Shown piece after piece: positions 1 through 64,000 of a DNA stretch of 64,000 bases (positions are counted from its first letter, which is position 1; every line of letters begins with the position of its first letter). This DNA is from Halococcus sediminicola (GTDB lineage Archaea > Halobacteriota > Halobacteria > Halobacteriales > Halococcaceae): NCBI RefSeq assembly GCF_000755245.1, contig NZ_BBMP01000005.1, positions 1-64,000 of the forward strand, written 5' to 3'. Both the position numbers and the translations under genes were made by a program. The notes below the pieces were generated by a model. It searched no databases, was not told where the DNA came from, and saw only the letters and a program-made list of their open reading frames with translations.

Positions 1-2
1 TC

Positions 3-380
3 GTCCAAGCGGTTATTGGAGTGCCCTACGAGAATGCGACGTGGGAGACACTTCAATCTGAAGTGAAGGGCTTTTTCGACGGAGCCGATGGAACTCTTTC
101 TATCAACCTCATATTCAGTGAAAAGGCAGTTACCGTCCTCCCCGATCGATTCCCCGCTCTGATTGGAAATCAATCAGCAGACGTCACCGTCAGATCGATT
201 CCAGAGGTTGCACTCTCCTTTGATGTAGTCGATACCGGAGAGACGACGATCGACATCCCACACCCAGTGTCCGGTGGGGATCGAATTGGCGTGGTCGGGA
301 TCAAAGATTCGCAGGTCGTCGCTGAGTTCGAGCAGTACTTCCAACAACTCTGGGCCACTGCTGATCCCCTCGTTAAGTAA
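3..380 (+). CDS. C-terminal part of a TrmB-type transcriptional regulator (5' end outside window)
   Basis: The frame is open from the first bases, so the start lies upstream of the window and only about 126 residues are seen. The tail (VVGIKDSQVVAEFEQYF, then QLW) resembles the end of haloarchaeal TrmB-like regulators, whose C-terminal sensor domain often closes with a similar aromatic F..YF..LW helix. No DNA-binding domain is visible because the N-terminus is missing. A GTG at 21 could act as an internal start, but the open upstream frame makes truncation by the window edge more likely. Family assignment rests on overall feel and is moderate. Confidence 0.5.
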   Translation, partial: VQAVIGVPYENATWETLQSEVKGFFDGADGTLSINLIFSEKAVTVLPDRFPALIGNQSADVTVRSIPEVALSFDVVDTGETTIDIPHPVSGGDRIGVVGIKDSQVVAEFEQYFQQLWATADPLVK

Positions 381-472
381 AACAGAGAGGTAAAACCACG
401 TAATCCGGTTGGAGTCATAGACAGAGGGAGAACATAGGACAGAGTGACTATTTCAAAATACGAGAATTAGCT

Positions 473-504
473 CTATGCATTGAGATGGCCGACCTCAACT
501 TCTG
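473..504 (+). repeat. 32-bp repeat, left copy flanking a toxin/antitoxin pair
   Basis: CTATGCATTGAGA, then 10 unrelated bases, then CAACTTCTG. The same arrangement with the same spacing recurs at 1539-1570, in direct orientation on the far side of the toxin/antitoxin genes. Confidence 0.6.
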
Positions 505-602
505 TCAGCCATTGGTGTCCCAGAGGTTCGGCGTCTGAATTTCTACAAACCACCTAATCACTGACAAACCGGTTCAAGAAATTGATATTATAGTTAACGT
601 GG

Positions 603-1109
603 TTACCGATACTCCGAAATCGTTCGGTATGGCACATAGAATCCGATGTCGTCAATCCAGGCTGATAGCCATTCATCAGCGGTTGGTTCATTGATCTTCC
701 CAGCGTCAATCGCGGCCAGCAGAACGCCGACCGAACCGACGACAGTCACGCCCTGTTCTTTCGCGAATGACCGGGCGTCCCCATCGTCGGTCAGCAGCCG
801 TCCGTGGTGTGCGTCCGCCACAGCGAACGCCTGTGCTTCACCGGGATCGAGATGACTACTGACCACTGCTTCACGGTTTGCGACCGTTTCGGAGATTGTT
901 GCTACAGGAATTTCCACGTCGAGTGTATCGAGTGCTGACTGGAGATATGGATGTCCGTCAACGCCGGCACGAAGCTCCTTACGCACGACCGGGACCGTAC
1001 AGATCTCGGAAAGATTTTCAATCACCCACAACTGGTCGATGTAGGCGAAATTCGAGAGAACGGTCGTGTTGAGGACGCTTGGATGGACTGGAATATCGTT
1101 GCCTGTCAT
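603..1109 (-). CDS. PIN-like toxin nuclease (DUF3368-type)
   Basis: A 168-residue protein of the PIN-like group that pairs with small DNA-binding antitoxins; the family cleaves RNA using acidic residues and metal. Visible features are an early NTTVLSNFAYID segment (DUF3368-like proteins keep a D/N..VL..L here), a central acidic helix around DPGEAQAFAVADAH near residue 92, and LLTDDGDARSFA around residue 105, the expected active-site region. The classical first Asp appears as Asn (NTTVLSN), which may weaken activity. Its start overlaps the stop of the upstream gene by 4 nt (ATGA), so the two are translationally coupled. Confidence 0.7.
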   Translation of the reverse strand: MTGNDIPVHPSVLNTTVLSNFAYIDQLWVIENLSEICTVPVVRKELRAGVDGHPYLQSALDTLDVEIPVATISETVANREAVVSSHLDPGEAQAFAVADAHHGRLLTDDGDARSFAKEQGVTVVGSVGVLLAAIDAGKINEPTADEWLSAWIDDIGFYVPYRTISEYR

Positions 1110-1474
1110 TTCGTGTGTGACTTCTCGTCACCCTTCGAATCGTCACTAAATTCGAGTTCTGCCGCAGCTTCAGCCTCGTAGGCCGCATCCTCTTCATCTT
1201 CAAGCCCAAAACGGAGTTCGAGGCCGTGTTCACGGAGAATGTCTCGCATCGTCCAACGATCGACAGCAGCGAGTCTCGCCGCATCACCGAGGGTAACACG
1301 CTCATGCTCGTACAGGGCAACCGCAGCCGCAATGCGCTCGTTCTCATGGTCTTCGAAGTATTCACGGACGAACTCCCGAAGAGCGTCGCTTTTCCCACCA
1401 AATACACCCGCCTCAACAGTTCCTTCAATGAGAAGGTCGAGGTCGTCTGGGTATGAGCCGGTGATTCGGGCCAT
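1106..1474 (-). CDS. Antitoxin with UPF0175-like HTH
   Basis: This 122-residue acidic protein lies directly upstream of the PIN-like gene and overlaps it by 4 nt. It opens with a ribbon-helix-helix-like segment (ARITGSYPDDLDLLIEGTV, then KSDALREFVREYF) and continues with an HTH (VTLGDAARLAAVDRWTMRDIL). That order is typical of UPF0175/VapB-like antitoxins, which repress their own promoter and neutralise the toxin through an acidic tail; here the tail is rich in E and D. The operon order (antitoxin first) fits autoregulation. The identity of the pair is inferred from context and motifs. Confidence 0.7.
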   Translation of the reverse strand: MARITGSYPDDLDLLIEGTVEAGVFGGKSDALREFVREYFEDHENERIAAAVALYEHERVTLGDAARLAAVDRWTMRDILREHGLELRFGLEDEEDAAYEAEAAAELEFSDDSKGDEKSHTK

Positions 1475-1538
1475 CTGTCTTCCCAGGCCTACGTCTTCAT
1501 ACTATTTATGAACTTCGCCAACTCAAAGCGAATTCCTC

Positions 1539-1570
1539 CTATGCATTGAGAGCACCAGTCACAACTTCTG
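1539..1570 (+). repeat. 32-bp repeat, right copy flanking a toxin/antitoxin pair
   Basis: Partner of 473-504: same outer 13 and 9 bases and same spacing, with a diverged 10-base centre. It lies about 65 bp upstream of the antitoxin start. Confidence 0.6.
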
Positions 1571-1632
1571 ATGTAGCGAAGTGAATATCTTTAATGACGA
1601 TATAGATTCATACTACTAGCTGAAAGAAAGTC

Positions 1633-2766
1633 ATGACTGACGATCACACCAAACGAACCCACCACAACCATGGCGAACAAACCAAAGAATCAGTAACCGA
1701 AGTTGACCGGCTAGGGGCCAAGACACGGGCAGCAGACGCCAACCGAGACTACGATGAGTGTCCGCAGTGCGGTCGGGAGTTTCTCGGAGTCAATATGGCT
1801 AGGAATGGTGACTTAGCGTTCATTCACGACGATGACAAGAAGTGCACGAAAGAGACGGATGTCGACCACGTCTATCTCAAAATGGACGGACTAGAACTCA
1901 CTCAACAGCAGTCTAAGCGAGCCCGAGATGTACTTGAACAGGTCAAAAACGGGGACGCGACACACGCAACCGATCTTATTGATGAGTGGAAGGGTGCACC
2001 CCCAGATTATACGCTGGAACGGATGGCTAATGTCGATGGACGAGGAGAAGTTGGGACAGTCTATGGGTGGATTTCAGTAAGCGACATTGCGGGAACAGAT
2101 CCAGAGTTAACAGGACGGTTTGAGAAAGGGCGCATAGAAAGTGTGCTCCAGCTAATGATCGATGGCCAGTACCGCCCTGAACATGTGGAGAACCATGGAA
2201 TGCCCCATTACCGGGAAATCTGTGGCGATCTTTACGTCGGCTCTGATGGGAACCACCGGTCGATAGCCTGCAAGGCCATCGGGATTGACAAAATATACGC
2301 TCAGATAACGGAGTACGACGTCAATGAAACAGAGTACCAGCGCTGGAAAGCCCGTCGTGACGGTGAACTCGTGGACACCATGGTATCCGATACTTCTAGG
2401 GGTCCAAGCGATCCCCCCGAACACCACACCGACCTCCTTCGAGAGGTACTGGCTGCCGTTGGTAGTGCATGCCCACCGACGACCAACCTTGATGAACTCG
2501 TGTATACGCCCGACAGCGATGTGTGTGATACCTGTGGCCGTTCCAGCCATTACCTATTCGACTACGTTGTTGAAGATCCTCGAAACGTCCTCGGTGTCGA
2601 GGAGACCGTACTTATCGGCGAATTCGCGCACGTAACGGTCGATTGCGCCCTCCGAAAGCTCGATTTCGCCGTCGACCTTGAGGTCGCGCACTTCGCGCTC
2701 GCCAGCCGGGTCGAGCGCCGCGAGCAGCCGCAGACGGCCACCTCTGGGGGGCGAACTCCCCAATAA
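1633..2766 (+). CDS. ParB-like domain protein with zinc finger
   Basis: A 377-residue protein with a hydrophilic N-terminus, a CPQCGREF zinc-finger-like pair near residue 42, and a ParB/sulfiredoxin-like core around residues 165-220. That core carries the diagnostic YVGSDGNHRSIACKAIG stretch (G-x-HRS box). ParB-fold proteins of this kind bind DNA or nucleotides in partition or regulation; the haloarchaeal members are poorly characterised. A second CDTCGR pair sits near residue 298. The last 60 codons are GC-rich, unlike the AT-richer upstream part, and are overlapped on the other strand by a well-formed acidic reading frame at 2554-2763. The natural C-terminus may therefore be lost and the present tail may be read-through of foreign sequence. 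Confidence 0.6.
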   Translation: MTDDHTKRTHHNHGEQTKESVTEVDRLGAKTRAADANRDYDECPQCGREFLGVNMARNGDLAFIHDDDKKCTKETDVDHVYLKMDGLELTQQQSKRARDVLEQVKNGDATHATDLIDEWKGAPPDYTLERMANVDGRGEVGTVYGWISVSDIAGTDPELTGRFEKGRIESVLQLMIDGQYRPEHVENHGMPHYREICGDLYVGSDGNHRSIACKAIGIDKIYAQITEYDVNETEYQRWKARRDGELVDTMVSDTSRGPSDPPEHHTDLLREVLAAVGSACPPTTNLDELVYTPDSDVCDTCGRSSHYLFDYVVEDPRNVLGVEETVLIGEFAHVTVDCALRKLDFAVDLEVAHFALASRVERREQPQTATSGGRTPQ

Positions 2767-2840
2767 TTTCCCAATAGAAACTCAGCCGTCCGACAAACTT
2801 ATTACCGATTGTGTATAATCTGTAAACACGCGGCTTAGCT

Positions 2841-3428
2841 ATGTCACGAACAGCTTCACAACAGGAAGGAGAAATCATTCGCGACTTCCTCTCGATCGCC
2901 GATCTCCTCGAACAGCCCCAGCTCGCCCGTATCTACGCATATCTCTACCGTGAGGGTGAGGCGACCGTCAGCGAACTCATCGACGTGCTCGATCTCTCAC
3001 AAGGAACTGCCTACACTTACGTGAACCAGCTCACCGATACTGGTGTTCTCACTCCCACTACAGACACCCAACCCCAACGGTACGCAGCCGTCGAGATCAA
3101 ACTCACCCTGACCGTCAGCGACGATCGTGAATACACCATCTCACCCGCTCTCATTGCCGCAGTCGCACGCCGGACGACCGACGACACCATCGACTCGTAT
3201 ATCAATCGTCACGGCGTTCACGGCCTCGCAACCGCGCTCTCCCACACCCTCGCTCGCGAGCATGGCGAGACAACTCATCGGCTCGTGGCCGACGATCTTG
3301 ATATCTCGGAGCTCGAAGCGGAGGTGATTCTCCAAGCGCTTCGGCCCGTTGTTCATGAGCACTTCTCGGTCGAAGATTCTGGGGCGTCGCTAGCGGACGT
3401 GGCTGACGCCGAGAATCTTGACGTGTGA
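2841..3428 (+). CDS. Winged-helix antitoxin/regulator
   Basis: A 195-residue protein with a winged HTH at residues 25-80 (LARIYAYLYREGEATVSEL, then LDLSQGTAYTYVNQLTDTGVL) like TrmB/ArsR-type regulators, and an acidic all-helical C-terminus. Its stop overlaps the start of the PIN-domain gene (GTGA, 4 nt). That organisation marks a toxin/antitoxin operon in which the DNA-binding protein is probably the antitoxin and autoregulator. The upstream region has an AT-rich stretch near 2797-2818 that could hold the TATA box. No substrate-binding residues can be named. Confidence 0.7.
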   Translation: MSRTASQQEGEIIRDFLSIADLLEQPQLARIYAYLYREGEATVSELIDVLDLSQGTAYTYVNQLTDTGVLTPTTDTQPQRYAAVEIKLTLTVSDDREYTISPALIAAVARRTTDDTIDSYINRHGVHGLATALSHTLAREHGETTHRLVADDLDISELEAEVILQALRPVVHEHFSVEDSGASLADVADAENLDV

Positions 3429-3943
3429 GCGCGCTCCACATCGCGGATACAGGCTTTTTCGTTGCTCTTGGAGCACCGTCGAACGATCGCTACCAGCGAG
3501 TACGGACTTTCGCCAAACGCAACGAGATCGTCTTTATGGTCCCGAAACGCATCTATGAGGAGTTGACCGGGGCTGATGACAGCGAAATTGTCGAAGCGGA
3601 AGCGATTCCAATCGATGTTGCTATTGACGACGGCTGGGTTCGTGTTGCAGAGCCGTTGGAGTACACGAATCCAGTAGTCTCAAAGACGATGGACGGCATT
3701 CAACGCTATATTGCGAACGCCGACGATCGACCGGCCGACGAGATCGAACGTGCCGACCCAGCTCTCGGTGCGCTTGCTGTACAAGCGCTCAGTTCGGGTG
3801 ATGTGACTCACGCTTACATCTACACGACCGATATCGCTGCTGGCGAAGGGGCAGAGACAGTCTTAGCGAGTGAGGGCTATGGAGACGCGGTGACGTTCGT
3901 CAACGGCTTCAAATTCGTCGAGGATCTTGTCGGAGACGCCTGA
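3425..3943 (+). CDS. PIN-domain toxin
   Basis: A 172-residue PIN-fold protein starting with GTG inside the stop of the preceding gene. It has an N-terminal LHIADTGFFVALG (first catalytic Asp), a Glu in RIYEELTG near residue 46, and a late YIYTTDIAAGEG segment (acidic pair of the active site). PIN toxins cut RNA using a metal held by three or four acidic residues, and these are all present, so it should be active. The partner is a winged-helix rather than a VapB-type protein, a haloarchaeal variant of the VapBC layout. Confidence 0.72.
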   Translation: MSALHIADTGFFVALGAPSNDRYQRVRTFAKRNEIVFMVPKRIYEELTGADDSEIVEAEAIPIDVAIDDGWVRVAEPLEYTNPVVSKTMDGIQRYIANADDRPADEIERADPALGALAVQALSSGDVTHAYIYTTDIAAGEGAETVLASEGYGDAVTFVNGFKFVEDLVGDA

Positions 3944-4415
3944 TCGAAGAATTCTGTTTGAGAAGCAGACCGACCGTCCTACTGATATTGCATGGTGTAC
4001 TCGGACACCCTAATCGTATCGCGATTCAGTATATAAAGAATGGAGGCTTTCTGGCCGGTGTCGAAAACCACTGTTTTTGAAACCACAATATACGACTACC
4101 GAGAGAGAAACACACATACGTCTCGCAGTCGTTCTACAAGAAGATGGCAGTGACACCCGATATGCAGTCGGCTGCATCCGTTGATTGCTGAGCGAAAATC
4201 AATCAACGTGACTGACCGTTCAGCTATGTAGTCGAGACTTGCTGGCGTACTAGCCCGATTCGTCATCCATATCTCCTTCCGAAATATGGGCTGGTGAGAT
4301 TGGTTTCGTCGTCCGTCACCTCTGAGAAATCCGCTTGTCTAGTTTCAGATGGTTGTAGAGATTCTCTCCAGGCGAATTGATAATAGTTATTTGTGATCTA
4401 TGTGGCCATTCGTAC
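3944..4415. other. Intergenic region, no gene seen
   Basis: About 470 bp of AT-richer DNA. I see no reading frame with haloarchaeal composition, no tRNA-like fold and no copy of the window's dispersed repeat. A TATA-like tract lies near 4030-4036 but cannot be tied to a gene. Confidence 0.5.
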
Positions 4416-5516
4416 ATGGAGATCACTGGCATCGAGCAGTATCACCTCGCCTACGACCTCGATGGTAGCCACGACCCGACGTGGGTGCCGGGCTATCCAC
4501 AGGGCAGCCACGAATGCGAACTGTTCGAAATCAAAACTGATGAAGGCATCACCGGCATCACGGCGAGTCCGTCCATTCCCGGCGGGTTCGACTACGGTGA
4601 CACTCTTCGATTGCTCCTGCTCGGTGAGGATCCCCACGACGTTGCTCGCATCCGCCGGAAGCTCGCTTCGCTCGACCTCCTCGGCCCGCGGCCGTGGCAC
4701 ATCGAGGTCGGACTCTGGGACATTATCGGCAAGGACGCCGGTAAGCCCGTTCACGAGGTGCTCGGCGGGACGAGCCAAGAGATTCCGGCGTACGCCAGCA
4801 CCAGCGAGGTCCAGCCGGCCGACGAGCGCATTGCATACGTCGAAGACCGACTCGATGAAGGGTTCGAGGCGGTGAAGCTCCGCATTACCGCCCGCGAGGA
4901 CGTCAAAATTGTCCGAGAAGTGCGTGAGGCGTTTCCGGATCTCACGCTAATGGTCGATGCGAACAAGGGCTGGGCGATTCGCGCCATCGAGGAGGAAGAA
5001 CAGTGGTCGTTTGCAGAGGCGCTCGCGGTCGCACGCGATCTCGAACCGTTCGACATCGGGTGGCTCGAAGAGCCGCTGCCGCGACACGACTACCGCGGGT
5101 ACGCCCGGCTCCGCGACCGCACCGACGTTCCGATTGCGGGTGGCGAGTTCAACGACGGGCCACACGAGGTCCGGGAGCTCCTGCGCCACGACGCGGTTGA
5201 TGTCCTCCAGCCTGACGCGATGCTCGCTACCGGCATCCAAGAAGGGGCGGCAATCGCAGCGAGCGCCCACGAACAGGGTATCAGGTTCATCCCCCACACC
5301 TGGACCAATGGCGTCGGCTTCGCCGCAAATCTCCACATGATGACCGCCGCACGCTCGCCGTGGTGTGAGTTCCCGATGGAGCCGCCGTGGACGCCCGACG
5401 TGCGCGATTTCCTCCTAACTGACACCATCGACCACGACGGGGGCACGGTTACACCACCCGATGGGCCCGGACTGGGGATAGAACTAGACCGGAGCGTTCT
5501 CGACGAGGCAGAGTAG
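4416..5516 (+). CDS. Mandelate racemase/muconate-lactonizing enzyme family protein (enolase superfamily)
   Basis: A 366-residue cytosolic enzyme that would abstract a proton next to a carboxylate, typically a sugar acid. Superfamily landmarks are in order: VKLRI (Lys near 153), LMVDANKGW (metal Asp near 181), WLEEPL (metal Glu near 217), AGGEF (metal Glu near 243) and FIPHTW (His near 292). The ATG at 4416 (MEITGIEQ) begins the typical N-terminal capping domain, so I prefer it to the in-frame start at 4377. The specific substrate cannot be read from sequence, though relatives act as sugar-acid dehydratases. An IS element begins 35 bp after the stop. Confidence 0.85.
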   Translation: MEITGIEQYHLAYDLDGSHDPTWVPGYPQGSHECELFEIKTDEGITGITASPSIPGGFDYGDTLRLLLLGEDPHDVARIRRKLASLDLLGPRPWHIEVGLWDIIGKDAGKPVHEVLGGTSQEIPAYASTSEVQPADERIAYVEDRLDEGFEAVKLRITAREDVKIVREVREAFPDLTLMVDANKGWAIRAIEEEEQWSFAEALAVARDLEPFDIGWLEEPLPRHDYRGYARLRDRTDVPIAGGEFNDGPHEVRELLRHDAVDVLQPDAMLATGIQEGAAIAASAHEQGIRFIPHTWTNGVGFAANLHMMTAARSPWCEFPMEPPWTPDVRDFLLTDTIDHDGGTVTPPDGPGLGIELDRSVLDEAE

Positions 5517-5551
5517 CGCTACGGTCAGGGAATCGGCTCGGCAACGCCATC

Positions 5552-6571
5552 TGTAGTGTCCGCCAAAGATTTCGTCGGCGGTATCTGCCCGGCGATCAAC
5601 CAGGTGAGATAAAACTTGATCTGGACGATGCTAACCGGATATGTAAGCGAGTTGTTGACCACAGCATGGACACCGGCTTGGTTGCCGAGCAGTTCGAGAT
5701 CAGTCGGCGGCGGGTCCAGCAACTCGCCAAAACCTACCGCGGGACTGGAGAGATCTCACAGCTGGAGACGCCTGGTCGCAGTCCCTACGCGGACTATCCC
5801 AACGACCTCGAAGACCGTGTACTCGACGTACGCCAGCGCCTCGGCGCTGGCGCAGTCGTCATCGCCCACGTCCTCCGCGTCAGGGACGGTCTCTCGATCG
5901 CTAACAATCGCGTCCACCAGATTCTCCAGGAGCACGACCACGTGACCGAGAATCCTACCAAGCAGGGCCGCAAGCGGCCGTGGGTTCGCTTCGAGCGTGA
6001 GAATGCGGCGGTGACGGTCCACCTGGACTGGTATCGCAACGACCGCGGACAACAGGTGCTGGCCGTCGAAGACGACGCCTCGCCGCGCGTCTTCGACATG
6101 ATCGAGACTGACAGCAGTTCAGCTATTCAAGCCGTCGAACTCCTCGAAAGCGTTGACGAGGAGTTCGACAGTCCTGTGCCGATCTTGGAGGTGATCACCG
6201 ACCACGGATCGGAGTTCGTCAATCCTCGTCAAGATGATCGTCCGTGTCTCGATCACGAGTTCGAACGCTATCTTGCCGAGAATGATATTGAGCACACGCT
6301 CTGTAAGGTTGGGCGGCCACAGTCCAACGGGAAGATCGAGCGGTTCTTCCAGACCTACGAGAAACACCGCGAGCGGTTCGGAACTCTCGACGAGTTCCTC
6401 ACCTTCTACAACGAGGAGCGCCCGCACATGAGCCTTGATTGGGACACGCTGGAAGCGCCAGCTGAGGCGTTCGAGCGGTTGGTGCCATCGCCAGCGAAGA
6501 GCGGTGGCGATCTGCTCGCAACCGAGGTGACCGTCGATGGATGACCGACGAAATCTTTACCGGACAGCACA
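5552..6571 (+). mobile_element. Complete IS481-like insertion sequence with terminal inverted repeats
   Basis: Near-identical ends enclose one transposase gene. The left end starts TGTAGTGTCCGCC and the right end, read on the minus strand, starts TGTGCTGTCCGGT. Both continue with AAAGATTTCGTCGG, giving about 27 bp of inverted repeat with four mismatches. Length is about 1.02 kb. I could not recognise a convincing target-site duplication at the two edges. The element is immediately downstream of the enolase-family gene. Confidence 0.85.
5666..6544 (+). CDS. IS481-family transposase (DDE integrase core)
   Basis: A 292-residue transposase from the first ATG. An in-frame extension without ATG, starting near 5603, still reads like the first helices of the HTH (GEIKLDLDDANRICKRVV), so the true start may be an alternative codon upstream. 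Order: HTH (LVAEQFEISRRRVQQLA), linker, then the integrase-like catalytic domain with HLDWYRND (Asp 1), ITDHGSEF (Asp 2) and RPQSNGKIERFFQ (Glu 3), ending with a typical YNEERPHMSL. All three acidic residues are kept and there is no frameshift, so it is probably functional. It lies within matching inverted repeats. Confidence 0.9.
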   Translation: MDTGLVAEQFEISRRRVQQLAKTYRGTGEISQLETPGRSPYADYPNDLEDRVLDVRQRLGAGAVVIAHVLRVRDGLSIANNRVHQILQEHDHVTENPTKQGRKRPWVRFERENAAVTVHLDWYRNDRGQQVLAVEDDASPRVFDMIETDSSSAIQAVELLESVDEEFDSPVPILEVITDHGSEFVNPRQDDRPCLDHEFERYLAENDIEHTLCKVGRPQSNGKIERFFQTYEKHRERFGTLDEFLTFYNEERPHMSLDWDTLEAPAEAFERLVPSPAKSGGDLLATEVTVDG

Positions 6572-6597
6572 ATAGTACAACTGTCGCCGAGCCGTAT

Positions 6598-7257
6598 TTA
6601 GGCGACAGGTTGGGTTGCGGGTTGTTCTTCGCGTGGAACAGCTAGTCTCTCGGCATCAGCGACCGCATGGCCGAAGAGGTGGGAGATCACGAGGTTCATG
6701 TAGAACCCAACGAACAGACCAGCGATGGCTCCGAGGATCGGCACGAGACCGATCACACCCATGACGAGACCTGCGGCAAAGCTCACGAGGATGGCACGAA
6801 GCCAACCACTGACGTAGCGCCGGCTGGTGAGAACCGGTCGGAGGTTGTCCAGCTTGAAAGCGGCACCGACACGTTCCTCGCGTGCGAACACGGTGGTCGC
6901 AGCAGGGAGGCTGTAGGCCGCTGCCAGATACGCAATGGCACTCACGATGATGCCGACCATCTGCAGAGTGCCTGAGAGCACAGCAAGGCTGAGCCCGAAC
7001 AGGACGATCGGGGCGAAGAGATATCCAATCGCGATGGCGAATCCTTTGAGGCCATCGACTGCGAGTTTTCCCCAGTCGTCGAACTGGGGAAGTTCGTCAT
7101 CGCCCAGCGTCGTGTGTCGAAGCACGCGGATCCCGTAGCCTCCAAGAATGAAGGCAGGAACAATGAGAACGCTGAGCAGACTCAGCACGCCGCCGATCAG
7201 GACGGTTTTTAGTACGTGGTCGCTCTCTCGCGGATAGTTGATTGCTGCTGATAGCAT
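6598..7257 (-). CDS. DUF4013 family membrane protein
   Basis: A 219-residue integral membrane protein with five or six hydrophobic segments (roughly residues 18-42, 70-95, 97-122, 150-172 and 175-198). The N-terminus (INYPRESDHVLKTVLIGGVL) and the FILGGYGIRVLRHTTLGDDELPQFDDW block are the signature of the DUF4013 family, common in haloarchaea. The paired YGIRVLR and W motifs lie in the cytoplasmic loop after the first hairpin. Function is unknown. It is transcribed alone, convergent with the IS element. Confidence 0.85.
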   Translation of the reverse strand: MLSAAINYPRESDHVLKTVLIGGVLSLLSVLIVPAFILGGYGIRVLRHTTLGDDELPQFDDWGKLAVDGLKGFAIAIGYLFAPIVLFGLSLAVLSGTLQMVGIIVSAIAYLAAAYSLPAATTVFAREERVGAAFKLDNLRPVLTSRRYVSGWLRAILVSFAAGLVMGVIGLVPILGAIAGLFVGFYMNLVISHLFGHAVADAERLAVPREEQPATQPVA

Positions 7258-7846
7258 TTGGTTTCTCCTGTGACTACGATTGACCTGATCGGATCCAGTC
7301 TCCCTCCCAAGGGCGAATCTGACACCGCAGACAATTATAGCAATTCTAACTAGTACTCACAAGTATATAACTGTTGTTGTAACTGTCGCTAATCTATGCT
7401 AATAGCTGCCGAAATTTGATTACTAGTAAATAGGTGATGAGTGGGGTAGCAGCAACGGTTTTCTCCCCCGAAGACCTAGAGAAGATGGAATACAGGGGCT
7501 GTACGCTCTCGTCGTCAGCATTCGACGCTTCACTGTATTCCTCCCTCCCCTTTATTCCAAAAATTTGACATCAAATTTTCAAAGCTGTTCTACTCAGGTG
7601 AGCAACCGTCCGTTCACGGGGATTTGTCGCGTAGATGGGTCTGATAGCTCCTTCCGGTTGAGACGCGAATTGAAAACCAACTGATAGTTTTGCATACTGG
7701 TTCCACCCTCTCGTGTGTGATTTTTGTGAGGACTTCTGCATCATCGCCCTGCTGGATAGAGAGGCTGTAGTCATCAAAGGTGCCATGATGGATCCACCTA
7801 ACCGATTTCTGTTGCCATAGGACCTAAGACGATGGATAGTGCCCTC
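7258..7846. other. Intergenic region with promoter-like AT tract
   Basis: About 590 bp. The AT-rich stretch near 7355-7375 (AGTATATAACTG) lies some 100 bp upstream of the DUF4013 gene and may include its promoter. The rest shows only out-of-frame, stop-broken fragments. A 71-codon frame on the minus strand at 7571-7786 has a basic, non-haloarchaeal composition and I do not call it. Confidence 0.5.
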
Positions 7847-8521
7847 TTATTGACTCAATGGATCAGTTTCTTCGTCTTCGTTGACGTCCAGCGAACTCAT
7901 GATGAGGTTTTTGTGTGCTCGGCGGACTCGCTCAGACAACGCTTGATGAGAGATATCGAGGTTTTCGGCAAGTTCCTGGGCACTCATATCCCGGGGAATA
8001 TCGTAGTATCCCTTCTCGGCAGCCTCGATGAGGGTGTCGTGCTGTTGTTCAGTGAGGTCGTATCGGGCCTGTTCGATTCCGTCAACTCCATAGATACGTT
8101 TCACGTCGAGCGTGAACTCGCTTTCTTCGGCGTACTCGCCCGTCGCTGAAAGTCCGCTTCGCTCGGGAAAGAGCACGCGGAGATGCCACTCGCCGTCAGT
8201 CGCGATGGCCTCCTGAACAGTCGCGTCGTGGCCATTGACCATGTACCCAACGACTTGGGCAGTATCGTCCCACACCAGCCGATAGAAGCACTCCTCGTCC
8301 GTCTCGCCGAACAGTTCGACCTCTTCGACGCTCGGATCGGCTTCGAGTATCTCGGTTAATCCTTCGAGTTCTCCGTGCTTCACTCGCACGAATGGCACTA
8401 CCTGGGTCGTGTTGTGGGCGACAACGCGATCGATGTTGAACGTCAGCTCCGGCCGGCGTTCGAGTGTCTCGGCAAGCGCGAATTCCTCTGCCGGGATACT
8501 GAACTCTGCAATGACCGACAT
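7847..8521 (-). CDS. Bat-type HTH transcriptional regulator
   Basis: A 224-residue regulator. The first two thirds form a BAT-like sensor domain (starting SVIAEFSIPAEEFALAETL). The C-terminus carries the HTH_10 domain (LTEQQHDTLIEAAEKGYYD, then MSAQELAENLDISHQALSERVRR), which is the bacterio-opsin-activator-type DNA-binding domain found widely in haloarchaea. I chose ATG 8521 because the 40 residues before it are basic and unlike the family, while MSVIAEF is a standard family start. Target genes cannot be predicted; it is monocistronic. Confidence 0.85.
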   Translation of the reverse strand: MSVIAEFSIPAEEFALAETLERRPELTFNIDRVVAHNTTQVVPFVRVKHGELEGLTEILEADPSVEEVELFGETDEECFYRLVWDDTAQVVGYMVNGHDATVQEAIATDGEWHLRVLFPERSGLSATGEYAEESEFTLDVKRIYGVDGIEQARYDLTEQQHDTLIEAAEKGYYDIPRDMSAQELAENLDISHQALSERVRRAHKNLIMSSLDVNEDEETDPLSQ

Positions 8522-8746
8522 GAGAGTCTCCAACCGGGGCTTGCATGAGAAGGTTACGGGTTTATACTGTAGAGTTCTCATACGGCAATTCGACCTCGAG
8601 AGCACCTCAGTACCGTCTGAATCATAGCCCCGGGGTGCCAATCAGTCGCAGGCTTGGAAACGATCTCCCTCAATACGGGGTTTGCGCGCCGAAACCGCGC
8701 CGGTTATGGTTTCCGGCCAGCAGATTCGGCAATGAGAGCGGTCGAT

Positions 8747-8839
8747 GTGCAAGACACGCGCACTGTATCTCGCCGGCGATTTCAATGAGACAACAGTCTG
8801 CGATGTGGAGACTCTGAAGCTGAGTACTAATTTCTATAG
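8747..8839 (+). repeat. Dispersed palindrome element, copy A
   Basis: Starts with a degenerate palindrome (GTGCAAGACAC, spacer, TGTATCTCGC) and ends at TTTCTATAG 93 bp later, the same plan as the other copies described in the findings. It lies between two leftward genes. Confidence 0.55.
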
Positions 8840-8926
8840 CAGTAGAACAAACGAGCAACTTCGATGAGGGCATGAGCGTACTGCCGTCAGCATACTCGAC
8901 CTCCAACGTCGGAATTAAGAGCGGCG

Positions 8927-9154
8927 TCAGTCATCGTAGAGCGTTTCTTCACACTTGCAGTCTTCAACGGCTTCGACGAACTCAGCACGGCAGTCCGGTG
9001 GGCAGAACCAGTAGCGGACAAGACGCTCGTCATCAATGATCACGTTGATAGCCTCGTCTCGTGGAGGGATTCGTCGGTTCCGCGGGCCACTTTCGTCAAC
9101 AACGCGAGCGTGTCGTCGCCAAACGAGGATATCCGCCTCTCTTCGTCCAGACAA
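8927..9154 (-). CDS. Small putative zinc-binding protein
   Basis: A 75-residue frame with a basic N-terminus and a C-terminal RYWFCPPDCRAEF plus CKCEE, four cysteines able to bind a metal. This resembles small haloarchaeal zinc proteins in which a WFC..C box follows a beta-hairpin, but I do not recognise a named family. The N-terminal 25 residues look unlike the rest, so the true start may be further in. No operon partner. Confidence 0.4.
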   Translation of the reverse strand: MSGRREADILVWRRHARVVDESGPRNRRIPPRDEAINVIIDDERLVRYWFCPPDCRAEFVEAVEDCKCEETLYDD

Positions 9155-9207
9155 ACTTTTTCAATCGACTGTATATGAATCTATATCAAATTCAGGGACA
9201 ACAGCTA

Positions 9208-9522
9208 CTACAGCTCGTCAAGATGCTCGACGCCTTCTTTCGAGACGTTCGCTTCCGTAATCGTCTCGGGCATCCAGTCGGGCTTGTCTGGGGGTGCCTC
9301 GTCGCGCCACGCCCATCCCTCGTAGATGTGCAATTTCTTCGTCCCCGTTTCACGAATCCGGAATCGGATACGGGTCGCTTCTGATTCGCTATCGGCCGGG
9401 TCGAACCGCCGAGCGGCTTTGAGTGCTGCCTGCCGGGGCGTCTTCCCGGTGAACCTACTCGTCTCCTCGCCTGTTTCCTCCCGGAGCGTGAAATTGCGCA
9501 CTTCATCCGTTTCGCGTGCCAT
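9208..9522 (-). CDS. Non-histone chromosomal protein MC1
   Basis: A 104-residue MC1-family protein. MC1 is an architectural DNA-binding protein of methanogens and haloarchaea that bends DNA sharply. Diagnostic segments are VRNFTLREETGEE, FTGKTPRQAALKAARR, ETGTKKLHIYEGWAW and KPDWMPETITEANV, in family order. ATG 9522 (MARETDEVRNF) is chosen because the MC1 fold begins there; the 27 residues upstream in frame are not family-like. The length compares with about 93 residues for methanogen MC1. Confidence 0.93.
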   Translation of the reverse strand: MARETDEVRNFTLREETGEETSRFTGKTPRQAALKAARRFDPADSESEATRIRFRIRETGTKKLHIYEGWAWRDEAPPDKPDWMPETITEANVSKEGVEHLDEL

Positions 9523-9640
9523 GATTGTCTTACGTGAACACAGCACTAGCCCTCTAATAAATGTATCTGAGTCAGGCGGTTCCTCGTAAGATGAAGATCT
9601 CAATGCTCGATGAGAGCTACCGACGTTCGGAGTTGGTGGA

Positions 9641-10036
9641 CTAATCGCGTACTTCTGCGAAGGCGACGTTCTGGCGCACTTCTGTGACTTCGACGGTCAC
9701 CTCATCGTCGGGACGCCCTCCGGGAACGATCAGCACGTAGCCACGCTCGATTTTCGCTATCCCGTCACCTTTGTCGCCCAGCGTTTCGATGGTTACCTCG
9801 CGGACGTCGCCGGTATCGACTGGCGGCGTCGGTGTCGACTCTGCGGACGGTTGCTCCTGTTGGCTTTGGCTCTCGCTGGGCTGGGAATCCCCGAATATCG
9901 CCACTCGATAGGTCTCGCCAGCCGAGATCGTGCCTAAATCGAGTGCGTCCTGTGGCACCTCAATCCTGTATGAGTCGTCGTCTTTCTCTATTGAAGCCGT
10001 GAACAAACTCTCCAGTGGATCAGGGATTTCTACCAT
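9641..10036 (-). CDS. TRAM domain protein
   Basis: A 131-residue protein whose C-terminal 60 residues form a TRAM domain (VTIETLGDKGDGIAKIERGYV, then IVPGGRPDDEVTVEVTEVRQN), an OB-fold RNA-binding module. The N-terminal half has a DUF7513-like MVEIPDPLESLFTA start and a Ser/Gln/Pro-rich linker. Small TRAM proteins in archaea act as RNA chaperones; this one is likely cytosolic. The spacing to the MC1 gene (about 120 bp, same strand) allows but does not prove co-transcription. Confidence 0.88.
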   Translation of the reverse strand: MVEIPDPLESLFTASIEKDDDSYRIEVPQDALDLGTISAGETYRVAIFGDSQPSESQSQQEQPSAESTPTPPVDTGDVREVTIETLGDKGDGIAKIERGYVLIVPGGRPDDEVTVEVTEVRQNVAFAEVRD

Positions 10037-10132
10037 TAGACACCCGCTCCCGCTCTGTTGCCGGTGTTCGATATCGCTCTCGATGAGACAGCGAGAGCGT
10101 ACGTTCGACGGAACGAAACATCACTCATAGTA

Positions 10133-10420
10133 TCAGGCTTCGGCAGCCACGTATTGGTCTTCCCACTCGCGGCGGGCTTCGATTTCTCGCTGGCCGCGCT
10201 GAGTTACCTGGTAATAGTTCGTTCGGCGGTCGATCTGACCCTTTTCGAGCAGGCCCTTCTCGACGAGCGTGTCGAGGTTCGGGTAGAGCCGTCCGTGGTG
10301 GATCTCGCTCTCGTAGTACTGTTCGAGTTCGTCTTTGAGCGCCAATCCATGCGGTTCATCCTTGCCGGCTGCCACGTACAGCAGATCACGCTGGAAGCCA
10401 GTCAGATCGTACATATCCAA
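10133..10420 (-). CDS. PadR family transcriptional regulator
   Basis: A 95-residue winged-helix repressor of the short PadR type: LTGFQRDLLYVAAG, GLALKDELEQYY, HHGRLYPNLDTLVEKGLLEKG and a wing with RRTNYYQVT. The dimerising C-terminal helix is short, as in the haloarchaeal subfamily. A close paralogue lies at 47789-48088. Its promoter region has a TATA-like box flanked by the inverted repeat TTATTCG / CGAATAA, which suggests autoregulation. Either M1 or M3 (10414) could be the start. Confidence 0.9.
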   Translation of the reverse strand: MDMYDLTGFQRDLLYVAAGKDEPHGLALKDELEQYYESEIHHGRLYPNLDTLVEKGLLEKGQIDRRTNYYQVTQRGQREIEARREWEDQYVAAEA

Positions 10421-10426
10421 TAGATG

Positions 10427-10462
10427 GTTATTCGAAGGCTAAAATATATCGATACCGAATAA
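10427..10462 (-). promoter_or_regulatory. PadR promoter with flanking inverted repeat
   Basis: TTATTCG (10427-10433) and CGAATAA (10456-10462) are exact inverted copies on either side of an AAAATATAT tract (10441-10449) just upstream of the PadR start. The position fits a repressor site over a TATA box; this is inference. Confidence 0.45.
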
Positions 10463-10646
10463 GATCTGTTACTCGGCCTGACTCAGAGATCGTGGCATAG
10501 ACGGTCTTGCGCTCGTTGTCGTCTGCTCGTCGTGCCGCATCCGCGAGCAGGTCCACGACTTCGCTATCGAGTGCGTCGTAGAAGTCCGTCGAGAGGCCTG
10601 GTCCACGGGTTGGAGTTGGTTCAGATTCGGTCCGGAATCCAGTCAT
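10428..10646 (-). pseudogene. DUF1931 histone-fold protein, damaged copy
   Basis: The central part (STDFYDALDSEVVDLLADAA, then RRADDNERKTV) is nearly the same as the intact 55-residue DUF1931 protein at 49422-49589. It lacks the normal N-terminus (MADLIVQSAVKDEIGEMNV), replaced by unrelated residues, and it runs past the expected QPRDL end into about 20 extra residues. It overlaps the end of a truncated PIN-like gene and the PadR promoter. It is probably a relic, though a start at 10646 could still yield a 72-residue protein. Confidence 0.6.
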
Positions 10647-10935
10647 CGGCACTTTCGAACCCGTCGAGCGCGTCTTGGTTCGGGTATGCTGCGACAATCT
10701 CTTCGAGTTCAGCAGCGATCTCGTTGGCGGGGCGGTCTTTGTCATGAACGATGACGATACCAGAATGATCGGCGGGTGTGAGGTCCGTCGCGTTGAAATC
10801 AAGAATGTTATTCGTCACAAGCACAGTCTCCGTTCGACGACAGTACGGGAGAATATCCTCGAAATCGTCTGCCCCTTCAAAGAGTGCGTCGAGAACGTAT
10901 TCGGCCGTGATACCGTGAGAATCGAGCTCTGCCGC
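10621..10935 (-). pseudogene. N-terminally truncated PIN-like (DUF5615-type) nuclease
   Basis: The frame reads AELDSHGITAEYVLDALFE at the left-over N-terminus and later VLVTNNILDFNATDL, HSGIVIVHDKDRP and IVAAYPNQDAL. These are the central and C-terminal blocks of DUF5615/PIN-like nucleases, where the usual first block with the catalytic Asp (LLDEN-type) should precede. Here the frame ends at a TAA exactly where a 70-bp repeat begins (10935). The repeat junction has therefore replaced the N-terminus. A GTG at 10824 could still start a 67-residue product, which is probably not functional. Confidence 0.65.
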
Positions 10936-11005
10936 TAGTTATCGACCTTTGTACTTCCCCTCTACTTCATGCTTGAGGGACTTAAGCAAGATTCTCATAG
11001 AGTCA
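10935..11005 (+). repeat. 70-bp repeat, copy 1 (ends ATTCTCATAGAGT)
   Basis: Starts TAGTTATCGACCTTTG, passes GAGGGACTTAAGCA and ends GATTCTCATAGAGTCAGT. It is about 80% identical to 17330-17402, and its last part is shared with 53392-53408. It cuts the PIN-like gene, so it marks an insertion or recombination end. Confidence 0.65.
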
Positions 11006-11091
11006 GTACCGTCCCTGTGTTACTGTATGATTTATTATCTCTCAAGTCGTATGGTGTTTGTCCTCTTGTAACACAGAGGTAAAGTCAAACT

Positions 11092-12501
11092 ATGAGCAGC
11101 ACAACAATCTCCCCAGACAGATCCGCCATTGCGGACCTTAGAGCAGCCGTCACCGGCGACGTGATTACCTCCGACGATGCAGGCTATGAGGAAGCGTGCA
11201 AGCTCTGGAACGGTGCCATCGACCGCCGTCCGGCTGTGTTCGTCCGTGCGGCATCGGCGGGGGATGTAGCGACGGCGATTGCGACCGCCCGCGAAAACGA
11301 CCTCCCGCTGTCGGTTCGCGGCGGCGGGCACCACGTCACGGGCGTCGCGCTCGTCAATGATGGACTCGTGGTCGATCTGAGCGGGATGGACAAAGTCACA
11401 ATTGATCCAGAGACTCGCACGGCTCAGGTCGGACCCGGCGCACGGGTGGCCGATGTTCTCAACCCTGCTCAAGAGCACGGTCTCTCGCCAGTTGTTGGGT
11501 CCGCAGCGCAAAACGGCGTGGCCGGGTCAACGCTGGCGGGCGGCATCGGCTGGCTCCGCCGGAAGGTTGGCCTGGGAGTCGACAACCTCCGGTCGGTCGA
11601 ACTCGTGACCGTCGAGGGTGACATATTGACCGCTAGCGAGTCGGAAAATTCCGACCTGTTTTGGGCGATTCGTGGCGGTGGTGCGAACGTCGGCGTAGTC
11701 ACGAGCTTTGAGATGGAACTCGTCGAAGCCGGTCCCGAGATGGCCATCACCCAGGTTATTTATCCGATCGAGGCTGCCAGCGAGGTTCTGCGGTCCTACC
11801 GAGCGTACGCCGAAGATGCACCCGACGAGGTAACTACGCTGATCGCGCTGATGCGGATTCCGCCACTCCCGATGGTCCCGCCAGAAGCTATTGGCACACC
11901 CGTCGTGATGGTTTACGGTGTCTATGCCGGCCCAATTGCGGAGGGCGAACAGGCGATGACACCATTAGGCGAACTCGGCGAGCCGATGATGGACATGAGC
12001 GGTCCACAGCCACTCGCCGCCGTCCACGAGGTCGCCCGCGAGCTGTTTCCTGATGCGCGTCGTTACTCCTGGCATTCGCTGTACGCAACCGAACTCGCCG
12101 ACGAGACCATCGACGCGATGGTCGAAGCGCTGGTGAATTCCCCCTCTGAGGAAAGCGAACTTAGCATCTGGCACCTCGGCGGAGCGATTGCCGACGTTGA
12201 CGGGGGCGCGACCGCATTCGGGTTCCGCGACGTTGCATTCATGCTGAGCGTCGGCGCCGCTTGGGAGGATCCCGAGCAAGACGAGGAATGCACCAACTGG
12301 GCACGCGAGGTTTGGGAGGGTCTTCGAGACGATTCAGCCACAGTCGAGGGGTTTTATCCTGGATTCCCCGGGGTCGTTGAGGGAGAGGAACGTGCCCAGA
12401 TGGCCTATGGTGACAACTACGACCGCCTAACGGAAATCAAAGCCAAGTGCGACCCTGAGAATGTGTTCCACCACAACCTGAACATTAAACCCGCATCCTG
12501 A
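11092..12501 (+). CDS. FAD-dependent oxidoreductase, berberine-bridge-enzyme type
   Basis: A 469-residue flavoenzyme of the VAO/PCMH fold. The N-terminal FAD-binding half contains LSVRGGGHHVTG with His80 at the position that normally carries the covalent 8-alpha-histidyl FAD bond, and LAGGIGWLRRKVGLGVDNL downstream. The C-terminal BBE motif (YGDNYDRLTEIKAKCDPENV, then FHHNLNI) is intact. Such enzymes oxidise sugars, alcohols or alkaloid-like compounds with O2 or another acceptor; the substrate here is unknown. The family's second flavin-linking Cys is not obvious, so linkage may be through His only. It is monocistronic, and a dispersed element lies just after the stop. Confidence 0.9.
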   Translation: MSSTTISPDRSAIADLRAAVTGDVITSDDAGYEEACKLWNGAIDRRPAVFVRAASAGDVATAIATARENDLPLSVRGGGHHVTGVALVNDGLVVDLSGMDKVTIDPETRTAQVGPGARVADVLNPAQEHGLSPVVGSAAQNGVAGSTLAGGIGWLRRKVGLGVDNLRSVELVTVEGDILTASESENSDLFWAIRGGGANVGVVTSFEMELVEAGPEMAITQVIYPIEAASEVLRSYRAYAEDAPDEVTTLIALMRIPPLPMVPPEAIGTPVVMVYGVYAGPIAEGEQAMTPLGELGEPMMDMSGPQPLAAVHEVARELFPDARRYSWHSLYATELADETIDAMVEALVNSPSEESELSIWHLGGAIADVDGGATAFGFRDVAFMLSVGAAWEDPEQDEECTNWAREVWEGLRDDSATVEGFYPGFPGVVEGEERAQMAYGDNYDRLTEIKAKCDPENVFHHNLNIKPAS

Positions 12502-12519
12502 ATATATAGTGGGTTTGGT

Positions 12520-12610
12520 GTGATCGATACGCGCCCTGTATCTCGCACGCTGCATCTCCCAACTGCTGGAGGATTCGTGCAAAACTACGAATTGCTCCGA
12601 TAACCTCTAG
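12520..12610 (+). repeat. Dispersed palindrome element, copy B
   Basis: GATACGCGCCCTGTATCTCGCAC, then GCTGCATCTCCCAACTGCTG, ending at AACCTCTAG. The body matches copies at 48225-48320 (inverted) and 49219-49313 over more than 80 bp. It follows the FAD enzyme stop directly and may sit in its 3' untranslated region. Confidence 0.75.
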
Positions 12611-12701
12611 ATATTGTCAGTCGACCAAACAGTTTTGCACCGCCGCAAACCCGCAACCAATACATTGGCGAGCCATTATTTTCGATATATCTGTATGCGA
12701 T

Positions 12702-13274
12702 TCATAGAAGTCTTTCGACGGCTGCTATCAACTCGTCTTCATCCGTCCACACGAACAGTCGCCCCTCCCGGTCAAGGGGGTCAAACCCATCGAGTTGGAG
12801 CGCGCTGTACGGCTCGTTACCATCGAATTCCTCATCAAGCGTCGATTGGTCATACTCACGCTTGAGAACGTGCGCTCGTTCGAAGTAGGGCTGATGAAGA
12901 AAGAACATCCCTTGCTCGACAAGGAATCCACTGCGGTTGTGTTCGGCAACGCCAACGAGATATGTCGCGTAGTCAGCGAGAATACGAAACTTCACCAGCG
13001 TATTCGACCACTCACCGCGAATGTCCACCATCAGGAACGCATATACATCGGAGCGACGGTTCAATCGATCTTTGACGAGCTGGAGCCGATGGATTTCCGG
13101 CATGCCGTAACTTCCGAGCACGAAATATGAACTCTCGTACTCGAACAGCGGCGTCAGTTCGGCAACCGCGTCAAGCGCTTGTTCGTATTCGTGCGGCGAG
13201 AGCGTGTCGAGGTGGGCGTACTCGGCAGCGCGGTCGGCGATATCCTCAACATCCGGCTCCGAATGATCGTCCAT
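12702..13274 (-). CDS. Conserved haloarchaeal protein, possible Rossmann/TIR-like fold
   Basis: A 190-residue acidic cytosolic protein; ATG 13274 (MDDHSEPDVED) is preferred because the six residues before it are basic. The core reads YFVLGSYGMPEIHRLQLVKD, then VYAFLMVDIRGEW, then KFRILADYATYLVGVAEHN. This alternation of strands and helices suggests a nucleotide-binding or TIR-like fold similar to proteins that assess a stress signal. I do not recognise a named family. It is divergent from the winged-helix gene at 13387, with a shared 110-bp promoter region, which hints that the regulator controls it. Confidence 0.6.
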   Translation of the reverse strand: MDDHSEPDVEDIADRAAEYAHLDTLSPHEYEQALDAVAELTPLFEYESSYFVLGSYGMPEIHRLQLVKDRLNRRSDVYAFLMVDIRGEWSNTLVKFRILADYATYLVGVAEHNRSGFLVEQGMFFLHQPYFERAHVLKREYDQSTLDEEFDGNEPYSALQLDGFDPLDREGRLFVWTDEDELIAAVERLL

Positions 13275-13386
13275 ACGCTGTTTACGAAGCAACCGGTATT
13301 ATATCCTGCTCACCAAATTAGCCACCAGTTCTACAACCAAATTGGTCGAGATAAACTATTAGTACCGGCAGGTCAAACGACTACCC

Positions 13387-13812
13387 ATGAGTGAGACAGC
13401 ATCGGCGGACGGTTTCGAGGGAGAGCAAGAGCGCGAGCGGTTGCACGTGGCCACGCAGGACACGCGGTTCGTCCTCCTTCAGAACATTCTCGGCCACCCG
13501 TCACAGCTCCCTTCGATGAGGGAACTCGCCTACGTCAATCCAAGCAAGAGTGAGGGAACGATTTACCAACATCTCGAACGGCTGGTTGAGGCGGGTATCG
13601 TCGAGACATACATGCTCCCATCGGACCAACGCAAACGCGACCTTCCGTACAAGTTCTATGGAGTGAGCGATGAAGGATGGGCGTTTCTCGATCGCCACGG
13701 CCTGTTGCGCGCCGAGGAAACGTTACGCGCGGTGTACGAGCGCGTCGAGAAAAACGAACAAATCAAACGCTTCGAGCGTGCGCCCCGGCCACAGGAGGAG
13801 ACCGATGACTGA
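13387..13812 (+). CDS. Winged-helix transcriptional regulator
   Basis: A 141-residue PadR/ArsR-like regulator with RFVLLQNILGHPSQLPSMRE, a recognition helix in KSEGTIYQHLERLVEAGIVE, and a wing ending KFYGVSDEGWAFLDRHGLL. A damaged paralogue is found at 52148-52425. An AT-rich AAACTATTAGT tract 30 bp upstream is a plausible TATA box. It overlaps the next small gene by 8 nt and is divergent from 12702-13274. Confidence 0.82.
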   Translation: MSETASADGFEGEQERERLHVATQDTRFVLLQNILGHPSQLPSMRELAYVNPSKSEGTIYQHLERLVEAGIVETYMLPSDQRKRDLPYKFYGVSDEGWAFLDRHGLLRAEETLRAVYERVEKNEQIKRFERAPRPQEETDD

Positions 13813-14023
13813 CCGTCATTTCGAATCAGACGATATAGACGACCAGTCGAACGGCCATCAGCAGGCGGTCGAAGCCTGCCAGCACGCGGCTGACGCGCTT
13901 TCCAATGGCGACCTCTCCCGTGGCCGCTCGTTGCTCGATGAAGCCGCCCGCGCCGTCGAGCGCGCCCAGCACGACGATACAGAGCAATCCTACCGCGAGA
14001 CCGCCTACGACTGCTACGACTGA
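13805..14023 (+). CDS. Small acidic helical protein, co-transcribed with the winged-helix regulator
   Basis: A 72-residue protein starting at ATG 13805, 8 nt inside the regulator gene, so translation is coupled. It is highly charged and helical (QQAVEACQHAADALSNGDL, LDEAARAVERAQ), like a small bundle or coiled coil. I know no named family. The tight coupling suggests that it works with the regulator, for example as a modulator. Confidence 0.6.
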   Translation: MTDRHFESDDIDDQSNGHQQAVEACQHAADALSNGDLSRGRSLLDEAARAVERAQHDDTEQSYRETAYDCYD

Positions 14024-14119
14024 CCTTGTGATTTTCTTCCCGCGCTGGAGGACCGAGTTTTCGGTTTCATTCTCTGATACGGCCCAACAATTATCATTGC
14101 TGGTAGACAAGAGCGATGT

Positions 14120-14506
14120 ATGGCTTCAGATCGGTACACTCATCGTTCATCTTCCCAGCGAGAGGAACGGAGAGCCACGGATCAGGCTGCCAACCATCCA
14201 CCTCCCCACCGAGAGAGACGGAGGCCGCCAGAGCAGTACAACCAGCTATCTCCTCAGCATATGGAGCGCGAGAGTTTTCTGTCGCGTGCAAAGCGTAGAA
14301 CCGGGTTCTGGCTCACCGCCATCGCTGGTATATTGGTCATTTTCGTACTGGTCGCTATAGTGTATGGGACCGCAGACGAGATAGGACTCATCAACGCAGA
14401 CGTGTGGATGACGAATTTCGGGATGATTTGTGGATTAGTTGGAAGTTGGTGGCTCTATGGCCAATTCCTGAAAAAGAGATTCGGATATCCCTCCATCTTC
14501 CAGTAG
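14120..14506 (+). CDS. Small membrane protein
   Basis: A 128-residue frame with a hydrophilic, Arg/Gln-rich N-terminus followed by two hydrophobic segments (FWLTAIAGILVIFVLVAIVY and a second ending LVGSWWLYGQFL). The first 47 residues look unlike a haloarchaeal protein, so the start may be the internal ATG (MERESFLSRAK, at 14261). No family recognised. A dispersed element begins at its stop codon. Confidence 0.5.
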   Translation: MASDRYTHRSSSQREERRATDQAANHPPPHRERRRPPEQYNQLSPQHMERESFLSRAKRRTGFWLTAIAGILVIFVLVAIVYGTADEIGLINADVWMTNFGMICGLVGSWWLYGQFLKKRFGYPSIFQ

Positions 14507-14600
14507 CTATAGAGGTTAGCACTGATTTTCAGAGTTCGAAAATTACAGTTTCTCGACTTGTTGAAACCGCCGTGCAAGATACGCGCCCTGTATCTTGCAC
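14507..14600 (-). repeat. Dispersed palindrome element, copy C (perfect palindrome)
   Basis: On the plus strand CTATAGAGGTTAGCACTG opens the element and a perfect 11-bp inverted repeat (14572-14582 and 14590-14600, spacer GCGCCCT) closes it. Beyond the palindrome, the minus strand reads GGATAAGAATG, a TATA-like box. The distal end (14507-14538) matches, inverted, the end of the IS1595 remnant at 57208-57238. Confidence 0.8.
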
Positions 14601-14659
14601 GTTCCACGCTCATTCTTATCCCGGCAGCCCTCCCACCCCACTGGAGCCGTGAGGTGTCC

Positions 14660-14983
14660 TCAGTGGCCCGTGATCTCTAGCCCAACAACGCCAGCAACGA
14701 TGAGACCAATAAATCCGAATCGGGCGATGCTTGAGGTTTCGTCGAACAGAATAACGCCTAAGATGGCTGTTGAGGCGGCTCCGATTCCTGTCCAGACAGC
14801 ATAGGCAGTTCCAATCGGCAGTGATTGAACGGCTTTCGCTAGCAACACGAAACTAATGGCCATTGAGATCACGGTAGCGACGCTGGGAACGAGCTTCGTG
14901 AATCCATCTGAGAATTCAAGGCCGAGCGCCCAGCCGGTTTCAAAAACTGCCGCGACGATGAGGTACAGCCACGCAGAGACCAT
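14660..14983 (-). CDS. Small multidrug resistance (SMR) family exporter
   Basis: A 107-residue four-helix inner-membrane protein of the SMR family, which exports cationic compounds or guanidinium by exchange with protons as antiparallel dimers. The essential membrane Glu is present (FETGWALGLEFSDGF, Glu15), followed by GTAYAVWTGIGAAST in the third helix and LFDETSS before the fourth. The GTAYAVWTGIGA signature and short loops fit the SugE/Gdx or EmrE subtype, which I cannot separate. A hairpin lies 70-120 bp upstream. Confidence 0.9.
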   Translation of the reverse strand: MVSAWLYLIVAAVFETGWALGLEFSDGFTKLVPSVATVISMAISFVLLAKAVQSLPIGTAYAVWTGIGAASTAILGVILFDETSSIARFGFIGLIVAGVVGLEITGH

Positions 14984-15049
14984 CTAGAAAGCAAGCAAAT
15001 CCGGACGTATAGTGGTTGCTGAATCAGATTCGTCGGTTGAACTATAATA

Positions 15050-15100
15050 CTCAACTAACCCCTACAAACAGGCACTCCTCCGCTTGTAGGGTTGCCTGAG
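15050..15100 (-). promoter_or_regulatory. Structured leader-like hairpin upstream of the SMR gene
   Basis: CCCTACAA (15059-15066) pairs with TTGTAGGG (15084-15091) across a 17-nt loop, with a second outer pair CTCA / TGAG (15050-15053, 15097-15100). It could be an RNA leader of the SMR gene or the end of an IS200/IS605-like element. I cannot match it to any known guanidine riboswitch consensus. Confidence 0.4.
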
Positions 15101-15120
15101 AGATAGCGACAGCAGCTAGA

Positions 15121-15215
15121 TGCGAGATACAAACTCTGCATCGGTCACGTCATTACTGACAGGAAATGTGCAGATCGGACGCGTCTATACAAGATACAAA
15201 ACGCGTATCTTGCAT
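15121..15215 (-). repeat. Dispersed palindrome element, copy D/E
   Basis: The palindrome at 15188-15215 (CAAGATAC / GTATCTTG) is followed, leftward, by a second degenerate half-copy at 15121-15149. Right of it the sequence CATACTTATCCTGCCAGC matches the flank of copies at 14572 and 48292, and contains a TATA-like ATAAGTATG on the minus strand. Confidence 0.7.
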
Positions 15216-15263
15216 GTCGACTGCGTTCATACTTATCCTGCCAGCCCCCAGGCGGGGGTACCC

Positions 15264-15484
15264 TCACCGAGTCTCCGATTCTTTTACCATGTCAATACGG
15301 TTCGTTCGTCGGAGCCACTGGTAAACGAGCGCGTCCTCAATAAGCCCGAGCGCGACGTTTACAGCCGCTCCGATGACGCCAACTCCGACAATTAACCAGA
15401 TTACCTCAGTCTCGCAAGTCGTCGAGCGAGTTCGAGCGCGACGATCCCGAGCAAAACTCCGAGTATGAGGACAAGAAATGCCAC
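15264..15484 (-). pseudogene. Fragments of a membrane protein in two frames
   Basis: On the minus strand, 15401-15484 encodes VAFLVLILGVLLGIVALELA, then stops. A second frame continues with IWLIVGVGVIGAAVNVALGL and ends KESETR at 15264, without a start codon. The two hydrophobic stretches could be one decayed membrane protein or unrelated small proteins. No family assigned. Confidence 0.3.
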
Positions 15485-15563
15485 GAACGAACGCTGCGGA
15501 CAGCCGACGACAATTTGTCGAAGGGCGCGCTTGACTTCGGTAAAGTCAGCCCTTCACAACCGC

Positions 15564-16748
15564 TTATCTCTCCGATTCGGAATCGATGGCGGTCTCAAGC
15601 GCAGTGAGTCGTTCTTCGGGCGTCGGATGGGTTGATGTGGCATACTCGACACGGGGCATGAGACGCGCGATCCAGCTCTCGTTTCGGTCGGCATCGTAGC
15701 GCCGCAGGAGTTTCCGTCGTCCTTCGATGTTTTTGTCTGCATTGAGACGGTAGCGGTCCGCCTTGTACTCGGCAGGCCGTGAGAATGCCTTGAGGTAGAC
15801 CAGCCACCCTGTCAGGACGCCCGCGACGACGATACCGACTGTGGGCCATGCACCCCACCCGAGATACACCCAGAGTACCGATCCGGTGGCGAAAACCCCA
15901 GCAAACAGCGTCATGCAGAACACTGTTCCAATGAGCGAGTCGTGATGGGCGTGATGAGCGCGTTCATGTGTGATCAAGGCGGAGAGTTCGTCGTCATCGA
16001 GCGTTTCGACAGCGGAATCGCTCAACGTGATCGTCTGCCGACCGGCGGCACCGGTGGCTAGGCCAGTAATGTCCTCCCCAGTCGGATCCGGTCGGAGATA
16101 CACATGAATGTCATCGGCTTTGGCACCGAGCCGCTCAGTCATGGTGGTATCCGCGCGCGAGTGCCTGCGAAACCATGCCGCCACCGGCGGGTACTGTGTT
16201 CCGGCGACGATTCCGATAACCCACAGCACGGCGGCCGCAAGGCCCAGTGTAGCGATTGAGGTGGTGGCCGCCTTCCAGGCTCCAAAACTAACGGCAAGGA
16301 CCGTGAGGAGGATAGTGATTTGCAGACCATTGCGAGCCACCCGTTGATGAAGTGGAAGCGGCTCCAAGCCCTGGATTCTCGCGAACGACGGCGTCACGGC
16401 AAGATAGATAGCACTAGTATAGAGGACAAGCGGTAAGATACTTGTCAGGATCAGGACTAGTGAGTTGCCGAGCCTCGCTAACAAAACCGGGAGGGTGACT
16501 CCGAAGGAACCAGTGCCGAGAGCGGTGTTGCCCAGTAGGATGTCGACTATGAGTACCAGCAGCATGCACATCACCCCAATAATCATTTCAACGACGAATA
16601 GTGCGCTGAGACGCTCCCGTCGCTTCGAGACGGTGAGATCACAATTCATGATGGCGCGAGCGAGCCACCTTCCACCTACATATAGTGTTGCCGCGGCGGC
16701 GATGACTATGAGTACCTCGATAAGGCCAGCGATTACCAGGGCTCGCAT
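15564..16748 (-). CDS. M48 family (HtpX-like) membrane metalloprotease
   Basis: A 394-residue zinc protease with an N-terminal membrane region of four or more helices (residues 5-30, 48-72, 85-115, 140-185) and a cytosolic catalytic domain. The zinc site ITHERAHHAHHD (HExxH) is near residue 260, the third ligand Glu is in RPAEYKADRY, and the closing TSTHPTPEERL is the standard M48 end. Family members degrade damaged membrane proteins or perform quality control. All catalytic residues are present. The long N-terminal membrane domain before HExxH resembles Ste24/HtpX variants in haloarchaea. Confidence 0.9.
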   Translation of the reverse strand: MRALVIAGLIEVLIVIAAAATLYVGGRWLARAIMNCDLTVSKRRERLSALFVVEMIIGVMCMLLVLIVDILLGNTALGTGSFGVTLPVLLARLGNSLVLILTSILPLVLYTSAIYLAVTPSFARIQGLEPLPLHQRVARNGLQITILLTVLAVSFGAWKAATTSIATLGLAAAVLWVIGIVAGTQYPPVAAWFRRHSRADTTMTERLGAKADDIHVYLRPDPTGEDITGLATGAAGRQTITLSDSAVETLDDDELSALITHERAHHAHHDSLIGTVFCMTLFAGVFATGSVLWVYLGWGAWPTVGIVVAGVLTGWLVYLKAFSRPAEYKADRYRLNADKNIEGRRKLLRRYDADRNESWIARLMPRVEYATSTHPTPEERLTALETAIDSESER

Positions 16749-17233
16749 GACTTACTCTTCGTCAGCACTCGAAGAACGTATTTCCTTCCCTCGTACTTCA
16801 TCATCGAATCATTGACACTTCCCGAGAGGGGGTTCAGTGTAGTTATAGGGAACTCCTCCGCACATAAAAACTAAGTTAGGTTAACATCTCACAGGCAGTG
16901 ACTCTATGAGAATCCTGCTGACCGAATAAACCACCGCTATCGCTATAACTGTTCGGAAGACTGTCTTTGTTCACGTCTAAATACAGCAAAACCGTCAGCA
17001 AGCAGCTGAATTTGCCACTACCCCAGTGGTTCGGGAGACATCTTTACTGCAGTAGTGGTCGCTGATTGTATCTCCCCATCCACTAATGAGAGACGCTTAA
17101 ACGGCGTTCCTCATGGGTTCACCTTGTTGGATCGTTTCCTCCTTTCTGGTGCGCGTTTTCGTGATCACTATGACTTCCGAGTCGCGTTGCTCTGGAGTGA
17201 ATGCGTGGAGCGGAACGTCATCCGTACGGGCTT

Positions 17234-17266
17234 GCAGCCCGGCTGACCCCTGGTCAGCCGGGCTGC
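17234..17266 (+). terminator. Perfect 15-bp stem-loop
   Basis: Two 15-base arms pair without mismatch around CCT. It could be a transcription terminator, a transposon end hairpin or an RNA element. There is no adjacent gene end that clearly needs a terminator. Confidence 0.45.
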
Positions 17267-17329
17267 GATCCCAGTTCTCCGATTCCTTCGCATGTGAGGT
17301 CCGTCACTGCCCCGCGCTTCGAGCGCGGT

Positions 17330-17402
17330 CTAGTTATCGACCTTTGCACTCCCTCTCATGCTTCACGCCTGAGGGACTTAAGCAGGATTCTCATAGAGTT
17401 AC
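17330..17402 (+). repeat. 70-bp repeat, copy 2 (ends ATTCTCATAGAGT)
   Basis: About 80% identical to 10935-11005, including TAGTTATCGACCTTTG, GAGGGACTTAAGCA and GGATTCTCATAGAGT. It sits directly after a GC-rich hairpin and 40 bp before the end of the Tat-exported protein gene. Confidence 0.65.
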
Positions 17403-17443
17403 TGCCCAAACCGAGGTATGAGTTTGATTGCTAATCCCTGTAC

Positions 17444-19114
17444 CTAATCGCCAGAGATGAGACTTTTCGCGGCCAATATCACGACGCCAAACAGTGAGAT
17501 GAGGAAAAGAAATCCGAGTGCCATGATCTGTGCGACACCAGCCGCCAGTTGGCCGATCCAGTTGCCCTGATTCGCAGATCTCTGAGCACCATATCCGGTC
17601 CCACTGTAACTCGCGTTCGATGCCGATAGTGAGCTAATGTTTCCCCCGGAGCCGACCTTCTTCGGGTTGGTGAGACCGCTACCGCTCTTACACTGCTTGC
17701 TGAAGCTCACTCCCTCTCCGACCTGAGCACCGTTGATGTCGTCCGGGCCGGAATTTGGCAGTTGGATACAAGTGCCTTGAATACGCGACTGTGGCCGGTT
17801 TTGAATGTTCGTCACGCCGGCCGAGGAACTTCCATCGATGAGAGATTGATTGACGAGGATATTCGTCGCTGCTGGAGCTGACGGTGGCCTGCCAGTTATC
17901 ACCGGCCGGTCGAGGTGGTTCGTGATGTGGCAGTTGCGAATGATTCCTGGGCCACTCTCCGATTCCCACTCGAAGAGCGACGCTCCACTTCGCATCGAGT
18001 TCGCCACGACCTTGATGTTGAGAAACTGAACCGGGTCAGTCTGGTTGCCATATTTCGCGTCGACGCGCACAGCGTACACGCCCTGATGACCGATATTGTA
18101 CGGGCCTTTGTCTGACCACTGACGGTCGTCAAGCAGCATCGACGCTCCGTCAACGACCGACCCACCACCGATTCGTGTCTGTGCGTTGAAGTTGTTCAGG
18201 AAGGTCCCACCACGAACCTCGACACGGCCGGTCGTGCGCCCGCCGTAGATACCGTTCGACCAGCCTCGAAGAGTGGGATTGACCAACTGAATCGTCCCTT
18301 CGGTGCTCTGGCCAACCCAAACTCCCATCGGCGCTCCGAGGCGGTTTTCGGGGGCGGACTCAGGCTTGTCAGGATCATCGTGCGTGCCGGCGGCCGTCCC
18401 GCCGACGGCCGTGAGATTCGTCACGCGAACGACTGCATCCGAGGCCCGCGCAATAGGCGAAAACATCGAATCGACACTACTGTTCGTGCCCGTGGGGCCG
18501 ACGTTCGATTTCGCCGGCGCGTATCCTTTGATCGTGATGTTGTCGGCACGAATCACGCCTTCGGACTGGATGCTGAGTTCCTGGACTGCACCCTCGGCGC
18601 TCTGATCGATAACGATATTCCGGACGAGACTGCCGCCCGGCAACACGAGCGTGAGGCTCTTCATCTCCTCTCCAGCTGGAATTACAAACGAACTTCCGTT
18701 GCCGATGATTTCGACCGGGCCCTCAGGTATCGCCGTCACATGCTCCGAGAGAGCAAACGTGCCATCACTCGGGAATGTAATCCGTGCGTTCGACATCCCC
18801 GACAGCGCCGCCCCGAAATCGCCGTTGATAGGCGTCCCGCCAGTCGGGTCGAGACCGAGATCATCAACGGCGCTGACCGTGCGCTGCATTTGCGGACGCT
18901 GCTGCTGAAAGCGACGCTCGACGTCGGCCATCGCCGCCCGGCCTTCGAGTGAGACACGTTCCACTGACGCGGTCGGCGGGTCCGGCCCATCCAGTCCGCT
19001 CTCGTCACCGAACGTCCGCGACTCGGCCATGGCAGGCATTGCTGCCGTCGCCGCGCAGCCACCGCATCCGGCGAGAAATTGCCGACGCGAAAGCTGAATA
19101 TCAGCGTCAGACAT
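17444..19114 (-). CDS. Tat-exported, membrane-anchored beta-helix surface protein
   Basis: A 556-residue protein with a twin-arginine signal (LSRRQFLAGCGGCAATAAM, with a lipobox-like cysteine after the Gly). A long parallel beta-helix body follows, with repeated short N/G/I/V turns such as NITIKGYAP, VEVRGGTFLNNFNAQTRIGG and IIRNCHITNHL. A C-terminal transmembrane helix (IMALGFLFLISLFGVVILAA) completes it. It is therefore exported folded and tethered at the cell surface. It is the last gene of a leftward operon with a DUF7282 surface protein (4-nt gap) and an HTH protein, divergent from the type IV secretion genes. It may be an adhesin or mating-pair factor; that role is inference. Confidence 0.75.
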   Translation of the reverse strand: MSDADIQLSRRQFLAGCGGCAATAAMPAMAESRTFGDESGLDGPDPPTASVERVSLEGRAAMADVERRFQQQRPQMQRTVSAVDDLGLDPTGGTPINGDFGAALSGMSNARITFPSDGTFALSEHVTAIPEGPVEIIGNGSSFVIPAGEEMKSLTLVLPGGSLVRNIVIDQSAEGAVQELSIQSEGVIRADNITIKGYAPAKSNVGPTGTNSSVDSMFSPIARASDAVVRVTNLTAVGGTAAGTHDDPDKPESAPENRLGAPMGVWVGQSTEGTIQLVNPTLRGWSNGIYGGRTTGRVEVRGGTFLNNFNAQTRIGGGSVVDGASMLLDDRQWSDKGPYNIGHQGVYAVRVDAKYGNQTDPVQFLNIKVVANSMRSGASLFEWESESGPGIIRNCHITNHLDRPVITGRPPSAPAATNILVNQSLIDGSSSAGVTNIQNRPQSRIQGTCIQLPNSGPDDINGAQVGEGVSFSKQCKSGSGLTNPKKVGSGGNISSLSASNASYSGTGYGAQRSANQGNWIGQLAAGVAQIMALGFLFLISLFGVVILAAKSLISGD

Positions 19115-19117
19115 CGC

Positions 19118-20587
19118 TTAGATCCGTTTGCGGATAGCGAAGATCGCCCAAATCAGTCCTGCGAGAATACCGATCAGTACGACGAGGAGTATGATGTCGG
19201 TGAGACTCAGCGATCCCCCTGAACCACTCTTCGCCGCTTGTGACCCGGAGCTATTCGCATTCGTGTTTGCACTCGTCTCTCTGGTCGTCGTCATCGGTGT
19301 CAGCGGCGCGCCTTCGTCGACGATTCGTATCTGTTGGGTGTGATCGCCGACTTTAATCACGTATTCACCCGCCGCATCGTACGAGTGGGTGAACGTCACT
19401 GTGCGGCTTTCCTGGGCGAATAACGCTACCTGCTGGGTCTCGACGGATTCGCCCACGGTAGCAAGTGCGAGTTCACCGTCAAGGCGCGAATCGCGGGGGT
19501 TGGTGATTCGTGCCGTGACGGTCACTTCATCGCCGACGTGTGCCGTTCGGTTGCTCACTGAGAGGGTTGTGATCTTGAACAGCGTCGTGGTATCAACCGG
19601 TGTCGCAGTCGATGTCTCCTCGCTCTCAGTGACACTCTCAGTATCTTCGACCGTGACACCGGCTGTGTCGTTGACGATGACCGACTGGTTGCCCGTCCAG
19701 TTTTCGTAGGCTGTGTCCTGGAATCCATCGCTGGCGATGTAGTCGTAGCGCTGGTTTCCATTTGTGTCGCGGTAGGGCACGGCGACAAGTGTCTGATCCT
19801 CTTCAGCGGCTCCGTCGAGCAGCGGGACGCTCACGCCCTTGTGCTGGCCGACTTCGAGATACGACGAGACGCCGACAGCGCTTTCGAGCGGAGCACTCTC
19901 CGACGAGAGATAGCTCTTGTTGTGGATAACGAGGAACCCGCTGTCAGGCAGTCGGGCTCTCTCGACCGTCAGCGAATCGCCCTGTAGCGTCTGGCTGCGA
20001 ACGGTCACCGACGCCTGCTCGCGGATCTCGGTTGGCACCGTGATACCAGCCGAGTCAGTAATCGGGCTTCCGTCGCTGGCGTAGGCCGTGTCGTTCGCAC
20101 CGACCGATGCGACAAAATCCATTCGCTTGTTTCCATCCGTATCCCGATGGACCATCGCCGTGAGCGGGCCCGAAGCGTTGAGCCGTGAGCGATTCAAGCC
20201 GGGATAATTGCCCGGCGGTGCGTTCGAAATGTCGATTGTGACGCTCGAGTAGTTGCCCGGTTTGAGATATTTCGAGGTGGCGATGACTGAGGACTCAGCC
20301 GACGCTCCACCGGTCGTGTAGCCGCTGCTGTGGATGACAATAAATCCACCCTTGGGAAGCGTCGCACCCTCAACAGTCACGTTCGTCCCGTTCGATGTCT
20401 GGTTCGCGAACGTAACCGTGGCGTTCGTCACGTTAGTGCTTTGGCCGGCGGCGACATCGACGGGCGAGAGGTCTGTAGGCACTCCGATGGGGCCAGCTGA
20501 AACAGTTGCGAAGAGCACCCCGATAAGAGCGAGAACGCCGAGACCGAGTAGCACGCGGCGTATTGCAGTGTGGCCGCGGCGGTACAT
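19118..20587 (-). CDS. Surface protein with two DUF7282 domains and a CARDB-like domain
   Basis: A 489-residue secreted protein with an N-terminal signal-type helix (VLLGLGVLALIGVLFATVSA). Two DUF7282 domains follow, each with the F(I/L)VIH..(G/S)Y and R.DT.GN.R.D(F/Y)(V/I)AS motifs (about residues 50-185 and 190-305). Then come a Thr-rich linker, a CARDB-like beta-sandwich (NRTAHVGDEVTVTARITNP), and a C-terminal TM helix with a basic tail (ILLVVLIGILAGLIWAIFAI). Many N-x-S/T sites would be N-glycosylated. The start could also be ATG 20596, which overlaps the upstream HTH gene by 8 nt; ATG 20587 follows its stop by 1 nt. Co-transcribed with both neighbours. Confidence 0.8.
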   Translation of the reverse strand: MYRRGHTAIRRVLLGLGVLALIGVLFATVSAGPIGVPTDLSPVDVAAGQSTNVTNATVTFANQTSNGTNVTVEGATLPKGGFIVIHSSGYTTGGASAESSVIATSKYLKPGNYSSVTIDISNAPPGNYPGLNRSRLNASGPLTAMVHRDTDGNKRMDFVASVGANDTAYASDGSPITDSAGITVPTEIREQASVTVRSQTLQGDSLTVERARLPDSGFLVIHNKSYLSSESAPLESAVGVSSYLEVGQHKGVSVPLLDGAAEEDQTLVAVPYRDTNGNQRYDYIASDGFQDTAYENWTGNQSVIVNDTAGVTVEDTESVTESEETSTATPVDTTTLFKITTLSVSNRTAHVGDEVTVTARITNPRDSRLDGELALATVGESVETQQVALFAQESRTVTFTHSYDAAGEYVIKVGDHTQQIRIVDEGAPLTPMTTTRETSANTNANSSGSQAAKSGSGGSLSLTDIILLVVLIGILAGLIWAIFAIRKRI

Positions 20588-20588
20588 T

Positions 20589-21059
20589 TCACACATCCTC
20601 GTTCCGAGAACAGCTCTCCTCGTTCACGTCACCATCCGAAGCAGACTCTGCCCCAATCTCGCTTTCGAGGGTTTCGATTTCAGCCCGGAGATGAGAGGTC
20701 CATTCAGTGAGTTGGGCATCAAGGTACTCTTTCATCTCCTCGACCGGCGCGGGGTGGTACACGTACCCCTGTCCTCCGTTTTCGAGGGTTTGACGCTCGC
20801 GTTTGGCGAGGCTGACCTCGTGGAGTCCTCGGAGCGACCGGGCGACATAGCGCCGGTGCTGATCAAGCAGATCTGCAAGCTGGTCAGTAGAGCTGTGTGG
20901 CTGTTCTATGAGAGCGAAATACGCGCGAATCTCGCCTTGCTTGAGATCGAAGATTGCCCGTACGACCTCTTGTGAAGTCTTGTTAGGCTGTGCAAACAGT
21001 TGACTCAGATCGGGATGGAAGTCTGCTAGCGAGGCCGAGTCGGCTTTGGTATCAGCCAT
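20589..21059 (-). CDS. Helix-turn-helix regulator of the surface/secretion module
   Basis: A 156-residue protein from ATG 21059 (MADTKADS); an earlier in-frame ATG at 21131 adds an unlikely basic segment. A TrmB/MarR-like wHTH is visible (FDLKQGEIRAYFALIE, SSTDQLADLLDQHRRYVARS, then LHEVSLAKR). A C-terminal coiled-coil-like helix (VEEMKEYLDAQLTEWTSHL) and an acidic tail follow. It is first in the leftward operon with two surface proteins and shares its roughly 200-bp upstream region with the rightward secretion genes. It is well placed to coordinate both. Confidence 0.75.
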   Translation of the reverse strand: MADTKADSASLADFHPDLSQLFAQPNKTSQEVVRAIFDLKQGEIRAYFALIEQPHSSTDQLADLLDQHRRYVARSLRGLHEVSLAKRERQTLENGGQGYVYHPAPVEEMKEYLDAQLTEWTSHLRAEIETLESEIGAESASDGDVNEESCSRNEDV

Positions 21060-21255
21060 ATCTCCCTCTTTCTGCCAATGCAGGATGTGAACTGTGCGTT
21101 GTATATTTTGATATTCATTTAAAACTGTCATATCAGGCCCCCAATGATCAGGAATATATGTAGTTCAAAACACACTCGAATAGATTTTATCCTGTAATGG
21201 GAGAGAGGGAGAACATCGACACCGCAACCGGAGGACGGTGTTCGAAGAAACAACT

Positions 21256-21885
21256 ATGTTAAACGAAAACTCGCGCGAGCACGTCGAACTGTTCGTCGAG
21301 AAGGCAAAAGAGCGGTACCCACGCCTCGCAGCACTCGTCGCCCGCCTCGCTGCAGTGTATCACCGCACACCGGTTGATGCTGACCGTGAAGCAACGCTCC
21401 GTCGATACGTGCGCGTGCCCGGACTCGTGGTGATCGGTCTGTCGATGTTGGCAGTGCCGGCTGCGGCCCAACTCGATCAGGTCGGCCAAGCGCTCTGTAA
21501 CAACGGCATCGGTCAGATTCTCTCGATCGTGTTTGCCGCTGCTACCCTCTATTTCCTCTTCAAAGCCATCTTCAGAGGAATGTCCGGGCTAGACAAGAAG
21601 GGATCGAAGAAGCCCCAAACTCAGCAGGAAGGTGACAACCAGTTACTGGGAGCACTCTATTCGGGTGCAGCCGCGTTCGCCCCGCCAATCTTTGCTGCCA
21701 TCCTCGAAATCATCGGTGTCAGCACGATCTCGTGTTTCGATTTCAACGTCGGCGTGTTCGGAATGGTCATGCCACTGCCAGCCAGCGGCACGCCGCTCGA
21801 TCCGGTGATCGCTGCTGTCAGCCCGATGGGAGCGCAGGGTCTCTCGTTCGCTGCGCTCGCTGCCGTCGGCTACATCCGCGCCTAA
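21256..21885 (+). CDS. Small polytopic membrane protein of the secretion module (pilin/VirB2-like position)
   Basis: A 209-residue protein from ATG 21256 (MLNENSREHVELF). It has a charged N-terminal helix, then four hydrophobic segments: PGLVVIGLSMLAVPAAAQLD (which could be a signal with AAA cleavage), IGQILSIVFAAATLYFLF, a stretch ending FAPPIFAAILEIIGV, and GLSFAALAAVGYIRA. It precedes the VirB6-like and VirB4-like genes with a 25-bp gap. VirB2-type pilins have signal plus two helices, so this could be a pilin-like or channel subunit. Family recognition is by position only. Confidence 0.6.
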   Translation: MLNENSREHVELFVEKAKERYPRLAALVARLAAVYHRTPVDADREATLRRYVRVPGLVVIGLSMLAVPAAAQLDQVGQALCNNGIGQILSIVFAAATLYFLFKAIFRGMSGLDKKGSKKPQTQQEGDNQLLGALYSGAAAFAPPIFAAILEIIGVSTISCFDFNVGVFGMVMPLPASGTPLDPVIAAVSPMGAQGLSFAALAAVGYIRA

Positions 21886-21910
21886 CCAACCCGCTCTCTC
21901 ACCAATCCAG

Positions 21911-23422
21911 ATGTTTGAGTCAGACTCGCGTCGGTCGGCAGTGCAGGTATCCACCCTTCTCGTAGTGCTCTGTATCGTTCTCGGTGTTGCCGGCGGTGTA
22001 GTGTTCGTTGACCCGGTGAGCGCACAGGCCGGGAACACAACGAACACGACGAATACCACATCCACTCCCACTCCCGGCGAGCAACTGAGTCGGCTCAATG
22101 GGTCGAATACTACAGGGGAAGGTGGAAACCAGACAACGCCGCTTGATGCGTCGAATCAACGTAACCAGACCTCATTCGGCGTTGGCGGGGCGAATCGTGG
22201 GGTGGCTGGTGGCAACACCAGTACAAGCGTTTCTGGAAACGGGAGCAGCAGCGGCGGGGGCGGTGGGAAATGCGGTGTGACGAATCCCGGTGCGTGCATT
22301 CCCAGTCCCGGTGAAACACTCAGGGAGTTCGTGAATTTCATTGAAAATTCGGTCACGAAGAATGTGCAGAAAGTGGTTGGCGGGTTCAATGATATTTTCG
22401 TCGGCATCCCCGCTCCGGGAGACGTCGGCGATCCGAGTACGTGGGCGAGCCCGGAGAATGGCTGGTGGCCGGACATCTACGAAACGTACTACATCTTCAT
22501 GACGTTCGCTGCGGCCGCTCTTCTGCCTGCGATCATGATTGCGATGGATCGAGCCGATCCCTACCGTCGCGAGAAAGAGTTGAAACGCCTAGCTGGTCAC
22601 GGCGTGATGATCCTCCTCGGAGCGTTGCTCGTCATGCCGGCTTCGCTTCACCTCTTCGACGCGGTTTCCACATCACTTGCCCCATCGGCGGGTGAGTTCC
22701 TTGACTCGGCAGCCGGTTCTGGGAAGCTCAGTATCGGTGTCATTCTCACTGGCGCGCTATCACTTACACAGTCAACGCTCGTCCTCGTCGGTCTCGCAGT
22801 CATCGTCATGATCTACGTAGCGATTCATATCCTCGCGGCATTCTGGCCGATCTTTTGGGTCGCCCGTCTTGCACCAGTCTCCTCGATCGAATGGGTTGGT
22901 AACGCCGGCATCGCGAGCTTCTATGGGTTGTGTTTCCTGCGCGTATTGCAGTCGGGGATGCTACGGTTCCTCTTCGGTCTCTCGTGGGACCCTATTGAAG
23001 CTGGCATCGCAACGGCATTCGGATCGGTCCTGCTCACCATCGTCGGCCTTGTTTTCGTCTTCATCATCTTCCCGAAGGCGTTCGCTCGAAAAGGCGTCCC
23101 GGCGTCAGCGATGGTTTCGGGCGGGTCGCAGGCGATGAAGAAAGCGCCCGAGCGCTACGAGAACTCTCGTGAACGCATTGGCAATGTCCAACAGCGACTA
23201 GAGGGCATCCGTGGGGATGGCAGCGGGAATTCCACCAGAGGCAGTACGACCAGCGAGAGTTCGACACAGGTTGGATCAGTCGGTTCGACAGCGGCATCGA
23301 ACAATCATCACGGTGGGTCTGTTCGGCGCGTTGGCGAGGTAACGAGCGATAAACTCCGCGGTGGCGTCGATGCATCACAGGTTGAGCGCCGCCGCCACGA
23401 CATCCACGACCAGTTGGATTAA
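21911..23422 (+). CDS. VirB6/TrbL-like polytopic membrane protein
   Basis: A 503-residue protein with a signal-like helix (VSTLLVVLCIVLGVAGGVV). An extracellular Asn/Thr/Gly-rich region with many N-glycosylation sites covers residues 35-115. Then come about seven membrane helices (residues 195-400) and a cytoplasmic Ser/Arg-rich tail. The layout matches VirB6/TrbL-type channel proteins of type IV secretion. Hydrophobic cores include YIFMTFAAAALLPAIMIAM, GVMILLGALLVMPASLHLF, VLVGLAVIVMIYVAIHILAA and LTIVGLVFVFIIFPKAF. Immediately upstream (18 bp) of the VirB4-like ATPase. Function is inferred from topology and neighbours. Confidence 0.7.
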   Translation: MFESDSRRSAVQVSTLLVVLCIVLGVAGGVVFVDPVSAQAGNTTNTTNTTSTPTPGEQLSRLNGSNTTGEGGNQTTPLDASNQRNQTSFGVGGANRGVAGGNTSTSVSGNGSSSGGGGGKCGVTNPGACIPSPGETLREFVNFIENSVTKNVQKVVGGFNDIFVGIPAPGDVGDPSTWASPENGWWPDIYETYYIFMTFAAAALLPAIMIAMDRADPYRREKELKRLAGHGVMILLGALLVMPASLHLFDAVSTSLAPSAGEFLDSAAGSGKLSIGVILTGALSLTQSTLVLVGLAVIVMIYVAIHILAAFWPIFWVARLAPVSSIEWVGNAGIASFYGLCFLRVLQSGMLRFLFGLSWDPIEAGIATAFGSVLLTIVGLVFVFIIFPKAFARKGVPASAMVSGGSQAMKKAPERYENSRERIGNVQQRLEGIRGDGSGNSTRGSTTSESSTQVGSVGSTAASNNHHGGSVRRVGEVTSDKLRGGVDASQVERRRHDIHDQLD

Positions 23423-23440
23423 TCACAGCTTATCACACCA

Positions 23441-26400
23441 ATGAGTAAGGCAATCCAGAACTCAGACGACGAAGAAACGAATCGGAGTCCGGCACAGATC
23501 ATCCCGCGCCACGTCGATACCGCGATGAAGGTCAACGGGTATCCCGTGAAGAAATTCGTTATCGGGTTCCTTCCGGCGGGGATCTGTGCGCTCGCGGGCG
23601 TTCTCACGGTGCTCATGAGTGGCCCTGCACTGCTCGCGGGGGTGTTCGTGTTGGTGTTCGCGCCGGTAGCACTCGTTCTCGGCGGCTGGGTCGTCATCAA
23701 GTCGAACTGGCATACGCCACCGCGTGAGCGCTTGCGAAACTGGCGGCGCTACCGCCGACTTCGGCGGTCGATGCTATGGAATCATTCCGAGACGGTTGCT
23801 CACGACCTCGCTGGCCTTGCTGAGATCTACGATGACGGGACAGCCCGGATGACTGACGGTCGTGTCGTCGGGCTGGCTGACATCAGCGGGCGGGCAACCG
23901 ACCGAATGACTGAGTTTGACGCGAACGAGATCGTGAACCAACTCGGTGGACAGTTCGACGAGACGATCAAGAACTTCGGGTTTCGGTTTTACACGACCAC
24001 GCTGCATACGTCGGATACGGACGCGCTCACGAAATCGTACCACGAGGCCGCACGGAGTGAGCGCCTTGAGGATCGTGTGTGGACATACGTGCGCGCGATC
24101 TGTCGGTCACTCGCGCAGTGGCGAAGCACCACTGACGATCCTGCATGGGACGCACCCGACCGTCGGCATTACATTGTCGTCGAGGCGACAGATGACGACG
24201 CCCGTTCACTACCTTCGCCGTCGATACGCGCTCGGCTGAATCCGTTTCACTCATCGGAGGATGTGACCGAACGGCAGCGCCGTCGGGCTGCTAAGCGTGA
24301 ATTGCTCTCGCGGCTCTCGAATGTTGAGGGGGCTATCAGTAACGTCGAGGGACTCTCGGCCGAGCGTATCTCGCCGGACGAACATGCACAGATACTCCTT
24401 GACTATTGGACCGGCGAGAATCACGCTCCCGACGACGAACTCGAACACGCCTTCCGCCGTGAGCATACCGGACCGACCGTCTGGCCGCCTGCACGAACCC
24501 AGAGCACACCGGATAGTGACGTTCCCATGCCAGGGGATGAGCGCGAGGACGCTGCCGGTGTGACTCAAGGTGAAGACGGAGACTCAGACAACGATCAAGA
24601 GGGCGAAACAATGCGTGCTCCGGGCAACCGAACGGCCCGCGAGCGCCTGTTTGGACTATTCGACGGGGTTGCCAGCAGCGACGAAGCGAGCGGTGCTGAC
24701 CATGTGGGACTATCATCTGAGGACGAGACGCCAGCCCAGCGGTTGCTCGCTCCCGGTATCTACGACGTGACCCGCGATTACGTGCGCGTCGGTGACCAAC
24801 TCTGTCGTACCTACTGGATCAGTGAGTGGCCGGATGAACCCGATTCGCTGTATTGGAAACCCATCTACACGCTGTTCGGCGCTGAACTGGATGGGGGCGA
24901 CCTCAATCCCGAGACGGACATTCCAGTCGATCTGGACGTGTCTATCCACGTCGAACCAGAGGACCGAGACGCCGTAATGAAAGAACTCTCGAAACAGTGG
25001 GGATCAATCGGTGCCGAAGGCGTCCAGCGTTCCGAGGGTGGGGGCGATGTGACCGCTATCGGTGTCGATTCCGATCAGGACATCTACACTCAGATGTACG
25101 AACTGCTGCGAACGACGAACGTTCAGCCGTGGCGCGTCAGCGCCTACGTGACTGTTCGTGCCGGACAGAAGCAGGCTATCGAGCAGTTCGAAGACACGCT
25201 CCGCGACTACGCCTCGCTAGATGCTGCGAAACAGGACGCACTCCGCGTGCGCTCTGAGCAGATTACCGATATGCTCGAAGCCGCGCCAACGAACTGCTAT
25301 CCCGTCATGGCCGGCGACCTCCACCATGCGGCCTTCGAGTCAGGGTCGCCAACCGGCCGAAACGCCTTCGCACAGATCGGCCGGCGCGATCTCAAAACTC
25401 AGTGGATGCTCGGCGACGGCGTGGCAGCCCTGTTCCCGCCCTGTTCCGATACCATCCAAGAAGAGGAAGGCATCGAATGGGGGCGTAACGAGCAAGACGG
25501 ACAGGTCATCAAGGCGAACCCGTTCGAGCGGGGTCTCGCTCCGCACATCATCACTATCGGGACCTCTCGGTCAGGGAAATCCTACTCGGCACAGAAAGCG
25601 TGTCAGCGCTGGTATTCCGAGGGTAAAGACCGAACGCTCATCGTCCTCGACACGCAGGGTGAGTTCGATGGACTGACGAAGGCGCTGAATGGCAAGCACA
25701 TCGTGCTCGGTGGACGGGATGCGGTCAACCCGTTCCATACCGAAGCCCCGCCGGAACACGCGGGCCACACGGGCGGACAGATGAGTCCGTTCACGATGAA
25801 GGCCGACAGCATTGTACAGTTCATCAAGGCGCTTGTCCGCACGCAAGGGTACGACCCGTCGATCTTTCACAACACGATTGAACAACTCGTGCGTCGGACG
25901 TTGATCGAGGCGGGAGCCGACCCGCGAGACCCCTCATCACTCGCCGATGCGGACGCGACCATGCGCGATTTCATCGAACTGTCCGAGAAAGTGATGGACG
26001 AGCCGAGTTCGCTCACTCTCGGCACTCACGACAAAGAACTCGGCAAGAAAGCTGAGAAGATCGCCGAGTTGCGTGACGCGCTCGGCGGGTTCATGGAGGG
26101 CCAGAAATACGAGTATCTGCTCGATGAGGACGCGACCGGCCTCATGGACGATGACGTAGACATGGCCTACTTGGACCTCCGACAGTTTCGGGATTCGAGT
26201 TCGGCAGAGAAGTCGGCCATGTTCCGGCTCATGCTCGATCAGGTCAACCAGAAGGTCAAGCGCACGTCCGGAGAGACGATTTTCCTGATCGACGAGGCGC
26301 ACTTCTTGCTTCACTCCGAGGAGATGGTGAACTGGTTGCAGAAAGCTGCCCGTGAGTGGGCACGCTACGATGCTTGCCTCTGGTTTTGCTCGCAATCGCC

Positions 26401-28072
26401 GCGCGAGTTCATCGCTCAGACCACGGGCGATGATGGCGAGAACAAACGCCGGACGATCTACGAGCAGTGTTCGACGGTGCAGTTCTTCCGCACACGAGGT
26501 CTCGATACTGATGACGAGGAAGACGACATCCTACCGAAGTTCGGGCTGAACGAGAGACAGGTGAAGCACGTCAAGAAGGGGATGCACCCGGGCAAGGAAG
26601 GCGACTACTCCCAAGCACTCATCCAGTTTGACGACCGGCCTGAAAGTTGGTTCCCGCTTCATATTGAAGCATCACCGGTCGAGGATGCTATCTGTACGTA
26701 CACGCCGCGCGAAGACGGTGACTTCGCGGCGTACATGGAGGCACAATGCGGTATCGAGCCGCCGGAGGAGAGTGGTTATACGCCGCCAGCAACTGCTGTT
26801 CCAGTTGTTCCCGACCCAGCAGAGGATGATGAGGAGTCATCACCAGTGGCTACAACCACTCCAACGGCGACCGCGGACGGTGGGACGCTGACTGGCCCAG
26901 TCGGCAACAGCACGAACGAGAGCGGTATCGATGCCCGGCGAGCCACCGATACGGACGCGGCCCATGATTTGCTCACCGTGGACCCGAGTACTCTCGGCGA
27001 GCGCTCTGGGTCAACTAACCATAGCAGAACAAGCGTTGAGCAGACAGAAGCCGCATCGCATGACGACAACGCTGACGGCAACAATGCGCCCGACGCCGGC
27101 AACGGTACTGACTCTGAAACCTACGAAGGATCGGACTGGGTGGATGATGCTGCTCTGTACGATGTACACGCTGAATCTGAGCGAGAGGACAAAGATATGG
27201 CGCCCACGGGAACCACGACGGCTGCCACTCCTGCTTCGACGCCCAACGCTACCGAATCAGCGGAGACGAGTGACGCAAGGACACGAGAAGGACTAGACAC
27301 AGAGACGGAGAGCGAGCAGGACCCAAGTTCTGATGAATCCGCGAGTGACGGCGGTTTGAGCGAGAGTTGTGAGGAAGAAGATGCGGCTGTTGAAGAACCG
27401 AACCGGGAAACCGAGGTGAGTCGGCGAGGGCTACTGAGCCGGTTCAGAGGCAGCATTAGTTCTGCTTTCGATCATCCGGCTACCGAAAAATCCCAGCTAG
27501 ACGTCACTGACATCGGTATCGTGGATGCAGAGAAAGCCACGGTGCTACGCGAAGCAGGCTTCGAGACGGTCACAGAGGTCTATACGGCTGAATCGACCGC
27601 ACTCACAACAGTCGAGGATATCGACGAGACGAATGCTACCTACATTCAGGACGGGGCCGAGCAAGCGCTGGAGGCTTCGGCTGTGTCTATGCCTGCCGAT
27701 GCTGGTAAGGTCCACACGGAGGACGCTCACGGTTCTGAAACCAACGGGACCAGTGAGCAGTCAGTCGAGGAAGCACAACCTCCGGATGTTTCCGACGGCG
27801 ATGAGAGCGCCGATGCAGCCGAGCAAACGTCCGAGAGCACCGACAACCAGCCTGTGCTCACGGATCTTCAGCAGGTCGGCGACAACCGGGCCGATGAAAT
27901 CCACAGGGCGGGCCTCAAGACTGTCCAGGACGTGGCGACAGCCGATCAGAACGCGCTGACCAATGTCGAAGGTATCGGCGAGGCACGGGCCGAGACGATT
28001 GCCGAGAGTGCGAATACTCTGATCAGCGACCAATCGGATGGCGGGGTAGCCGATGCTGGAGGTGATGGGTGA
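23441..28072 (+). CDS. VirB4/TraC-like conjugation ATPase with N-terminal PrgI-like membrane domain and C-terminal HhH domains
   Basis: A 1543-residue protein that would power a type IV secretion/conjugation channel. Residues 38-92 form a two-helix membrane hairpin (KKFVIGFLPAGICALAGVL) like PrgI/VirB3. The middle is the VirB4 N-domain, interrupted by an acidic linker near residues 350-425. The ATPase has Walker A (GTSRSGKS, residues 707-714) and Walker B (TIFLIDEAHF, 946-955). The last 500 residues are low-complexity acidic. They contain two helix-hairpin-helix-type repeats: IGIVDAEKATVLREAGFETV near 1353-1415 and QQVGDNRADEIHRAGLKTV to VEGIGEARAETI near 1473-1526. Such a DNA-binding tail is unusual for VirB4. 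Stop and next start are 1 bp apart. Confidence 0.82.
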   Translation: MSKAIQNSDDEETNRSPAQIIPRHVDTAMKVNGYPVKKFVIGFLPAGICALAGVLTVLMSGPALLAGVFVLVFAPVALVLGGWVVIKSNWHTPPRERLRNWRRYRRLRRSMLWNHSETVAHDLAGLAEIYDDGTARMTDGRVVGLADISGRATDRMTEFDANEIVNQLGGQFDETIKNFGFRFYTTTLHTSDTDALTKSYHEAARSERLEDRVWTYVRAICRSLAQWRSTTDDPAWDAPDRRHYIVVEATDDDARSLPSPSIRARLNPFHSSEDVTERQRRRAAKRELLSRLSNVEGAISNVEGLSAERISPDEHAQILLDYWTGENHAPDDELEHAFRREHTGPTVWPPARTQSTPDSDVPMPGDEREDAAGVTQGEDGDSDNDQEGETMRAPGNRTARERLFGLFDGVASSDEASGADHVGLSSEDETPAQRLLAPGIYDVTRDYVRVGDQLCRTYWISEWPDEPDSLYWKPIYTLFGAELDGGDLNPETDIPVDLDVSIHVEPEDRDAVMKELSKQWGSIGAEGVQRSEGGGDVTAIGVDSDQDIYTQMYELLRTTNVQPWRVSAYVTVRAGQKQAIEQFEDTLRDYASLDAAKQDALRVRSEQITDMLEAAPTNCYPVMAGDLHHAAFESGSPTGRNAFAQIGRRDLKTQWMLGDGVAALFPPCSDTIQEEEGIEWGRNEQDGQVIKANPFERGLAPHIITIGTSRSGKSYSAQKACQRWYSEGKDRTLIVLDTQGEFDGLTKALNGKHIVLGGRDAVNPFHTEAPPEHAGHTGGQMSPFTMKADSIVQFIKALVRTQGYDPSIFHNTIEQLVRRTLIEAGADPRDPSSLADADATMRDFIELSEKVMDEPSSLTLGTHDKELGKKAEKIAELRDALGGFMEGQKYEYLLDEDATGLMDDDVDMAYLDLRQFRDSSSAEKSAMFRLMLDQVNQKVKRTSGETIFLIDEAHFLLHSEEMVNWLQKAAREWARYDACLWFCSQSPREFIAQTTGDDGENKRRTIYEQCSTVQFFRTRGLDTDDEEDDILPKFGLNERQVKHVKKGMHPGKEGDYSQALIQFDDRPESWFPLHIEASPVEDAICTYTPREDGDFAAYMEAQCGIEPPEESGYTPPATAVPVVPDPAEDDEESSPVATTTPTATADGGTLTGPVGNSTNESGIDARRATDTDAAHDLLTVDPSTLGERSGSTNHSRTSVEQTEAASHDDNADGNNAPDAGNGTDSETYEGSDWVDDAALYDVHAESEREDKDMAPTGTTTAATPASTPNATESAETSDARTREGLDTETESEQDPSSDESASDGGLSESCEEEDAAVEEPNRETEVSRRGLLSRFRGSISSAFDHPATEKSQLDVTDIGIVDAEKATVLREAGFETVTEVYTAESTALTTVEDIDETNATYIQDGAEQALEASAVSMPADAGKVHTEDAHGSETNGTSEQSVEEAQPPDVSDGDESADAAEQTSESTDNQPVLTDLQQVGDNRADEIHRAGLKTVQDVATADQNALTNVEGIGEARAETIAESANTLISDQSDGGVADAGGDG
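28058..28066 (+). promoter_or_regulatory. Strong Shine-Dalgarno that decides the VirD4-like start
   Basis: GGAGGTGAT lies 7 nt before ATG 28074 and inside the end of the VirB4-like gene. It supports ATG 28074 over the in-frame ATGs at 28053 and 28065 and shows internal translation in the operon. Confidence 0.7.
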
Positions 28073-28073
28073 G

Positions 28074-31000
28074 ATGAGCGACAGCGACATCGGTGATCCT
28101 ACTAGTTACGCCGGAGGTGCCGATACTGGCGGTCTCGGAAAATCCTATTCGGCCGCGGACTACGCAGCCAGTGAAATCACACCAGAAATGGCCGCAGAGC
28201 TTGCTCCACCGAACGACGTAGAGCAGGCCATCTCCGTGCGGCCTCATCGTGATAACGGTGGGATCGAAGCGATGATCGAAGTCCTGGAATCGCTGCACAC
28301 GGTCGAAACCACTCGAAAGGGCCTCCGCCGCCGCACGGTCAACGTCTCTCCCGCCCACGCAGCCGAGATACGGTACACCGCCGACGAGAGCGGCGAAAGA
28401 TCACTGTCTCTTCAGTACGTTCCAGGCAGTCAATCGCTCGCCGGAACCTTCGAGGGGCAGCTGCAGACGCGCTACGATGAATCGTTATTTGACCGGGCCA
28501 ATCCTGCGCTCTTGCCGGTCAAACAAACCACTGCTGCCGACGAATCCAGTGGTGCCAACGGAGAATCCGCCTATATCTCAGGCGCAACACTCGCGCTTCG
28601 CAAATACACGCTCTTCCCGATCAAGAATGTTTCATTGCCGGGCTTTCGTTCCGACCCGACCGGTGCGATTATGCAGGAGATGGTCGACTCACAGGATGAT
28701 GTAGCGCCAGACGCGGATGTCGTGGTCCAAATCATGTTTCGACCCGAAGATCGCGGGTGGCGACAGGGCGTGTCCGGCGGTCATGGGCTTACTGACGGAG
28801 ATGACCCGAATATCACTGGTGAGCTATCCCTTCAAGAGCTCTCGTTCAACCTCCGACAGCCGACTATCAAGAAAGAGCGGATGACGTTCACCAAGGAGAG
28901 AGTTGAGTATCCTGCCTCGAAGGTAGACAAGAAAATCGCCAATCTTCTCGAGGAGCAGCAGGGCGAGAAAGGCTGGCATCTGTGCTTGCGTGTGTTCGCG
29001 CTCTCGGAAGACCCCGAGGTAGCGAAACGGCGTGCATCCAAGACCGCCGGGATGTTCGAGAACTTCTACGAAGCCAATAGCGAGCAAACATTTGTCCCTC
29101 AGCCAATCAACCAGCGCGACCTCACTGACGAGTACGCTGACGCGGCCGCACGAGAATTCGAGGAGACAGGTATCGTCAAAGCACAGGGCGAGGTCGCCGG
29201 TCTCGTGAACATCCCCGAAGCGAAGGACATTGCCACGAACAAGATGCGGTGGTCGCTCACGAAACCCGGCGACGGTGTGCCACCGAAAACCCCGCGCTTC
29301 CCGTTCGATGATTACGGAGTCGCCAGTGCGAGCGACCACCTCAAACAGACAACGATCTTCGACGCTAGCAATCCGGGCGACCCGTTTTACTTTGGATGGG
29401 GGGCAAAGCACGGCACTGAGGCTGGCATCTTTTCAAAATTCTTGGATGCACACATGTTTATCGCCGGCCGCACTCGATACGGGAAAACAGTCCTCACCGA
29501 GCATTTCTGCTCACAGGTATTCGAGCGCGGCGAGGGCGGTCTCGTCATTGATCCGAAAGGCGATGACGCGGATGATTTCATTCGAGAATGGCCTGATCAC
29601 CGCGATGAAGACGATCTGATTGTGATGGACCTCGGGCTGAATCCCGAGGATGAACCCTACGAGAACATTCCTCGGTTCAACTTTATGGAGATACCGCCGG
29701 GGTATGACCCTGACTCGCGGTTCGCGTCAACGATGATCGAAGCTCTCGCCGACGATATCGCCGCGATGGTTGCTCAGTCCGGTGGCTCCGAAAAGTACCT
29801 CGGCGCTCTCATGAAGCGCGTAACCAAGACCGTCTCGAGAGGATTGCTACGCTCCGGCCGTGGGGTGAGCCTACTCGATCTTGCCTGCGCGTGTTCATCG
29901 CAGACTGGGCTCTCTGAGTTCTCGCGCTGGATGGACGACGAGCGCATTACGTTCATCCGAGAGACCGCCCACCGCTTCGAGGAAAAGGAGGATGCGGACC
30001 TCGAACCGCTCGCCGGCCGGATGGACGAGTGGATTCATAACGACGCCATCCGCGACCTCATTTCCGCACGTGACCCGTCGTTTTCGATTCACGAGGCTGT
30101 TGAGGAGGGGAAGGTCATCGTGCTCCGGTTCGCTAAAGGAGCAGGCGAAACCGAGCGCCGACTGCTCACCACAGCACTCATTCGGCGAACATACGCCTCG
30201 AAGCGTGTCTGTGATAACGATAGTCCGTTCTATCTGGTTTGTGACGAATTCGACAAGATAGCTACTGAGGAATCCAATCTCCATACGATTCTCTCAGAAG
30301 CGGGCGGCCACAACTATCGCTGCGTGATGGCCTGTCAGGCTCCCGGCAACCAGCTTCCTGGCCGGCTGAAAAACACCGTTGGCAACCAGTGTGATACGTT
30401 CCTCACGTTCAATCCAGGCACGAAAAACGCTGATTTCGTTGCCGAACATCACTCGGTTGAGGCGGAGACACTTCGGGAGATGCCTCGATACAAATGCTAC
30501 CTCCGTACCCATACCTCGACCGACGACAACACCCACTCGTATCTGGTCAACGCTTTCGAGCCGATTGAAGAAGTGCGTGAGAGTGTGACCGGTGAGACGG
30601 GTATGAGCGACGAGGAAGTCGAAGCGCTCAAGCTCCAGTCGATGGAGCGCTACGGCGAACCCATCGAGTCAGCAGAGGAACAGCAGCAAGAATCAGCATT
30701 CTACGAGGGCGGGGCAGTCACACCGGGTGAAGGTGGCCCGACATCGCTGAATATGGACGACAAGGAGGTGCGAAATCTTGCCCTGAAAGCCGTCTTCGAC
30801 GAGAGTATTCGGCAGGGCGACCCCGGTGGGTTCGTCGCGGTCGAGGAGTGTGTCGAGCGGCTGCAGCGGTATCTGCCCGAAGGAGAGACGATCAACGACG
30901 CGGGCCGAGCGTGGCGCAACGTCCTTCAGGAAGTCCCCGATGCATACCTCGATAACCGTGAGGTAGACGACCAGATGGAGGTCAGAGCTACCGACCGCGG

Positions 31001-32024
31001 ATTCATGAACGTTGGCGCGTCGGAGAACGATGGGAAAGCCGAGCACTGGGCACCGATGGCGAATGCCTACATTCCGTTCACGCAACTCGGCTTCGTGATG
31101 GATATCCCGGCTCAGACAGGCGATGAAATGCCCGACGGTCTCGCAAAGCTCGATGATGCTCTTCAGATCGAGGACATTGACGACCCGGCGAAGATCGCCG
31201 ACCGAGTGAACGACTACCGGGAATCCAACGAGTTGCTAACCCGTCTCGCTGGAACGAAAACAGCGTATATCGAGTCGGAACACACGACCGGCGCAACCCA
31301 GCCCTCCCAGACCATTCGGAATCTAGTGCAGGCGCACAACCGAGGCCATCGCTGCCTGTTCTTCGCCCGCGAAAGCGTTGCCGAGCAGGTCTATAATACG
31401 GTAGCGCACGAGCCGATGTGCTGCCGGAGTAACCACCCGGAAAGCGACGAGAAGCGATTCTATACGAGCACGACGACGCTACGAATCGACGGCGAGGAAA
31501 TGACGCGCCCCGGCGAGGCCGAGAACGTCTGGGTCCACGACACGGAGACTGGTCAGTACATCCTGCGTGACCGAGCGGGGACGGTTCACGCGCGCTTCGA
31601 CACGCCAGCGGACATCTTTACTGATGCGAGCGCGTATCCTGACGGTGGCAACCGCAACATCAAGCCACCAGTCATCCCCGAGTACGAAATCGGCGGGGAG
31701 GACGTAACGAAGATCGAGTGGGACATCATTGTGGTTCCCGAGCCAGAGCGCGACGAGGAAGGCAACGAGAGCACGCTTACGCCGGCCGACCTCAAACTCT
31801 ACCGAGAGGGGGCGAAGAACATTCCGCTCATTGATCTCACTGAAGACGTTACAGAAGGTGAAAACATCGAACCGAGCGGTGGCAAGCAAGGATCATCAAC
31901 CAACTCAGAAACCGATGAGATGCCCGGACAAGGCAGAGACGATGATGCAGTCGAATCTACCTCCGAGCAACATGAAGACGAAGGGGATTATCTTGAGGAT
32001 GCTCTCTCTGGCGTCTTCAACTGA
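28074..32024 (+). CDS. VirD4/TraD-like coupling ATPase with long C-terminal extension
   Basis: A 1316-residue protein that would recruit DNA or relaxosome to the channel. Residues 60-400 form an N-domain with a VirB4-like feel (SLQYVPGSQSLAGTFEG, VVVQIMFRPEDRGW). The P-loop is FIAGRTRYGKTVLTEHF (about 463-475) followed by LVIDPKGDDADD. Walker B is FYLVCDEFDKIATEE (about 718-732), then GHNYRCVMACQAPGNQLPG, a typical T4CP/HerA sensor block. After residue 860 there is a wHTH-like segment and a 300-residue domain with CCRSNHPESDEKRFYTSTTT that I do not recognise. No N-terminal membrane helices are seen, so membrane contact may be through the VirB4-like partner. Confidence 0.8.
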   Translation: MSDSDIGDPTSYAGGADTGGLGKSYSAADYAASEITPEMAAELAPPNDVEQAISVRPHRDNGGIEAMIEVLESLHTVETTRKGLRRRTVNVSPAHAAEIRYTADESGERSLSLQYVPGSQSLAGTFEGQLQTRYDESLFDRANPALLPVKQTTAADESSGANGESAYISGATLALRKYTLFPIKNVSLPGFRSDPTGAIMQEMVDSQDDVAPDADVVVQIMFRPEDRGWRQGVSGGHGLTDGDDPNITGELSLQELSFNLRQPTIKKERMTFTKERVEYPASKVDKKIANLLEEQQGEKGWHLCLRVFALSEDPEVAKRRASKTAGMFENFYEANSEQTFVPQPINQRDLTDEYADAAAREFEETGIVKAQGEVAGLVNIPEAKDIATNKMRWSLTKPGDGVPPKTPRFPFDDYGVASASDHLKQTTIFDASNPGDPFYFGWGAKHGTEAGIFSKFLDAHMFIAGRTRYGKTVLTEHFCSQVFERGEGGLVIDPKGDDADDFIREWPDHRDEDDLIVMDLGLNPEDEPYENIPRFNFMEIPPGYDPDSRFASTMIEALADDIAAMVAQSGGSEKYLGALMKRVTKTVSRGLLRSGRGVSLLDLACACSSQTGLSEFSRWMDDERITFIRETAHRFEEKEDADLEPLAGRMDEWIHNDAIRDLISARDPSFSIHEAVEEGKVIVLRFAKGAGETERRLLTTALIRRTYASKRVCDNDSPFYLVCDEFDKIATEESNLHTILSEAGGHNYRCVMACQAPGNQLPGRLKNTVGNQCDTFLTFNPGTKNADFVAEHHSVEAETLREMPRYKCYLRTHTSTDDNTHSYLVNAFEPIEEVRESVTGETGMSDEEVEALKLQSMERYGEPIESAEEQQQESAFYEGGAVTPGEGGPTSLNMDDKEVRNLALKAVFDESIRQGDPGGFVAVEECVERLQRYLPEGETINDAGRAWRNVLQEVPDAYLDNREVDDQMEVRATDRGFMNVGASENDGKAEHWAPMANAYIPFTQLGFVMDIPAQTGDEMPDGLAKLDDALQIEDIDDPAKIADRVNDYRESNELLTRLAGTKTAYIESEHTTGATQPSQTIRNLVQAHNRGHRCLFFARESVAEQVYNTVAHEPMCCRSNHPESDEKRFYTSTTTLRIDGEEMTRPGEAENVWVHDTETGQYILRDRAGTVHARFDTPADIFTDASAYPDGGNRNIKPPVIPEYEIGGEDVTKIEWDIIVVPEPERDEEGNESTLTPADLKLYREGAKNIPLIDLTEDVTEGENIEPSGGKQGSSTNSETDEMPGQGRDDDAVESTSEQHEDEGDYLEDALSGVFN

Positions 32025-32097
32025 TCTGATTATGGGTTAGCGGAAGTCGTCGGAGTTCTCACATCCTAGGTTGGCGACTTGACTTGTTTAAATCGGT

Positions 32098-32126
32098 GTG
32101 CAAGATATAGTGCGCGTATCTTGCAT
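32098..32126 (+). repeat. Dispersed palindrome, copy F (palindrome only)
   Basis: TGCAAGATATA, TGCGC centre, TATCTTGCA: 9-bp arms. No CTATAG end found within 150 bp on either side. Confidence 0.6.
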
Positions 32127-32200
32127 ATCGCTTTGGTGTGGGTTTCCGTGATCCGAAAATACCGAATAACACTAATACGAATCTGGAAGTTAGGATACGG

Positions 32201-33002
32201 CTATTTATTGATTTTTAACTCGTTCAAGGGCCGACCCACAACAACCGTAGTTTGTTGCGTGAAGTACAATTCGTTACCCTGCCAAAATGGACGGGTGCCG
32301 CTCAGATTGTCATTCGCATCTTCTTCAATCAAATCCCGAACAGTCTCTGCCTGTGATGTTGATGTTTGTGCTAGATCAAGCCAATCATCCACCTGTTGAA
32401 CAACAACATCAGAGCCAACAGACGTAACTTCGATATTACACTCGGTGAACAGCTCAAGTAGCTCGCTTCTAGGGAGTGCCCGAACGTGTGACGGATCTCG
32501 AAGTTGCTCAAAACGGTTTTGGTACGATGCACGTCCTGGGAATTCACTCACGGTAATATCGTCAACTGCAACTGTGCCCTCAGAGCAGCATATTCTCGAC
32601 ATCTCTTGAAGAACTGTCCCTGGGTTTTCGAAGTGATGAAACGCTAGGCGACAGACAACTATATCGAAACTATTGTCACCAAACGAAAGATCCTCAGCAT
32701 CCCCTTTCTCAAAGGAGATGTTCTTCACGTTCTGCTCTTGTTTTCTTTCTCTAGCAATTTCAAGAGGAGCCTCTGTAATGTCGATACCAACTACCTCATC
32801 ACATTTTTGTGCGAATTCGAACGCGACATGGCCGGGACCCGTCGCAATCTCAAGAACCCGCGCTTCAGATGATGGGTCTGCTGCGTTAACCAATCTCTCG
32901 ATTTTTTTCTGGATCAGTTAGTAAGGAACTGTTTGCGTAATCATCAGCTTGTTTTGTGAATTCCTCGCGGACAGTATTCTTGTGGTCGGTTGATTCAGTC
33001 AT
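32201..33002 (-). pseudogene. Class I SAM-dependent methyltransferase broken by a frameshift
   Basis: From ATG 33002 the frame reads MTESTDHKNTVREEFTKQAD and YANSSLLTDPEK, then fails at a run of seven T (32902-32908, A on the coding strand). With one A fewer, it would read on into IERLVNAADPSSEARVLEIA. The downstream part has motif I VLEIATGPGHVAFEFA, VVGIDITEAPLEIAR and FDIVVCRLAFHHFENP, a UbiE/ubiquinone-type methyltransferase. The DNA is distinctly AT-rich relative to neighbours, so it was probably acquired recently. The shift could also be a sequencing error in a homopolymer. Otherwise a GTG/ATG restart at 32893 would lack the N-terminal cap. Confidence 0.75.
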
Positions 33003-33186
33003 TGGTGGTATATCCCCTTAGCGTCTCTCAGACGTGGACAAATGCGAAATGTCCACCGACATACGCTAACCGAATCTGATACGCTTCCAATATCTAGACC
33101 GGTAAGAAACGGCTCTTACAGGGTTAATTCACTAGCAAGATGGATATAGTATTAAAGTGGAAGCGATAGATGCAGACAAAAGCCAA

Positions 33187-33281
33187 GTATGAGATACACC
33201 CTTTGTATCCCGCACAGGATATCTGACAGCTGTCGGAGAGTACACAAGTTAGAGTCTGGGTTCTATTGCTAACCTCTATAG
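33187..33281 (+). repeat. Dispersed palindrome element, copy G
   Basis: GTATGAGATACACCCTTTG, then TATCCCGCAC, then about 60 bp and the end GCTAACCTCTATAG at 33268-33281. Confidence 0.65.
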
Positions 33282-33307
33282 AATCGCCGAGACCGGAAGA
33301 TTATGCT

Positions 33308-33418
33308 CTAAACGCGCTTGAACGCGCCGCGCAGATCAACCTGCCACAATCTCGCAAGGGCAGGCACGCCGATACTGATGCCTATTGCGAGGCCGATCAG
33401 AAAAACGAGTTCGTTCAT
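33308..33418 (-). CDS. Very small membrane protein
   Basis: A 36-residue frame MNELVFLIGLAIGISIGVPA followed by LARLWQVDLRGAFKRV: a single membrane helix and an amphipathic basic end. The frame stays open 17 codons upstream (TAWIGALVVAVDAVR) without a clear start, so this may be the remnant of a two-helix protein. Confidence 0.4.
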   Translation of the reverse strand: MNELVFLIGLAIGISIGVPALARLWQVDLRGAFKRV

Positions 33419-33534
33419 ACGCACTGCATCGACGGCCACTACTAAAGCACCGATCCATGCGGTCTGAAAGTGAAATCAGCCATCAGCGGCTTTCATGGGC
33501 GAGATTCCATCAGATATAGAGACCAGAGAAGGAT

Positions 33535-34011
33535 TCATTCATCGAGCCAGTCCTGAGCCGTTTCTTCCCGAACACCGCCGGCCTCAACTGCGATATGCAC
33601 CATTGCTTCTTTGATGTTCTCTACGTCGTCCCGAAGCTCCGCAACTTCCTCTTGCACCTCTTCGAAATCCTCCGGCCGAACGAGAGACGAGGCAGACACG
33701 TCCAGCCCATCCGAACAAAATTCCTCCCCACGGTCAGTCAGCTTCCACACGATAGCCCGTGCTCCACGCCCCGTATAGACCCGGTCAATTTCCTCGATCA
33801 ATTCCCAATTTTCGAGCCGGCTTGTGTGGTGGCGAATGCTCCCGCTGGGAACGTTTGACCGCTCCCGTAACTCTGAGGTGTTCATCGCACGATTGTCAGC
33901 AGCGAATAACAGTGTCAGGATGTTCCGCCGTGCTTCTCCGAGGTGGTCACGCATCTCCTCGAATGAGGGAGGAAACTCACTGGGGCTGTCCTGTTCAGTA
34001 GCGTCGCCCAT
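33535..34011 (-). CDS. Winged-helix regulator with C-terminal coiled coil
   Basis: A 158-residue protein with a MarR-like wHTH (LGEARRNILTLLFAADNRAM, NVPSGSIRHHTSRLENWELI, a wing around YTGRGARAIVWKLT) and a C-terminal coiled coil (VQEEVAELRDDVENIKEAMV). This type is frequent on haloarchaeal plasmids and viruses. It is transcribed away from the T-depleted region that starts about 40 bp upstream and could control or be part of that region's biology, for example replication or partition. Confidence 0.78.
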   Translation of the reverse strand: MGDATEQDSPSEFPPSFEEMRDHLGEARRNILTLLFAADNRAMNTSELRERSNVPSGSIRHHTSRLENWELIEEIDRVYTGRGARAIVWKLTDRGEEFCSDGLDVSASSLVRPEDFEEVQEEVAELRDDVENIKEAMVHIAVEAGGVREETAQDWLDE

Positions 34012-34059
34012 GGTCCGATATTTTCCTCACGTAGCTATAATAATATTCCGATATATAGC

Positions 34060-35210
34060 TTTATCAGACCGCACCGACACCAAAACACCCGACAAAGAGG
34101 AACCCAAAAACATACCGAGCAACCAATCTAAGGGCGGCAACCCAAGCAACCAAGAGCACCGAAGCGCGAGAACTGCCGACTGCATCCAGCAGGAACTACA
34201 GAGGGCATCCAAGCAAAGTGACCAGCAAAACTGGCATCCAAATCACCAGCATGCTGATATAGAAATCAAGCCGGCGAAGCACACCGACAGAAGACCGCTG
34301 AGTAAGACATCGTGGCCGAGATACAGAGTCCAGGACTTCTACCTGAGCAGGAGGCAGAACCGGTGGAGTAAACCAGCACCGTGTGAGCAGCGAGCATCCC
34401 GACAGTCCAGTATCTACGAGCAGACCAACACTGTGAGTGAGTAACCACTGGACAGGCCAGTAAGACCAACAGCCGGACAGTCAACGGCGCGTAGCGACCA
34501 CCGTCCTCCGACAGTCACGGATACTGAGTACTGGTCCCGAACTCCGGGAGAGAAAAGCGACAACGGGCCACGGACAACAGCCCGAATATGAGAGAAGAGA
34601 GGACTGGAAGCGTCCATGTCCCATCAAGGGAGAAGACAGAGCGCCGGGCAAATCACAAGCCAGTCCAGAGAGGCACACAGCGCCGTAGAGAGCGTGTTGT
34701 ACTCACCACGGAGAGGAAGAAGCCACGACTAAGCACAACCCGCCGAGAGAGCGGATGCAGTACCTCTGAGACACGCAAGAACATCGAGCTTTCCAAGCAA
34801 ATGTGGCTACTGAGACACCGACGGCCGCTGAGAGCGAGAGGCTTCCGTCAGACTACGCGAAGCAGCGCAGCAAGCGCTACCAACAGCACTGACAGCAACG
34901 GGCCAGCCGGCCGGCAGAACCAACTGAGCGGCCAGCCAGCCGAGTGTGGGCGACATCTACACTTCCAACAGCAGCTACCCACGAGCGACAACACCGACTC
35001 ACAACCAACAGCGACGCTACCAACAGTACAGTACCGGCAGGGCCGGATGCCCCACCATGAGCGTACATGCTGGGATGCCGGCCGAGCTATGCTGCAAGAT
35101 TCCATTACTTGGAGTGACTCTCAGCTGGTCTCTGATGCAGTACCGTAACACAGTGTATCAGAACCCGGCAGCAACGCCTGACAACGAGTGAGTTAACACC
35201 CCGAGGGAAA
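34060..35210 (+). other. T-depleted non-coding region (about 1.15 kb)
   Basis: Individual 60-base lines here hold as few as 2-4 T against about 20 A (for example 34621-34680 and 34861-34920), a strong strand asymmetry seen nowhere else in the window. Reading frames give Arg/Ser/Thr/Gln-rich, low-complexity products quite unlike acidic haloarchaeal proteins, so I do not call genes. Short words such as GACAGTC, CAGCA and CCAACAG recur. It lies between the secretion genes and the Orc1 region. Possible roles are an origin or transfer-origin region or a long non-coding RNA. Confidence 0.65.
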
Positions 35211-35220
35211 CGCACAAGCG

Positions 35221-35376
35221 GACTGTCACCCCATGCGACACAGCGAAGCCGACTGTCCGGGGACTGCCTGCCACTTGTGCATCATGGATGCCAACAGAAG
35301 GTGCTCTCTCCCGACTGTCCGGTGGCGAAATGAATCCCTGGACTGTCCACCAGCGAGAGCTTGAAACCGACTGTCC
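35221..35376 (+). repeat. GACTGTC iteron-like cluster
   Basis: GACTGTC starts at 35221, 35251, 35313, 35341 and 35369 (four followed by C), spaced 30, 62, 28 and 28 bp. The reverse complement GACAGTC occurs at 34401, 34476 and 34510 in the T-depleted region. The spacing near 28-31 bp (about three helical turns, doubled once) is typical of protein-binding iterons. Confidence 0.55.
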
Positions 35377-36016
35377 ACCACCAGCAAAGTGCTACGAGTG
35401 TTCTGCCTGAGAACCGGAGTGAACCGTGTAGGGACGCTCATAATCAACTTTCTACGCTGGCAACAGAACCGGACCACAACGGGGCCAGTTTGCCACCACC
35501 ACGCCAGGATCACGTCGGTTCTGCTGTCTTCTGATCAGAGGTTCTCTACCGCTTTTCCAGCAGTAAGACGCCGCAACAAACCAACTGGCAGATTAGTGTA
35601 GCGCTACGCCCGCTGGCTGGCAAGGGGTAGTAGTCTAATCCCGGCTGGCCCACGAGCACGATCTCCATCCGACCGGAGAGATGAGCACGCAGACCGACCG
35701 AGGTCCCATATGCGGCAGGCGGTGCGGTCTATCGGTGCAGATCTCGTTCGGTCTCGCTATTCACCATTCGATGCGCTCCCGCCTGACGCCGGACGTGCGA
35801 TCAGCATCCGAACGACTGGAAGACGGTACAGCCCGCGATCTGTGAGACCCGCCCGCCAAGTTATCGTCGTGATCTCGTCGAGCGACCAGTTCTATAGCAC
35901 TTAGCAAAATTGACGAGTAACCGGTCTGCTGTATACAGCCTCTATAGCTCCCACTCCGGACTCAGTAATTCCGACTGGCACGTATCTGCCGTCGGATAGC
36001 GGATCGTACCTCGCCG
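35377..36016. other. Intergenic region, no gene seen, one partial dispersed element
   Basis: No acceptable reading frame. A degenerate inverted copy of the dispersed element lies at 35892-35954 (CTATAG at 35892; a weak palindrome CTGTATACAG / CTATAGCTCCCAC at the right). Confidence 0.5.
35892..35954 (-). repeat. Dispersed palindrome element, copy M (short, degenerate)
   Basis: Similar to the 51822-51912 copy around GTATACAGCCTCTATAGCTC, with a CTATAG at the other edge. Shorter than full copies. Confidence 0.4.
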
Positions 36017-36213
36017 TCAGCTCGATTGAAATCGATGCTTAGTATCGCCGTGTGGACACTCGATGACGTCCATCGTCTCACCGTTCGCGAGTTGGCGTTC
36101 GTCCTCGGCGACAGGCTCGCCACATGACTGGCAGATACGCTCGGCTCCACGTCGGTACACCAGATATTCTCATCGCTGTTCTCTTCGCCTCAGTCCGGGC
36201 AGTTCCAAGCCAT
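36017..36213 (-). pseudogene. Double zinc-ribbon protein, broken by a stop and a frameshift
   Basis: The frame opens MAWNCPD, then TGA where Cys is expected (the next residues GEENSDENIWCTD fit a CPxCGEENxxxxxxCTxC ribbon). After WCTD the frame shifts by one base and continues AERICQSCGEPVAEDERQL, then ECPHGDTKHRF to a stop at 36017. Two lesions in 190 bp argue for a pseudogene. It lies 6 bp after the preceding small gene, so it was the last gene of that operon. Confidence 0.6.
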
Positions 36214-36219
36214 TAGCTG

Positions 36220-36438
36220 TTATTCGTACATGTTCTTGGGATCGTTCGGCACGTCGAGCTTGCGCTCTTCCATTGCCTTCATGTGCCAGTGTTGGACCCG
36301 TGTCTGGAAGAGTTGCATCGCCATCTCGTCGACTGCGTCGGTATCATAGTCACGGGCGATCTCCTGTGCATCCTCCATACTCATCTTCATTAGCTTCTTG
36401 TAAAAATCTCTCATTGATAGCTTGCTCTCGGAACTCAC
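36220..36438 (-). CDS. Small acidic helical protein
   Basis: A 72-residue frame from GTG 36438 directly after the previous stop; ATG 36414 (MRDFYKKLMKM) is equally likely. It is rich in Met and acidic residues (SMEDAQEIARDYDTDAVDEM, then HWHMKAMEERKLDVP), with no recognised family. Part of a leftward operon of small genes near the replication region. Confidence 0.5.
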   Translation of the reverse strand: MSSESKLSMRDFYKKLMKMSMEDAQEIARDYDTDAVDEMAMQLFQTRVQHWHMKAMEERKLDVPNDPKNMYE

Positions 36439-36516
36439 TCACTCCCCTGTCGTGGTCGGGGTTTCGGTCGGGGTTTCAATCGCCGTCACGGTCCCGAGAT
36501 CCGTGAACGCTGTCAT
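36439..36516 (-). CDS. Possible 25-residue peptide
   Basis: ATG 36516 to TGA 36439 encodes MTAFTDLGTVTAIETPTETP and TTTGE, with the next gene starting right after its stop. Length and Thr/Pro-rich end make it doubtful; the adjacency is the only support. Confidence 0.25.
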   Translation of the reverse strand: MTAFTDLGTVTAIETPTETPTTTGE

Positions 36517-36571
36517 GTGGCCGTCTTGGTTTCATTATCCGTTGAGATATTTGAGGATCAGTGCTCTCCTC

Positions 36572-36835
36572 TCAGCTCTCCGCATCAGCCGGGTGTTTGT
36601 CGCCGTCCTCGTAGATGATATCACCGACCGTGATCGCCTCGCCAAGCTCGGTGCTCAAACGCTTGAGGGCCATGTCGACATCTCCTCTCTCGTCAGCGTC
36701 GGTATCAACATTAGCGTTCTCCTCGCTGTCTTCATCCGGGATGTACCACAACACCGTTCGCCCGCCCGTATCCCGCTTTTTGACTTTGCGCTCGAATCGT
36801 AATTCATTGAGTTTGTTCCGCGCGGTCAGCGTCGA
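36572..36835 (-). CDS. C-terminal part of a small winged-helix protein (5' end lost)
   Basis: The recognisable part begins about 36835 (TLTARNKLNELRFERKVKKR, then GGRTVLWYIPDEDSE), the wing and last helix of a small haloarchaeal wHTH protein, followed by an acidic tail with VGDIIYEDGDKHPADAES. Upstream the frame becomes Arg/Pro-rich antisense of the neighbouring gene, so the N-terminal helices are missing. The stop at 36572 is clean. Confidence 0.5.
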   Translation of the reverse strand, partial: STLTARNKLNELRFERKVKKRDTGGRTVLWYIPDEDSEENANVDTDADERGDVDMALKRLSTELGEAITVGDIIYEDGDKHPADAES

Positions 36836-36839
36836 GCGC

Positions 36840-37194
36840 GGCGGCAGCGGCGGCCGAAACAAACCAGCAGGTTGCCACCGACGGCGGTACCCAACAGGTT
36901 GCCCCCGCCGACGCAGGCGACACCGACGGCACCCGGTCACGGACCGACCATTGGGGTCAGGCAGTCGAACACTTCGAAGATGAATCCGTGGGTGCAGGTG
37001 AGAAATCCGAGTGCCAGTCGTGCGGCGCGCGCTTCGAGATAGCGATGGTAGCCGCGACAGCCGAAAACAGCCCCAACTGGGAGGAATTTTACGAGTCCCG
37101 GAGCTGTGGCGCGACGGGGTCGTTCCGCGTTGATGGCGAGAGCGAACCAGACCGGCGGCGGTGGACCGGACGTATCGCCTACCCGGACGAATAA
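36840..37194 (+). CDS. Putative zinc-binding protein, 5' end unclear
   Basis: An open frame reads AAETNQQVATDGGTQQVAPA, then HWGQAVEHFEDESVGAGEKS, then ECQSCGARFE and RSCGATGSFRVDGE, ending IAYPDE. The CxxC pair and a later Cys suggest a zinc ribbon. There is no ATG; GTG 36988 would start a 68-residue version, but the family-like acidic part extends upstream to about 36840 where a stop intervenes. It meets the truncated minus-strand gene head to head. Confidence 0.45.
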
Positions 37195-37199
37195 CACCG

Positions 37200-37313
37200 A
37201 TGCAATGCGCGATTTGCGGCGCGGACGGCGCTGAATACGACGACCCGGTTGCACCCCGCTCGGCTACGCGCGGACTGTGCGGTATCTGTCGGCAGCGCGA
37301 GGGCGCGCGCTAA
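37200..37313 (+). CDS. Very small double-CxxC zinc protein
   Basis: A 37-residue protein MQCAICGADGAEYDDPVAPR followed by SATRGLCGICRQREGAR: two CxxC pairs about 22 residues apart, a compact zinc ribbon seen in haloarchaeal plasmid and virus genomes. It starts 5 bp after the preceding stop, so the two genes are probably co-transcribed. Confidence 0.6.
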   Translation: MQCAICGADGAEYDDPVAPRSATRGLCGICRQREGAR

Positions 37314-38019
37314 CTCCCGGGCGGCGCTTTCGGACTCCACCATGTAACAGACCACGCTTGCCAACGGTCAGACGACCAATGACTAAACCCACGGCGAGCA
37401 CGCTACCGAAGGGCGATATGTCACGATCCACTTGCTAGGAACCCTCCACGAGCAGGAGGTGACAGCTTCAGAGAACACATCGAGTCTAATCCTGCCTTGT
37501 GTAACAATTCGACAAGAGGCCAAGGCCAATATGTTACATAAGGTGGGTCGAGCGTCCCGATAGAGCCTATCTCTTTTGGCATCGATGGCGATCAAAGACT
37601 GGACGAGAGCGCACCAAACAAGATCGTTTGTTATCATACCGATTCAGTGCGCCGAACAGCTACGTTCCTCTCCGTTGGTGTATGGTGGCGTTCTTCGTAT
37701 CGAGACATGGGAGCGAGAATTGAGCGTGACAGTGTTATTTCCACACAAAGCTTATTACAAATAGCTTGGAAGCGCTAGTCGGAGCACCTCCCCGCTCCTA
37801 GAAAATCGGAGACCAGATCGGCCCGCTGCGTGGCATCACCGTTGCGGGAGGAATCTCCCCGACCCGTCTCTCAGAGGCCAGTTGCATAAGTCAACTGGCC
37901 GATCTTCCTGTCGCTCCGTTCGACAGCCAAGTCCACAGAGAGAAGTTCGAGCAAGAGATTCGTCGGTGAGAAAGCCAGAAGGGTTATTCGAAGAGACAAC
38001 TGGATATCCACTCACAGCC
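37314..38019. other. Intergenic region, no gene seen
   Basis: About 700 bp. Open frames on either strand (for example 37383-37637 and 37576-37764) have Cys/Trp/Leu-rich, non-acidic content and no start signals, so I reject them. An AT-rich tract at 37730-37762 ends before the next gene's region. Confidence 0.45.
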
Positions 38020-38472
38020 ATGGATCACGCCCCGTACGATATTGGCGAACCAGTCGTTGACCGCGAGCAGGGTGAGAATCCCAATACAGCGATCATCGTC
38101 AACTGTCCCCCCAAAACCGCCGACGAGTGGACTGCCTACCGCGATACGACTGTCGCCGAGGACAATCCCGACTACCCCGAAGATGCACCCGTTGCTGTCG
38201 CTGTTTATCGCGACGGGCTTGCCGAATTTGATCCCGACTGGGACGACCGCAACACACCATTCTCACTTAGCGATCTCGGTGAAGCCGGTGTCTCACACTA
38301 CTCGTTCCCTGCGCCACGGCTCAGAAGTCTCGAACAATCCGAGACTAACGGCGAGCAAGAAGCCCAAAGCAACGAACGCACGGCCGAAGAACCCTCTCTC
38401 AGCGACGAAGATGAGGAAACAAGGAGTACAGAGGAGGAACCAGCTATTGACGACAGCGAGAGCGCCTCCTAA
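38020..38472 (+). CDS. Acidic protein of unknown function near orc1
   Basis: A 150-residue protein from ATG 38020 (MDHAPYDIGEPV); the in-frame region before it is basic and unlike it. The folded part (residues 1-95: NTAIIVNCPPKTADEWTAY, EDAPVAVAVYRDGLAEFDPD) is followed by a Glu/Ser-rich tail. Similar small proteins sit beside orc genes on haloarchaeal plasmids, but I cannot assign a function. Confidence 0.6.
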   Translation: MDHAPYDIGEPVVDREQGENPNTAIIVNCPPKTADEWTAYRDTTVAEDNPDYPEDAPVAVAVYRDGLAEFDPDWDDRNTPFSLSDLGEAGVSHYSFPAPRLRSLEQSETNGEQEAQSNERTAEEPSLSDEDEETRSTEEEPAIDDSESAS

Positions 38473-38511
38473 ATCGAATCGGAACCTAAAACCGAACAGT
38501 CGGCTGCTCTC

Positions 38512-38709
38512 GTGACACTCAAAGAAACGCTCGCAGAGCGTGGGGTGAGTGCTGAAATCGATATGGATGGAGGAACCGTCACCGTCGAGAGTCTCGGCGT
38601 TACCTACCGCGTCAAGCCCGACGGAGTTATCGACGGTGACGGCCCTCACCGCGAGCAAATCGAACGGATCGCTGGGGAGTATGGCGAGCGTGCTACCGGA
38701 CCAACGTGA
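38512..38709 (+). CDS. Small protein between the acidic gene and orc1
   Basis: A 65-residue protein from GTG 38512 (TLKETLAERGVSAEIDMDGG, then TVESLGVTYRVKPDGVIDGD). It has mixed strands and helices and is acidic. The 39-bp gap to the upstream gene suggests one operon. No family recognised. Confidence 0.5.
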   Translation: MTLKETLAERGVSAEIDMDGGTVTVESLGVTYRVKPDGVIDGDGPHREQIERIAGEYGERATGPT

Positions 38710-38738
38710 GTATTGGTTTAATTGAACGGACAGTGTGG

Positions 38739-38757
38739 TTTCTGGAAGAACTGGAAA
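38739..38757 (+). promoter_or_regulatory. Candidate origin recognition box upstream of orc1
   Basis: TTTCTGGAAGAACTGGAAA is an imperfect inverted repeat of a TTTCCAG-like word 45 bp before the Orc1 start. A related TTCTGGAAAG occurs after the gene at 39841. Haloarchaeal ORB elements carry TTCCA/TGGAA arms; the match is short. Confidence 0.4.
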
Positions 38758-38801
38758 GTCGACGCCGCCATTTATACTGCTACGCGAGGCACCCGTAAAT
38801 C

Positions 38802-39806
38802 ATGATCCAAGATGCCCGCGTCCTTCAAGACGAGTTCATCCCGAAGGAGATTGGGCATCGTGATCAGGAGATGAATGCCCTCTCGCGGGCACTTGATCCA
38901 GCAACGCGCGGTCAGTCTGCTGAGACCACCTTCCTGTTCGGTCCCTCCGGCGCGGGGAAGACCTGTCTCGCACGCTTTGCTCTCGACAGGCTTCGGGAGG
39001 CCGTGATCGATCTCAACCACCAGTACGTTAACTGCTGGCGCGACTACAACCGCTTTCGCGCGCTCTATCGCATCGTCGAAGCCACTGGACCCACCTATGA
39101 CATCCACCGCCAGTCGACACCCACCGATACATTGCTCGACCGTCTCGATGAGTACGACGGTCCACCGTTCGTCGTCATCTTAGATGAGGTCGATCAGTTG
39201 CAAGACGAGGACGTGCTCTATGATCTCTACCGAATGCGAGGCGTCTCAATGATCCTGATTGCTAATCAAGAAGAAGAATTGTTCAGCTCTCTCGACGACC
39301 GCCTCGTCTCACGTCTCCGGGGTTCGACACGCATCCGCTTCGAGAAGTACGACCTCGACGAACTGGTATCAATTCTGGAAGACCGAGTGCAATGGGGTCT
39401 TACCGAGGATGCACTCACCCACGAACAGTTGGCATTGATCGCCGACGCCGCCGCGGGTGACGCCCGCGTGGCGATCTCCATCCTTCGGAGTGCAGCGCGG
39501 CGGGCCGAACAGCAAGAGGCGGAGACAGTCGATTTCGAGACAATACACGAGGCGATTCCGGAAGGACGAACTGAAGTCAAACAGAAAAACATCGAACAAC
39601 TCACGCCTCACCAGCGCACACTCTATGAGATCGTCAAAGAATACGAGACACTCGCCCCGAGTGACCTCTACGAACGCTACAGAGAGCGCGTCGACAAGCC
39701 CCGATCCAACCGTACGGTACGCAACTATCTCTCGAAACTCGCTCACTACAACCTCGTCACTAAGGAGGGCGATGGACGTGGGCGGACCTATCGTCTTCTG
39801 CCCTGA
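38802..39806 (+). CDS. Orc1/Cdc6 replication initiator (plasmid type)
   Basis: A 334-residue AAA+ initiator that binds origin DNA and loads the MCM helicase. Walker A is LFGPSGAGKTCLA (residues 47-54 core), Walker B is FVVILDEVDQL (about 123-133), and sensor-type SMILIANQEEELFSSLDDR comes next, followed by the arginine-rich RLRGSTRIRFEKYD. The C-terminal winged helix covers about 265-334 (LTPHQRTLYEIVKEYETL, NRTVRNYLSKLAHYNLV). The length is shorter than chromosomal Orc1 proteins (about 400 or more), which is usual for plasmid paralogues. ATG 38802 matches the conserved RVLQDEFIP start. Confidence 0.92.
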   Translation: MIQDARVLQDEFIPKEIGHRDQEMNALSRALDPATRGQSAETTFLFGPSGAGKTCLARFALDRLREAVIDLNHQYVNCWRDYNRFRALYRIVEATGPTYDIHRQSTPTDTLLDRLDEYDGPPFVVILDEVDQLQDEDVLYDLYRMRGVSMILIANQEEELFSSLDDRLVSRLRGSTRIRFEKYDLDELVSILEDRVQWGLTEDALTHEQLALIADAAAGDARVAISILRSAARRAEQQEAETVDFETIHEAIPEGRTEVKQKNIEQLTPHQRTLYEIVKEYETLAPSDLYERYRERVDKPRSNRTVRNYLSKLAHYNLVTKEGDGRGRTYRLLP

Positions 39807-39821
39807 ACAACTCAGACGAAG

Positions 39822-39856
39822 CCCCCCCCCCTGCTGGCAGTTCTGGAAAGCTGCCA
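39822..39856 (-). promoter_or_regulatory. Candidate origin box with G-string downstream of orc1
   Basis: On the minus strand, GCTTTCCAGAACTGCCAGCA is followed by ten consecutive G. ORB elements of haloarchaeal origins combine a TTCCA/TGGAA core with a run of G, so this is a good origin candidate immediately after the initiator gene. Confidence 0.5.
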
Positions 39857-39894
39857 CCCGCATTCATTACGAGAGAATTTGACTGTACATTTGT

Positions 39895-40095
39895 ATGAGC
39901 GCTCTCGACGCTCTCAACGCCTGTGTCCGCCGCCTCAGGAGTTTCACTGCCGCCGAGAAGGCGAGCAGTGAGTCGAGCGAGAACACCCGTGAGGACGATA
40001 TCTCGCGGGCTACTCGCCGGCTCAGACTCGTGAAGCTACTGCTCGCCACGATTGCAACCGCACTCACGATTATGCGGATGCTCGGATGGCTATAA
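39895..40095 (+). CDS. Small membrane-associated protein
   Basis: A 66-residue frame: helical charged N-terminus (LNACVRRLRSFTAAEKASSE) and a C-terminal hydrophobic helix (LRLVKLLLATIATALTIMRM). No family recognised. It may belong to the replication or partition region; evidence for expression is limited to composition. Confidence 0.4.
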   Translation: MSALDALNACVRRLRSFTAAEKASSESSENTREDDISRATRRLRLVKLLLATIATALTIMRMLGWL

Positions 40096-40266
40096 CGCTG
40101 ATAACAGCGGTCCGAACTCAGCTAACGCGGGAGTACCTGCCCCCAGACATGTTTGTCTAGGAGTCTGACCGTCATCGGTTTCTCGACCTCGATACAACAC
40201 GAGAGACGCGGATAGCCGAATCGAACAGCCGCAGCGTCGTGCCAGTGAGAATCGAACGCAGATTTC

Positions 40267-40689
40267 TCAGTCGAGTTCGGCCAGTGGAACGGCCGTGACT
40301 TCGGCTTTGTCCGCCGCATCTTGCTGTGGCCCGTCCTCCGTCACGAGAGTTAGCCCACGGCCTTCAGCGACGGTGATATAACTCGCATCGTAGAACGTCG
40401 CTCCTGTTTGGCGTGCCATGTCCATCGTCGGACGGAGCAGGGTTTCCGTAGCGCGCTCGAACGTCACCTCGCGGTTGAGACGGCCGAGTATATCCAGCGC
40501 CTCATCCAACTCCTCATCAGTGAGCGCGTCCTTCGCAAAGCGGATTTTCCGTAGTGCATTACCGGCCTCGTACATCGTCAAATCGAGAACGTGCTCACCG
40601 AACACAGCACCAATATCGACGCTCTCCGGGCCGAGACCCAACACGAGATCAACGAGTGCACTCGCGTCGAACAGATACCGCTCTCCCAC
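40267..40689 (-). CDS. vapC: VapC-type PIN toxin
   Basis: A 140-residue PIN-domain ribonuclease from GTG 40689. All acidic positions are seen: YLFDASALVDLV (Asp 1), LDLTMYEAGNALRKI (Glu), and YDASYITVAEGRG plus LVTEDG (last acidic pair). It starts 1 bp after the stop of the VapB-like gene, the standard order. VapC toxins cut specific RNAs (initiator tRNA or rRNA in studied cases). I place the start at GTG rather than the upstream in-frame ATG because the upstream part is antisense of the antitoxin. Confidence 0.85.
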   Translation of the reverse strand: MGERYLFDASALVDLVLGLGPESVDIGAVFGEHVLDLTMYEAGNALRKIRFAKDALTDEELDEALDILGRLNREVTFERATETLLRPTMDMARQTGATFYDASYITVAEGRGLTLVTEDGPQQDAADKAEVTAVPLAELD

Positions 40690-40690
40690 G

Positions 40691-40918
40691 TCAGTTCTCC
40701 TCGCGGGTCTCACGGACTGCCGTGGCAACGTCGCTTTTGTCCACACGCCCCGCCAGTTGGTTGCCGAGCGCCGCCGAATCCCGCTGGAGTTCTGTCCGAC
40801 GACGGTCGCGGAGTTCATCGCTAAGGGCTTCCCGAATCACTTCGCTGACGTTGATTCCCTCTCGGTCGATCTCATCTTTGAGCTCATCCGGCACTTTCGC
40901 CGAGACAGTTTTTACCAT
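40691..40918 (-). CDS. vapB: VapB-type ribbon-helix-helix antitoxin
   Basis: A 75-residue protein with an RHH domain (KTVSAKVPDELKDEIDREGI, then VSEVIREALSDELRDRR) and an acidic C-terminal tail that would wrap the toxin. The complex normally represses its own promoter. Directly upstream of VapC. Confidence 0.82.
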   Translation of the reverse strand: MVKTVSAKVPDELKDEIDREGINVSEVIREALSDELRDRRRTELQRDSAALGNQLAGRVDKSDVATAVRETREEN

Positions 40919-41308
40919 ACTCCGTATTACGTCCAGGTATTACTAAAGCGTTGTACTTGTCCGGTGGTCGGGGAGAGACGTCGCACACAGATTCGAGAGC
41001 GGGTACTGGGAGTCGATTGTACGGAAGACAGGCGCATAGCCTCGCCGTTTACGGCAGGGGATACGCGCCTTTCTCCCACGTAAACGGCAGCTATCGCACA
41101 GTCACGCCTATTTTTCCTCGTGCTTGACGTCGACGATGCACGTGCTCAATATCTCCGCGAGTTCTTCGGCCATGTTCTTCATAGTCGATGGCCTTCACGA
41201 GGGTCGAGAGTATCGCCTGCCTGAACTCGCATCAGGAGCAACATTCTTATCCAGAGCCACGCTCAAGTAGTTTCTACTCAAAAACGATCTCACGTTCACA
41301 CTATCGAC
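40919..41308. other. Intergenic region with one doubtful mini-frame
   Basis: About 390 bp. A 24-codon minus-strand frame at 41108-41182 (MKNMAEELAEILSTCIVDVK) has haloarchaeal composition but no other support and could be the tail of a lost gene. A near-inverted pair GCCGTTTACGGCAGG / ACGTAAACGGCAGC lies at 41042-41092. Confidence 0.35.
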
Positions 41309-42769
41309 ATGCCTCACGCTCATTCGACGGCCAAACTACTCGTCATCCCCTCCACGGTTGCACTCCAGTTTTCGCCACCGGAGTTCGAAGATGCACTCAA
41401 CTATTTCGCGCCCGACGCCCTCACCGTCCTCGGTCCTCAAGAACACTCCTACACTACGGCTGCCTTCGATCATATCACAGATGACTCTGTTCCCGTCGTT
41501 TTCGAATCGTTCGGTGCCTCTCTCACCGACGACTTTCGACCGGTGAAATTGAACGATATCGATGTGGTTTTCGCAAACACCGCTGCTGATATCGGATCTC
41601 TCTCCGACGCTGAGGCAGACGGGTTACTTAATACTGATACGGAAACCTACATCGTGAGTGGACTCCTGAGTCTGAACATCGATACCGATTCCCTTTCGAC
41701 CACCCTCACCGGTCTCTCCGAATATCATACAGCACTCTCACCGACCAAAAAGAAAGGCTCGTACACACACCTCACGACGAAGATCGAAGCCGGCTACGCC
41801 CACAGATGGGAGGGCCTCCGAATCCGTGGAATAGGTCTTCAAGAAGGGCCTGGGTTGCCCCCATTGACCTGTTTTACACTCGATAGGGAGGGTCACACAA
41901 AAGCAGAATCGCTTGATCCCGGCAAACTGGGCCTCCGCGCTATCCATGGTGTCGGCCCAACCACTGAAGACCGACTCCAGGCGGTAGGGATCACCACCAC
42001 GGAAGATATCGCCGCCACGACCGTCAGAGATTTAGCCAAAATCAAGGGTATCGGATCGAAGACCGGTGAGAAGCTTCGCTCGAACGCACAGGCCTTCACC
42101 GAGGGCCGTATCATTCGAACCAGCGATACACCCCTTCCCGGCCAAGACCCTGTCTTCATCGATATCGAGACAGATGGATTGAACCCGACGATTGCATGGT
42201 TAATTGGGGTTCAGGACGGCATCAACGGCAACTACATTTCATTCATTCAGCCCGACCCCGAGGAACCAGGGAAAGCAGTTCGTGACTTCATGCTCTGGTA
42301 CACGACGAACGCATCGGATCGGACGCTGATCGCGTGGAACGGTTGGAACTTCGATTTCCCTGTGCTTCGTGAGCAGATCACCGCACACTGCCCGCAGTAT
42401 CTCGAAGCCTGGAAGCGAGCTTCAAAGCGCGACCCACTCCGATGGGCTCGTGACCTCGACAATGCTGTTTTCCCCGGTCGGACAAACAAACTTGAACACG
42501 TTGCCGACGCACTCGGCTGGGAGCACGACGATACGGGCCTCTCAGGAGCCGCTGTCGGCCGTGCATATCGGCGATGGATAGAGACACGTAGTCCAGACCA
42601 CGAACTCAACTGGGAGCGTCACAAGAGCTACTGTGAGGATGATGTCCGTTCACTCGCATTCATCTACGAAAAGATGGATGAGGCGAATCGACTCGCTGCG
42701 ACGAACGAAAAGCGGTCTCAGCCAATCAGAGAAACTACTGACCAAGGAACGCTTGGAGATGCTTACTGA
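41309..42769 (+). CDS. MrfB-like 3'-5' exonuclease with HhH domain
   Basis: A 486-residue protein with three parts. Residues 1-150 form an N-terminal region without a clear family. A helix-hairpin-helix repeat covers about 210-265 (AIHGVGPTTEDRLQAVGI, then AKIKGIGSKTGEKL). A C-terminal RNase H-like/YprB exonuclease domain has PVFIDIETDGL (DxE, about 283-291), IAWNGWNFDFPVL (Asp near 347) and CEDDVRSLAFIYEKM (last Asp near 440). In Bacillus, MrfB (YprB) is the metal-dependent exonuclease partner of the MrfA helicase in mitomycin repair. The adjacent downstream helicase at 43147 makes this assignment strong. HhH on the nuclease is the distinctive feature. Confidence 0.82.
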   Translation: MPHAHSTAKLLVIPSTVALQFSPPEFEDALNYFAPDALTVLGPQEHSYTTAAFDHITDDSVPVVFESFGASLTDDFRPVKLNDIDVVFANTAADIGSLSDAEADGLLNTDTETYIVSGLLSLNIDTDSLSTTLTGLSEYHTALSPTKKKGSYTHLTTKIEAGYAHRWEGLRIRGIGLQEGPGLPPLTCFTLDREGHTKAESLDPGKLGLRAIHGVGPTTEDRLQAVGITTTEDIAATTVRDLAKIKGIGSKTGEKLRSNAQAFTEGRIIRTSDTPLPGQDPVFIDIETDGLNPTIAWLIGVQDGINGNYISFIQPDPEEPGKAVRDFMLWYTTNASDRTLIAWNGWNFDFPVLREQITAHCPQYLEAWKRASKRDPLRWARDLDNAVFPGRTNKLEHVADALGWEHDDTGLSGAAVGRAYRRWIETRSPDHELNWERHKSYCEDDVRSLAFIYEKMDEANRLAATNEKRSQPIRETTDQGTLGDAY

Positions 42770-43146
42770 AATCCTAAAAACACGTCAGGGCAAGGTAGTT
42801 CACAGCCGATGATCGACCATAGATCATATGACCGACTGGCGAGCAGGAAGCATGCGATTTCTCATTGGGTCAGTTCTATGACTCAGTGCTCTCTTCCCTG
42901 GAAACGGCCACTTCGTCGTCTGACTCGTCGGTGGGATGGTCGCCAACTACATGGTCAACACGACCACCACGGGTGGTCTCTAACACGGTCTCTAGCCGGG
43001 TCGCTTGGTGGGTTCCTCACCGTTCCCAGTAGGAATTGCATTAGTGATCTCAACTGCAACCGTGGATACGCCGGTCAACGGGCCTACACAGTGGATGAAT
43101 CCCTCCCATTCGAACATTTCAGACATACCGCAACCATTTCAGAACC
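42770..43146. other. Gap between mrfB- and mrfA-like genes
   Basis: A 377-bp interval, long for a tight operon. The plus-strand frame here is basic and Trp/His-rich and is rejected. On the minus strand a short acidic frame (ETVLETTRGGRVDHVVGDHP, then TDESDDEVAVS) ends near 42880 with no start, possibly the tail of a decayed gene. Confidence 0.4.
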
Positions 43147-45480
43147 ATGAGTGACACCCAAAAACCTGGCGCGGACTCGCTTGCAAAAACCTATCCCCAC
43201 TACTCCGGACAGGTCGTCTACGATCATACTCAACCTGCAGCTGATGCTAATACGGTTCCGGCTGCCGACGTGCTCGAACCCGGGCTCGCCAACCGACTCC
43301 CGCACGACCTTTACACTCATCAAGCCGAAGCTCTGTCCCTGCTCGAAGCCGGCGAGAACGTCTGTGTCGCGACATCAACGTCCTCAGGAAAAACGTTTGT
43401 CTACGGATTGCATATCGCCCGTCAACACTACCGGCAAAAGGATTCGACCGCACTGCTGGTTTATCCGACGAAAGCGCTCAGCCGTGATCAAAAACAAGCG
43501 CTCGATGATCTGTACACTACCCTAGGGCTGGACATTGATGTAGCCGTCTACGATGGAGATACCCCCTCAAACGAGCGCCGACGTGCTCGTGAAGAATCGG
43601 ATGTCATTATCAGCAATTTCGCTGGAGTCAATGTCTACCTCTCAGACCATGCTCTCTGGAAAGAATTCTACTCTCACTTAGACCTCATCGCAATCGATGA
43701 AAGCCACTCCTATACAGGAATTCAGGGGATGCATGTCGCGTGGGTGATTCGTCGTCTCTGGCGTGTCCTCGATAGATACGGTGTCGACCCGCAGGTAACG
43801 CTCACGTCCGCAACCATTGGGAATCCAAAAGAGCACGCTGAATTGCTCACAGCGAAAGCAGTACAGGTCGTCGACGAGGACGGCTCGCCCCATGGCAAAC
43901 GCAAGATCGTTTTCTGGGATCCACCCACTGAAATCGACAACAACGGTGAAGAAATCAAGCGCTCAGTCAACGAGGAAGCCAGTGACGTTCTCGCACACCT
44001 CGCCGACAGAGACCTGCAGACGTTGATGTTTACCCGGTCACGCAAGCAGACTGAACTCAACGCACGTCGGGTTCGGAATGCCGACGAGGACCTCGTGCCA
44101 ACTGGGGAGCTCAATGTCGAAGCCTACAATGCGGGCCATGGGAAGGATGTCCGACAGCAGGCTGAGGACAAACTCAAAAACGGCAAATTGGATGGTATCG
44201 TTTCGACCAACGCTCTCGAACTCGGTATCGATATCGGGAGCGTAGATGCGACAATCCTCACTGGGTACCCAGGAACGCGCCAGTCGTTTTGGCAACAAGT
44301 AGGTCGCTCAGGTCGAGGGCTCTCTGATGCACTAGGTGTGTTCGTCGCGAACCACGATTCCATCGACCAATATATTCTTGATCACCCACAATACATCCTC
44401 GGCGATACCATCGAAGATGCAGTCATTGATACCACAAATAACCCTGTCTACGCACAGCATCTCCTCTGTGCCTCTGAGGAAATTCCGCTGACCCACGAGG
44501 ATAGCCAGTGGTTCGGTGAAGAGCGCCTCGAACGCGCCGTCAAAATGTGGCGCCGTGCTGGAAAGATGGTAGGACGACTCGACACAGGCGTCCAATACAA
44601 CGGCCCTCACAGACCACAGATGGACATCTCGATGTATGCGACAAAGAGTGAGCAGTTTGAGGTTCGCGTCAAAAACGGCGAGATCGACATGGAGCCCATC
44701 GATAAGGTTCGAGCCTATCGGGATTTTCACGAGGGAGCCATCCACCTGCACAAGGGAACCGAATACGAAATCATCGAGCTAAACGAGGAAGGGGCTCACC
44801 CGTTCGTCCTCTTGGAACGAACGAACGCTGAATACTATACCCAAACCCTCTCGGAGATCACAATCAGTGACCTCGATCAACAGAACTCGCATGATCTTGG
44901 GGACGATATCACCCTCTGTTATGGGGAGGCCACGGTCAACGTTGACTACTACGCTTACAAGAAAATCAAGTACAGTCGCGATAGTGGTGGGCTTCAACTC
45001 TCGACAGGACTCGACCCCATCGAGATGCGAACCCAACTCATGTGGGTGGCTTTCCCTGAAGGAACACTGAATGATCTGAACGAGCAAATGAAGATAGACG
45101 TCGATCCAGAAGTGTTACTCGGAGGACTCCACGCTGCTGAACACGGAACAATTGGGATGGCACCACTCGAACTCCGATTGGATAAAGGCGATCTCGGTGG
45201 TCTCAGTCAACGTCGACATCCAGAACTCGATGGACCCGTCTGGTTCGTCTACGACGGCGTTGGGGGAGGCTTGGGGTTCAGCCGGGCGATCTTTAACAAC
45301 TACGAGACAATTGCCACGCATACCCGCGATATGATCGACAACTGTGGGTGTGAAGGCGAGGACGGCTGTCCAGCGTGCGTGATGGAGTCGAATTGCGGGG
45401 ACGACAACAGCCCCCTCCACCGAAGTATGGCAGTTGAACTTCTTGAGAAGACGCTCACCGGATATCAAACTGACTCCTAA
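43147..45480 (+). CDS. MrfA-like DEAD/DEAH-box helicase with DUF1998 zinc domain
   Basis: A 777-residue superfamily 2 helicase. Motifs: Q-like LYTHQAEALSLLEAG, Walker A VATSTSSGKTF (77-83), VYPTKALSRDQ (Ia), IAIDESHSYTG (motif II, DESH), TLTSATIGNP (III), VSTNALELGIDIGSVD (V) and QQVGRSGRG (VI). The C-terminal DUF1998-type Zn site is CGCEGEDGCPACVMESNCG near residue 732. This is the MrfA/YprA layout, in which a helicase and zinc domain act with MrfB on mitomycin crosslinks. Position after an MrfB-like exonuclease supports a repair pair acquired on this replicon. ATG 43147 is the only sensible start. Confidence 0.87.
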   Translation: MSDTQKPGADSLAKTYPHYSGQVVYDHTQPAADANTVPAADVLEPGLANRLPHDLYTHQAEALSLLEAGENVCVATSTSSGKTFVYGLHIARQHYRQKDSTALLVYPTKALSRDQKQALDDLYTTLGLDIDVAVYDGDTPSNERRRAREESDVIISNFAGVNVYLSDHALWKEFYSHLDLIAIDESHSYTGIQGMHVAWVIRRLWRVLDRYGVDPQVTLTSATIGNPKEHAELLTAKAVQVVDEDGSPHGKRKIVFWDPPTEIDNNGEEIKRSVNEEASDVLAHLADRDLQTLMFTRSRKQTELNARRVRNADEDLVPTGELNVEAYNAGHGKDVRQQAEDKLKNGKLDGIVSTNALELGIDIGSVDATILTGYPGTRQSFWQQVGRSGRGLSDALGVFVANHDSIDQYILDHPQYILGDTIEDAVIDTTNNPVYAQHLLCASEEIPLTHEDSQWFGEERLERAVKMWRRAGKMVGRLDTGVQYNGPHRPQMDISMYATKSEQFEVRVKNGEIDMEPIDKVRAYRDFHEGAIHLHKGTEYEIIELNEEGAHPFVLLERTNAEYYTQTLSEITISDLDQQNSHDLGDDITLCYGEATVNVDYYAYKKIKYSRDSGGLQLSTGLDPIEMRTQLMWVAFPEGTLNDLNEQMKIDVDPEVLLGGLHAAEHGTIGMAPLELRLDKGDLGGLSQRRHPELDGPVWFVYDGVGGGLGFSRAIFNNYETIATHTRDMIDNCGCEGEDGCPACVMESNCGDDNSPLHRSMAVELLEKTLTGYQTDS

Positions 45481-45645
45481 CCATCACCCGGCACGGGAGT
45501 TTGCTCTGAACACAATCGAGAGCGTGGACGTGTTGTCCGCCACTCAGATCGTACGTTGCTCGCTTGCGTTGATATCTCTCGGAGCGATATCTCAGTAGTA
45601 GCGGGAATTGGCCTACTCATCTGGAACCAGCAGCAAACGACCGTT

Positions 45646-45972
45646 TCAGTGAATAGTCGATGCTTCGAACTCCGTGCTGTTGTGCATTATACACCCGGTA
45701 CATTGCACTGTTTCGCCCCCTGTTCCGCTCTCTGCCAATATGATGAACTGGTCCTCTGAGCCAAGGAGCTTTGAACCCACGTCCTGGTAGGAGTAAATAG
45801 ACCCGACTGCTCCTGTTCTTCTCGGTGTGACTGAAATAGCCATACCAACCTCGAAAACGAGATGTTCTCGAGGCTCATCGCAATCGCTTGCTGCTACCGT
45901 TTCAATACGGATGCTGTCGCCATCCTCCGTGTTAAAGATCATTGCAGGTAGCTCGAACGCGAACACCATCAT
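45646..45972 (-). CDS. Hypothetical acidic protein
   Basis: A 108-residue frame with haloarchaeal-type acidity (MIFNTEDGDSIRIETVAASD, LVFEVGMAISVTPRRTGAVG, then FIILAESGTGGETVQCTGC). Mostly beta-strand in feel. No family recognised; two Cys close together near the end. Isolated between two rightward genes, so the call is tentative. Confidence 0.4.
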   Translation of the reverse strand: MMVFAFELPAMIFNTEDGDSIRIETVAASDCDEPREHLVFEVGMAISVTPRRTGAVGSIYSYQDVGSKLLGSEDQFIILAESGTGGETVQCTGCIMHNSTEFEASTIH

Positions 45973-46062
45973 GGATTCTGTCTCGCGTTCCGAGCCACTG
46001 CGTAGCCCACGGCAACCGGAGATATAATACTCAGCCTGTGTTCGATCGAGTATGTTTCAGCC

Positions 46063-46701
46063 ATGAGTTCTCCCGATGACGGAGACGAAAGAGGATTTGA
46101 TGATGCATACGCCGGAACGCCTCCATGGGATATCGGTCGCCCGCAGCCCGATCTCCGGTCGTTATTCGAGACACGGTCGTTCGGTGAGTCACTCCTTGAC
46201 GTCGGCTGCGGAACGGGCGAGAACGCATTGTTCCTTGCAACGCAGGGATACTCGGTCCTCGGCATCGACGCCTCCCCACGGGCAATCGAGCAGGCACAAG
46301 CGAAAGCACGCAATCGTCGCGTAGAAGCCCGCGTCCGCTTTGCCGTCCAGAATGCACTCACGCTCAACGAACTCACCGCGGAATTCGATGTCGTTGTCGA
46401 CTGTGGATTGTTTCACGTCTTCGACGACGAAAGCCGACAGACATATCTCGAAGCACTCGCCCACGTCGTTGCACCGGGCAGCTATATCGTTGTTCTGTGT
46501 TTCAGTGACCGAGAACCCGGGACGTGGGGACCACGGCGGATCAGTACCGACGAGATTCGATCAGCGTTTGTCGATGGGTGGGCAGTCGAGGAGATTCGGT
46601 CAGCCCACTTTGCGGTCAACCCTAATCAAGAAGAAATCGATCCCTCAAACGGCGACAGTGTCGAGGCGTGGCTTGCTACCGGTCAGCGTCTACGAGGATG
46701 A
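46063..46701 (+). CDS. Class I SAM-dependent methyltransferase (thiopurine/tellurite-resistance-like)
   Basis: A 212-residue methyltransferase. The PPWDIGRPQPDL start, motif I LLDVGCGTGENALFLA, VLGIDASPRAIEQAQAK and the VVVDCGLFHVFDD block are the order seen in small methyltransferases that detoxify or modify small molecules. The DIGRPQP motif just before motif I is typical of this subset. Substrate unknown; cytosolic. Convergent with the NucS gene. Confidence 0.85.
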   Translation: MSSPDDGDERGFDDAYAGTPPWDIGRPQPDLRSLFETRSFGESLLDVGCGTGENALFLATQGYSVLGIDASPRAIEQAQAKARNRRVEARVRFAVQNALTLNELTAEFDVVVDCGLFHVFDDESRQTYLEALAHVVAPGSYIVVLCFSDREPGTWGPRRISTDEIRSAFVDGWAVEEIRSAHFAVNPNQEEIDPSNGDSVEAWLATGQRLRG

Positions 46702-46740
46702 GTTCCTCTTGGTCGAAGGAGACAAAGAGATTCCGTACTA

Positions 46741-47502
46741 CTATTTCTCGGCGTACTCGGAGGGATTCGTCGGTCGAGACGTGTCCGTCTGTTCGGGAGA
46801 TAACGAGACGAATTCCAAATCTTCGCTCGCAAGCAGTCGCTCGGCTCGATCGGTTACCGACGGAGCAACCAAGATTCCTCTGACGGATTTGCCGTACAAC
46901 TCGCGTTCGAGAGCTTCGACGTACCGATGCAACTGTCCGACCGCGTCCGGACCCACTCGGCGGCGTTTGAGCTCGATCGCAGTGGGAGTGCCATCGGCGT
47001 CCTGACCGTAGATATCGATTGCCCCCGCGACAGTCTCGCGTTCGGTCGCCATTGCCCTGAATCCAGTTTCGAGGACGTCAGGATTGGCAAGAATTCGTTG
47101 GCGGAGGTCCTCTTCACTGCCTTTGAGTGCGAGACCCGAGGTGTCATCCAACTCCAGTAGTGAAGCCTGTGCAACCGTCTTGAAGGTGATCTCAAGCTCT
47201 TCGTGAGGTGAGGTGCGGACACTCTCGACGATGAGGCTGTCGCCGTCGAGACGAGCGTTGTGCGTCGAACCGGGTGGCTGCCAGTTGACCGGTTTGCGCT
47301 GGCTGTCTTGGTGAACCAACAGCGTGCCATCGGGCTTGAGAATTACCAAGCGCTCACCAGGCGGGAGATGACTCGATGCCCGTCCGTCGTAGTCGACCTC
47401 ACACTCTCCGACGAGTGTGAGCATTCCGCCGCGCTCGAGGCCCGTGCTAAGCAGTTTGAGCACAGCTTCTGGCGCTGGATCAGTGAGCGATGAGACGGGC
47501 AT
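46741..47502 (-). CDS. nucS: NucS (EndoMS) mismatch endonuclease
   Basis: A 253-residue DNA repair nuclease. The N-terminal half carries the NucS signature (LVGECEVDYDGRASSHLPPG, then RLVILKPDGTLLVHQDS and KPVNWQPPG). The C-terminal PD-(D/E)XK domain shows GAIDIYGQDADG (Asp163) and AIELKRRRVGPDAVGQLHRY (Glu177, Lys179), which correspond to the catalytic residues of Pyrococcus NucS. Archaeal NucS cuts both strands at G-T and related mismatches and works with PCNA. A C-terminal PCNA-interacting peptide is not obvious. Full length, no lesions. Confidence 0.95.
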   Translation of the reverse strand: MPVSSLTDPAPEAVLKLLSTGLERGGMLTLVGECEVDYDGRASSHLPPGERLVILKPDGTLLVHQDSQRKPVNWQPPGSTHNARLDGDSLIVESVRTSPHEELEITFKTVAQASLLELDDTSGLALKGSEEDLRQRILANPDVLETGFRAMATERETVAGAIDIYGQDADGTPTAIELKRRRVGPDAVGQLHRYVEALERELYGKSVRGILVAPSVTDRAERLLASEDLEFVSLSPEQTDTSRPTNPSEYAEK

Positions 47503-47788
47503 AGTAGCTGTTTGGATCTACAACCAGGTAAGTGGATCCGGTGGTGCACATGGGAATCCAGATGCTTTCGACCATCTAAGGGGATAGCGACTGTTGGCAC
47601 AGCCAACAGTATTTTCGTTCGGTGCTAGGGATGGACGGTTCCGTCTGCAAGAACGAGCGCATTGCGAGCCCTACTATCCCAGCGACAGCAGGAAATCCTC
47701 GCCGTTCACAGTGGAAAGGTTAACTGTAGCAATACTCGATACTCGATGCTCGGTACTTGATACGCTCGTTAGTGGTCGTTAAGGAACG

Positions 47789-48088
47789 CTATGTTTCGAC
47801 GTCAACAAGCTCGTTTTCCCACTCGCGACGGTCTTCAAGTTCGCGGTGGCCGCGCTCGGTGAGCGTATAGGAGTTTGTTCGTTTATCGATCATCCCTTTC
47901 TCGACGAGACCCATCTCGGTGAGTTGGTCAAGATTGGGATAGAGCCGCCCGTGATTGATTTTTGTTGAATACTGCTCTTCCAGTAGTTCCTTAATCGACA
48001 ACCCGTGAGGATACGAGTCGTTCTCGATGCTGGCTATCACATACAATGTATCGCGTTGGAATGCAGTGAGGTCATCCATCATAGTCAT
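47789..48088 (-). CDS. PadR family transcriptional regulator
   Basis: A 99-residue paralogue of the regulator at 10133-10420: LTAFQRDTLYVIASIENDSY, HGLSIKELLEEQYSTKINHG, RLYPNLDQLTEMGLVEKGM, KRTNSYTLTERGHREL. The winged helix is intact. An exact CCTGATCTATCAGG palindrome touches its start codon and a TATA box lies right behind it, so transcripts are probably leaderless and the repressor sits over its own start. Confidence 0.9.
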   Translation of the reverse strand: MTMMDDLTAFQRDTLYVIASIENDSYPHGLSIKELLEEQYSTKINHGRLYPNLDQLTEMGLVEKGMIDKRTNSYTLTERGHRELEDRREWENELVDVET

Positions 48089-48113
48089 CCTGATCTATCA
48101 GGTGTTTATTTAT
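48089..48113 (-). promoter_or_regulatory. PadR operator and TATA box
   Basis: CCTGAT at 48089 pairs with ATCAGG ending 48102 (6-bp arms, 2-nt centre); TTTATTTATA follows at 48105-48113 (TATAAATAAA on the coding strand). Spacing to the ATG (about 17-25 nt) fits a leaderless archaeal promoter. Confidence 0.6.
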
Positions 48114-48224
48114 AAGCTCTTCTGACTATTCTCGGGTTGTCTAGTGAGTCGGAGTATTCCAGTACGTCGCCAACTCTCGACGGCGTAGCCGAGAAAGCGC
48201 TCGTCACTCGACTTTGAGTTCGCA

Positions 48225-48320
48225 ATTATAGGGATTATCGGAGCAATCCATAGTTTTACACGAGTCTTCTCCAATAGTTGGGAGATACAGCGTGCGAGAT
48301 ACAAAGCGCGTATCTTGCAC
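48225..48320 (-). repeat. Dispersed palindrome element, copy H
   Basis: On the minus strand: palindrome 48320-48292 (GTGCAAGATACGC / GTATCTCGCAC), then TGTATCTCCCAACTATTGGA and a body like copies B and I, ending AATCCCTATAA at 48225. A TATAAGTATGGG box lies just outside the palindrome (48335-48342). Confidence 0.8.
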
Positions 48321-48382
48321 GTTCTACGCCCATACTTATACTGCCAGTGCCGCAGTGGGGTGCTATCGTCCTAAATCTATCA

Positions 48383-49096
48383 TCAGTCGTTCTCTTTCCA
48401 TTCGCCAAGATCCGTTTCAGTGCGCTCGCCTTTGGCCCGCCGGTTTTGAGGCCAGAACGTAAGTACGACCGCCCCAAGGCAGAACACTCCAACAACACCA
48501 AGGACTGCGAGGCCAGGAATCGAGCCGACCGCGGCCGCCTCGATGACAGGACTGGACGAGAGTGCCGTGATGCGAAAGACCCACGCGACGAGAAGCACTA
48601 CGAGAAGTGGCAGATAGATGCGCCGCAACCGACGTCCGAGAGCCTCTCGGGCGGGTATTTTCAGCTTTGGATGGCGGTAGTCGTCGCTCAACTCTTCACG
48701 CCAATCATAGTGTTCAACGCCAGCAGTGGGGTCGAGCGCGTTTGCAAACAGATTTTCCTCGATCATGCGAGCACGCGAGCGGTAGACGTCGTAGTCTCGG
48801 TAGCGCCGCGCTTCGATGACAAGAAACACGACAGTCACCACCATTCCAGCGAGCAGGATAGCGGGGGAGGTTCCACTACTGGAAAACGCATACACGAGAA
48901 CCGCGGAGATCACGGTGACAGCCCACTTCGTGGATTCATCCATACGCTGTCGCCACATGGTCACGCGAGACATCTCACCGCGGTAAAGATGTGCCATCAC
49001 TGATCCGAGTCCCGTACTCTGATCAACCATCTCGCGGCCAATTTCACGTTCTTCAGGAGCTTCTGGGTCAAAATCGTCCGTCTCTGATGGACTCAT
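48383..49096 (-). CDS. DUF2270 family membrane protein
   Basis: A 237-residue membrane protein from ATG 49096 (MSPSETDDFDPEAPEEREIG). The N-terminus has the DUF2270 block (AHLYRGEMSRVTMWRQRMDE) before two TM helices (AVTVISAVLVYAFSSSG, AILLAGMVVTVVFLVIEARR). A cytoplasmic loop with YDVYRSRARMIEENLFANAL follows, then two more TM helices and a charged C-terminus. Function unknown; widespread in haloarchaea. The upstream in-frame extension to 49138 is not family-like. Confidence 0.88.
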   Translation of the reverse strand: MSPSETDDFDPEAPEEREIGREMVDQSTGLGSVMAHLYRGEMSRVTMWRQRMDESTKWAVTVISAVLVYAFSSSGTSPAILLAGMVVTVVFLVIEARRYRDYDVYRSRARMIEENLFANALDPTAGVEHYDWREELSDDYRHPKLKIPAREALGRRLRRIYLPLLVVLLVAWVFRITALSSSPVIEAAAVGSIPGLAVLGVVGVFCLGAVVLTFWPQNRRAKGERTETDLGEWKEND

Positions 49097-49143
49097 CCCA
49101 CCATGATTGGTTATGCAATGATATATAACCTCACACACTGATC

Positions 49144-49171
49144 CTGTCAGTAGACACTTGGTTGCTGACAG
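49144..49171 (+). repeat. CTGTCAG hairpin, copy 1
   Basis: CTGTCAG (49144-49150) and CTGACAG (49165-49171) are exact inverted copies with TAGACACTTGGTTG between. A near copy is at 52909-52936. Confidence 0.45.
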
Positions 49172-49218
49172 AGCTCAATTCGATAGCTAAGAGGACAAGA
49201 GGTAGCGACAGAAACTAA

Positions 49219-49313
49219 GTGCAAGATACACCCTCTCTATCTCACACGCTGCATCTCCCAACTGCTGGAGAGGACTCGTGCAAAACTATGGATTGTTCCG
49301 ATAATCCTCATAG
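49219..49313 (+). repeat. Dispersed palindrome element, copy I
   Basis: GTGCAAGATACACCCTCTC, then TATCTCACAC, then GCTGCATCTCCCAACTGCTG and a body matching copies B and H to the end ATAATCCTCATAG. It lies about 110 bp upstream of the DUF1931 gene. Confidence 0.75.
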
Positions 49314-49421
49314 CACGGCCGCGAACGCAAATGGATTTCCCCTTCAAGAACCCCCGTAATTTCCGGTGACACGGCTCATGCAGCCGGTGGTTATAAGTAG
49401 ATCCCACAGTTCTTCTTGTTG

Positions 49422-49589
49422 ATGGCAGATTTAATCGTTCAGTCGGCCGTGAAGGACGAAATTGGGGAGATGAACGTCTCGTCGGACTTCTACGATGCGC
49501 TCGACGAGGAAGTAGCAGATCTACTCGAAAATGCTGCCCGTCGCGCCGACGAAAATGACCGCAAGACCGTCCAGCCGCGCGACCTATAG
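49422..49589 (+). CDS. DUF1931 histone-fold protein
   Basis: A 55-residue protein, MADLIVQSAVKDEIGEMNVS, then DFYDALDEEVADLLENAARR and DENDRKTVQPRDL. This is the compact haloarchaeal histone-fold DUF1931 type, distantly related to archaeal histones; its role (DNA packaging or regulation) is unproven. TTATAAGTA at 49391-49399 is a good TATA box about 25 nt from the start, so the transcript is short or leaderless. A damaged paralogue is at 10428-10646. Confidence 0.85.
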   Translation: MADLIVQSAVKDEIGEMNVSSDFYDALDEEVADLLENAARRADENDRKTVQPRDL

Positions 49590-49683
49590 GCGCTGACGGT
49601 TCGGCTACCGACTTATTGACGTTGGGCGCGACGACCCGACGTCAGGACCTACTCACTTCTGAGCAGCGGCTACGGTCGTCGGC

Positions 49684-49712
49684 GTGCGAGATATAGGGCG
49701 CGTATCGGTCAC
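49684..49712 (+). repeat. Dispersed palindrome, copy J (palindrome only)
   Basis: GTGCGAGATATAGGGCGC, then GTATCGGTCAC. The right arm has two mismatches. It sits 50 bp before the acetyltransferase start. Confidence 0.55.
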
Positions 49713-49765
49713 GCTCCATTCCAGACCTCACGTGATTTAAAGAGTGAGCAGCGGAGAGTCGCTGT

Positions 49766-50233
49766 ATGAAACTCATCGAAGCCACCGCTGAAGATCTCGA
49801 TGCAATCGTTGACCGCTGGTATTCTCTTGCAAAATCGATGGAAGCCTACAGCGAACTGAATGAGCTTTCCTACGCGGATGTCGACGAAGTTTCCGACGAT
49901 GGCTTCCGCGCCCATCTTGACGACGAGGAAGTTACTGACTACCTCATCGTTCACGAGACCGAGTCCATTGGCTTTCTCACGCTCCGGGAGGGCTACCACT
50001 CTTCCAGAGAATATTCGCATTATCTGCGTATCGTGAACCTTGCTATCGACGAAGATCGCCGGAATCGGGGTCACGGCAGCGAAGTCGTCGATCTTGTGAA
50101 GGAGATAGCCCGCGACCGGGGTTGCGACCACCTGAAGGTTTCCTGTGAGTGGCACAACAAGGACGCGCGCCGCTTCTATCACGACACGGATTTCCGACCG
50201 AAGCAAGTCGACTACGCACAATCATTGAATTGA
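49766..50233 (+). CDS. GNAT family N-acetyltransferase
   Basis: A 155-residue acetyltransferase. The acetyl-CoA binding loop is RNRGHGSEVVDLVKEIARDR (motif A, R-x-x-G-x-G type), preceded by strand LRIVNLAIDED and followed by HLKVSCEWHNKDARRFYHDT and DF (motif B region). Substrate unknown. It stands alone between dispersed repeats. Confidence 0.88.
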   Translation: MKLIEATAEDLDAIVDRWYSLAKSMEAYSELNELSYADVDEVSDDGFRAHLDDEEVTDYLIVHETESIGFLTLREGYHSSREYSHYLRIVNLAIDEDRRNRGHGSEVVDLVKEIARDRGCDHLKVSCEWHNKDARRFYHDTDFRPKQVDYAQSLN

Positions 50234-50342
50234 GTCAGGAAACTAATGCGGTCTTATCATTGGTCTTCTGCTGACTAACCCTCTGAGTCGGTCACGGTGT
50301 TATTGGCAGTATCCAAGTAGTTCGCACACCTCGTGCTGAACT

Positions 50343-50362
50343 CAGAGCGCATGTCTTGCACG
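50343..50362 (+). repeat. Dispersed palindrome, half copy K
   Basis: CAGAGCGCATGTCTTGCACG resembles the right arm of the palindrome; the left arm is missing. It lies in the intergenic DNA before a leftward gene. Confidence 0.35.
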
Positions 50363-50396
50363 TCAGTCTGTCAGGATCGAGAAGATCCTTCTCGCC

Positions 50397-50591
50397 TCAA
50401 CTGGAAGAATTATCTGGTCGTTTCAAAGACTCGTCTTCAGAGTCCTCCATAGACTGTCGTTTGCCGCGCATATACATCCAGTATACCACTATGAGAGTGA
50501 TCGGAAAGAATACGATAGCGAGGATAGCCAATGGAGGAAACATCACGAAGAGTGCCCATGTCGACCAAGAAACGAACTTGTCACGAGCCAT
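50397..50591 (-). CDS. Small membrane protein
   Basis: A 64-residue protein from ATG 50591 (MARDKFVSWSTWALFVMFPP). It has two close membrane helices (WALFVMFPPLAILAIVFF and ITLIVVYWMYMRG) and a charged tail ending RPDNSSS. The frame extends 43 codons upstream (to 50720) with a Cys/Trp-rich stretch, which could be part of the gene. No family recognised. Confidence 0.5.
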   Translation of the reverse strand: MARDKFVSWSTWALFVMFPPLAILAIVFFPITLIVVYWMYMRGKRQSMEDSEDESLKRPDNSSS

Positions 50592-50752
50592 ATCTGACCA
50601 AAATGGTTCAGACGGTAAATACCAACGGTCATTGACACCGTTCATTATCCAGCAAGCAAGATTCGCTGTCCCGATACCTTGCAAGTAACTGGTACTGACT
50701 ATATGCTCTGAGTCAGTCACGACTCTTTTGACGAGAATCAGAGGTGTTCGAT

Positions 50753-51094
50753 CTATGAGGAGATGTAGTCGATCACCCGACTCGCCACGTCCTCGGTGCG
50801 GTCGTCAACGAGTGATGTCAGGTAGTGATCAACGTCCGCAGCACTGTTGAGAGTCGCAAGCGACCACGGGAGCATGTGACTTTGTTTTCCGAGTGCGTCA
50901 CCCTCGTAGTCGTCGTCTCTGAGTGTGAGCGCCGCTTCGTGATAGGTCTTCGTGGAAATCAGGGCCGTGATGAGTTGCACGCCGTGATTCGGGAATCGAG
51001 GCGTTCCCAGCACGAGCATCGGGCGACCTTTCTCCGAGAGCGGGTCGGTCGCCCAAACGATGTCACCGCGCTCCAGTTCTTCGAACGCAGTCAC
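50753..51094 (-). CDS. MazF/PemK-like toxin
   Basis: A 113-residue PemK/MazF-fold protein: ELERGDIVWATDPLSEKGRP, MLVLGTPRFPNHGVQLITAL, then ISTKTYHEAALTL. The GDIVW start and RP..V segment are the MazF core. It overlaps the upstream winged-helix gene by 4 nt (ATGA). MazF-type toxins cut mRNA at specific short sites. The S-x-x-T residues of the active site (ISTKTYH) are in place. Confidence 0.82.
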   Translation of the reverse strand: MTAFEELERGDIVWATDPLSEKGRPMLVLGTPRFPNHGVQLITALISTKTYHEAALTLRDDDYEGDALGKQSHMLPWSLATLNSAADVDHYLTSLVDDRTEDVASRVIDYISS

Positions 51095-51450
51095 TGTACC
51101 TCTTCCATCTCGTCGGTTCGGAGGTCTTCAAGACGCTCTTCACCGTACTGGTCGTCTGCCCTCTCGTGGTGTCGGTGGAGCCGGTAGGCCGACTGGAGTC
51201 GTTCTTCGTCGTCAGTGATCGCCCAGTACGGGCGCTTGTGCCGCACGAGATTGCGTTCCTTCAATCGTGAGAGGATCGCACTGACAGCGTCCGTCTCCAA
51301 CCCGAGTCGTTCGGCAATCGTCGCCGCCTTCCACGCCCGGTCGTCATTCCCGTCGAGGAACAGTACGATTCGTTCGGTATCATTTCGTTCCTCGAATTTG
51401 TCGGCGTCAGCGTTTTCGAACTCGTCGATATCGATAGTACCGCTCGACAT
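51091..51450 (-). CDS. Winged-helix antitoxin for the MazF-like toxin
   Basis: A 119-residue protein with a MarR-like wHTH (RIVLFLDGNDDRAWKAATIA, ERLGLETDAVSAILSRLKER, then NLVRHKRPYWAIT) flanked by acidic ends. It overlaps the MazF-like gene. It takes the place of the usual MazE and would repress the operon as well as block the toxin; this pairing recurs in haloarchaea. Confidence 0.8.
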   Translation of the reverse strand: MSSGTIDIDEFENADADKFEERNDTERIVLFLDGNDDRAWKAATIAERLGLETDAVSAILSRLKERNLVRHKRPYWAITDDEERLQSAYRLHRHHERADDQYGEERLEDLRTDEMEEVQ

Positions 51451-52147
51451 AGACTAGTGTTTGGACTGTTGGAACATAGTTGTTTGGCATGTTTGTTACT
51501 ATCGATAATATTGTCGGCCCAGAAATGCGGGTGATAAGTTACACTCTGCTGGCATCGTGACGAGGTGCTCCTCGAGATCGTGCGTCTAGCACGTCGCCAG
51601 CTCACCTGGACTACAGTGCTCGCACAGCTGCAACGGGCCTTCGAGGTGGCCGAGTTCGACGCGAACCGCATGAGTCGGGCGGGACCGAAGATCACGCTGG
51701 AAACCGGTGTGGAACGCCAGCGACGCTGCGAGCGCGTCGACGACGAATGGCTCTCGACACCCATGCCTTTCCCTTCGATACGTTCAATTTCTCCGATGCG
51801 AAACAACGAACGGCGACTTGCTGCATACAGCCTCTCTATCTCGCACGCTGATCTCAGTCAGTCACGAGTCTGGTACGTTAGAAAGTATGAACACCACTGT
51901 GAATCCCTATAGCGTTTAGGAGGAATATTGATCGATCTACCTCATAAACCCAATATGTCTATTGAACGGTCTCGGCGGGCGACTGTTACATTCAACTCTG
52001 TCGATACTGTCGTGGGCTCAGAAACGGCTGGCTTTCTGTTGTGATCAGCTAGTGTTACTGAGCAGTGGAAATCGAACGACGCGAGAACGACTGGCTCGTG
52101 GCAATATCCTGGAGCGAGCGCGCCGATATCTACGCCGTCGACGAGCA
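51451..52147. other. Non-coding/decayed region
   Basis: About 700 bp. A frame at 51565-51760 (LLEIVRLARRQLTWTTVLAQ) is helical but basic and unlike neighbours; it may be a decayed gene. A dispersed element lies at 51822-51912. Confidence 0.4.
51822..51912 (+). repeat. Dispersed palindrome element, copy L
   Basis: TGCATACAGCCTCTCTATC, then TCGCAC, then about 60 bp and AATCCCTATAG at 51902-51912. The left arm is poorly kept. Confidence 0.55.
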
Positions 52148-52425
52148 CCCCTCCGAGAGAGCGTTTGGTGCGGTCGCCGATTGGGCTGCCGTCGATGTAC
52201 GAACTCGAGCAATTGAACCCGAGCATCAGCGATGCTACAGTCTACAAGCACATCCAAAAACTGATCGATGTTGGTATCATCGAAGAGGCGACACTTCCCA
52301 GTGGTGAACATCGGCAAGGATATCCCTGAAAGTTCTACACCATGAGTGATGCAGGATGGGAGTTCCTCGACGAACACAGCCTGCTGAAGTCTGGGGAGAC
52401 GCTCCAACGCATTCGTCGGTCTCAC
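52148..52425 (+). pseudogene. Winged-helix regulator, truncated with internal stop
   Basis: Translation in one frame gives GLPSMYELEQLNPSISDATV, YKHIQKLIDVGIIEEATL, SGEHRQGYP, a TGA stop, then KFYTMSDAGWEFLDEHSLLK. This aligns closely with the intact regulator at 13387 (LPSMRELAYVN, KFYGVSDEGWAFLDRHGLL). The N-terminus is missing, and after LQRIRR the DNA jumps into a MATE transporter fragment. Confidence 0.75.
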
Positions 52426-52828
52426 TGTGTTAGGTATTCTCGTCTTCTTGGCCGCGAGACCAATCGCGTCGGTATTCACAACCGACCCGGCAGTCGCGGA
52501 TGCAGGGGCGGCATTTCCCAGGTACTCTGTCCCAACCTTCGGGTTCATCGGCGTCATGCGCGCCTACACCGGAAGATTCCGCGGGGCTGGCAAGACATTC
52601 ATCGCCGCTGTCATCTCAGTCGTGACGCTGGGCGTCGTTCGGTTGCCGGTCGCGTGGACCGGCGCGGACGCACTCGGGTCCGTCGATCTCTGGCTCTCGT
52701 TCGCTGTCTCGAACGTCGTGGGTGGCGTCATTGCGTATCTCTGGTTCAAGCGCGGCGCGTGGCGAGAAACGGACCTTGCCGACCGAAACGGGCACGTTGA
52801 ATCGCCAGCGAGTGCGACAGACGACTAG
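52424..52828 (+). pseudogene. C-terminal fragment of a MATE family efflux transporter
   Basis: About 134 codons read LTVLGILVFLAARPIASVF, FIGVMRAYTGRFRGAGKTF, then VVTLGVVRLPVAWTG and AVSNVVGGVIAYLWFKRG, the last third of a NorM/DinF-type MATE protein. The first eight or so membrane helices are absent. The fragment begins exactly where the winged-helix relic ends, so the two were joined by deletion. Confidence 0.75.
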
Positions 52829-52845
52829 AGATAACCACGTTCAGC

Positions 52846-52888
52846 GTGCGAGAAACGCGCGTGCTAAATTGCTGAGGGGTTTCTATAG
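52846..52888 (+). repeat. Dispersed palindrome element, copy N (short)
   Basis: GTGCGAGAAACGCGCGTGC followed by TTTCTATAG at 52880-52888. Central part deleted. Confidence 0.4.
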
Positions 52889-52908
52889 ATTGTGAAATCC
52901 AAATCACC

Positions 52909-52936
52909 CTGTCAGTAAGCACTTGACCGCTCACAG
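52909..52936 (+). repeat. CTGTCAG hairpin, copy 2
   Basis: CTGTCAG and CTCACAG (one mismatch) enclose TAAGCACTTGACCG. It is similar to 49144-49171 and just left of the hairpin-rich relic. Confidence 0.4.
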
Positions 52937-52973
52937 GGATAGTTATCGGTAAGTGTTCGACAGCCGCCAAAAT

Positions 52974-53408
52974 CCACGACTTTAGTCGTGGGATACGGCG
53001 GCGTAAGTGGCCTTCCGAATGTAGATTCGGAAGGCTTAGGGGCGCGAGGCACCTCGTTAGAGGTGTCGAGCCGAATGGTAGCACCCTTCGGCGACGGCGG
53101 TCCACAAACTGGCAGTTGACTCGGTGTTTGCCACGGCGACGCGTTCCGCGTCGCCGAGACCAAACAAGTAAGCCCGTGGACAAACGGACCGACGCAAAAC
53201 AACGCGCTACGCCTGAATCGCCGCTGAAACAGCGCGTCGATAGGGTTAACGGGGGCGTGGCACTCCCACCAGTTCGTCGGACTGAGAAACCGCCAAAGAA
53301 CCAACGAACCCGCCTTTGTGGGGCGGTGGGAAGCCCACGACTTCAGTCGTGGGAGGATGTCACCAGTTCATGCTTACCCTGCTATCCTTGAGAATTCTCA
53401 TAGAGTCA
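52974..53408 (+). mobile_element. Hairpin-rich IS200/IS605-type relic
   Basis: Five strong hairpins occur in 380 bp: 52974-52991 (CCACGACT / AGTCGTGG), 53011-53034 (CCTTCCGAAT / ATTCGGAAGG), 53050-53065 (CACCTC / GAGGTG), 53135-53155 (GGCGACGCG / CGCGTCGCC) and 53334-53353 (CCCACGACT / AGTCGTGGG). First and last share the ACGACT / AGTCGT arms, as subterminal hairpins of IS200/IS605-type elements do. The tail GAATTCTCATAGAGTCAGT (53391-53409) matches the ends of the 70-bp repeats at 10935 and 17330. No transposase or TnpB frame remains, so it may be a MITE or a guide-RNA-bearing end. Confidence 0.6.
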
Positions 53409-53467
53409 GTGCAGTGATGGAAATACAGTCACCATATCGTTATCTTTGACCATTCCGTTCGTCCGAT

Positions 53468-54088
53468 ATGGAACGTGTCCAACAATATAGATCGCAAAAT
53501 AACACCAATCGTTTAACGGCTTTCAGTGACGGCGTCTTCGCGATTGCGATCACACTGCTAGTCTTGAATATTGAAGTACCGGCGATGGGGTCCAGTAACA
53601 TTGCGAGTGTCGTGTTTGCCGAGTGGCCAGATATCCTGACATACATTATCAGCTTTCTCGTGATCGGAATCTATTGGATCAGTCATCACCGTATCTTTCA
53701 ACAGATCGAACGTCAAGACGATCGATTACTTTGGTTCAATCTGTTGTTTTTGCTCTGTGTCGCGTTTATACCGTTTCCTACTTCACTACTTGGAGACGCT
53801 ATCACCACTGTCACTGTTTCGTTATACGCAGCTACCCTAGTGGTAACTAGCATTATCTCTACCGGACTGTGGTGGTATGCCTCCGAGGTGGCTAGCCTAG
53901 TGTGTGACAATATTACTCCGGTGCAGGCACGTAATCATACTGTTCATATGCTCGCACCAGCAGTTGTATTCGCGTTCTCGATCCTGATTGCGTGGGTCAC
54001 TCCGGAAGGAGCGATGTACTTCTGGATAATACTTGCTATCGTTGATCCAATAATAGATCGGTATTTAGGAACCCAAGACCAAATGTGA
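53468..54088 (+). CDS. TMEM175-type (DUF1211) potassium channel family protein
   Basis: A 206-residue six-helix membrane protein. The family signature RLTAFSDGVFAIAITLLVL (FSD motif at residues 19-21) opens the first helix. Later segments are YIISFLVIGIYWISHHRIF, FNLLFLLCVAFIPFPTSLL and FAFSILIAWVTPEGAMYFW. Prokaryotic TMEM175 channels are tetramers that conduct K+ with hydrophobic pore residues in the first helix instead of a GYG filter. Intact. The DNA is AT-richer than neighbours, suggesting separate origin. Confidence 0.9.
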   Translation: MERVQQYRSQNNTNRLTAFSDGVFAIAITLLVLNIEVPAMGSSNIASVVFAEWPDILTYIISFLVIGIYWISHHRIFQQIERQDDRLLWFNLLFLLCVAFIPFPTSLLGDAITTVTVSLYAATLVVTSIISTGLWWYASEVASLVCDNITPVQARNHTVHMLAPAVVFAFSILIAWVTPEGAMYFWIILAIVDPIIDRYLGTQDQM

Positions 54089-54141
54089 CATAAATAACTA
54101 AAACCGATGTCAAATTCTCGATGACCCGCACTATCTAGTTG

Positions 54142-55301
54142 GGGTAGCTTGAGGAGTGGGCAGGTCGTGGCGAGAACTGATCAGAACGTCGCCTGTCGGT
54201 GATTTCGACGTCGATAGCTTTGTTGTAGCGCTAGCTGACAGCGTTTTCAGCCGTCTTCGCCGGCGTTTCCGTGAAACTTCCCGTATTCTGGGAGAGGAAG
54301 CTGATCAGCACGTACAGAAACCGCATCGCCGGATTCTGTGTCGTCGTCATCGCAATACTTCGTTCGGATAAACGATAGGTTAATTCGATCCTGAAGCGTC
54401 GGCTGTAGTACTTCCAAGTCTGGCGAGGTGTCGCGATGAGCGGTGCGTCGACGGCGTAGCCGTGACATGCTGCACCTTCCTCGTCATATTTTCCTTGCTG
54501 GTACGTACAGTCGATGTAAACCAGGAGATCGACGGTCCAGGTGTGATCGTCGATCTCACCTTGAAGGTCGTGGTCGATCACGCGGCTCCAGCCTTCACTC
54601 AGTTCGGCCTGGGTCGCTTTAACTCCACTTCACGATCGGCATGACGAAAGCGTAGTTGTGGGCGACGAGCAGCGTCAGACAGTACGTATCGTAGAACTCG
54701 CGGTCAAGATAGACGACCTTGGTTTCGAGAGCAAGGCCGTCGAGCACGCCGAGCAGTTCCGCGAGGATCGAACTGGCGGTGTCGCCATCGGTGAGACTGC
54801 GCACCGCCAGCGTGTAGCGTTTGTTGCGTACGCGGGCGTAGAGTGTGCCGTATCCGTGGAACGTGGTTGTGCCAGCTTTGGCAAGTAACTCGTAGAGTTC
54901 TTCCTTGGAGTCGTACTCCTCGCCGTAGTACGGTCGTAGGTGGAGGTCGTCTCGACCTCCACCGGCCGATCCAGGAGGAGTTAAAAAATGTCTTGCTGGA
55001 TGAGTGTCTTGCTGACTCGTTCGAGCTTTTCGAGCTCAAACTTCGTCCGGAGGTGGTGGAGGATCGTATTGCCGTAGAGTGAGTCCTCTGAAATCTCGCA
55101 GAGGTAACTGACTGAGTCCTCGTCGACTGTTGCGCCGACGAAGACGTCCCAGATGTCTTCGGAGTCGGTATCGGCGTTTTCGCCGAGGCCGATATCGATC
55201 TCCTCGCCGAGAGTGTTAACGTGAAAGCTAAGGACTTGGCCCTCTGTGAGTTCACTGGCTGCTTGGTTGGCCTCCATCAATCTGCCAAGCAGTCCCTTCA
55301 C
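54142..55301 (-). pseudogene. ISH3-family transposase, multiple frameshifts
   Basis: The start (EGQVLSFHVNTLGEEIDIGL, VSYLCEISEDSLYGNTILHH, LRTKFELEKLERVSKTL), middle (DLHLRPYYGEEYDSK, YTLAV, VVYLDREFYDTYCLTLLVAH) and end (VIDHDLQGEIDDHTWTVDLL, VYIDCTYQQGKYDEE, RLSERSIAMTTTQNP) of an ISH3-type transposase are all present but in three frames. Breaks lie near 54981 (a run of T), near 54615 and near 54285. The element is dead. Its flanks do not show clear inverted repeats. Confidence 0.85.
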
Positions 55302-55470
55302 CTAACCAGCTTTGTGAGGTACTGAGAATACATTGGTCAGAGGATTATCAGTCATCGCCAGCCGATCTCTCAACCCCTATAAGCGCGTCTCTCGGCATTT
55401 TTCATCCACCCCAACCTTCTGTCCATACTCGCTATTTTCGATGCATTCGTAGTATGATCGCCCTGTTCCA

Positions 55471-56508
55471 TTACTGAACTCGCTGAGTGAGAACGAACAA
55501 CAGCAGCGCCAATAATAGTGATCCGAGAAGCGACTCGATACCGGCAATTGCCCGCGCAACTGCCCCAATCGGTTGTATGTCGCCGTAGCTGAGAGTGGCA
55601 AATGTGACAACACTGAAGTAGAAGCCTTGGTAGAACACGCTCATCAGTTGGCCTGGTGTAGCCGCGAGAATATCTATGATCGGCTGTTCGAATGCATAGG
55701 TCCCCGAAGCTGTGCGCAATCCACCAGTCAGCGGATATAAAAATCCAGAACAACCCATTACCACAGCCGAACTCGTGACTACCCGTGTAGGGCTGGTCCC
55801 GTAGCGCATCACCCAGCGTGAGCCTTCGAGTTTGAGCGCACGGAGGTACTCACCACGCGCCCACGCGGCCCGCCGTCGAGCGTTCTTCTCGCCCAGATAA
55901 CACGCTCGTGCACGGCCTGGCAGCGCGTCCTGTTTGAACAGACGGCGTAGCTCTCGGTAGGTCCAACTCGCCGCTTCAAGGGTTGCGGCCCGTGTCTCAC
56001 GGTCGTCGGCATCGTTGACGAGATCTTCATAGACCACCTGATCGCCAAAGTTACTGGCACGGTTGAGACGGACGTCAGTAAACCCGGTACGGTAGAGCTT
56101 CGCCCTGTTGAGATTCGCATCGCGGAGATCGGCGTTCTCGAACGTCGCACCCTCCACATCAGCCCTGTCGAAGCGTGTCCGCCGGGCATCGACTCGGTCA
56201 AACGTTGCCCGGCGAAGATCCGTGCCGGAAAGATCCGCTCCACGGAGGGTTGCGCCGGTAAAATCTGCACCGACGAGGCTCCGCTCACGCAGCCACGAGG
56301 TATCTGCCAGATCGGCTCCACGAAAATCAGCGCCGTCAAGACGGTCACCGGGTTCCGGATGATCATCGAACGCTTCGACAGTTTTCGGGGTATTATCGTG
56401 CCAGAAACAGTCTTCACCACTCTCGTTGACTGGGCGCCAACAGCATGCCTTCCCCCGGTCAGCGAGCGGTTCCACGTCCTCGACATAGCCACATCGTGTC
56501 TCGGACAT
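55471..56508 (-). CDS. Pentapeptide-repeat protein fused to a two-helix K+ channel-type pore
   Basis: A 345-residue protein. A Cys/Trp-rich N-terminus (CGYVEDVEPLADRGKACCWR) leads into pentapeptide repeats about 58-155 (LDGADFRGADLADTSWL, GADFTGATLRGADLSGTDLR, ANLNRAKLYRTGF). A helical linker follows, then TM1 near 245-262, a pore loop with VVTFATLSYGDIQP (selectivity-filter-like TLSYGD) and TM2 (GIESLLGSLLLALLLFVLT). This is an Ion_trans_2 channel gated or scaffolded by a beta-helix. The filter has SYGD instead of GYGD, so ion selectivity is uncertain. ATG 56508 or 56511 starts. Confidence 0.85.
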   Translation of the reverse strand: MSETRCGYVEDVEPLADRGKACCWRPVNESGEDCFWHDNTPKTVEAFDDHPEPGDRLDGADFRGADLADTSWLRERSLVGADFTGATLRGADLSGTDLRRATFDRVDARRTRFDRADVEGATFENADLRDANLNRAKLYRTGFTDVRLNRASNFGDQVVYEDLVNDADDRETRAATLEAASWTYRELRRLFKQDALPGRARACYLGEKNARRRAAWARGEYLRALKLEGSRWVMRYGTSPTRVVTSSAVVMGCSGFLYPLTGGLRTASGTYAFEQPIIDILAATPGQLMSVFYQGFYFSVVTFATLSYGDIQPIGAVARAIAGIESLLGSLLLALLLFVLTQRVQ

Positions 56509-56699
56509 CATTTGGAACAGAGCGGAGAGCCATTATAGGTCTTTTAGCCGGAGAATAACTGTGAAATACAGTAATCAATATAGTGCCGCCTGAAGTGAGA
56601 GCACAACAACTGATCTTTGTATTCGTTGATCGCCCGACTGCGCTGCGAACAGTCCCCATCTGCGTGCATCACTCGGACTAATTTGCGGACGGATTCTCT

Positions 56700-57161
56700 A
56701 CGATCGCCAGAATGCACGCGCAAAGATCACGAGCACGGGCACGATCTTACGAGGGTGACAAACCGTCCGTGTTCACGCTCGTTGACCGCGGCAGTGGGAA
56801 ACGGTACGTGGTCCCCGCGAAATCGGCGAACGAGTCGACGGTTCGGCTCCTTCTCGCGACCCGCGAGAAGGAGCCACTCACGGTCTACACGGACGGATTC
56901 CGAGCGTATGACCCGCTGGATGACGACGAGCGGTTTCACCGCGAATCGGTCATCCATGCGGACAACGAGTATGTCGATGGTGAAGCTCACGTAAACACCT
57001 GCGAGAGCCACGGGTCGCTGGTGCGACCGTGGCTCTCGCTCCGTCGAGGCGTTTCGAAGGACAAGCTCACGCACTATCTGAGAGCGTTTCAGCTACGACG
57101 CAGAATCTACCGCAAACCTGGTTTAGAAGCGTTGAGGCACATTCTTCGAAAAGTGCTTTGA
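56700..57161 (+). pseudogene. IS1595-family (ISXO2-like) transposase, N-terminus missing
   Basis: The frame reads SYEGDKPSVFTLVDRGSGKR, YVVPAKSANESTVRLLL, LTVYTDGFRAYDPLDDDERF and HVNTCESHGSLVRPWLSLRR, then GVSKDKLTHYLRAFQLRRRI, the C-terminal catalytic domain of ISXO2-like transposases. The zinc-ribbon and N-terminal half are gone. The element's right end appears at 57208-57238. Confidence 0.82.
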
Positions 57162-57207
57162 CTCACCAACAATGTGCTTCACAAGAGCGTTGCTGGATAC
57201 TTGAGAA

Positions 57208-57238
57208 GAACTCCGAAAATCAGTGCTAATCCCTAGAG
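57208..57238 (+). repeat. Right end of the IS1595-type remnant
   Basis: GAACTCCGAAAATCAGTGC continuing TAATCCCTAGAG. It matches, inverted, the distal end of the dispersed element at 14507-14538 with about five differences in 31 bases. Confidence 0.65.
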
Positions 57239-57445
57239 CGAAACGATACCAGTATATTCCTAATAATGTGAGACACTCGCGAGAGACGAATACTCTCCGC
57301 CGTTTAATCGCACTCGAAACAAAAAGACAGAGATGAAACTGCGTGACACGAGACGATGTCATCGAACAGGGCCAAGAGTATTGTTGGAACCGATTATAGT
57401 TTGAATCCACTTAGAAGTATGAAATGATGAATCAATTAGCCGAGT

Positions 57446-57940
57446 TCAAGAGTTATCGTATTTCTCACTGAGAGACTCCTCCTCTGTTTCGTCGACTTCG
57501 TCGGTCTTGTAATCACCACCTTTTATATTGATCTCGTCTTCTTCTGCTTCGCTTTCGATGTCTTCGGGCGCATGGCCGCTCATGTCGACAATGTCCCGCT
57601 CTTCGTCTGGCTCTGTTGTCTCGTCCATTTCTTCATTATCCGTCGTGTTATCAGCAAGAGCATCTTCGACGGTAGCAACTCGTTCATCGGCATCTCGATC
57701 ACGATTTCGTTCGTGATCGATCTCCAGTTTCGTATTCACTCTGTCTGCTTCGATAGCTTGGTGGGCAGCCTGCACAGCAGCGAAAAGCTCGCTAATATCA
57801 CTTGCTTCAATGGTCGTCCCTAACGGGTTGATTTTGTACTCTACATCGTAGTTGTCGAGCGTTCTGATGGCTGTGGCGATCTCTTCAGTTGAACCCTCGT
57901 CTCGGACAGGCATGGTACTGAGCGTTGCAACGATTGACAT
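57446..57940 (-). CDS. Thiamine-binding (DUF77/MTH1187-type) protein with acidic tail
   Basis: A 164-residue protein. Residues 1-85 are the thiamine_BP fold (SIVATLSTMPVRDEGSTEEI, LDNYDVEYKINPLGTTIEAS, VQAAHQAIEADRVNTKLEID). Family members bind thiamine or act as small ligand-binding dimers. The last 80 residues are very acidic and low-complexity (DNTTDNEEMDETTEPDEERD), which is not part of the family and may add solubility or a partner contact. No transporter gene is next to it. Confidence 0.82.
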   Translation of the reverse strand: MSIVATLSTMPVRDEGSTEEIATAIRTLDNYDVEYKINPLGTTIEASDISELFAAVQAAHQAIEADRVNTKLEIDHERNRDRDADERVATVEDALADNTTDNEEMDETTEPDEERDIVDMSGHAPEDIESEAEEDEINIKGGDYKTDEVDETEEESLSEKYDNS

Positions 57941-58111
57941 GGGTGGGAGATAACGGGTGCAGCAGTCTTAGTCGTTGACTTTGCACTCGTAAGCGCTCTC
58001 AATGTGCGCCGAGCTATTACGCAACAGACTCCGGAAGAAAATTCTAATAGAAAGCTGTTGTCGGAATCATGCAAGCCAAACTACTATCAGAAAACGTCGC
58101 TTAGAAGTGGT

Positions 58112-58354
58112 ATGCGCACGGACTTCACTCAAGAGGATGAGGGAAAACCAGTTCATGATGAGGTGTACGAACACATTGGAAAGATTGTAAAAGTGGAAGA
58201 TGGCACTGGATACGTAGATTTAGATCCCAGCGTTGGCGGAGAAGTCAAATCTGCGCTCGGCTTCAGTAACCCCAGAGAGGATGTGTATCCTATTCATGAT
58301 GAAATGGTGCAGTCAACAGCCGGAGAAGTAGTCCGCCTGCGTGGCGACCTCTAA
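58112..58354 (+). CDS. Small PRC-barrel-like protein
   Basis: An 80-residue protein from ATG 58112 (MRTDFTQEDEGKPVHDEVYE). It continues with strands VHDEVYEHIGKIVKVEDGTG and YVDLDPSVGGEVKSALGF, then a last stretch PIHDEMVQSTAGEVVRLRGD. This is the pattern of small PRC-barrel proteins of haloarchaea. The in-frame extension to 58004 is unlike the family. Confidence 0.65.
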   Translation: MRTDFTQEDEGKPVHDEVYEHIGKIVKVEDGTGYVDLDPSVGGEVKSALGFSNPREDVYPIHDEMVQSTAGEVVRLRGDL

Positions 58355-58421
58355 TGTGTTATCCTAATAGAAAACAGTCAGGCTCTCAACTTAGTCCACA
58401 GCTTCGACCAGGAATTGATTG

Positions 58422-59801
58422 TCAAACATTTCTCTTAGAGGACATGTAGAGAGAGAGAACACTATCTATACTGGCCTCGGAGCCGACGGAACCTTCAGAT
58501 GTCGGTCTGAAGCGTGCTGTTACGTTAGATTCTGGAGTTGCTTCTGGTTTCCCGGTAGACTGAAATTGAACGTGGATGGTTACGTTCCGGTTGGTCGCGT
58601 CCGCGATTCGGTCGGTTAGTCGATCCGGTAACTCAGGATAGAATCCGTTCGGTGGCTGTGTAACAGCCACGGTGACGTTTGGCGATCCGTGGAGCCAGAG
58701 CGGCCCACCGTACTGGTAGCGAAGCGAGACGAGACTGAGATTCGTATATGCTGGTTCATTGAGCGTGTCTGCGGTCTCCTGAGCGACAGTGCGTTGGAAC
58801 GTCGTCTGTTCGATGACCGTGTAGCCGGCGACAGCAGCCCCGAGAACGATCACTGCAACGGTTACTACGGCTGCTCGCGAGAGATCCCGGTCGGTCAACA
58901 GTGCTGCATCGAGATCCTGCGAGCGATACAGTACGTGAAGGGTCGCGTACATTCCGATATCAACCGCTGCCATGGTTCCGATTAGGAGGCCCGCGCTTCC
59001 AATCGCAACGCGCGGTGCACCGTAGGCAGTCCCGATACCGGCAGCAGCGGCAGCAGGCACAAGCGCGGCAGCAATCAATACCCCGATGAGGGATTTCGTT
59101 CCTTTCGTGGTCAGCCCTACTGCAGCAGCGATGCCAGCAGCGAACCCAACAAGCACCGACAGAGGGGTCGGTGCCATGCGGAGACCGATCAACTCGATTG
59201 AACTGATGGCAACTGGTGCGGGGACCAATCCACTGATTTGGAGACCTAGAGCCGTCACGAATGCACCGACGATGGCTGCAACGACCCCAAGGGCCTGCAT
59301 GCGAATACTATCGGCAAACATCACGCGGTCGCCAACAATCGCGCCTACTGCAGCGGTGAGTACCGGCCCGACCAGCGGCGCGATTACCATCGACCCGACC
59401 ACAATTGCTGGCGAATCAACCAACAAACCGATTGCAGCAATCGCAGCGCTCAGAAAGACCATCATGCCAAACGAACGCGGATCCGAACTGAAATCGCGAG
59501 CTTTCGACCGGAGTTCGGGCAGTCGAAGCGGATCGTAGTCGTTTGCATAGTGATCCTGTAGCTCCTCCATGTGCGGGGTCGTCGTATTGATGGCGTTGAG
59601 TACGACGATATAATCATCATCGAGACCCGCTTCTCGGGTCGCATCGAGCACTTCACCGAGGGCGTCTGTAGGAACCGGAGCTTCGACAATCGATTCGTCG
59701 TCTTCGGTTGGAACAGTGACGAAATCGATGTCTCGCTCGTTGAGCGCGTCGAAAACTGCTTCTCGATTTTCTTCTGCAACACGCAATCGGATAGTGTTCA
59801 T
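58422..59801 (-). CDS. DUF389 (TIGR00341) family membrane protein
   Basis: A 459-residue protein. An ACT-like N-terminal domain (MNTIRLRVAEENREAVFDAL, through DDDYIVVLNAINT) precedes the DUF389 membrane region with eight or so helices (SFGMMVFLSAAIAAIGLLVD, AIVVGSMVIAPLVGPVLTAA, ALGVVAAIVGAFVTALGL and more). A C-terminal extracellular domain rich in N-x-T sites (NVTVAVTQPPNGF, NVTIHVQ) ends near the last helix. Function unknown; the family is common in haloarchaea, where the SP.IVVGSMVIAP motif is conserved. Confidence 0.9.
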   Translation of the reverse strand: MNTIRLRVAEENREAVFDALNERDIDFVTVPTEDDESIVEAPVPTDALGEVLDATREAGLDDDYIVVLNAINTTTPHMEELQDHYANDYDPLRLPELRSKARDFSSDPRSFGMMVFLSAAIAAIGLLVDSPAIVVGSMVIAPLVGPVLTAAVGAIVGDRVMFADSIRMQALGVVAAIVGAFVTALGLQISGLVPAPVAISSIELIGLRMAPTPLSVLVGFAAGIAAAVGLTTKGTKSLIGVLIAAALVPAAAAAGIGTAYGAPRVAIGSAGLLIGTMAAVDIGMYATLHVLYRSQDLDAALLTDRDLSRAAVVTVAVIVLGAAVAGYTVIEQTTFQRTVAQETADTLNEPAYTNLSLVSLRYQYGGPLWLHGSPNVTVAVTQPPNGFYPELPDRLTDRIADATNRNVTIHVQFQSTGKPEATPESNVTARFRPTSEGSVGSEASIDSVLSLYMSSKRNV

Positions 59802-60045
59802 GTGAGCTCAGCAGGCCGAGTCATCATCGATGACTTTCGGATCAGAAATACTGGCTGTATCGGTGGTAGCACTGAGGAATTCGGTTTCGTGCATAATTGG
59901 GTTATTGGTACTCTCACATCGCTTAGTGAATCATCAGTATCGCCGCTTGATTCAGTATTCGGCTTTAAACAGCAGGCTCCCACTCACCGAGCAACGGAGC
60001 AATTTCTAATAGTATTCGAGCAGGGTTGCTCGCTCTATTTGTAAT

Positions 60046-60870
60046 CTATAGATATGAATCGTCGTAGGCTTCGTCCGAGCGTTCTGCGTGGACGTTACTG
60101 CAGTTGCTGCATTCGATCCGACCCATGTTATCCATCGCTGTATCCAATGACCCGCAGTTAGTGCAGTAGTACCCGAACTGATCGGTGTGCTCTTCGTCAG
60201 TATACGCGACGAAAAATGATCCTTCAGTGCCTGAGTCCTCTTCAGTGAGGTCGATATACATTTGCTGGCCGTCATCGGCTGTTGCAGTCGTGACGCCATT
60301 CCTCGTTTCCGTGTTCGGAAGGTCGGCATCAGAGTGGCCCTCCGAATCGGACTCGCTCGTTGTTTCAGTTTCCGTTGGGTGTTCAGCGTAGACGTGCTCT
60401 ACGAGCGTTTCGCCCTCGACCTCTACTTGTCGGTCGTCAGTGTGCCCGAACCCGAACTGCTCGAAAAACTGGGTACCCTCCCTGTTGGCTTCGAACGTGG
60501 TTGCTGTGATGCGTTCGGCACCTTGTTTGCGGAGTCTCTCAACTGCGGTCTCGAACAAGCGGGTGCCGATTCCCTTCCCACGGTGTTCTGGGTCGACAAA
60601 CAACCAACGAACTTCGCCCGTGCCTCCGTCCCCGTCGTGGGCCGCTTCAACGATGCCCCCGACCGTAGTTTCAGTCCCGTTGACGGTACTCTCCGCGACG
60701 AGCGTGACCGAATCATCCCCAAATGCGTCTTCGAGCCGCCCCTCGCCGAAATTGTCTTCGAGAAGCGCGTCGATCTCTCGTGGACTCAGCGCATATGAGG
60801 CGGTCAGCGTACTCTCGATCAGCGCGCGTATCCGTTCGGTATCATTGGTCTCAGCCTCGCGTAGTTCCAT
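60046..60870 (-). CDS. GNAT acetyltransferase fused to a DUF5816-like zinc ribbon
   Basis: A 274-residue protein from ATG 60870 (MELREAETNDTERIRALIES). The N-terminal GNAT domain has RWLFVDPEHRGKGIGTRLFE (acetyl-CoA loop). An acidic linker then leads to a C-terminal DUF5816-like domain (MYIDLTEEDSGTEGSFFVAY) with two CxxC pairs: YYCTNCGSLDTAMDNMGRIE and CSNCSNVHAERSDE. The zinc module normally exists alone in haloarchaea, so here it may recruit the enzyme to a protein target. Intact, alone. Confidence 0.85.
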   Translation of the reverse strand: MELREAETNDTERIRALIESTLTASYALSPREIDALLEDNFGEGRLEDAFGDDSVTLVAESTVNGTETTVGGIVEAAHDGDGGTGEVRWLFVDPEHRGKGIGTRLFETAVERLRKQGAERITATTFEANREGTQFFEQFGFGHTDDRQVEVEGETLVEHVYAEHPTETETTSESDSEGHSDADLPNTETRNGVTTATADDGQQMYIDLTEEDSGTEGSFFVAYTDEEHTDQFGYYCTNCGSLDTAMDNMGRIECSNCSNVHAERSDEAYDDSYL

Positions 60871-61048
60871 GTCCGTCTTTTTCGGCCTCGACAACAATAA
60901 AACAACGGAGGGCTGTCACAGCCCGTGATTTTCTCTACCTCACCATCACAAAAATCTATCTACCAACATATACTTAGCTACCCTCGCTCGCGTTTTCACC
61001 CGCTTCCTCTTCGAACAACGCGAACAGCAGCAATCTTCAGCAAGCGAG

Positions 61049-61219
61049 CTAATCCCACGAACTTCTGTATTCCATCGGAGCGAAATCGTCCGATCTGCAA
61101 CTAGGGCAATCTGGAATCCCCATCATGAAATCGCCAGCGTCGGACGTGGCGATCACAAAGATGCCGCCACAATCGTTACACACGCCCGCGCTCTTGTCCA
61201 TATCCTGCGTTTCGGTCAT
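61049..61219 (-). CDS. Small zinc-ribbon protein
   Basis: A 56-residue protein from ATG 61219 (MTETQDMDKSAGVCNDCGG). CNDCGG and CPSCRSDDF form a classic double-CxxC ribbon 26 residues apart, with IFVIATSDAGDFMMGIPD between. Function unknown; small ribbons of this kind are abundant in haloarchaea. Confidence 0.65.
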   Translation of the reverse strand: MTETQDMDKSAGVCNDCGGIFVIATSDAGDFMMGIPDCPSCRSDDFAPMEYRSSWD

Positions 61220-61252
61220 AACTGTACTAACCCTCGTCATCTGGATAATCAC

Positions 61253-61717
61253 CTAACTTGGGAATCCAAACCGACATTCCACGGAATGGCTGCTCCAGTA
61301 GGTGACTCAGAGCTATTCTCAGTTTTACGTCTTTGCTGAAACAATTCGGATGCTAGCTATGGCGTTCAAGGGGACGACACAAAGCGATGCATGGTCAGCT
61401 TCTTGTCGGATAGAATACAAATGTCCCCTATGTTGATCATGACAGAGCGATTCCCGATTGACCGGTTCTACATCTGGATGGGCTTGATGGCCGTGTATTT
61501 CGGGTGTCGAAATCAAAGTCGATACCAGCGGAGTCATCTACGATTCTCGCTCATCACGACTCTCGGACGCGTCTGTCTGTGAGATCGAATGGAATGGAGA
61601 GATTGTTTCGGGCGGCAACTCTTCGATGAACTGTTCGAAGGGCTCTGGTGAACCACTATATAGCGGCAGGATGGACCGTGAGACGAAGGTGTCTGAAGCG
61701 GGAAACCGTGAGATGCT
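61253..61717. other. Intergenic region leading into an IS remnant
   Basis: About 465 bp. No acceptable gene. The last part (from about 61650) is probably the left end of the IS5/ISH1-type remnant that follows. Confidence 0.45.
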
Positions 61718-62130
61718 ATGTCCGAAGTTTCCCGCTTCACGACTCGCGCAGTTACGTTGGCCAAAAACGCTGTCGATGACAGAGACGAATCCGTCGCCCC
61801 TACTGGAGGCGGCGGATTCGCCGATCACGCTCTCGTTTCGCTCCACTGTCTCCGAGTTTACCTCGAGAAATCCTACCGGGTCGCGCTGGATCTTCTGAGC
61901 GAGATGCCACAAATAACGGGGAAATCGGCCTGAAGCGGCCGATCTCCCTCATCATTCGACGTTAGTCAAAGCGTTCGATAGGTTCACCGTGGCGATTTGG
62001 CGAGTGCTGCTGCGCCTCGAGTGATCTGCGCAAGGTTTGGATGTTAGAGGAGGACGGTTGTTTCTGCGGTAGGGTTTGGCAGAACTTTTCGATGCTCGGT
62101 TTCGCTTAGTCTGGAAGTATTCGCTGATCG
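61718..62130 (+). pseudogene. IS5 family (ISH1-type) transposase, N-terminal part with frameshifts
   Basis: ATG 61718 gives SEVSRFTTRAVTLAKNAVDD, GGFADHALVSLHCLRVYLEK and SYRVALDLLSEMPQITG, the start of ISH1-like transposases. After a run of G the frame changes. A later frame resumes AADLPHHSTLVKAFDRFTVA and IWRVLLRLE before a stop near 62020. The catalytic C-terminal half is absent. Confidence 0.8.
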
Positions 62131-62202
62131 CCGCCTACTCATCGATCCTGAACGTCAAAAGGTTACGCTAGCCCCTAGCTCCGCGGCGGGTCAGGAGCCT
62201 TC

Positions 62203-62322
62203 TCACCAACGCGGGGTCCACTGATACACCGCCTGATGCGACCTCTTGATGCCGATGCTTTCAAGCGCGGCGGCCGTTTCTCGGTACGAGATTCCCGCTG
62301 AATGGATCCGCAGAACGTTCAT
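62203..62322 (-). pseudogene. N-terminal fragment of an IS6-like transposase
   Basis: A 39-codon frame reads MNVLRIHSAGISYRETAAAL, then ESIGIKRSHQAVYQWTPRW. The AG(I/L)S.RE...LE..GI.RSH..V..W pattern is the HTH at the start of haloarchaeal IS6-type (ISH14/15-like) transposases. The DDE domain is missing. Confidence 0.6.
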
Positions 62323-62344
62323 ACAGAAAGAAGCCAAGGAGAGT

Positions 62345-62452
62345 ATGGCAACAGCCACCTGTGGTGAGTGTGGCAATGAAACAGAATACGACGAGACAGA
62401 CTCTTCAGACCAGATTCCGTGTACACACTGTAATAATATGATCGAAGTATAA
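62345..62452 (+). CDS. Very small zinc-finger protein
   Basis: A 35-residue protein MATATCGECGNETEYDETDS, then SDQIPCTHCNNMIEV: two CxxC pairs. AAGGAGAGT directly before the ATG is a good ribosome binding site. The frame is open further upstream but crosses the IS fragment, so ATG 62345 is the start. Confidence 0.65.
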   Translation: MATATCGECGNETEYDETDSSDQIPCTHCNNMIEV

Positions 62453-62484
62453 CTCTACAGGGCGCTCTCACCGCTACTAGAGCG

Positions 62485-62685
62485 CTATTGTTCGACTTCG
62501 AAAGAGACCTCGACCTCAGCCTGGTATTCGTGGCCATCTTCAGTGGCCACCTCGACACTCAGTCCTTCAACCTCGATCCAGTGAACGTTGTCGAGAGTAT
62601 CGGTTGCCCGTTGAGCAGCGCTATCAACCGCATCTTCGAAGCTTTCCGGGCTGGTTCCGATCAAATTGACTTTCTTGTACGTCAT
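62485..62685 (-). CDS. Dodecin (flavin-storage protein)
   Basis: A 66-residue dodecin from ATG 62685 (MTYKKVNLIGTSPESFEDAV). Flavin-stacking Trp36 (VHWIEVEGLSVEV) and Gln55 (EYQAEVEVSFEVE) are at the positions known from the Halobacterium protein. It forms a hollow dodecamer that binds riboflavin or lumichrome and limits photodamage. Upstream in-frame ATGs (62733) would add a tail not seen in the family. Confidence 0.95.
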   Translation of the reverse strand: MTYKKVNLIGTSPESFEDAVDSAAQRATDTLDNVHWIEVEGLSVEVATEDGHEYQAEVEVSFEVEQ

Positions 62686-62758
62686 GCCGGCTTCAATAGG
62701 GGACATTGAATCAAAAAAGTGTCCATCTTTCAACTGGATAGCACGAGAACAATAGCGA

Positions 62759-64000
62759 CTAAGATCGTGAGAAATACTGAAGATCGCTATCTTCGTCTAT
62801 CGCTCCATCGCCATCACCGTCGATGCCATCACCATCACTATCATCGTCGTCATCTTCGTCCTCATCGTCTTCATCTATGTGACCATCACCATCATCGTCT
62901 ATGTCGTTGCCATCATCGTCGTCACCTGGCCCCTGGTAGGCGTCGTCGGTATCATCAGTTTCTTCGACGTCATAGATCGAGTCGCCCTTTAGTGGGATGT
63001 CGAAGTAGTTCTCCGCGTTGACTGCGCTCAACGTCGGATCGGAGGCAATCAAGGCAAGGGATTCAAGGAACCCTATCCTCGAAGCTTCGACTTTCAATCC
63101 ATAGGCACGTGATCCGTATGATGATGAGTTTCCAGACACTTCATACAGGATTCCTGCAGCATTGGTTTGCGGACAAAGCGTGTCCAAATACGATCCCCAC
63201 AGTGTCGAGTATCCGTATCGAGTCACGCTATCGAAAACCTCCCATGGCCCGGTAGTATTCGCGAGTCGCTCAGCGACAAGCAGGTTCAAGCGAAGTGAAC
63301 GACGGCTTGTGGATTCATCCAAGAAGGGATTGACATAGTCAGCAATCGGCTTCGATGCTTCGTACCCTGGTGCCTGCTTTTTGAATGCAGGTCCAAACGG
63401 TGCCATGACGCTCATAATAGACGGTTCAGGTGGCTCCGTATCTGGAACTGCAGGTATTCCCTGATGATGATGCGTGATAGCAAAATCTGGATCTGCTCGT
63501 AAGAACGATTTAGTTACAGCCGCCACCTCGGGAGATAGCCGAAGACCACTCGCCGAAAGCGTGTGGCCTTCGTAGGGAAGATTTAGCTGCCAGAGGTCTT
63601 CGTCTTCTTCCCACCACTCTGCTTTACTATCCGAATTAGGCTCGAAGTCAGGGCGGATATTGAAATCACGGTTCAAATCGTAGCCGTTTGAGGCATCCGA
63701 CGGAGTATAATGATAATAGGGTTCGTGCAGTGAATCACTGGAAGACCATGGCTGAGTGTTTGTTCGGCGAGTTATCCGCTCTTTTTCTCCATCCCCATCT
63801 ACATCCTGTCCGAACATCGCTCCATCTGGATTGACTCGTGGAACAATCGTCAGAGAGATGTTCTCTAGTATGCGTTCGATTTCGTCGGATGCTGAAACAC
63901 TCAGATGTTGAAGCATTTGGAGAACGGCTTCAGTTCCCGCCGGTTCATCGCCATGAATCTGTGTGATGAGGTGAACGTTCGTTTTTCCCTCTCCAATGTT
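62759..64000 (-). CDS. M14 family zinc carboxypeptidase-like protein (5' end outside window)
   Basis: Partial: the frame is open to the window's right edge. The visible part (414 residues) begins with TNVHLITQIHGDEPAGTEAV, the M14 zinc motif HxxE. It continues with VPRVNPDGAMFGQDVDGDG, GYDLNRDFNIRPDFEPN and FAITHHHQG (third zinc ligand region). A late YEVSGNSSSYGSRAYGLKVE may hold the catalytic Glu (Y-E-V). The end is an Asp/Gly/Glu-rich tail with repeated DGDGDG, suggesting calcium binding. It is probably secreted, given this composition, but the signal lies outside. Known M14 enzymes remove C-terminal residues; the substrate is unknown. Confidence 0.82.
   Translation of the reverse strand, partial: NIGEGKTNVHLITQIHGDEPAGTEAVLQMLQHLSVSASDEIERILENISLTIVPRVNPDGAMFGQDVDGDGEKERITRRTNTQPWSSSDSLHEPYYHYTPSDASNGYDLNRDFNIRPDFEPNSDSKAEWWEEDEDLWQLNLPYEGHTLSASGLRLSPEVAAVTKSFLRADPDFAITHHHQGIPAVPDTEPPEPSIMSVMAPFGPAFKKQAPGYEASKPIADYVNPFLDESTSRRSLRLNLLVAERLANTTGPWEVFDSVTRYGYSTLWGSYLDTLCPQTNAAGILYEVSGNSSSYGSRAYGLKVEASRIGFLESLALIASDPTLSAVNAENYFDIPLKGDSIYDVEETDDTDDAYQGPGDDDDGNDIDDDGDGHIDEDDEDEDDDDDSDGDGIDGDGDGAIDEDSDLQYFSRS

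Follow-up and report, generated by a model that had tools for sequence, protein, structure and literature searches.

Repeats in the window

The window analysed here is a stretch of 64,000 nucleotides from Halococcus sediminicola (contig NZ_BBMP01000005.1, positions 1 to 64,000). Its dispersed repeats are real and occur genome-wide, and the 95-bp palindrome-ended unit described in the initial annotation is just one form of them (Table 1). The part that the repeats have in common is a 27-bp near-palindrome, here called the core, in which two 10-bp arms drawn from a small set of half-sites surround an asymmetric 7-bp spacer. There are two types of core, with spacers GCGCYYT (G-type) and ANCCTCT (A-type). 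As an example, the element at 8747 has a G-type core (8748-8774, spacer GCGCACT) and a tail of ~66 bp with the end CTATAG. The element at 14507 includes a perfect 29-bp palindrome (14572-14600), and its spacer direction is opposite to that of the other copies. An iterated profile recovered seven of the eight copies first listed as full as a single family, the type I elements. The eighth, at 15121-15215, is a different object, in which an A-type core (15121-15147) and an inverted G-type core (15188-15214) lie 67 bp apart, start to start. Among the copies first listed as short, the one at 32098 is not palindrome-only and belongs to a full-length element, 49684 is a core with little tail, and 50343 was read as part of a decayed composite. 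For 35892 a core-like site with 4 mismatches was found at 35927, and 52846 was recovered by no scan. The recovered copies are all intergenic, as had been claimed, with a codon-usage ORF picker as the gene model.

Table 1. Repeats, flanks and a candidate cassette gene in the window
Feature	Position	Strand	Evidence
Single A-type core	7750..7776	-	Core scan
Type I element	8747..8839	+	Profile match 8748-8836, E 4e-12; core scan
Type I element, core 12521-12547	12520..12610	+	Profile match 12521-12609, E 4.7e-17
Type I element	14507..14600	-	Profile match 14510-14599, E 1.6e-15
L1 flank	14601..14633	-	Flank profile
L2 flank	15078..15119	+	Flank profile
Composite site	15121..15214	-	Core scan; profile matches partial (E 0.009, 0.26)
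L1 flank	15220..15259	-	Flank profile
Type I element, full length	32034..32125	-	Profile, E 2.1e-12
Type I element, A-type core	33187..33281	+	Profile match 33192-33278, E 1.2e-12
Type I element, G-type core; left boundary of candidate solo cassette	48225..48320	-	Match 48229-48319, E 1.7e-19
L1 cassette-end flank, contains ATAAGTATG, abuts G-type core	48321..48360	-	Flank profile
DUF2270 membrane-protein gene	48383..49138	-	Pfam PF10028, E 1.6e-69
L2 cassette-end flank, abuts A-type core	49175..49217	+	Flank profile
Type I element, A-type core; right boundary of candidate solo cassette	49219..49313	+	Match 49220-49306, E 5.4e-17
Solo core, little tail	49685..49711	-	Profile and core scan
Decayed composite, core 50334-50360	50268..50360	-	Core scan; second core ~1 base shorter, by eye
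Type I element, A-type core	51818..51912	+	Profile match 51819-51909, E 3e-16

The 95-bp type I copies are best read as single-core variants of the same family of sites, with a conserved tail. In one tail subfamily an open frame runs through the palindrome; the other subfamilies have stops, so the repeat is no coding module. Just 6 of 39 type I tails score as A-side, and a derivation of these tails from composites is therefore not claimed. The DUF2270 gene, which lies between inverted type I elements, is a candidate solo cassette. The conserved flank with ATAAGTATG that had been noticed outside some copies was confirmed as a family of ~40 bp (L1), adjoining cores at 9 of 11 profile hits; each of the two flank profiles, L1 and L2, was made from sites that are among its own later matches (L1 from those nine).

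Core and composite sites

In ~792 kb of the genome's contigs there are 52 palindromes with at most 6 mismatches, compared with 4 after a block shuffle, and the spacer is 7 in 51 of the 52 when spacers of 6-8 are tried. Cores with at most 3 mismatches to the half-sites number 69, and 0 after a block shuffle. In these counts the half-site variants were selected once copies had been seen, the scans permit 3 to 6 mismatches, and each control is a single block shuffle of single bases. With its atypical spacer, the core at position 199545 of contig C5, one of the 69, is probably false. The initial annotation had named a lack of shared boundaries beyond the window as its refutation, but the strict core pattern is present in 94 of 293 genomes of the order. 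In a sample of 392 genomes of the phylum, 34 genomes matched, all of them among the 81 of the same order and none among the 311 of other orders, where the reversed pattern, used as a control, gave 1 match. Viral spread was also considered; the core pattern occurs in four stretches of viral contigs.

Pairs of inverted cores, spaced by 66 bp, make up composite sites of 93 bp both in this genome and in other haloarchaea. Of the core pairs within 400 bp, 73 are inverted and spaced at 65-67 bp, 62 of them at exactly 66, and the other pairs number 37. In 43 non-redundant composites, thinned from 69, the mean information of the two cores is 1.35 and 1.08 bits (partly inflated, because the sites were found through their cores), that of the other parts 0.60 in the 39-bp middle, and 0.07 and 0.10 in the flanks.

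Judged by its sequence, the 27-bp palindrome is built like the core site of a tyrosine recombinase. The earlier suggestion of a protein-binding site therefore holds in this predicted form, by the anatomy and by the tie to one recombinase family described below. The same annotation had also offered a small structured RNA. Operators, or small structured RNA genes read from the ATAAGTATG flank, would explain why the flank is conserved and carries a TATA-like word at nine sites, but only a minority of cores have the flank, and it is on the cassette side. In addition, the window has no Rfam match, and the arms of the 43 non-redundant composites have no covariation beyond column make-up (z -0.9 to 1.4 for the arm pairings). 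We give this explanation next to no credence, and the RNA claim was dropped. A single-strand fold like that of attC is not general, as just 4 of 10 composites reach z <=-2.5.

A compact recombinase beside the cores

The genome encodes one intact compact tyrosine recombinase of 241 aa (contig C23, 35038-35763), and two further copies are frameshifted. The protein matches PF00589 (Phage_integrase) at 51.2 bits (cut-off 27.1), its predicted catalytic residues (R72, K131, R191, W214, Y223) do not vary among the 23 sequences compared, and in its fold it resembles Xer/Int proteins (Foldseek XerA, E 2.5e-6; integron recombinase 2a3v, 8e-5). From its length and the model, it seems to be without the N-terminal core-binding domain. 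It is not IntI, scoring 20.9 bits against the NCBIfam integron integrase TIGR02249 (cut-off 265) and 15 against PRK15417 (cut-off 435).

In close relatives of this recombinase a core lies within 200 bp upstream of the gene in 21 of 34 cases and downstream in 27 of 34, compared with 7.6% of random windows. The five distant relatives with locus sequence in the set have none within 200 bp (0/5). Perfect cores are present in 18 of the 28 genomes with a close relative (a set hand-picked at about >=60% identity) against 76 of the 265 without (p 4e-4). Distant relatives do not go together with perfect cores in this way (10 of 41 genomes against 66 of 224).

Inverted cores often lie on either side of the recombinase gene, in an arrangement that resembles an enlarged composite. 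This brings in the main rival explanation, an IS family with its MITEs. Here the 0.85-kb unit of core, recombinase gene and inverted core is a small transposon, the 93-bp composites are internally deleted copies scattered among ordinary genes, and the genes between copies move occasionally, as in composite transposons. The bracketing itself fits this, as do the dispersed solo copies. Composite-like sequence lies inside 5 of the 16 A-type cores beside the recombinase, but inside none of the 15 G-type cores, so that a derivation of the composites from the recombinase unit has sequence support on the A side only. The outer flanks of the cores also belong to shared families (L1 and L2) and not to random target DNA. 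A MITE had been among the first suggestions for the repeat; the composite could still be a non-autonomous relative of the recombinase unit, with support on one side, but the uniform orientation and the sharing of cassettes described below point further. On all the evidence we think the IS-plus-MITE explanation unlikely.

Arrays of single genes

Composites follow one another in the same orientation, separated by genes, in many cases by a single one. In the fullest array, on the chromosome of a member of the Haloprofundus group (G148), 18 composites are in plus orientation, none in minus and 2 undecided, and contig C23 of the present genome has nine plus and no minus composites. By our own count, orientation is uniform in 11 of 13 regions with at least three oriented composites; of the others, G185_C3b is mixed and G224_C3 has two arrays of opposite orientation. 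The 19 intervals of the G148 array hold one gene in 13 cases, none in 2, two in 1, and three or more in 3, by gene calls from our codon-usage ORF picker. One orientation across some 30-60 kb with about one gene per interval is unexpected for scattered IS or MITE insertions; the uniformity could also arise if replication imposed a bias on orientation. Genes within the arrays point both ways, and their products include RibD_C, GNAT, Antibiotic_NAT, APH, methyltransferases and hydrolases.

On reading the array gene lists, no core-bracketed IS200/IS605 transposase gene was noticed. This bears on another explanation, that a HUH transposase mobilises the repeats, as PATEs or as termini of IS605 type. 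Such elements are known from Haloquadratum, together with small repeats that insert into their palindromes (PMC3119063, available text). The asymmetric spacer and the inverted pairing at a fixed 66 bp suit a tyrosine recombinase better, and the explanation appears very improbable. One OrfB-like ORF, named from the start of its sequence only, lies inside the G148 array.

A close recombinase is absent from G148 and also from G002, G008 and G063, so another enzyme may act on such arrays, or they may be relics. Arrays of this kind would also be expected if the cores were dif-like sites on which the host's XerA, or some other resident recombinase, acted, with the compact recombinase a passenger on the same sites. 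The arm-spacer-arm layout of the core resembles dif, and the dif modules of Acinetobacter, too, flank single adaptive genes with inverted sites, as stated in the available part of PMC6449649. Against this stand the spacer of 7 and not 6 in nearly all palindromes and the association of cores with one recombinase clade alone. The core pattern is also far from general in the order (94 of 293 genomes), whereas XerA is, to our knowledge, near-universal in archaea. We hold the use by XerA or another resident enzyme to be rather improbable.

Signs of possible cassette movement

Homologous segments between sites fall into eight families, one of which is the recombinase unit. Single cassettes recur in other arrays, and in the homologous pairs with known neighbours the neighbour is shared in 0 of 8. 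With a first array as query and all listed non-self matches counted (>=300 bp, >=75% identity), cores coincide with 12 of 20 match ends, where 3.3 would be expected, and a core is crossed by 1 of 10 matches, where the expectation is 7.1. With a second array, the 52 matches listed at >=75% identity gave a null result (12 of 104 ends at cores, 11.5 expected). At >=90% identity among the matches listed, 7 of 24 ends are at cores compared with 2.6 (p 0.013), and a hand-picked subset of 23 rows, in which most gene-only matches are left out, gave 11 of 46 ends with 5.0 expected. The second query is dominated by two chromosomally conserved genes, often without a nearby core. A broad all-against-all test was weak: of 817 alignment ends, 26 lie at cores, where 14.7 are expected and the best of 500 rotations reaches 30. 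The weak and null tests agree better with the IS-plus-MITE explanation than with the cassette reading. In individual cases, an identity of 97.4% between two Haloprofundus-group replicons ends at a core in both, and the divergence between Halorientalis regularis and H. persicus starts exactly at a core. One cassette gene has a copy in Halomicrobium with no core next to it.

A possible integron-like system

We consider it fairly probable, from sequence comparison, that the repeats are recombination sites of a so far undescribed integron-like gene-cassette system in haloarchaea. The anatomy of the core, the spacing of the composites, the orientation of the arrays, the association with the recombinase and the cassettes common to several arrays are features that can be read in the sequences. 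The 27-bp near-palindromes would be the core sites of the compact recombinase, which would cut them, with crossover inside the 7-bp spacer; G-type and A-type spacers differ, and exchange of G by A would thus be heterologous. Recombination between like cores of two neighbouring composites would excise the intervening gene and one composite as a circle, and the reverse reaction, in the direction that we infer, would insert the circle into another composite. Arrays of single-gene cassettes could thus lengthen, shorten and trade members between chromosomes and plasmids in the manner of integrons.

A more specific proposal, which we put at a little under an even chance, is that haloarchaea have an integron analogue of their own, in which single-gene cassettes are captured and shuffled at duplex composite sites by a minimal tyrosine recombinase, apparently reduced to its catalytic domain. 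This enzyme would move adaptive genes among haloarchaeal genera on chromosomes and megaplasmids. The adaptive genes would be acetyltransferases, aminoglycoside-type phospho- and acetyltransferase families, methyltransferases and apparent toxin-antitoxin pairs. If true, the integron way of life would have arisen a second time, apparently independently, with palindromic sites that are double-stranded where integrons have the folded single-strand attC. Haloarchaeal genera exchange single genes freely, and the proposal would supply a mechanism for this that is testable in organisms available in culture and open to genetics. It would also account for a class of intergenic repeats and offer the compact recombinase as a tool for high-salt organisms.

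Comparison with known systems

Archaeal cases of integrons with IntI, attI and attC are described in the available part of PMC9668308. The proposed haloarchaeal system resembles integrons in its dedicated tyrosine recombinase with an adjoining site, its tandem single-gene cassettes with adaptive genes, a composite site made from two inverted simple sites, one orientation of sites along the array, and arrays without an integrase (cf. CALINs). It differs in that its sites are duplex near-palindromes with a 7-bp spacer, its array genes are of mixed orientation, in contrast to most bacterial integrons, and its recombinase, seemingly without the N-terminal domain, is often encoded between two cores. 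It lies outside the integron family, as the enzyme is not IntI and the sites have no conserved single-strand fold.

Other mobile systems share some of these features. The haloarchaeon Haloquadratum walsbyi has short palindrome-bearing mobile repeats, PATEs and SMRs (PMC3119063), but PATEs are linked there to IS605-type ends, and the words 'cassette' and 'integron' do not occur in the available text. Archaeal tyrosine recombinases in general (PMC8371274) have the same Phage_integrase fold and catalytic residues, and families found only in haloarchaea are known; the available passages of that review describe no cassette system, and its main text does not contain the word 'cassette'. The pdif modules of Acinetobacter (PMC6449649, available part) likewise have short arm-spacer-arm sites inverted around single adaptive genes on plasmids. 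Their dif-like site is 11-6-11, whereas the proposed haloarchaeal system has a 7-bp spacer, fixed 66-bp composites with a conserved middle and a recombinase of its own, and is found on chromosomes as well as plasmids.

Repeat copies and the shared core

The window takes up the initial 64 kb of C5, a contig of 222 kb in a haloarchaeal genome of 3.76 Mb and 27 contigs. The initial annotation described here a dispersed element of about 95 bp with one palindromic end, lying always between genes. The copies are real: seven of the eight full copies listed were found again by an iterated profile (87 matches at E ≤1 in the fetched contigs), and the recovered copies are indeed intergenic in our own gene model. 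The copy at 32098, described as palindrome only, also matches this profile and does so at full length; E-values for it and the seven others run from 4e-12 to 2e-19. The repeat family stands, but the part common to the copies is 27 bp rather than 95 bp. One copy counted as full, copy D, is a different object, a composite of two inverted cores, and a decayed composite is also present in the window (see Table).

The core is built of two inverted arms of 10 bp around a 7-bp spacer, the arm being TGC or TGA followed by three variable bases and ATAC. Arm, spacer and inverted arm are the usual build of tyrosine recombinase core sites. When spacers of 6–8 bp were tried, 51 of 52 palindromes had exactly 7. 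There are two spacer classes, GCGCYYT (G-type) and A-N-CCTCT (A-type), and the arms come in a small set of variants combined freely left and right. At up to three mismatches, a scan of roughly 792 kb of this genome finds 69 cores, versus none after one block shuffle. At some cassette ends in this genome, two flank families adjoin the cores on the cassette side: L1 at G-type cores (nine seed sites, the spacer being reversed at one, copy C) and L2 at A-type cores (ten seed sites). A conserved flank noticed at the outset, ATAAGTATG, belongs to L1. In other genera, a conserved TTTCAACAGRGCC-like word is seen about 20–35 bp past several single cores; we take it to resemble the terminal repeat of IS6-family elements.

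Composite sites

Inverted core pairs whose starts lie 65–67 bp apart number 73, the distance being exactly 66 bp in 62; other core pairs within 400 bp number 37. A set of 43 non-redundant composites, drawn from this genome and others, gives the consensus TGc.aGATAC-GCGCtCT-GTATTCAGCA, then 39 bp with gAcCTaCccAg..tCTGTCAGaA, then TGCtagATAC-AGAGG.T-GTATtcAGCA, a layout to which copy D conforms. In these sites the cores carry 1.35 and 1.08 bits per position, partly by selection, and the flanks 0.07 and 0.10; the middle, which unlike the cores played no part in selecting the sites, carries 0.60. The 95-bp copies proper (type I) have a single core followed by a tail of 63–68 bp that mostly ends in CTATAG, and similar tails are present in two genus mates (G008, G002) and in Halogranum amylolyticum. 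Type I may have arisen by truncation of a composite, may be a site class in its own right or may be mobile; 6 of 39 type I tails reach the composite A-side score. A DUF2270 gene enclosed by an inverted type I pair in the window is a candidate solo cassette. The window also holds two small genes with a common SDFYDALDxEVxDLL stretch, in an inverted repeat that is 76% alike.

Table. Coordinates of sites, genes and blocks
Feature	Location	Remarks
Copy C	window 14507-14600	
Copy D	window 15121-15215	composite
Decayed composite	window ~50268-50360	
Inverted type I pair	window 48225-48320 / 49219-49313	around DUF2270 gene; L1 and L2 inside
Two small genes	window 10428-10646, 49422-49589	
Tyrosine recombinase gene	C23:35038-35763	intact, 241 aa, beside core
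Tyrosine recombinase gene	C23:85.5-86.1 kb	frameshifted, beside core
Tyrosine recombinase gene	C8:34.3-35.0 kb	frameshifted, beside core
Toxin-antitoxin-like pair	C23:86271-86826	
Toxin-antitoxin-like pair	C23:62800-63756	
Antibiotic_NAT gene	L080:18399-19214	beside core
APH gene	L065:10222-11331	beside core
Fullest array	L174, L175 (G148:C1 ~55-95 kb)	20 composites
TFB block	L194:8435-13513	
TFB block	L195:6808-10727	
TFB block	L196 ~1.5-6.8 kb	
Core with TTTCAACAGRGCC-like word	L102:2063	single
Core with TTTCAACAGRGCC-like word	L119:6438	single
Core with TTTCAACAGRGCC-like word	L156:1501	single
Core with TTTCAACAGRGCC-like word	L160:1501	single
Core with TTTCAACAGRGCC-like word	L170:1495	single
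Core with TTTCAACAGRGCC-like word	L174:3481	single
Core with TTTCAACAGRGCC-like word	L186:9837	single

Arrays and their genes

Composites are found in arrays, mostly with one orientation. On C23, another contig of this genome, all nine oriented composites point the same way, as does the intact recombinase gene there; in a chromosomal array of about 32 kb in G148, a genome of the Haloprofundus group, 18 of 18 agree and two are undecided. Orientation is uniform in 11 of 13 regions with at least three oriented composites; G185_C3b is mixed (two plus, one minus, one undecided) and G224_C3 has two arrays running apart. Predicted genes per interval in the G148 chromosomal array (n=19) are one in 13, none in 2, two in 1 and at least three in 3. 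The fullest array seen is in G148, mostly with one gene per interval.

A Pfam scan covered 20 proteins, recombinase included, two of them without a match. Genes adjoining sites matched RibD_C (2), GNAT (2), Antibiotic_NAT, APH, alpha/beta hydrolases (2), methyltransferases (4, one under the family cut-off), DUF1428, Ribonuc_L-PSP, CNNM/CorC, DUF7537 and DUF2270. Several of these gene kinds are common in integron cassettes. The Antibiotic_NAT and APH matches are to the aminoglycoside 3-N-acetyltransferase and phosphotransferase families, and two gene pairs near sites on C23 look toxin-antitoxin-like, judged from sequence starts only. On several Haloprofundus plasmids, a conserved block with a TFB-family gene lies between arrays, bounded by a lone core on one side or on both; it is possibly the platform of the array.

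Sharing of single cassettes

Two parts of the G148 array were used as queries against 148 genomes of its family. With the first, matches in other genomes covered single cassettes: cores lie within 20 bp of 12 of 20 match ends, where random placement would give 3.3, and 1 of 10 matches spans a core, where 7.1 would be expected. The second, which is dominated by two chromosomally conserved genes, often without a core nearby, gave no such pattern overall. Across the 52 matches listed (length ≥300 bp, identity ≥75%), cores coincide with 12 of 104 ends versus 11.5 expected; when the listed matches are restricted to ≥90% identity, the figures are 7 of 24 versus 2.6 (p 0.013). Only 2 of the 52 crossed a core versus 38.5 expected, both at the inner core of a composite, and much of this deficit arises because homology is limited to the genes. 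In several of the genomes matched, cores are also found at these ends. Across 34 array regions there are eight families of homologous between-site segments, one being the recombinase unit, and none of the eight homologous pairs with known neighbours shares a neighbour.

In the Haloprofundus group, L177 and L197 (NZ_CP083664.1) share 3,076 bp at 97.4% identity; the shared stretch stops where a core ends, and different cassettes follow. In the Haloprofundus plasmids NZ_CP083668.1 and NZ_MN918442.1, a conserved block starts at a core in both, next to arrays that differ, and the opposite end of the block coincides with a core only in NZ_CP083668.1. Between Halorientalis regularis and H. persicus, similarity extends for 6.7 kb and stops at a core; from this point to the next core, H. 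persicus carries a stretch with a single 108-aa ORF. A broad comparison of all fetched contigs with one another gave a weak signal: cores coincided with 26 of 817 alignment ends, where 14.7 were expected and the best of 500 rotations reached 30.

The compact recombinase

The intact tyrosine recombinase has relatives of 60–92% identity at 22 named loci, and matches at E 1e-20 in 69 of 293 genomes of the order. Haloprofundus halobius encodes a recombinase, WP_224337887.1, on NZ_CP083667.1 and has its array on NZ_CP083668.1. Among 34 close relatives, a core (six mismatches) lies within 200 bp upstream in 21, downstream in 27 and on both sides in 17 (16, 25 and 10 in a stricter four-mismatch scan), versus none of five distant relatives and 7.6% of random 200-bp windows. 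Many between-species alignments of these loci start and stop at cores. Perfect G-type cores occur in 18 of 28 genomes with a close relative versus 76 of 265 others (Fisher p 4e-4), and genomes with only distant relatives show no difference (10 of 41 versus 66 of 224). A close recombinase was not found at E 1e-5 in the array-bearing G148, G002, G008 and G063.

R72, K131, R191, W214 and Y223 are kept in all 23 aligned sequences. The protein is above the Pfam Phage_integrase cut-off and passes no NCBIfam cut-off. Its model (pLDDT 78, pTM 0.73, residues 1–32 poor) is similar to XerA, the Tn1549 integrase and the integron recombinase 2a3v, and by its length it seems to be without the usual N-terminal core-binding domain. 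A C-x-C-G-Y-C motif, conserved in the recombinase family and placed at about residues 97–104 of the first sequence in alignment A2, may be an insertion into the catalytic domain that binds metal.

Proposed mechanism

Most likely, the system works by recombination of composites in direct repeat through circles. A G core would recombine with a G core, or an A core with an A core, releasing a circle that holds a single gene and a single composite; run in reverse, the reaction would put this circle into any other composite. Such a process would explain why composites share one orientation and number about one per gene, why genes point in both directions and why cassettes are shared singly. We infer the activity of the recombinase on the cores, the crossover point and the circles.

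Range and known systems

Among 293 genomes of the order, 94 contain the strict core pattern and none its reversed control. In a draw of 392 genomes from the phylum, the pattern was found in 34, all among the 81 of the same order, and in none of the 311 from other orders, where the reversed control gave one match. The core pattern was also seen in four viral contig stretches (L198–L201).

In the open-licence literature searched, no description of this cassette system was found. Classical integrons are reported in archaeal metagenome-assembled genomes of nine phyla (PMC9668308); the text of that paper has no haloarch-, halobact- or halobacteriota terms. In PMC7923331, IntegronFinder was applied to halophile genomes, including 47 archaeal ones.

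The likeness to integrons lies in the proposed way of working; two defining features of an integron, IntI and a folded attC, were not found in this system. The arrays in G148, G002, G008 and G063, with no close recombinase, are like integron CALINs. The idea of a module between inverted sites is common to this system and the Acinetobacter dif modules, as those are presented in PMC6449649. In the haloarchaeal system, unlike these, the spacers measure 7 bp, the composites are fixed and the recombinase is the system's own.

Follow-up and report, generated by a model that had tools for sequence, protein, structure and literature searches.

The four-gene cluster at positions 21256-32024 is read here, with a modest lean in favour, as a self-contained archaeal conjugation module of the Ced/Ted-like type IV design, in which the C-terminal domain of the VirD4-like coupling ATPase would cut DNA instead of a relaxase; this reading is drawn from sequence. 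The C-domain consists of a winged helix followed by a region whose best explanation is a nuclease of PD-(D/E)XK type; support for this fold is moderate, and the domain is the best candidate both for a relaxase substitute and for a substrate-specificity domain. Excerpts from two papers (PMC9905601, PMC6563490) treat the initiation of relaxase-less archaeal conjugation as still to be explained. A nuclease-like domain on a coupling ATPase, common among haloarchaea and present in Haloferax too, provides one candidate that can be put to the test in genetically tractable organisms.

The stretch analysed, referred to as the window, comprises the first 64,000 nucleotides (1-64000) of a contig of 222 kb in a haloarchaeal genome of 3.76 Mb that is 95.5% complete; the plasmid DNA nearest to it is that of Halococcus dombrowskii. 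The cluster contains four co-oriented genes on the + strand, encoding a pilin-like protein of 209 aa, a VirB6-like protein of 503 aa, a VirB4 of 1543 aa and a VirD4-like protein of 1316 aa. The open reading frames are those of the original prediction, as is the 1-bp interval between the VirB4 stop and the VirD4-like ATG at 28074; a second in-frame ATG of the VirD4-like gene lies upstream, at 28053. The features of the locus are as follows.

17444..19114, - strand: TAT-signal surface protein, 556 aa, divergent partner (homologues at 34 loci; TAT_signal 0.007)
19118..20596, - strand: DUF7282 + CARDB surface protein, divergent partner (Pfam 1.8e-55; at 16 loci)
20589..21131, - strand: HTH regulator, TrmB/Lrs14-like, divergent (Pfam TrmB 6e-7, NCBIfam Sta1 3.6e-13; at 6 loci)
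21256..21885, + strand: VirB2/TedC-like pilin (signal peptide, two membrane segments, Cys pair, family T4SS_pilin matches)
21911..23422, + strand: VirB6/TrbL-like polytopic membrane channel protein (position, conservation, homologue TrbL_3 match)
23441..28072, + strand: VirB4 ATPase fused to two HHH_5 domains, 1543 aa (profile matches)
23558..23698, + strand: VirB4 N-terminal membrane hairpin, residues 40-86 (hydropathy)
25418..26710, + strand: VirB4 ATPase domain (NCBIfam VirB4 models, PDB 4ag5)
27497..27664, + strand: VirB4 HhH domain 1, degenerate hairpins (dN/dS 0.21)
27857..28018, + strand: VirB4 HhH domain 2, canonical second hairpin VEGIGEARAETI (HHH_5 match, dN/dS 0.30)
28074..32024, + strand: VirD4-like coupling ATPase, 1316 aa, no predicted membrane helix (profiles, hydropathy)
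28209..29357, + strand: VirB4-like N-terminal domain of the VirD4 protein (AF2 pLDDT 78.6; Foldseek TrwK/VirB4 2e-4)
29379..30662, + strand: VirD4/TraD-type ATPase domain (profile matches, alignment)
30750..31013, + strand: winged-helix domain of the VirD4 protein (AF2 pLDDT 86.8; many winged-helix matches, Z 6-7)
31023..31799, + strand: nuclease-like part of the VirD4 C-domain, putatively of PD-(D/E)XK type (conserved D, 31134; conserved E-x-E, 31272-31280)
33535..34011, - strand: winged-helix gene convergent to VirD4 (homologues at 32 loci, mostly at the VirD4 end)

The presence of a VirB2/CedA1-like pilin with two membrane segments is indicated by family profile, signal peptide and hydropathy. 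The T4SS_pilin model matches 11 of the 20 family members, individually weakly (best 1e-4); the signal peptide ends in AAA with Q following, hydropathy reveals two hydrophobic segments and the family alignment an invariant cysteine pair. The cleavage site is similar to that of the Ted pilin TedC, AVA followed by QA, reported in an excerpt from PMC9905601. The next gene encodes a VirB6/CedA-like polytopic protein, recognised by position, conservation at more than 80 loci and hydropathy topology; one aligned homologue matches TrbL_3 at 2e-26, and the window copy itself gave no direct TrbL_3 match. The identity of VirB4 is established by NCBIfam TIGR00929 (2e-15) and TIGR02746 (6e-16), with VirB4/TraC models at about 1e-15 to 1e-23, and by a match of the family profile to the bacterial VirB4 of PDB 4ag5 at 8e-15. 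That a membrane hairpin, a VirB4 ATPase and two HhH domains are joined in a single 1543-residue protein, as had been proposed, is borne out by the ORF and by NCBIfam, Pfam and hydropathy. The hairpin had also been called PrgI-like; hydropathy places it at residues 40-86, and the PrgI label has no profile support, PrgI and VirB3 profiles matching this segment in none of 14 relatives.

No relaxase family was found among the window ORFs scanned, in agreement with the original prediction. The search was extended beyond the module, and the HUH relaxases MOBP (PF03432) and MOBF (PF08751) both lack a match in the whole genome, at its 95.5% completeness, on which ground a relaxase of these two families elsewhere in the genome was rejected. 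Because archaeal conjugation systems are generally devoid of recognisable relaxases, according to excerpts from PMC9905601 and PMC6563490, the absence is the normal archaeal state rather than a peculiarity of this locus; the idea of a conjugation-like module without a relaxase is supported, but not as a distinguishing mark. A fusexin-type mating element likewise found no support: HAP2/GCS1 (PF10699; fusexin, fsx1) has no match in the genome with a model that may miss archaeal fusexins.

The VirD4-like protein is identified by TrwB_AAD_bind (Pfam, 2.4e-4) and SXT_TraD (NCBIfam, 2.6e-8), and a VirD4 homologue of the same genome matches TraG-D_C at 1.9e-9. Hydropathy predicts no N-terminal membrane helices. 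The N-domain, modelled by AF2 with a pLDDT of 78.6, resembles the N-domain of VirB4 (Foldseek TrwK/VirB4, 2e-4, prob 1.0), and it exists as a separate gene in several relatives (L044, L045, L054 and L034); it could let the VirD4 and VirB4 rings stack. The original prediction of a further, unrecognised domain of about 300 residues holds for residues ~890-1242, which have no Pfam match and on which PHROG and PDB-sequence searches also gave nothing usable. The 31 aligned C-domain members have in common the motifs G..GG..H, Q.G...PD and E-x-E..T...N, and across all matches the D is kept in 70/70, the first E in 80/80 and the second E in 72/79.

Structure prediction, which had been suggested as a check on this C-terminus, returned an AlphaFold2 model with a pLDDT of 86.8 and a pTM of 0.83, from alignments that omitted two rows from annotated plasmid records. 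It shows a winged helix and then an alpha-beta-beta-beta-alpha-beta arrangement, in which the D lies at strand two and the E-x-E within strand three. VIA-align gave many winged-helix matches for the first part (Z 6-7) and, among the matches listed over the second part, the restriction enzyme PaqCI (Z 7.8), YaeQ (6.6) and EndoMS (6.6), all at Z below 8, which is under the level that the tool advises trusting and where chance arrangements occur. PaqCI, YaeQ and EndoMS are PD-(D/E)XK-fold proteins. Foldseek returned no significant match for the C-domain and mostly found the winged helix; two weak matches were to phage 'Nuclease' models. In a profile comparison with haloarchaeal Hjc (E 0.0095), PD falls on PD and E-x-E on E-x-K; shuffling reached this score in 0 of 200 and 1 of 150 cases, and the HHalign probability was low. 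The C-domain profile did not align with NucS/EndoMS. A NucS/EndoMS mismatch endonuclease gene lies on the same contig (46741-47502), and several NucS_C matches are found genome-wide. The third catalytic position of the C-domain is Glu, not Lys, and a Glu in the Lys position also occurs in BamHI. The second part of the C-domain is likely to adopt a PD-(D/E)XK-type nuclease fold, and it is rather more likely than not to be active as a nuclease. For the different DNA processing suggested earlier, the winged-helix/nuclease-like C-domain of VirD4, which the original prediction had noticed without identifying, is a better candidate than the HhH domains.

It is possible, although we consider it rather unlikely, that double-stranded DNA is pumped in the style of FtsK/TraB, the winged helix recognising sequence and the nuclease-like domain being inactive or serving resolution or regulation only. 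Such a view is consistent with the Glu at the catalytic Lys position, with the winged helix adjoining the motor and with the dsDNA transfer proposed for Sulfolobus plasmids (cited in an excerpt from PMC6563490). However, a D/E/E triad invariant over deep divergence argues for activity, and an excerpt from PMC9905601 argues for ssDNA as the cargo of Ted pili.

Of 116 haloarchaeal genomes, 61 have matches to the C-domain; most of these are in large proteins, and some are weak or stand-alone. TraG-type ATPases from a different lineage carry the domain as a fusion too. Three such TraG/TraD-type ATPases (L173, L174, L175) have a compact and cleaner C-terminal nuclease-like domain (PD...ExE..K). Stand-alone relatives, mostly of ~250-300 aa, are present in many haloarchaeal genomes (L167-L172, L179-L186) and apparently lack the catalytic residues. 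No C-domain was found near by at 36 of 68 VirB4 loci, many of the fetched stretches being short. Between the window and the paralogous module of the same genome, identity is 89% for VirB4 and 95% for the VirD4 ATPase versus 28% for the C-domain, and the 89% DNA identity ends at 30704, the C-domain boundary. Milder cases are the Haladaptatus and Halomarina pairs, with 0.97 for the ATPase versus 0.54 and 0.65 for the C-domain; in other Haladaptatus pairs, VirB4 stands at 0.96, the ATPase at 0.68 and the C-domain at 0.26. This drop in identity would be the pattern expected of a substrate-specificity domain, and it could also reflect an ordinary recombination breakpoint or relaxed constraint. We tentatively suggest, at a strength that stops a little short of probable, that the C-domain is a sequence-specific nuclease replacing the relaxase, so that motor, recognition and cutting would reside in one protein, and that it is exchanged between near-identical modules to change the DNA that is sent. 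Fast divergence and swapping between co-resident modules are also typical of conflict systems, and the C-domain might then be a nuclease with which the coupling protein defends against or excludes competing elements. We regard this as quite unlikely, since the domain is fused to an ATPase in nearly all cases with its catalytic motifs intact, and no partner modification or immunity gene was seen.

Under the preferred reading, that of a conjugation module whose coupling protein cuts DNA, the pilin would form the mating conduit, and VirB6 together with VirB4, anchored by its N-terminal hairpin, would form the membrane motor. A soluble VirD4 ring would recognise the element's own DNA through the winged helix, its PD-(D/E)XK-type domain would cut that DNA in the relaxase's place, and VirD4 would then feed the cut DNA to the VirB4/VirB6 channel and the pilus. 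The HhH tails of VirB4 would help without being required, perhaps by holding on to DNA or to a partner close to the motor.

The place given to the tails differs from the original prediction, in which the HhH domains suggested that the export ATPase may hold DNA itself. Their assignment is secure: HHH_5 (PF14520, Pfam) matches two C-terminal stretches of VirB4 at 3.4e-14, its 53.5 bits exceeding the curated cut-off of 27. Purifying selection has kept both domains in this genome's paralogous module, and they are thus not a product of chance; between the two closest modules, their dN/dS values of 0.21 and 0.30, versus 0.50 and 1.24 in the linkers, indicate that they are maintained. The hairpin glycines are gone from HhH domain 1, and one canonical hairpin remains in domain 2. 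Tails are present on 16 of 70 haloarchaeal VirB4 cores (tree rows), among them some five divergent lineages from the genus to which the window belongs and others in Natronococcus, Saliphagus and Halocatena. At least four changes are counted by supported branches, and six on the quick tree of these 70 cores, in which several long branches make the exact placement of tails unsure. From the sequences compared, the HhH tail is a real, recurrent and dispensable accessory of VirB4, and DNA binding by it is plausible.

That the tails make VirB4 the DNA-holding part, and thereby constitute the key innovation, appears doubtful. The profile match with its canonical GIGxxRAxxI hairpin, the selection on both domains and the recurrence of tails among VirB4 lineages of the genus are in its favour, but 54 of the 70 cores are tailless with the same kind of module around them, and HhH was for this reason rejected as a defining feature of the system. 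In addition, 22 loci have the C-domain without HhH, 10 have both and 5 have HhH without a C-domain near by, which makes the C-domain independent of HhH. The claim is further weakened by the degeneracy of domain 1 and by the promiscuity of HHH_5, which has 25 matches in this genome and can also mediate protein contacts. The tails show transfer ATPases repeatedly gaining small accessory domains. In a genome of the same genus, a VirB4-like protein (L135:3901-7203) has N-terminal HhH domains and one internal match, the domain having moved ends. Elsewhere in the window (41309-45480), an RNase H-like protein with an HhH domain precedes a DEAD helicase that bears an MrfA zinc-binding domain, a pair that resembles the MrfB/MrfA DNA-repair pair.

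VirB4 relatives turned up in 248 of the 391 genomes searched across the class, and the present genome has four copies of the module, on four contigs. The pilin-VirB6-VirB4 order, often followed by VirD4, is common to the aligned plasmid and chromosome loci, and the complete four-gene order is found on plasmids of Haloferax, Halalkalicoccus, Haladaptatus and elsewhere. Many loci also have a divergent TAT-signal surface protein, DUF7282 protein or small regulator, together with a convergent winged-helix gene. The surface proteins at 17444-20596 (TAT-signal, DUF7282/CARDB), divergent from the operon at many loci, are candidate mating adhesins. Compared with other loci, a methyltransferase-like ORF (32201-32893) appears to have been inserted here, separating VirD4 from the customary convergent winged-helix gene. 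In PLSDB, homologues are annotated as 'transfer complex protein' or 'conjugal transfer protein'. It is very unlikely that the module serves protein secretion or virus release rather than DNA transfer. T4SSs can export proteins, and homologues occur on three IMG/VR contigs; against this, the relatives are on plasmids, VirD4 carries a winged helix and a nuclease-like domain, and no effector-like genes were recognised among the window ORFs scanned. A search of 50,697 phage records gave no match, and a phage origin was accordingly rejected. The three 'viral' contigs with this transfer module (L076, L077, L078) probably represent plasmids wrongly classified as viruses.

Archaeal VirB4/VirD4 systems that lack a relaxase are already known (excerpts from PMC9905601, PMC6563490 and PMC11868833), as are haloarchaeal VirB4/VirD4 regions (excerpts from PMC2841640 and PMC9259645). 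The Ced and Ted systems of Sulfolobales and Thermoproteales share with the module a VirB2-like pilin, a VirB6-like channel, a VirB4-type ATPase and the lack of a relaxase, in the excerpted descriptions of PMC9905601 and PMC11868833; the module adds a VirD4-type coupling protein with a nuclease-like domain, an HhH-tailed VirB4 and plasmid-borne relatives. Sulfolobus conjugative plasmids and thaumarchaeal ICEs likewise combine VirB4, VirD4 and VirB6 without a relaxase, but their accessory genes differ, and the excerpts from PMC6563490 contain no mention of a VirD4-nuclease fusion. Haloarchaeal VirB4 and VirD4/TraG are also carried on mobile elements in the 53-kb 'possible DNA secretion system' of Hfx. 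volcanii (PMC2841640) and the fusexin IMEs (PMC9259645), in the excerpts of which no description of HhH tails or of the VirD4 C-domain was found; unlike those IMEs, this genome is without a HAP2/GCS1 match. More broadly, neither an HhH-tailed VirB4 nor a VirD4-nuclease fusion was found described in the literature searched, which consisted of open papers. Bacterial conjugative T4SSs share VirB2, VirB4, VirB6 and VirD4 homologues with the module, whereas in the module no relaxase was found and VirD4, free of membrane helices, begins with a VirB4-like N-domain. In Thermus transjugation (TdtA-NurA, ICEth1), DNA is donated by a HerA-FtsK ATPase and a nuclease, the NurA gene beside the TdtA ATPase having a role in donation, as excerpted from PMC5365140. 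These are separate genes in a different gene set, and NurA has an RNase H fold rather than a PD-(D/E)XK fold; by analogy, Thermus transjugation is a functional precedent for an ATPase and a nuclease acting together in donation.

Follow-up and report, generated by a model that had tools for sequence, protein, structure and literature searches.

The window analyzed here, a 64,000-nucleotide stretch of Halococcus sediminicola DNA (contig NZ_BBMP01000005.1), contained a non-coding element whose main feature was an ordered array of short, inverted sites. The first half of the array was located on a strand that was strongly depleted of thymine (T), and a predicted promoter was located where the depletion began. 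A first-pass annotation of this DNA had drawn attention to the T-poor stretch; the array and the promoter were absent from it. The element, for which a literature search returned no description, was previously unnoticed, and it may be where DNA transfer begins or a large RNA of a new kind. Based on its sequence and genetic context, we infer that a haloarchaeal conjugation module uses the element as its cis-acting transfer locus, which would work as an oriT or clt, have a new architecture, and be transcribed across its T-poor half. We give this reading somewhat less than an even chance.

On the + strand, positions 34074 to 35040 of the window consisted of 0.33 adenine, 0.29 C, 0.28 G, and 0.11 T. 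Since C and G were about equally frequent, it appeared that T was specifically replaced by adenine. The 800-bp interval starting at 34071 (adenine, 0.329; T, 0.108) had an AT skew of 0.507, which was the strongest among the 800-bp intervals of the 222-kb contig; the runner-up was 0.321 and the standard deviation was 0.111. Between 34012 and about 35010, the AT skew of consecutive 200-bp bins was +0.43 to +0.57, and it was +0.20 and +0.12 in the bins that followed. The strong strand bias reported in the first-pass annotation was therefore an extreme of the whole contig. That annotation had also reasoned that its idea would fail if the skew did not go beyond that of neighboring genes, and this was not the case: the skew of the T-poor element exceeded that of every neighboring gene, including the virD4 coding strand, which reached 0.32. 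Composition and element comparison refined the limits of the T-poor left half, which carried the b and a sites described below, to 34074 (a conserved CCGA) through about 35040. The less skewed, motif-bearing right half of the same element extended to about 35380. An opposite, T-rich stretch with a skew of -0.29, which was among the strongest in the contig, was located about 1 kb past the element (36031 to 36830).

The first-pass annotation considered the stretch to be non-coding, and our results were in agreement. The longest + strand frame inside 34072 to 34911 had 38 amino acids, and a Pfam scan of the two longer frames that overlapped the T-poor element yielded no match. Across eight related element pairs, the three codon positions had about equal substitution frequencies, without a 3-base periodicity, and the indels between close homologous elements were mostly not multiples of 3. 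The codon-like substitutions and in-frame indels of a protein-coding gene were not observed, and the element is non-coding.

A DNA search with the window element against plasmids, its own genome, and 146 relatives identified no DNA homolog. Homologous loci were found via relatives of the adjacent winged-helix protein and others were found by motif pattern; hence, the sample covers elements with one or the other. A two-copy motif pattern used on viral contigs was over-permissive, and its matches were taken as chance and discarded. Among the matches listed for a three-copy pattern in genome contigs, most were bacterial chance matches and a handful were haloarchaeal loci. More than 20 related loci with the same element were identified, in Haladaptatus, Haloterrigena, Natrinema, Actinarchaeum, and another Halobacteriales isolate. 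The homologous T-poor non-coding strands in these other plasmids and genomes were immediately upstream of a divergent winged-helix gene, and in the annotated loci, virD4 was the constant neighbor on the far side of that gene, with a few genes in between or as a remnant only in some cases. Thus, a check suggested in the first-pass annotation, a search for homologous T-poor regions beside VirB4/VirD4-like genes in other haloarchaeal plasmids, was positive.

When read away from the winged-helix gene, the class i sites were b (GGCACCC), a (GGACAGTC), B (GGGTGCC), and A (GACTGTCC). Sites B and A are the reverse complements of b and a, and the order was b-a-B-A in nearly all elements. In 23 elements, the left parts contained 123 a sites, 47 b sites, and zero A or B sites (170:0), and the right parts contained 122 A sites and 85 B sites, along with 1 a site and 4 b sites (207:5). 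The polarity of the right half is not explained by T-poorness because adenine and T are nearly balanced there. A comparison of the a and A flanks for orientation was ambiguous, site a being near-palindromic, and b/B fit a reverse complement. Spacings between neighboring sites clustered at about 25, 50, 75, 100, and 125 nt, and only the 50-nt peak was favored by the selection of some loci with a pattern that placed about 45 to 59 nt between three A sites. The best period was 24.5 nt (vector length R, 0.69; 264 spacings). Since R was 0.17 for the 10.5-bp helix, a simple one-face DNA array was not indicated.

In close element pairs, the sites were 92 to 99% identical versus 74 to 88% outside the sites (spacers). 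Several elements or relics were present per plasmid. Four loci (L325, L330, L331, and L347) had the right half only (A with or without B) and were located away from recognizable transfer genes; these right-half-only arrays are probably relics or separately moving parts. Such partial arrays away from transfer genes fit the idea that the whole element is what is left of a tandem repeat that decayed under neutral, strand-asymmetric mutation. We consider this idea highly improbable, as the sites were far better conserved than the spacers, their order and polarity were kept across divergent plasmids, and the sites were replaced in concert in the other classes described below. Two additional observations were made in the surveyed loci. 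First, several plasmids (L036, L042, L043, and L045) carried a thermonuclease-family gene close to the far side of the array; in Actinarchaeum, this gene was elsewhere on the plasmid. Second, a T-poor stretch of Haloferax gibbonsii plasmid pHGLR3 (L050:10070-10470; skew, +0.39 to +0.67) was located upstream of a gene that is beside virD4 and annotated as a chromosome segregation protein; this stretch was rich in CGACGA and AGCGACG, which are repeats unlike the class i motifs.

In the window, motif comparison identified the following sites in the + strand orientation. The left half contained b sites (GGCATCC) at 34204 to 34210 (b1) and 34233 to 34239 (b2), followed by a sites (GACAGTC) at 34401 to 34407 (a1), 34476 to 34482 (a2), and 34510 to 34516 (a3). 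The right half contained B sites (GGATGCC, the reverse complement of b) at 35045 to 35051 (B1) and 35073 to 35079 (B2), and A sites (GACTGTC, the reverse complement of a) at 35221 to 35227 (A1), 35251 to 35257 (A2), 35313 to 35319 (A3), 35341 to 35347 (A4), and 35369 to 35375 (A5). Site B3 (35286 to 35292; GGATGCC) was within the A block. The b variant GGCATCC was matched by the B variant GGATGCC, indicating that the change was shared. The counts of a, A, b, and B sites (3, 5, 2, and 3) exceeded the Markov expectations of 0.17, 0.08, 0.06, and 0.05, and they were reached in 4, 0, 1, and 0 of 2000 Markov resamples, respectively, with motifs that had been picked beforehand from the element comparison.

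Three sequence classes were distinguished, and all of them kept the b-a-B-A order; in the variant classes, b changed with B and a changed with A. The evidence for classes ii and iii comes from few elements, and searches with their patterns yielded few real matches in 392 genomes, plus several simple-repeat matches. Class ii (b, GACCCCC; a, GGATTCA; B, GGGGGTC; A, TGAATCC) was found on contig C24 of the same genome, where the array had the order b-a-B-A, one stray a site, and a T-poor strand. Its relatives were in genomes G165, where a and A were found, and G009, where b, a, and B were found and a search for A identified no site. One winged-helix subfamily was common to the class ii arrays of the three genomes. 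Class iii (b, GGACCCCC; a, GGATGTC; B, GGGGGTCC; A, GACATCC) was found beside virD4 in this genome, on contig C9, as well as on two plasmids of Halococcus; these arrays had a weaker strand bias and a few stray sites.

The C24 locus (G000:C24:50000-66000; L371) was a second transfer module with a near-identical VirD4 motor, in which the VirD4 C terminus, the winged-helix gene, and the array motif (GGATTCA/TGAATCC) were replaced. In 25-amino-acid bins, the VirD4 proteins of the window contig (C5) and C24 were mostly 92 to 100% identical up to residue 875 or so, and 16 to 44% identical after about residue 900. Differences extended to the winged-helix gene and to the array that lies past it. In this single paralog pair, the array, the VirD4 C terminus, and the winged-helix gene were exchanged together as a block. 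Class i sites were unchanged beside winged-helix proteins with different recognition helices, as were class iii sites, and thus the winged helix alone was not obviously the reader. Similarity of the VirD4 C termini did not track class either, since they could be more alike between classes (54%) than within class i (35%). The existence of three classes that share an architecture, with two of these next to related transfer modules in a single genome, amounts to a natural specificity-swap experiment.

The first-pass annotation placed the stretch after conjugation-like genes and beside a winged-helix gene read away from it, and this placement was correct. On the + strand, the window contained a gene for a VirB4-like conjugation ATPase (23441 to 28072; NCBIfam VirB4 models, E values to 7e-23) and a gene for a VirD4/TraD-like coupling protein (28053 to 32024; TrwB_AAD_bind, 2e-4; SXT_TraD, 3e-8). 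The ATPase had a C-terminal helix-hairpin-helix DNA-binding domain at residues 1473 to 1525 (Pfam HHH_5, 3e-14). The winged-helix (MarR/PadR-like) gene, which was identified with a predicted model and Foldseek, was on the - strand (33535 to 34011), divergent from the T-poor strand, and its homologs flanked the element in the loci used. Like an oriT or clt, the element was therefore located beside coupling and transfer genes, with VirD4 and the winged helix present in the annotated loci.

The VirD4 protein had a motor at residues 1 to about 885 and a C-terminal domain at about 885 to 1323, which was predicted to start with a winged-helix-like fold (pLDDT, 76) and contained an invariant PD at residues 1027 to 1028 and ExE at residues 1074 to 1076. 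A sequence search of the C terminus against the PDB returned nothing, and the predicted model had weak winged-helix matches among PDB folds (E above 0.08), including AspA. At the motif level, the PD and ExE may resemble those of PD-(D/E)XK nucleases; no nuclease was prominent among the matches of the fold search. No relaxase was found among the neighbors scanned with Pfam/NCBIfam or in the plasmid annotations read. If a nuclease fused to the coupling protein is real, it could substitute for a relaxase.

The array of near-palindromic sites directly adjoined a small winged-helix gene, and the weak fold matches of the VirD4 C terminus included AspA. Both observations are also compatible with a plasmid centromere, in which the winged-helix protein or a partner would bind the array and couple it to a ParA-type motor as in AspA/pNOB8 and TubR/tubC. 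We consider a centromere quite unlikely because the constant neighbor was VirD4 and not ParA or TubZ, and because the complete 42-kb Actinarchaeum plasmid had ParA about 10 kb off, across the transfer genes. Moreover, plasmids carried several elements or relics, the site sequence did not follow the winged-helix recognition helix, and a T-poor strand would be unexpected.

The first-pass annotation also noted that the stretch precedes an Orc1 region. An Orc1/Cdc6 gene (38802 to 39806; TIGR02928, 2e-58) was indeed 3.4 kb beyond the element in the window, but none was seen beside the other homologous elements with annotation. That gene could serve an iteron replication origin opened on the T-poor strand, and iteron origins resemble inverted site arrays. 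Such an origin is very doubtful, as there were several elements per plasmid, no AT-rich unwinding stretch was found inside the element, and the GC-skew extremes of the 42-kb Actinarchaeum plasmid (one plasmid) were at about 0 and 27.3 kb versus 8.3 to 9.8 kb for the array. Of the meanings that the first-pass annotation attached to the strand bias, transfer and RNA remain, and replication is disfavored.

The T-poor strand had a predicted promoter, a TATA-like box (TATATAG; 34052 to 34058, + strand) that was about 22 to 26 nt before the conserved CCGA in several elements and less clear in one subgroup. Alignment placed the conserved beginning of the T-poor stretch, a predicted transcription start, at CCGAC (34074 to 34078, + strand), and the CCGA was about 50 to 95 nt from the winged-helix start codon in the aligned elements. 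When elements were aligned at CCGA, the T fraction went from 0.27 in the preceding 60 nt to 0.12 after it, stayed at about 0.10 for 600 nt past the start, and rose at the B block. Hence, the depletion began at the predicted transcription start, the promoter being a consensus match only and the 60 nt before CCGA being AT-rich promoter DNA anyway. In every case, the depleted strand was the one whose reading direction leads away from the winged-helix gene. Because T-poor and A-poor DNA would be equally unstructured, this constant sense suggests selection on RNA. A U-poor RNA would form fewer pairs, contain no U-tracts, and make stronger RNA-DNA hybrids. Archaeal termination uses U-tracts with aCPSF1 (PMC8716108). 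A terminator search past the last A site identified no consistent T-run.

The T-depletion, its start at a predicted promoter, and its constant sense are best explained if the functional product is a U-poor RNA that is long (about 1 to 1.7 kb) and untranslated. The 5' half of this RNA would be unstructured and carry a/b, and its 3' half would carry the complementary A/B; pairing in cis (interleaved and pseudoknot-like) or between molecules would build a scaffold or regulate the transfer genes. Being poor in U rather than A favors an unstructured RNA, which would lack G-U pairs, and a function in DNA only would presumably not prefer one sense. Complementarity is also consistent with the strict polarity at the center of the near-palindromic a site and with the joint changes of b/B and a/A in every class, but inverted protein sites would covary equally. 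In addition, 150-nt windows on either strand did not fold better than their dinucleotide-shuffled versions (z, -0.34 and -0.30; control, -0.32), and an Rfam scan of the element identified no real match to a known non-coding RNA family. Site-flank complementarity was not in excess within elements (6.64 versus 6.60 between elements), the b-a-B-A order cannot nest, and cargo genes interrupted the element in some loci. We view the long RNA as possible and, on balance, unlikely. In a more elaborate version, the element would represent a new, bipartite class of nucleic-acid elements for archaeal conjugation. The complementary motifs of the array would be interleaved, its U-poor transcript would pair internally or with the plasmid (as an R-loop or RNA scaffold), transfer would depend on RNA, and the site sequences would be an exchangeable plasmid identity code. 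This version strikes us as rather improbable.

The transfer locus that we favor accounts for VirD4 as the constant neighbor, for the exchange of its C terminus, for sites that are short and oriented, and for the presence of several copies on a plasmid, proposed to be one per module or relic. The VirD4 C terminus and/or the winged-helix protein would read the oriented sites via their DNA-binding domains, and the coupling ATPase would load with a defined polarity on both halves and pump the plasmid into the recipient. A divergent promoter, probably controlled by the winged-helix protein, would direct transcription through the left half; the transcript would be rich in purines and poor in U, and its low U content would avoid archaeal U-tract termination and weak rU:dA hybrids. 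By forming an R-loop, the transcript could keep the DNA strands apart and license processing, a step that is a guess. The transfer-locus and long-RNA readings can be combined, with the transcript opening the locus. Counted against a transfer locus were the nonhelical period of about 24.5 nt, a class that tracked neither the winged helix nor the VirD4 C terminus, the partial arrays away from VirD4, and the fact that the exchange was one paralog pair.

We know of no established start of DNA transfer in haloarchaeal plasmids with VirB4/VirD4-like genes. The element is conserved, concrete, and open to testing as a cis-element in genera that can be cultured and for which complete plasmids are available (Haladaptatus, Haloterrigena, and Natrinema). 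If the RNA reading is true, the element would specify a new type of archaeal long non-coding RNA with an unusual composition signal that is missed by annotation pipelines. The large bacterial non-coding RNAs GOLLD, ROOL, HEARO, and OLE are long, non-coding, and found on mobile elements. The element resembled them in these respects and is possibly transcribed, but it had no Rfam match, local structure, or nested pairing, and it was U-poor with periodic motifs.

Among DNA loci, the element was like the winged-helix centromeres (AspA of pNOB8 and TubR-tubC) in that a winged-helix gene adjoined repeated near-palindromic sites. In contrast to these centromeres, it had a VirD4 neighbor and a constant T-poor strand, occurred several times per plasmid, and combined two types of motif in inverted halves. 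It was like a relaxase-type oriT in being non-coding and beside transfer genes, with several putative protein sites and a specificity that may be tied to the coupling module. Unlike such an oriT, it had a far longer array and a strand-wide T depletion, and no nic-site signature or relaxase was identified. The Streptomyces protein TraB, which assembles on the 8-bp TRS repeats of clt, translocates double-stranded DNA (PMC4170104). The clt locus is the nearest working analogy, since both loci consist of non-coding, short, oriented repeats beside the gene for a hexameric DNA pump, and no relaxase gene was recognized here. Compared with clt, the element had a VirD4/VirB4-type pump rather than an FtsK-type pump and sites known from sequence, and it combined a T-depleted strand and a length of about 1 to 1.7 kb with a lattice of about 25 nt, on which each of the two site types occurred in both polarities and the order b-a-B-A was fixed.
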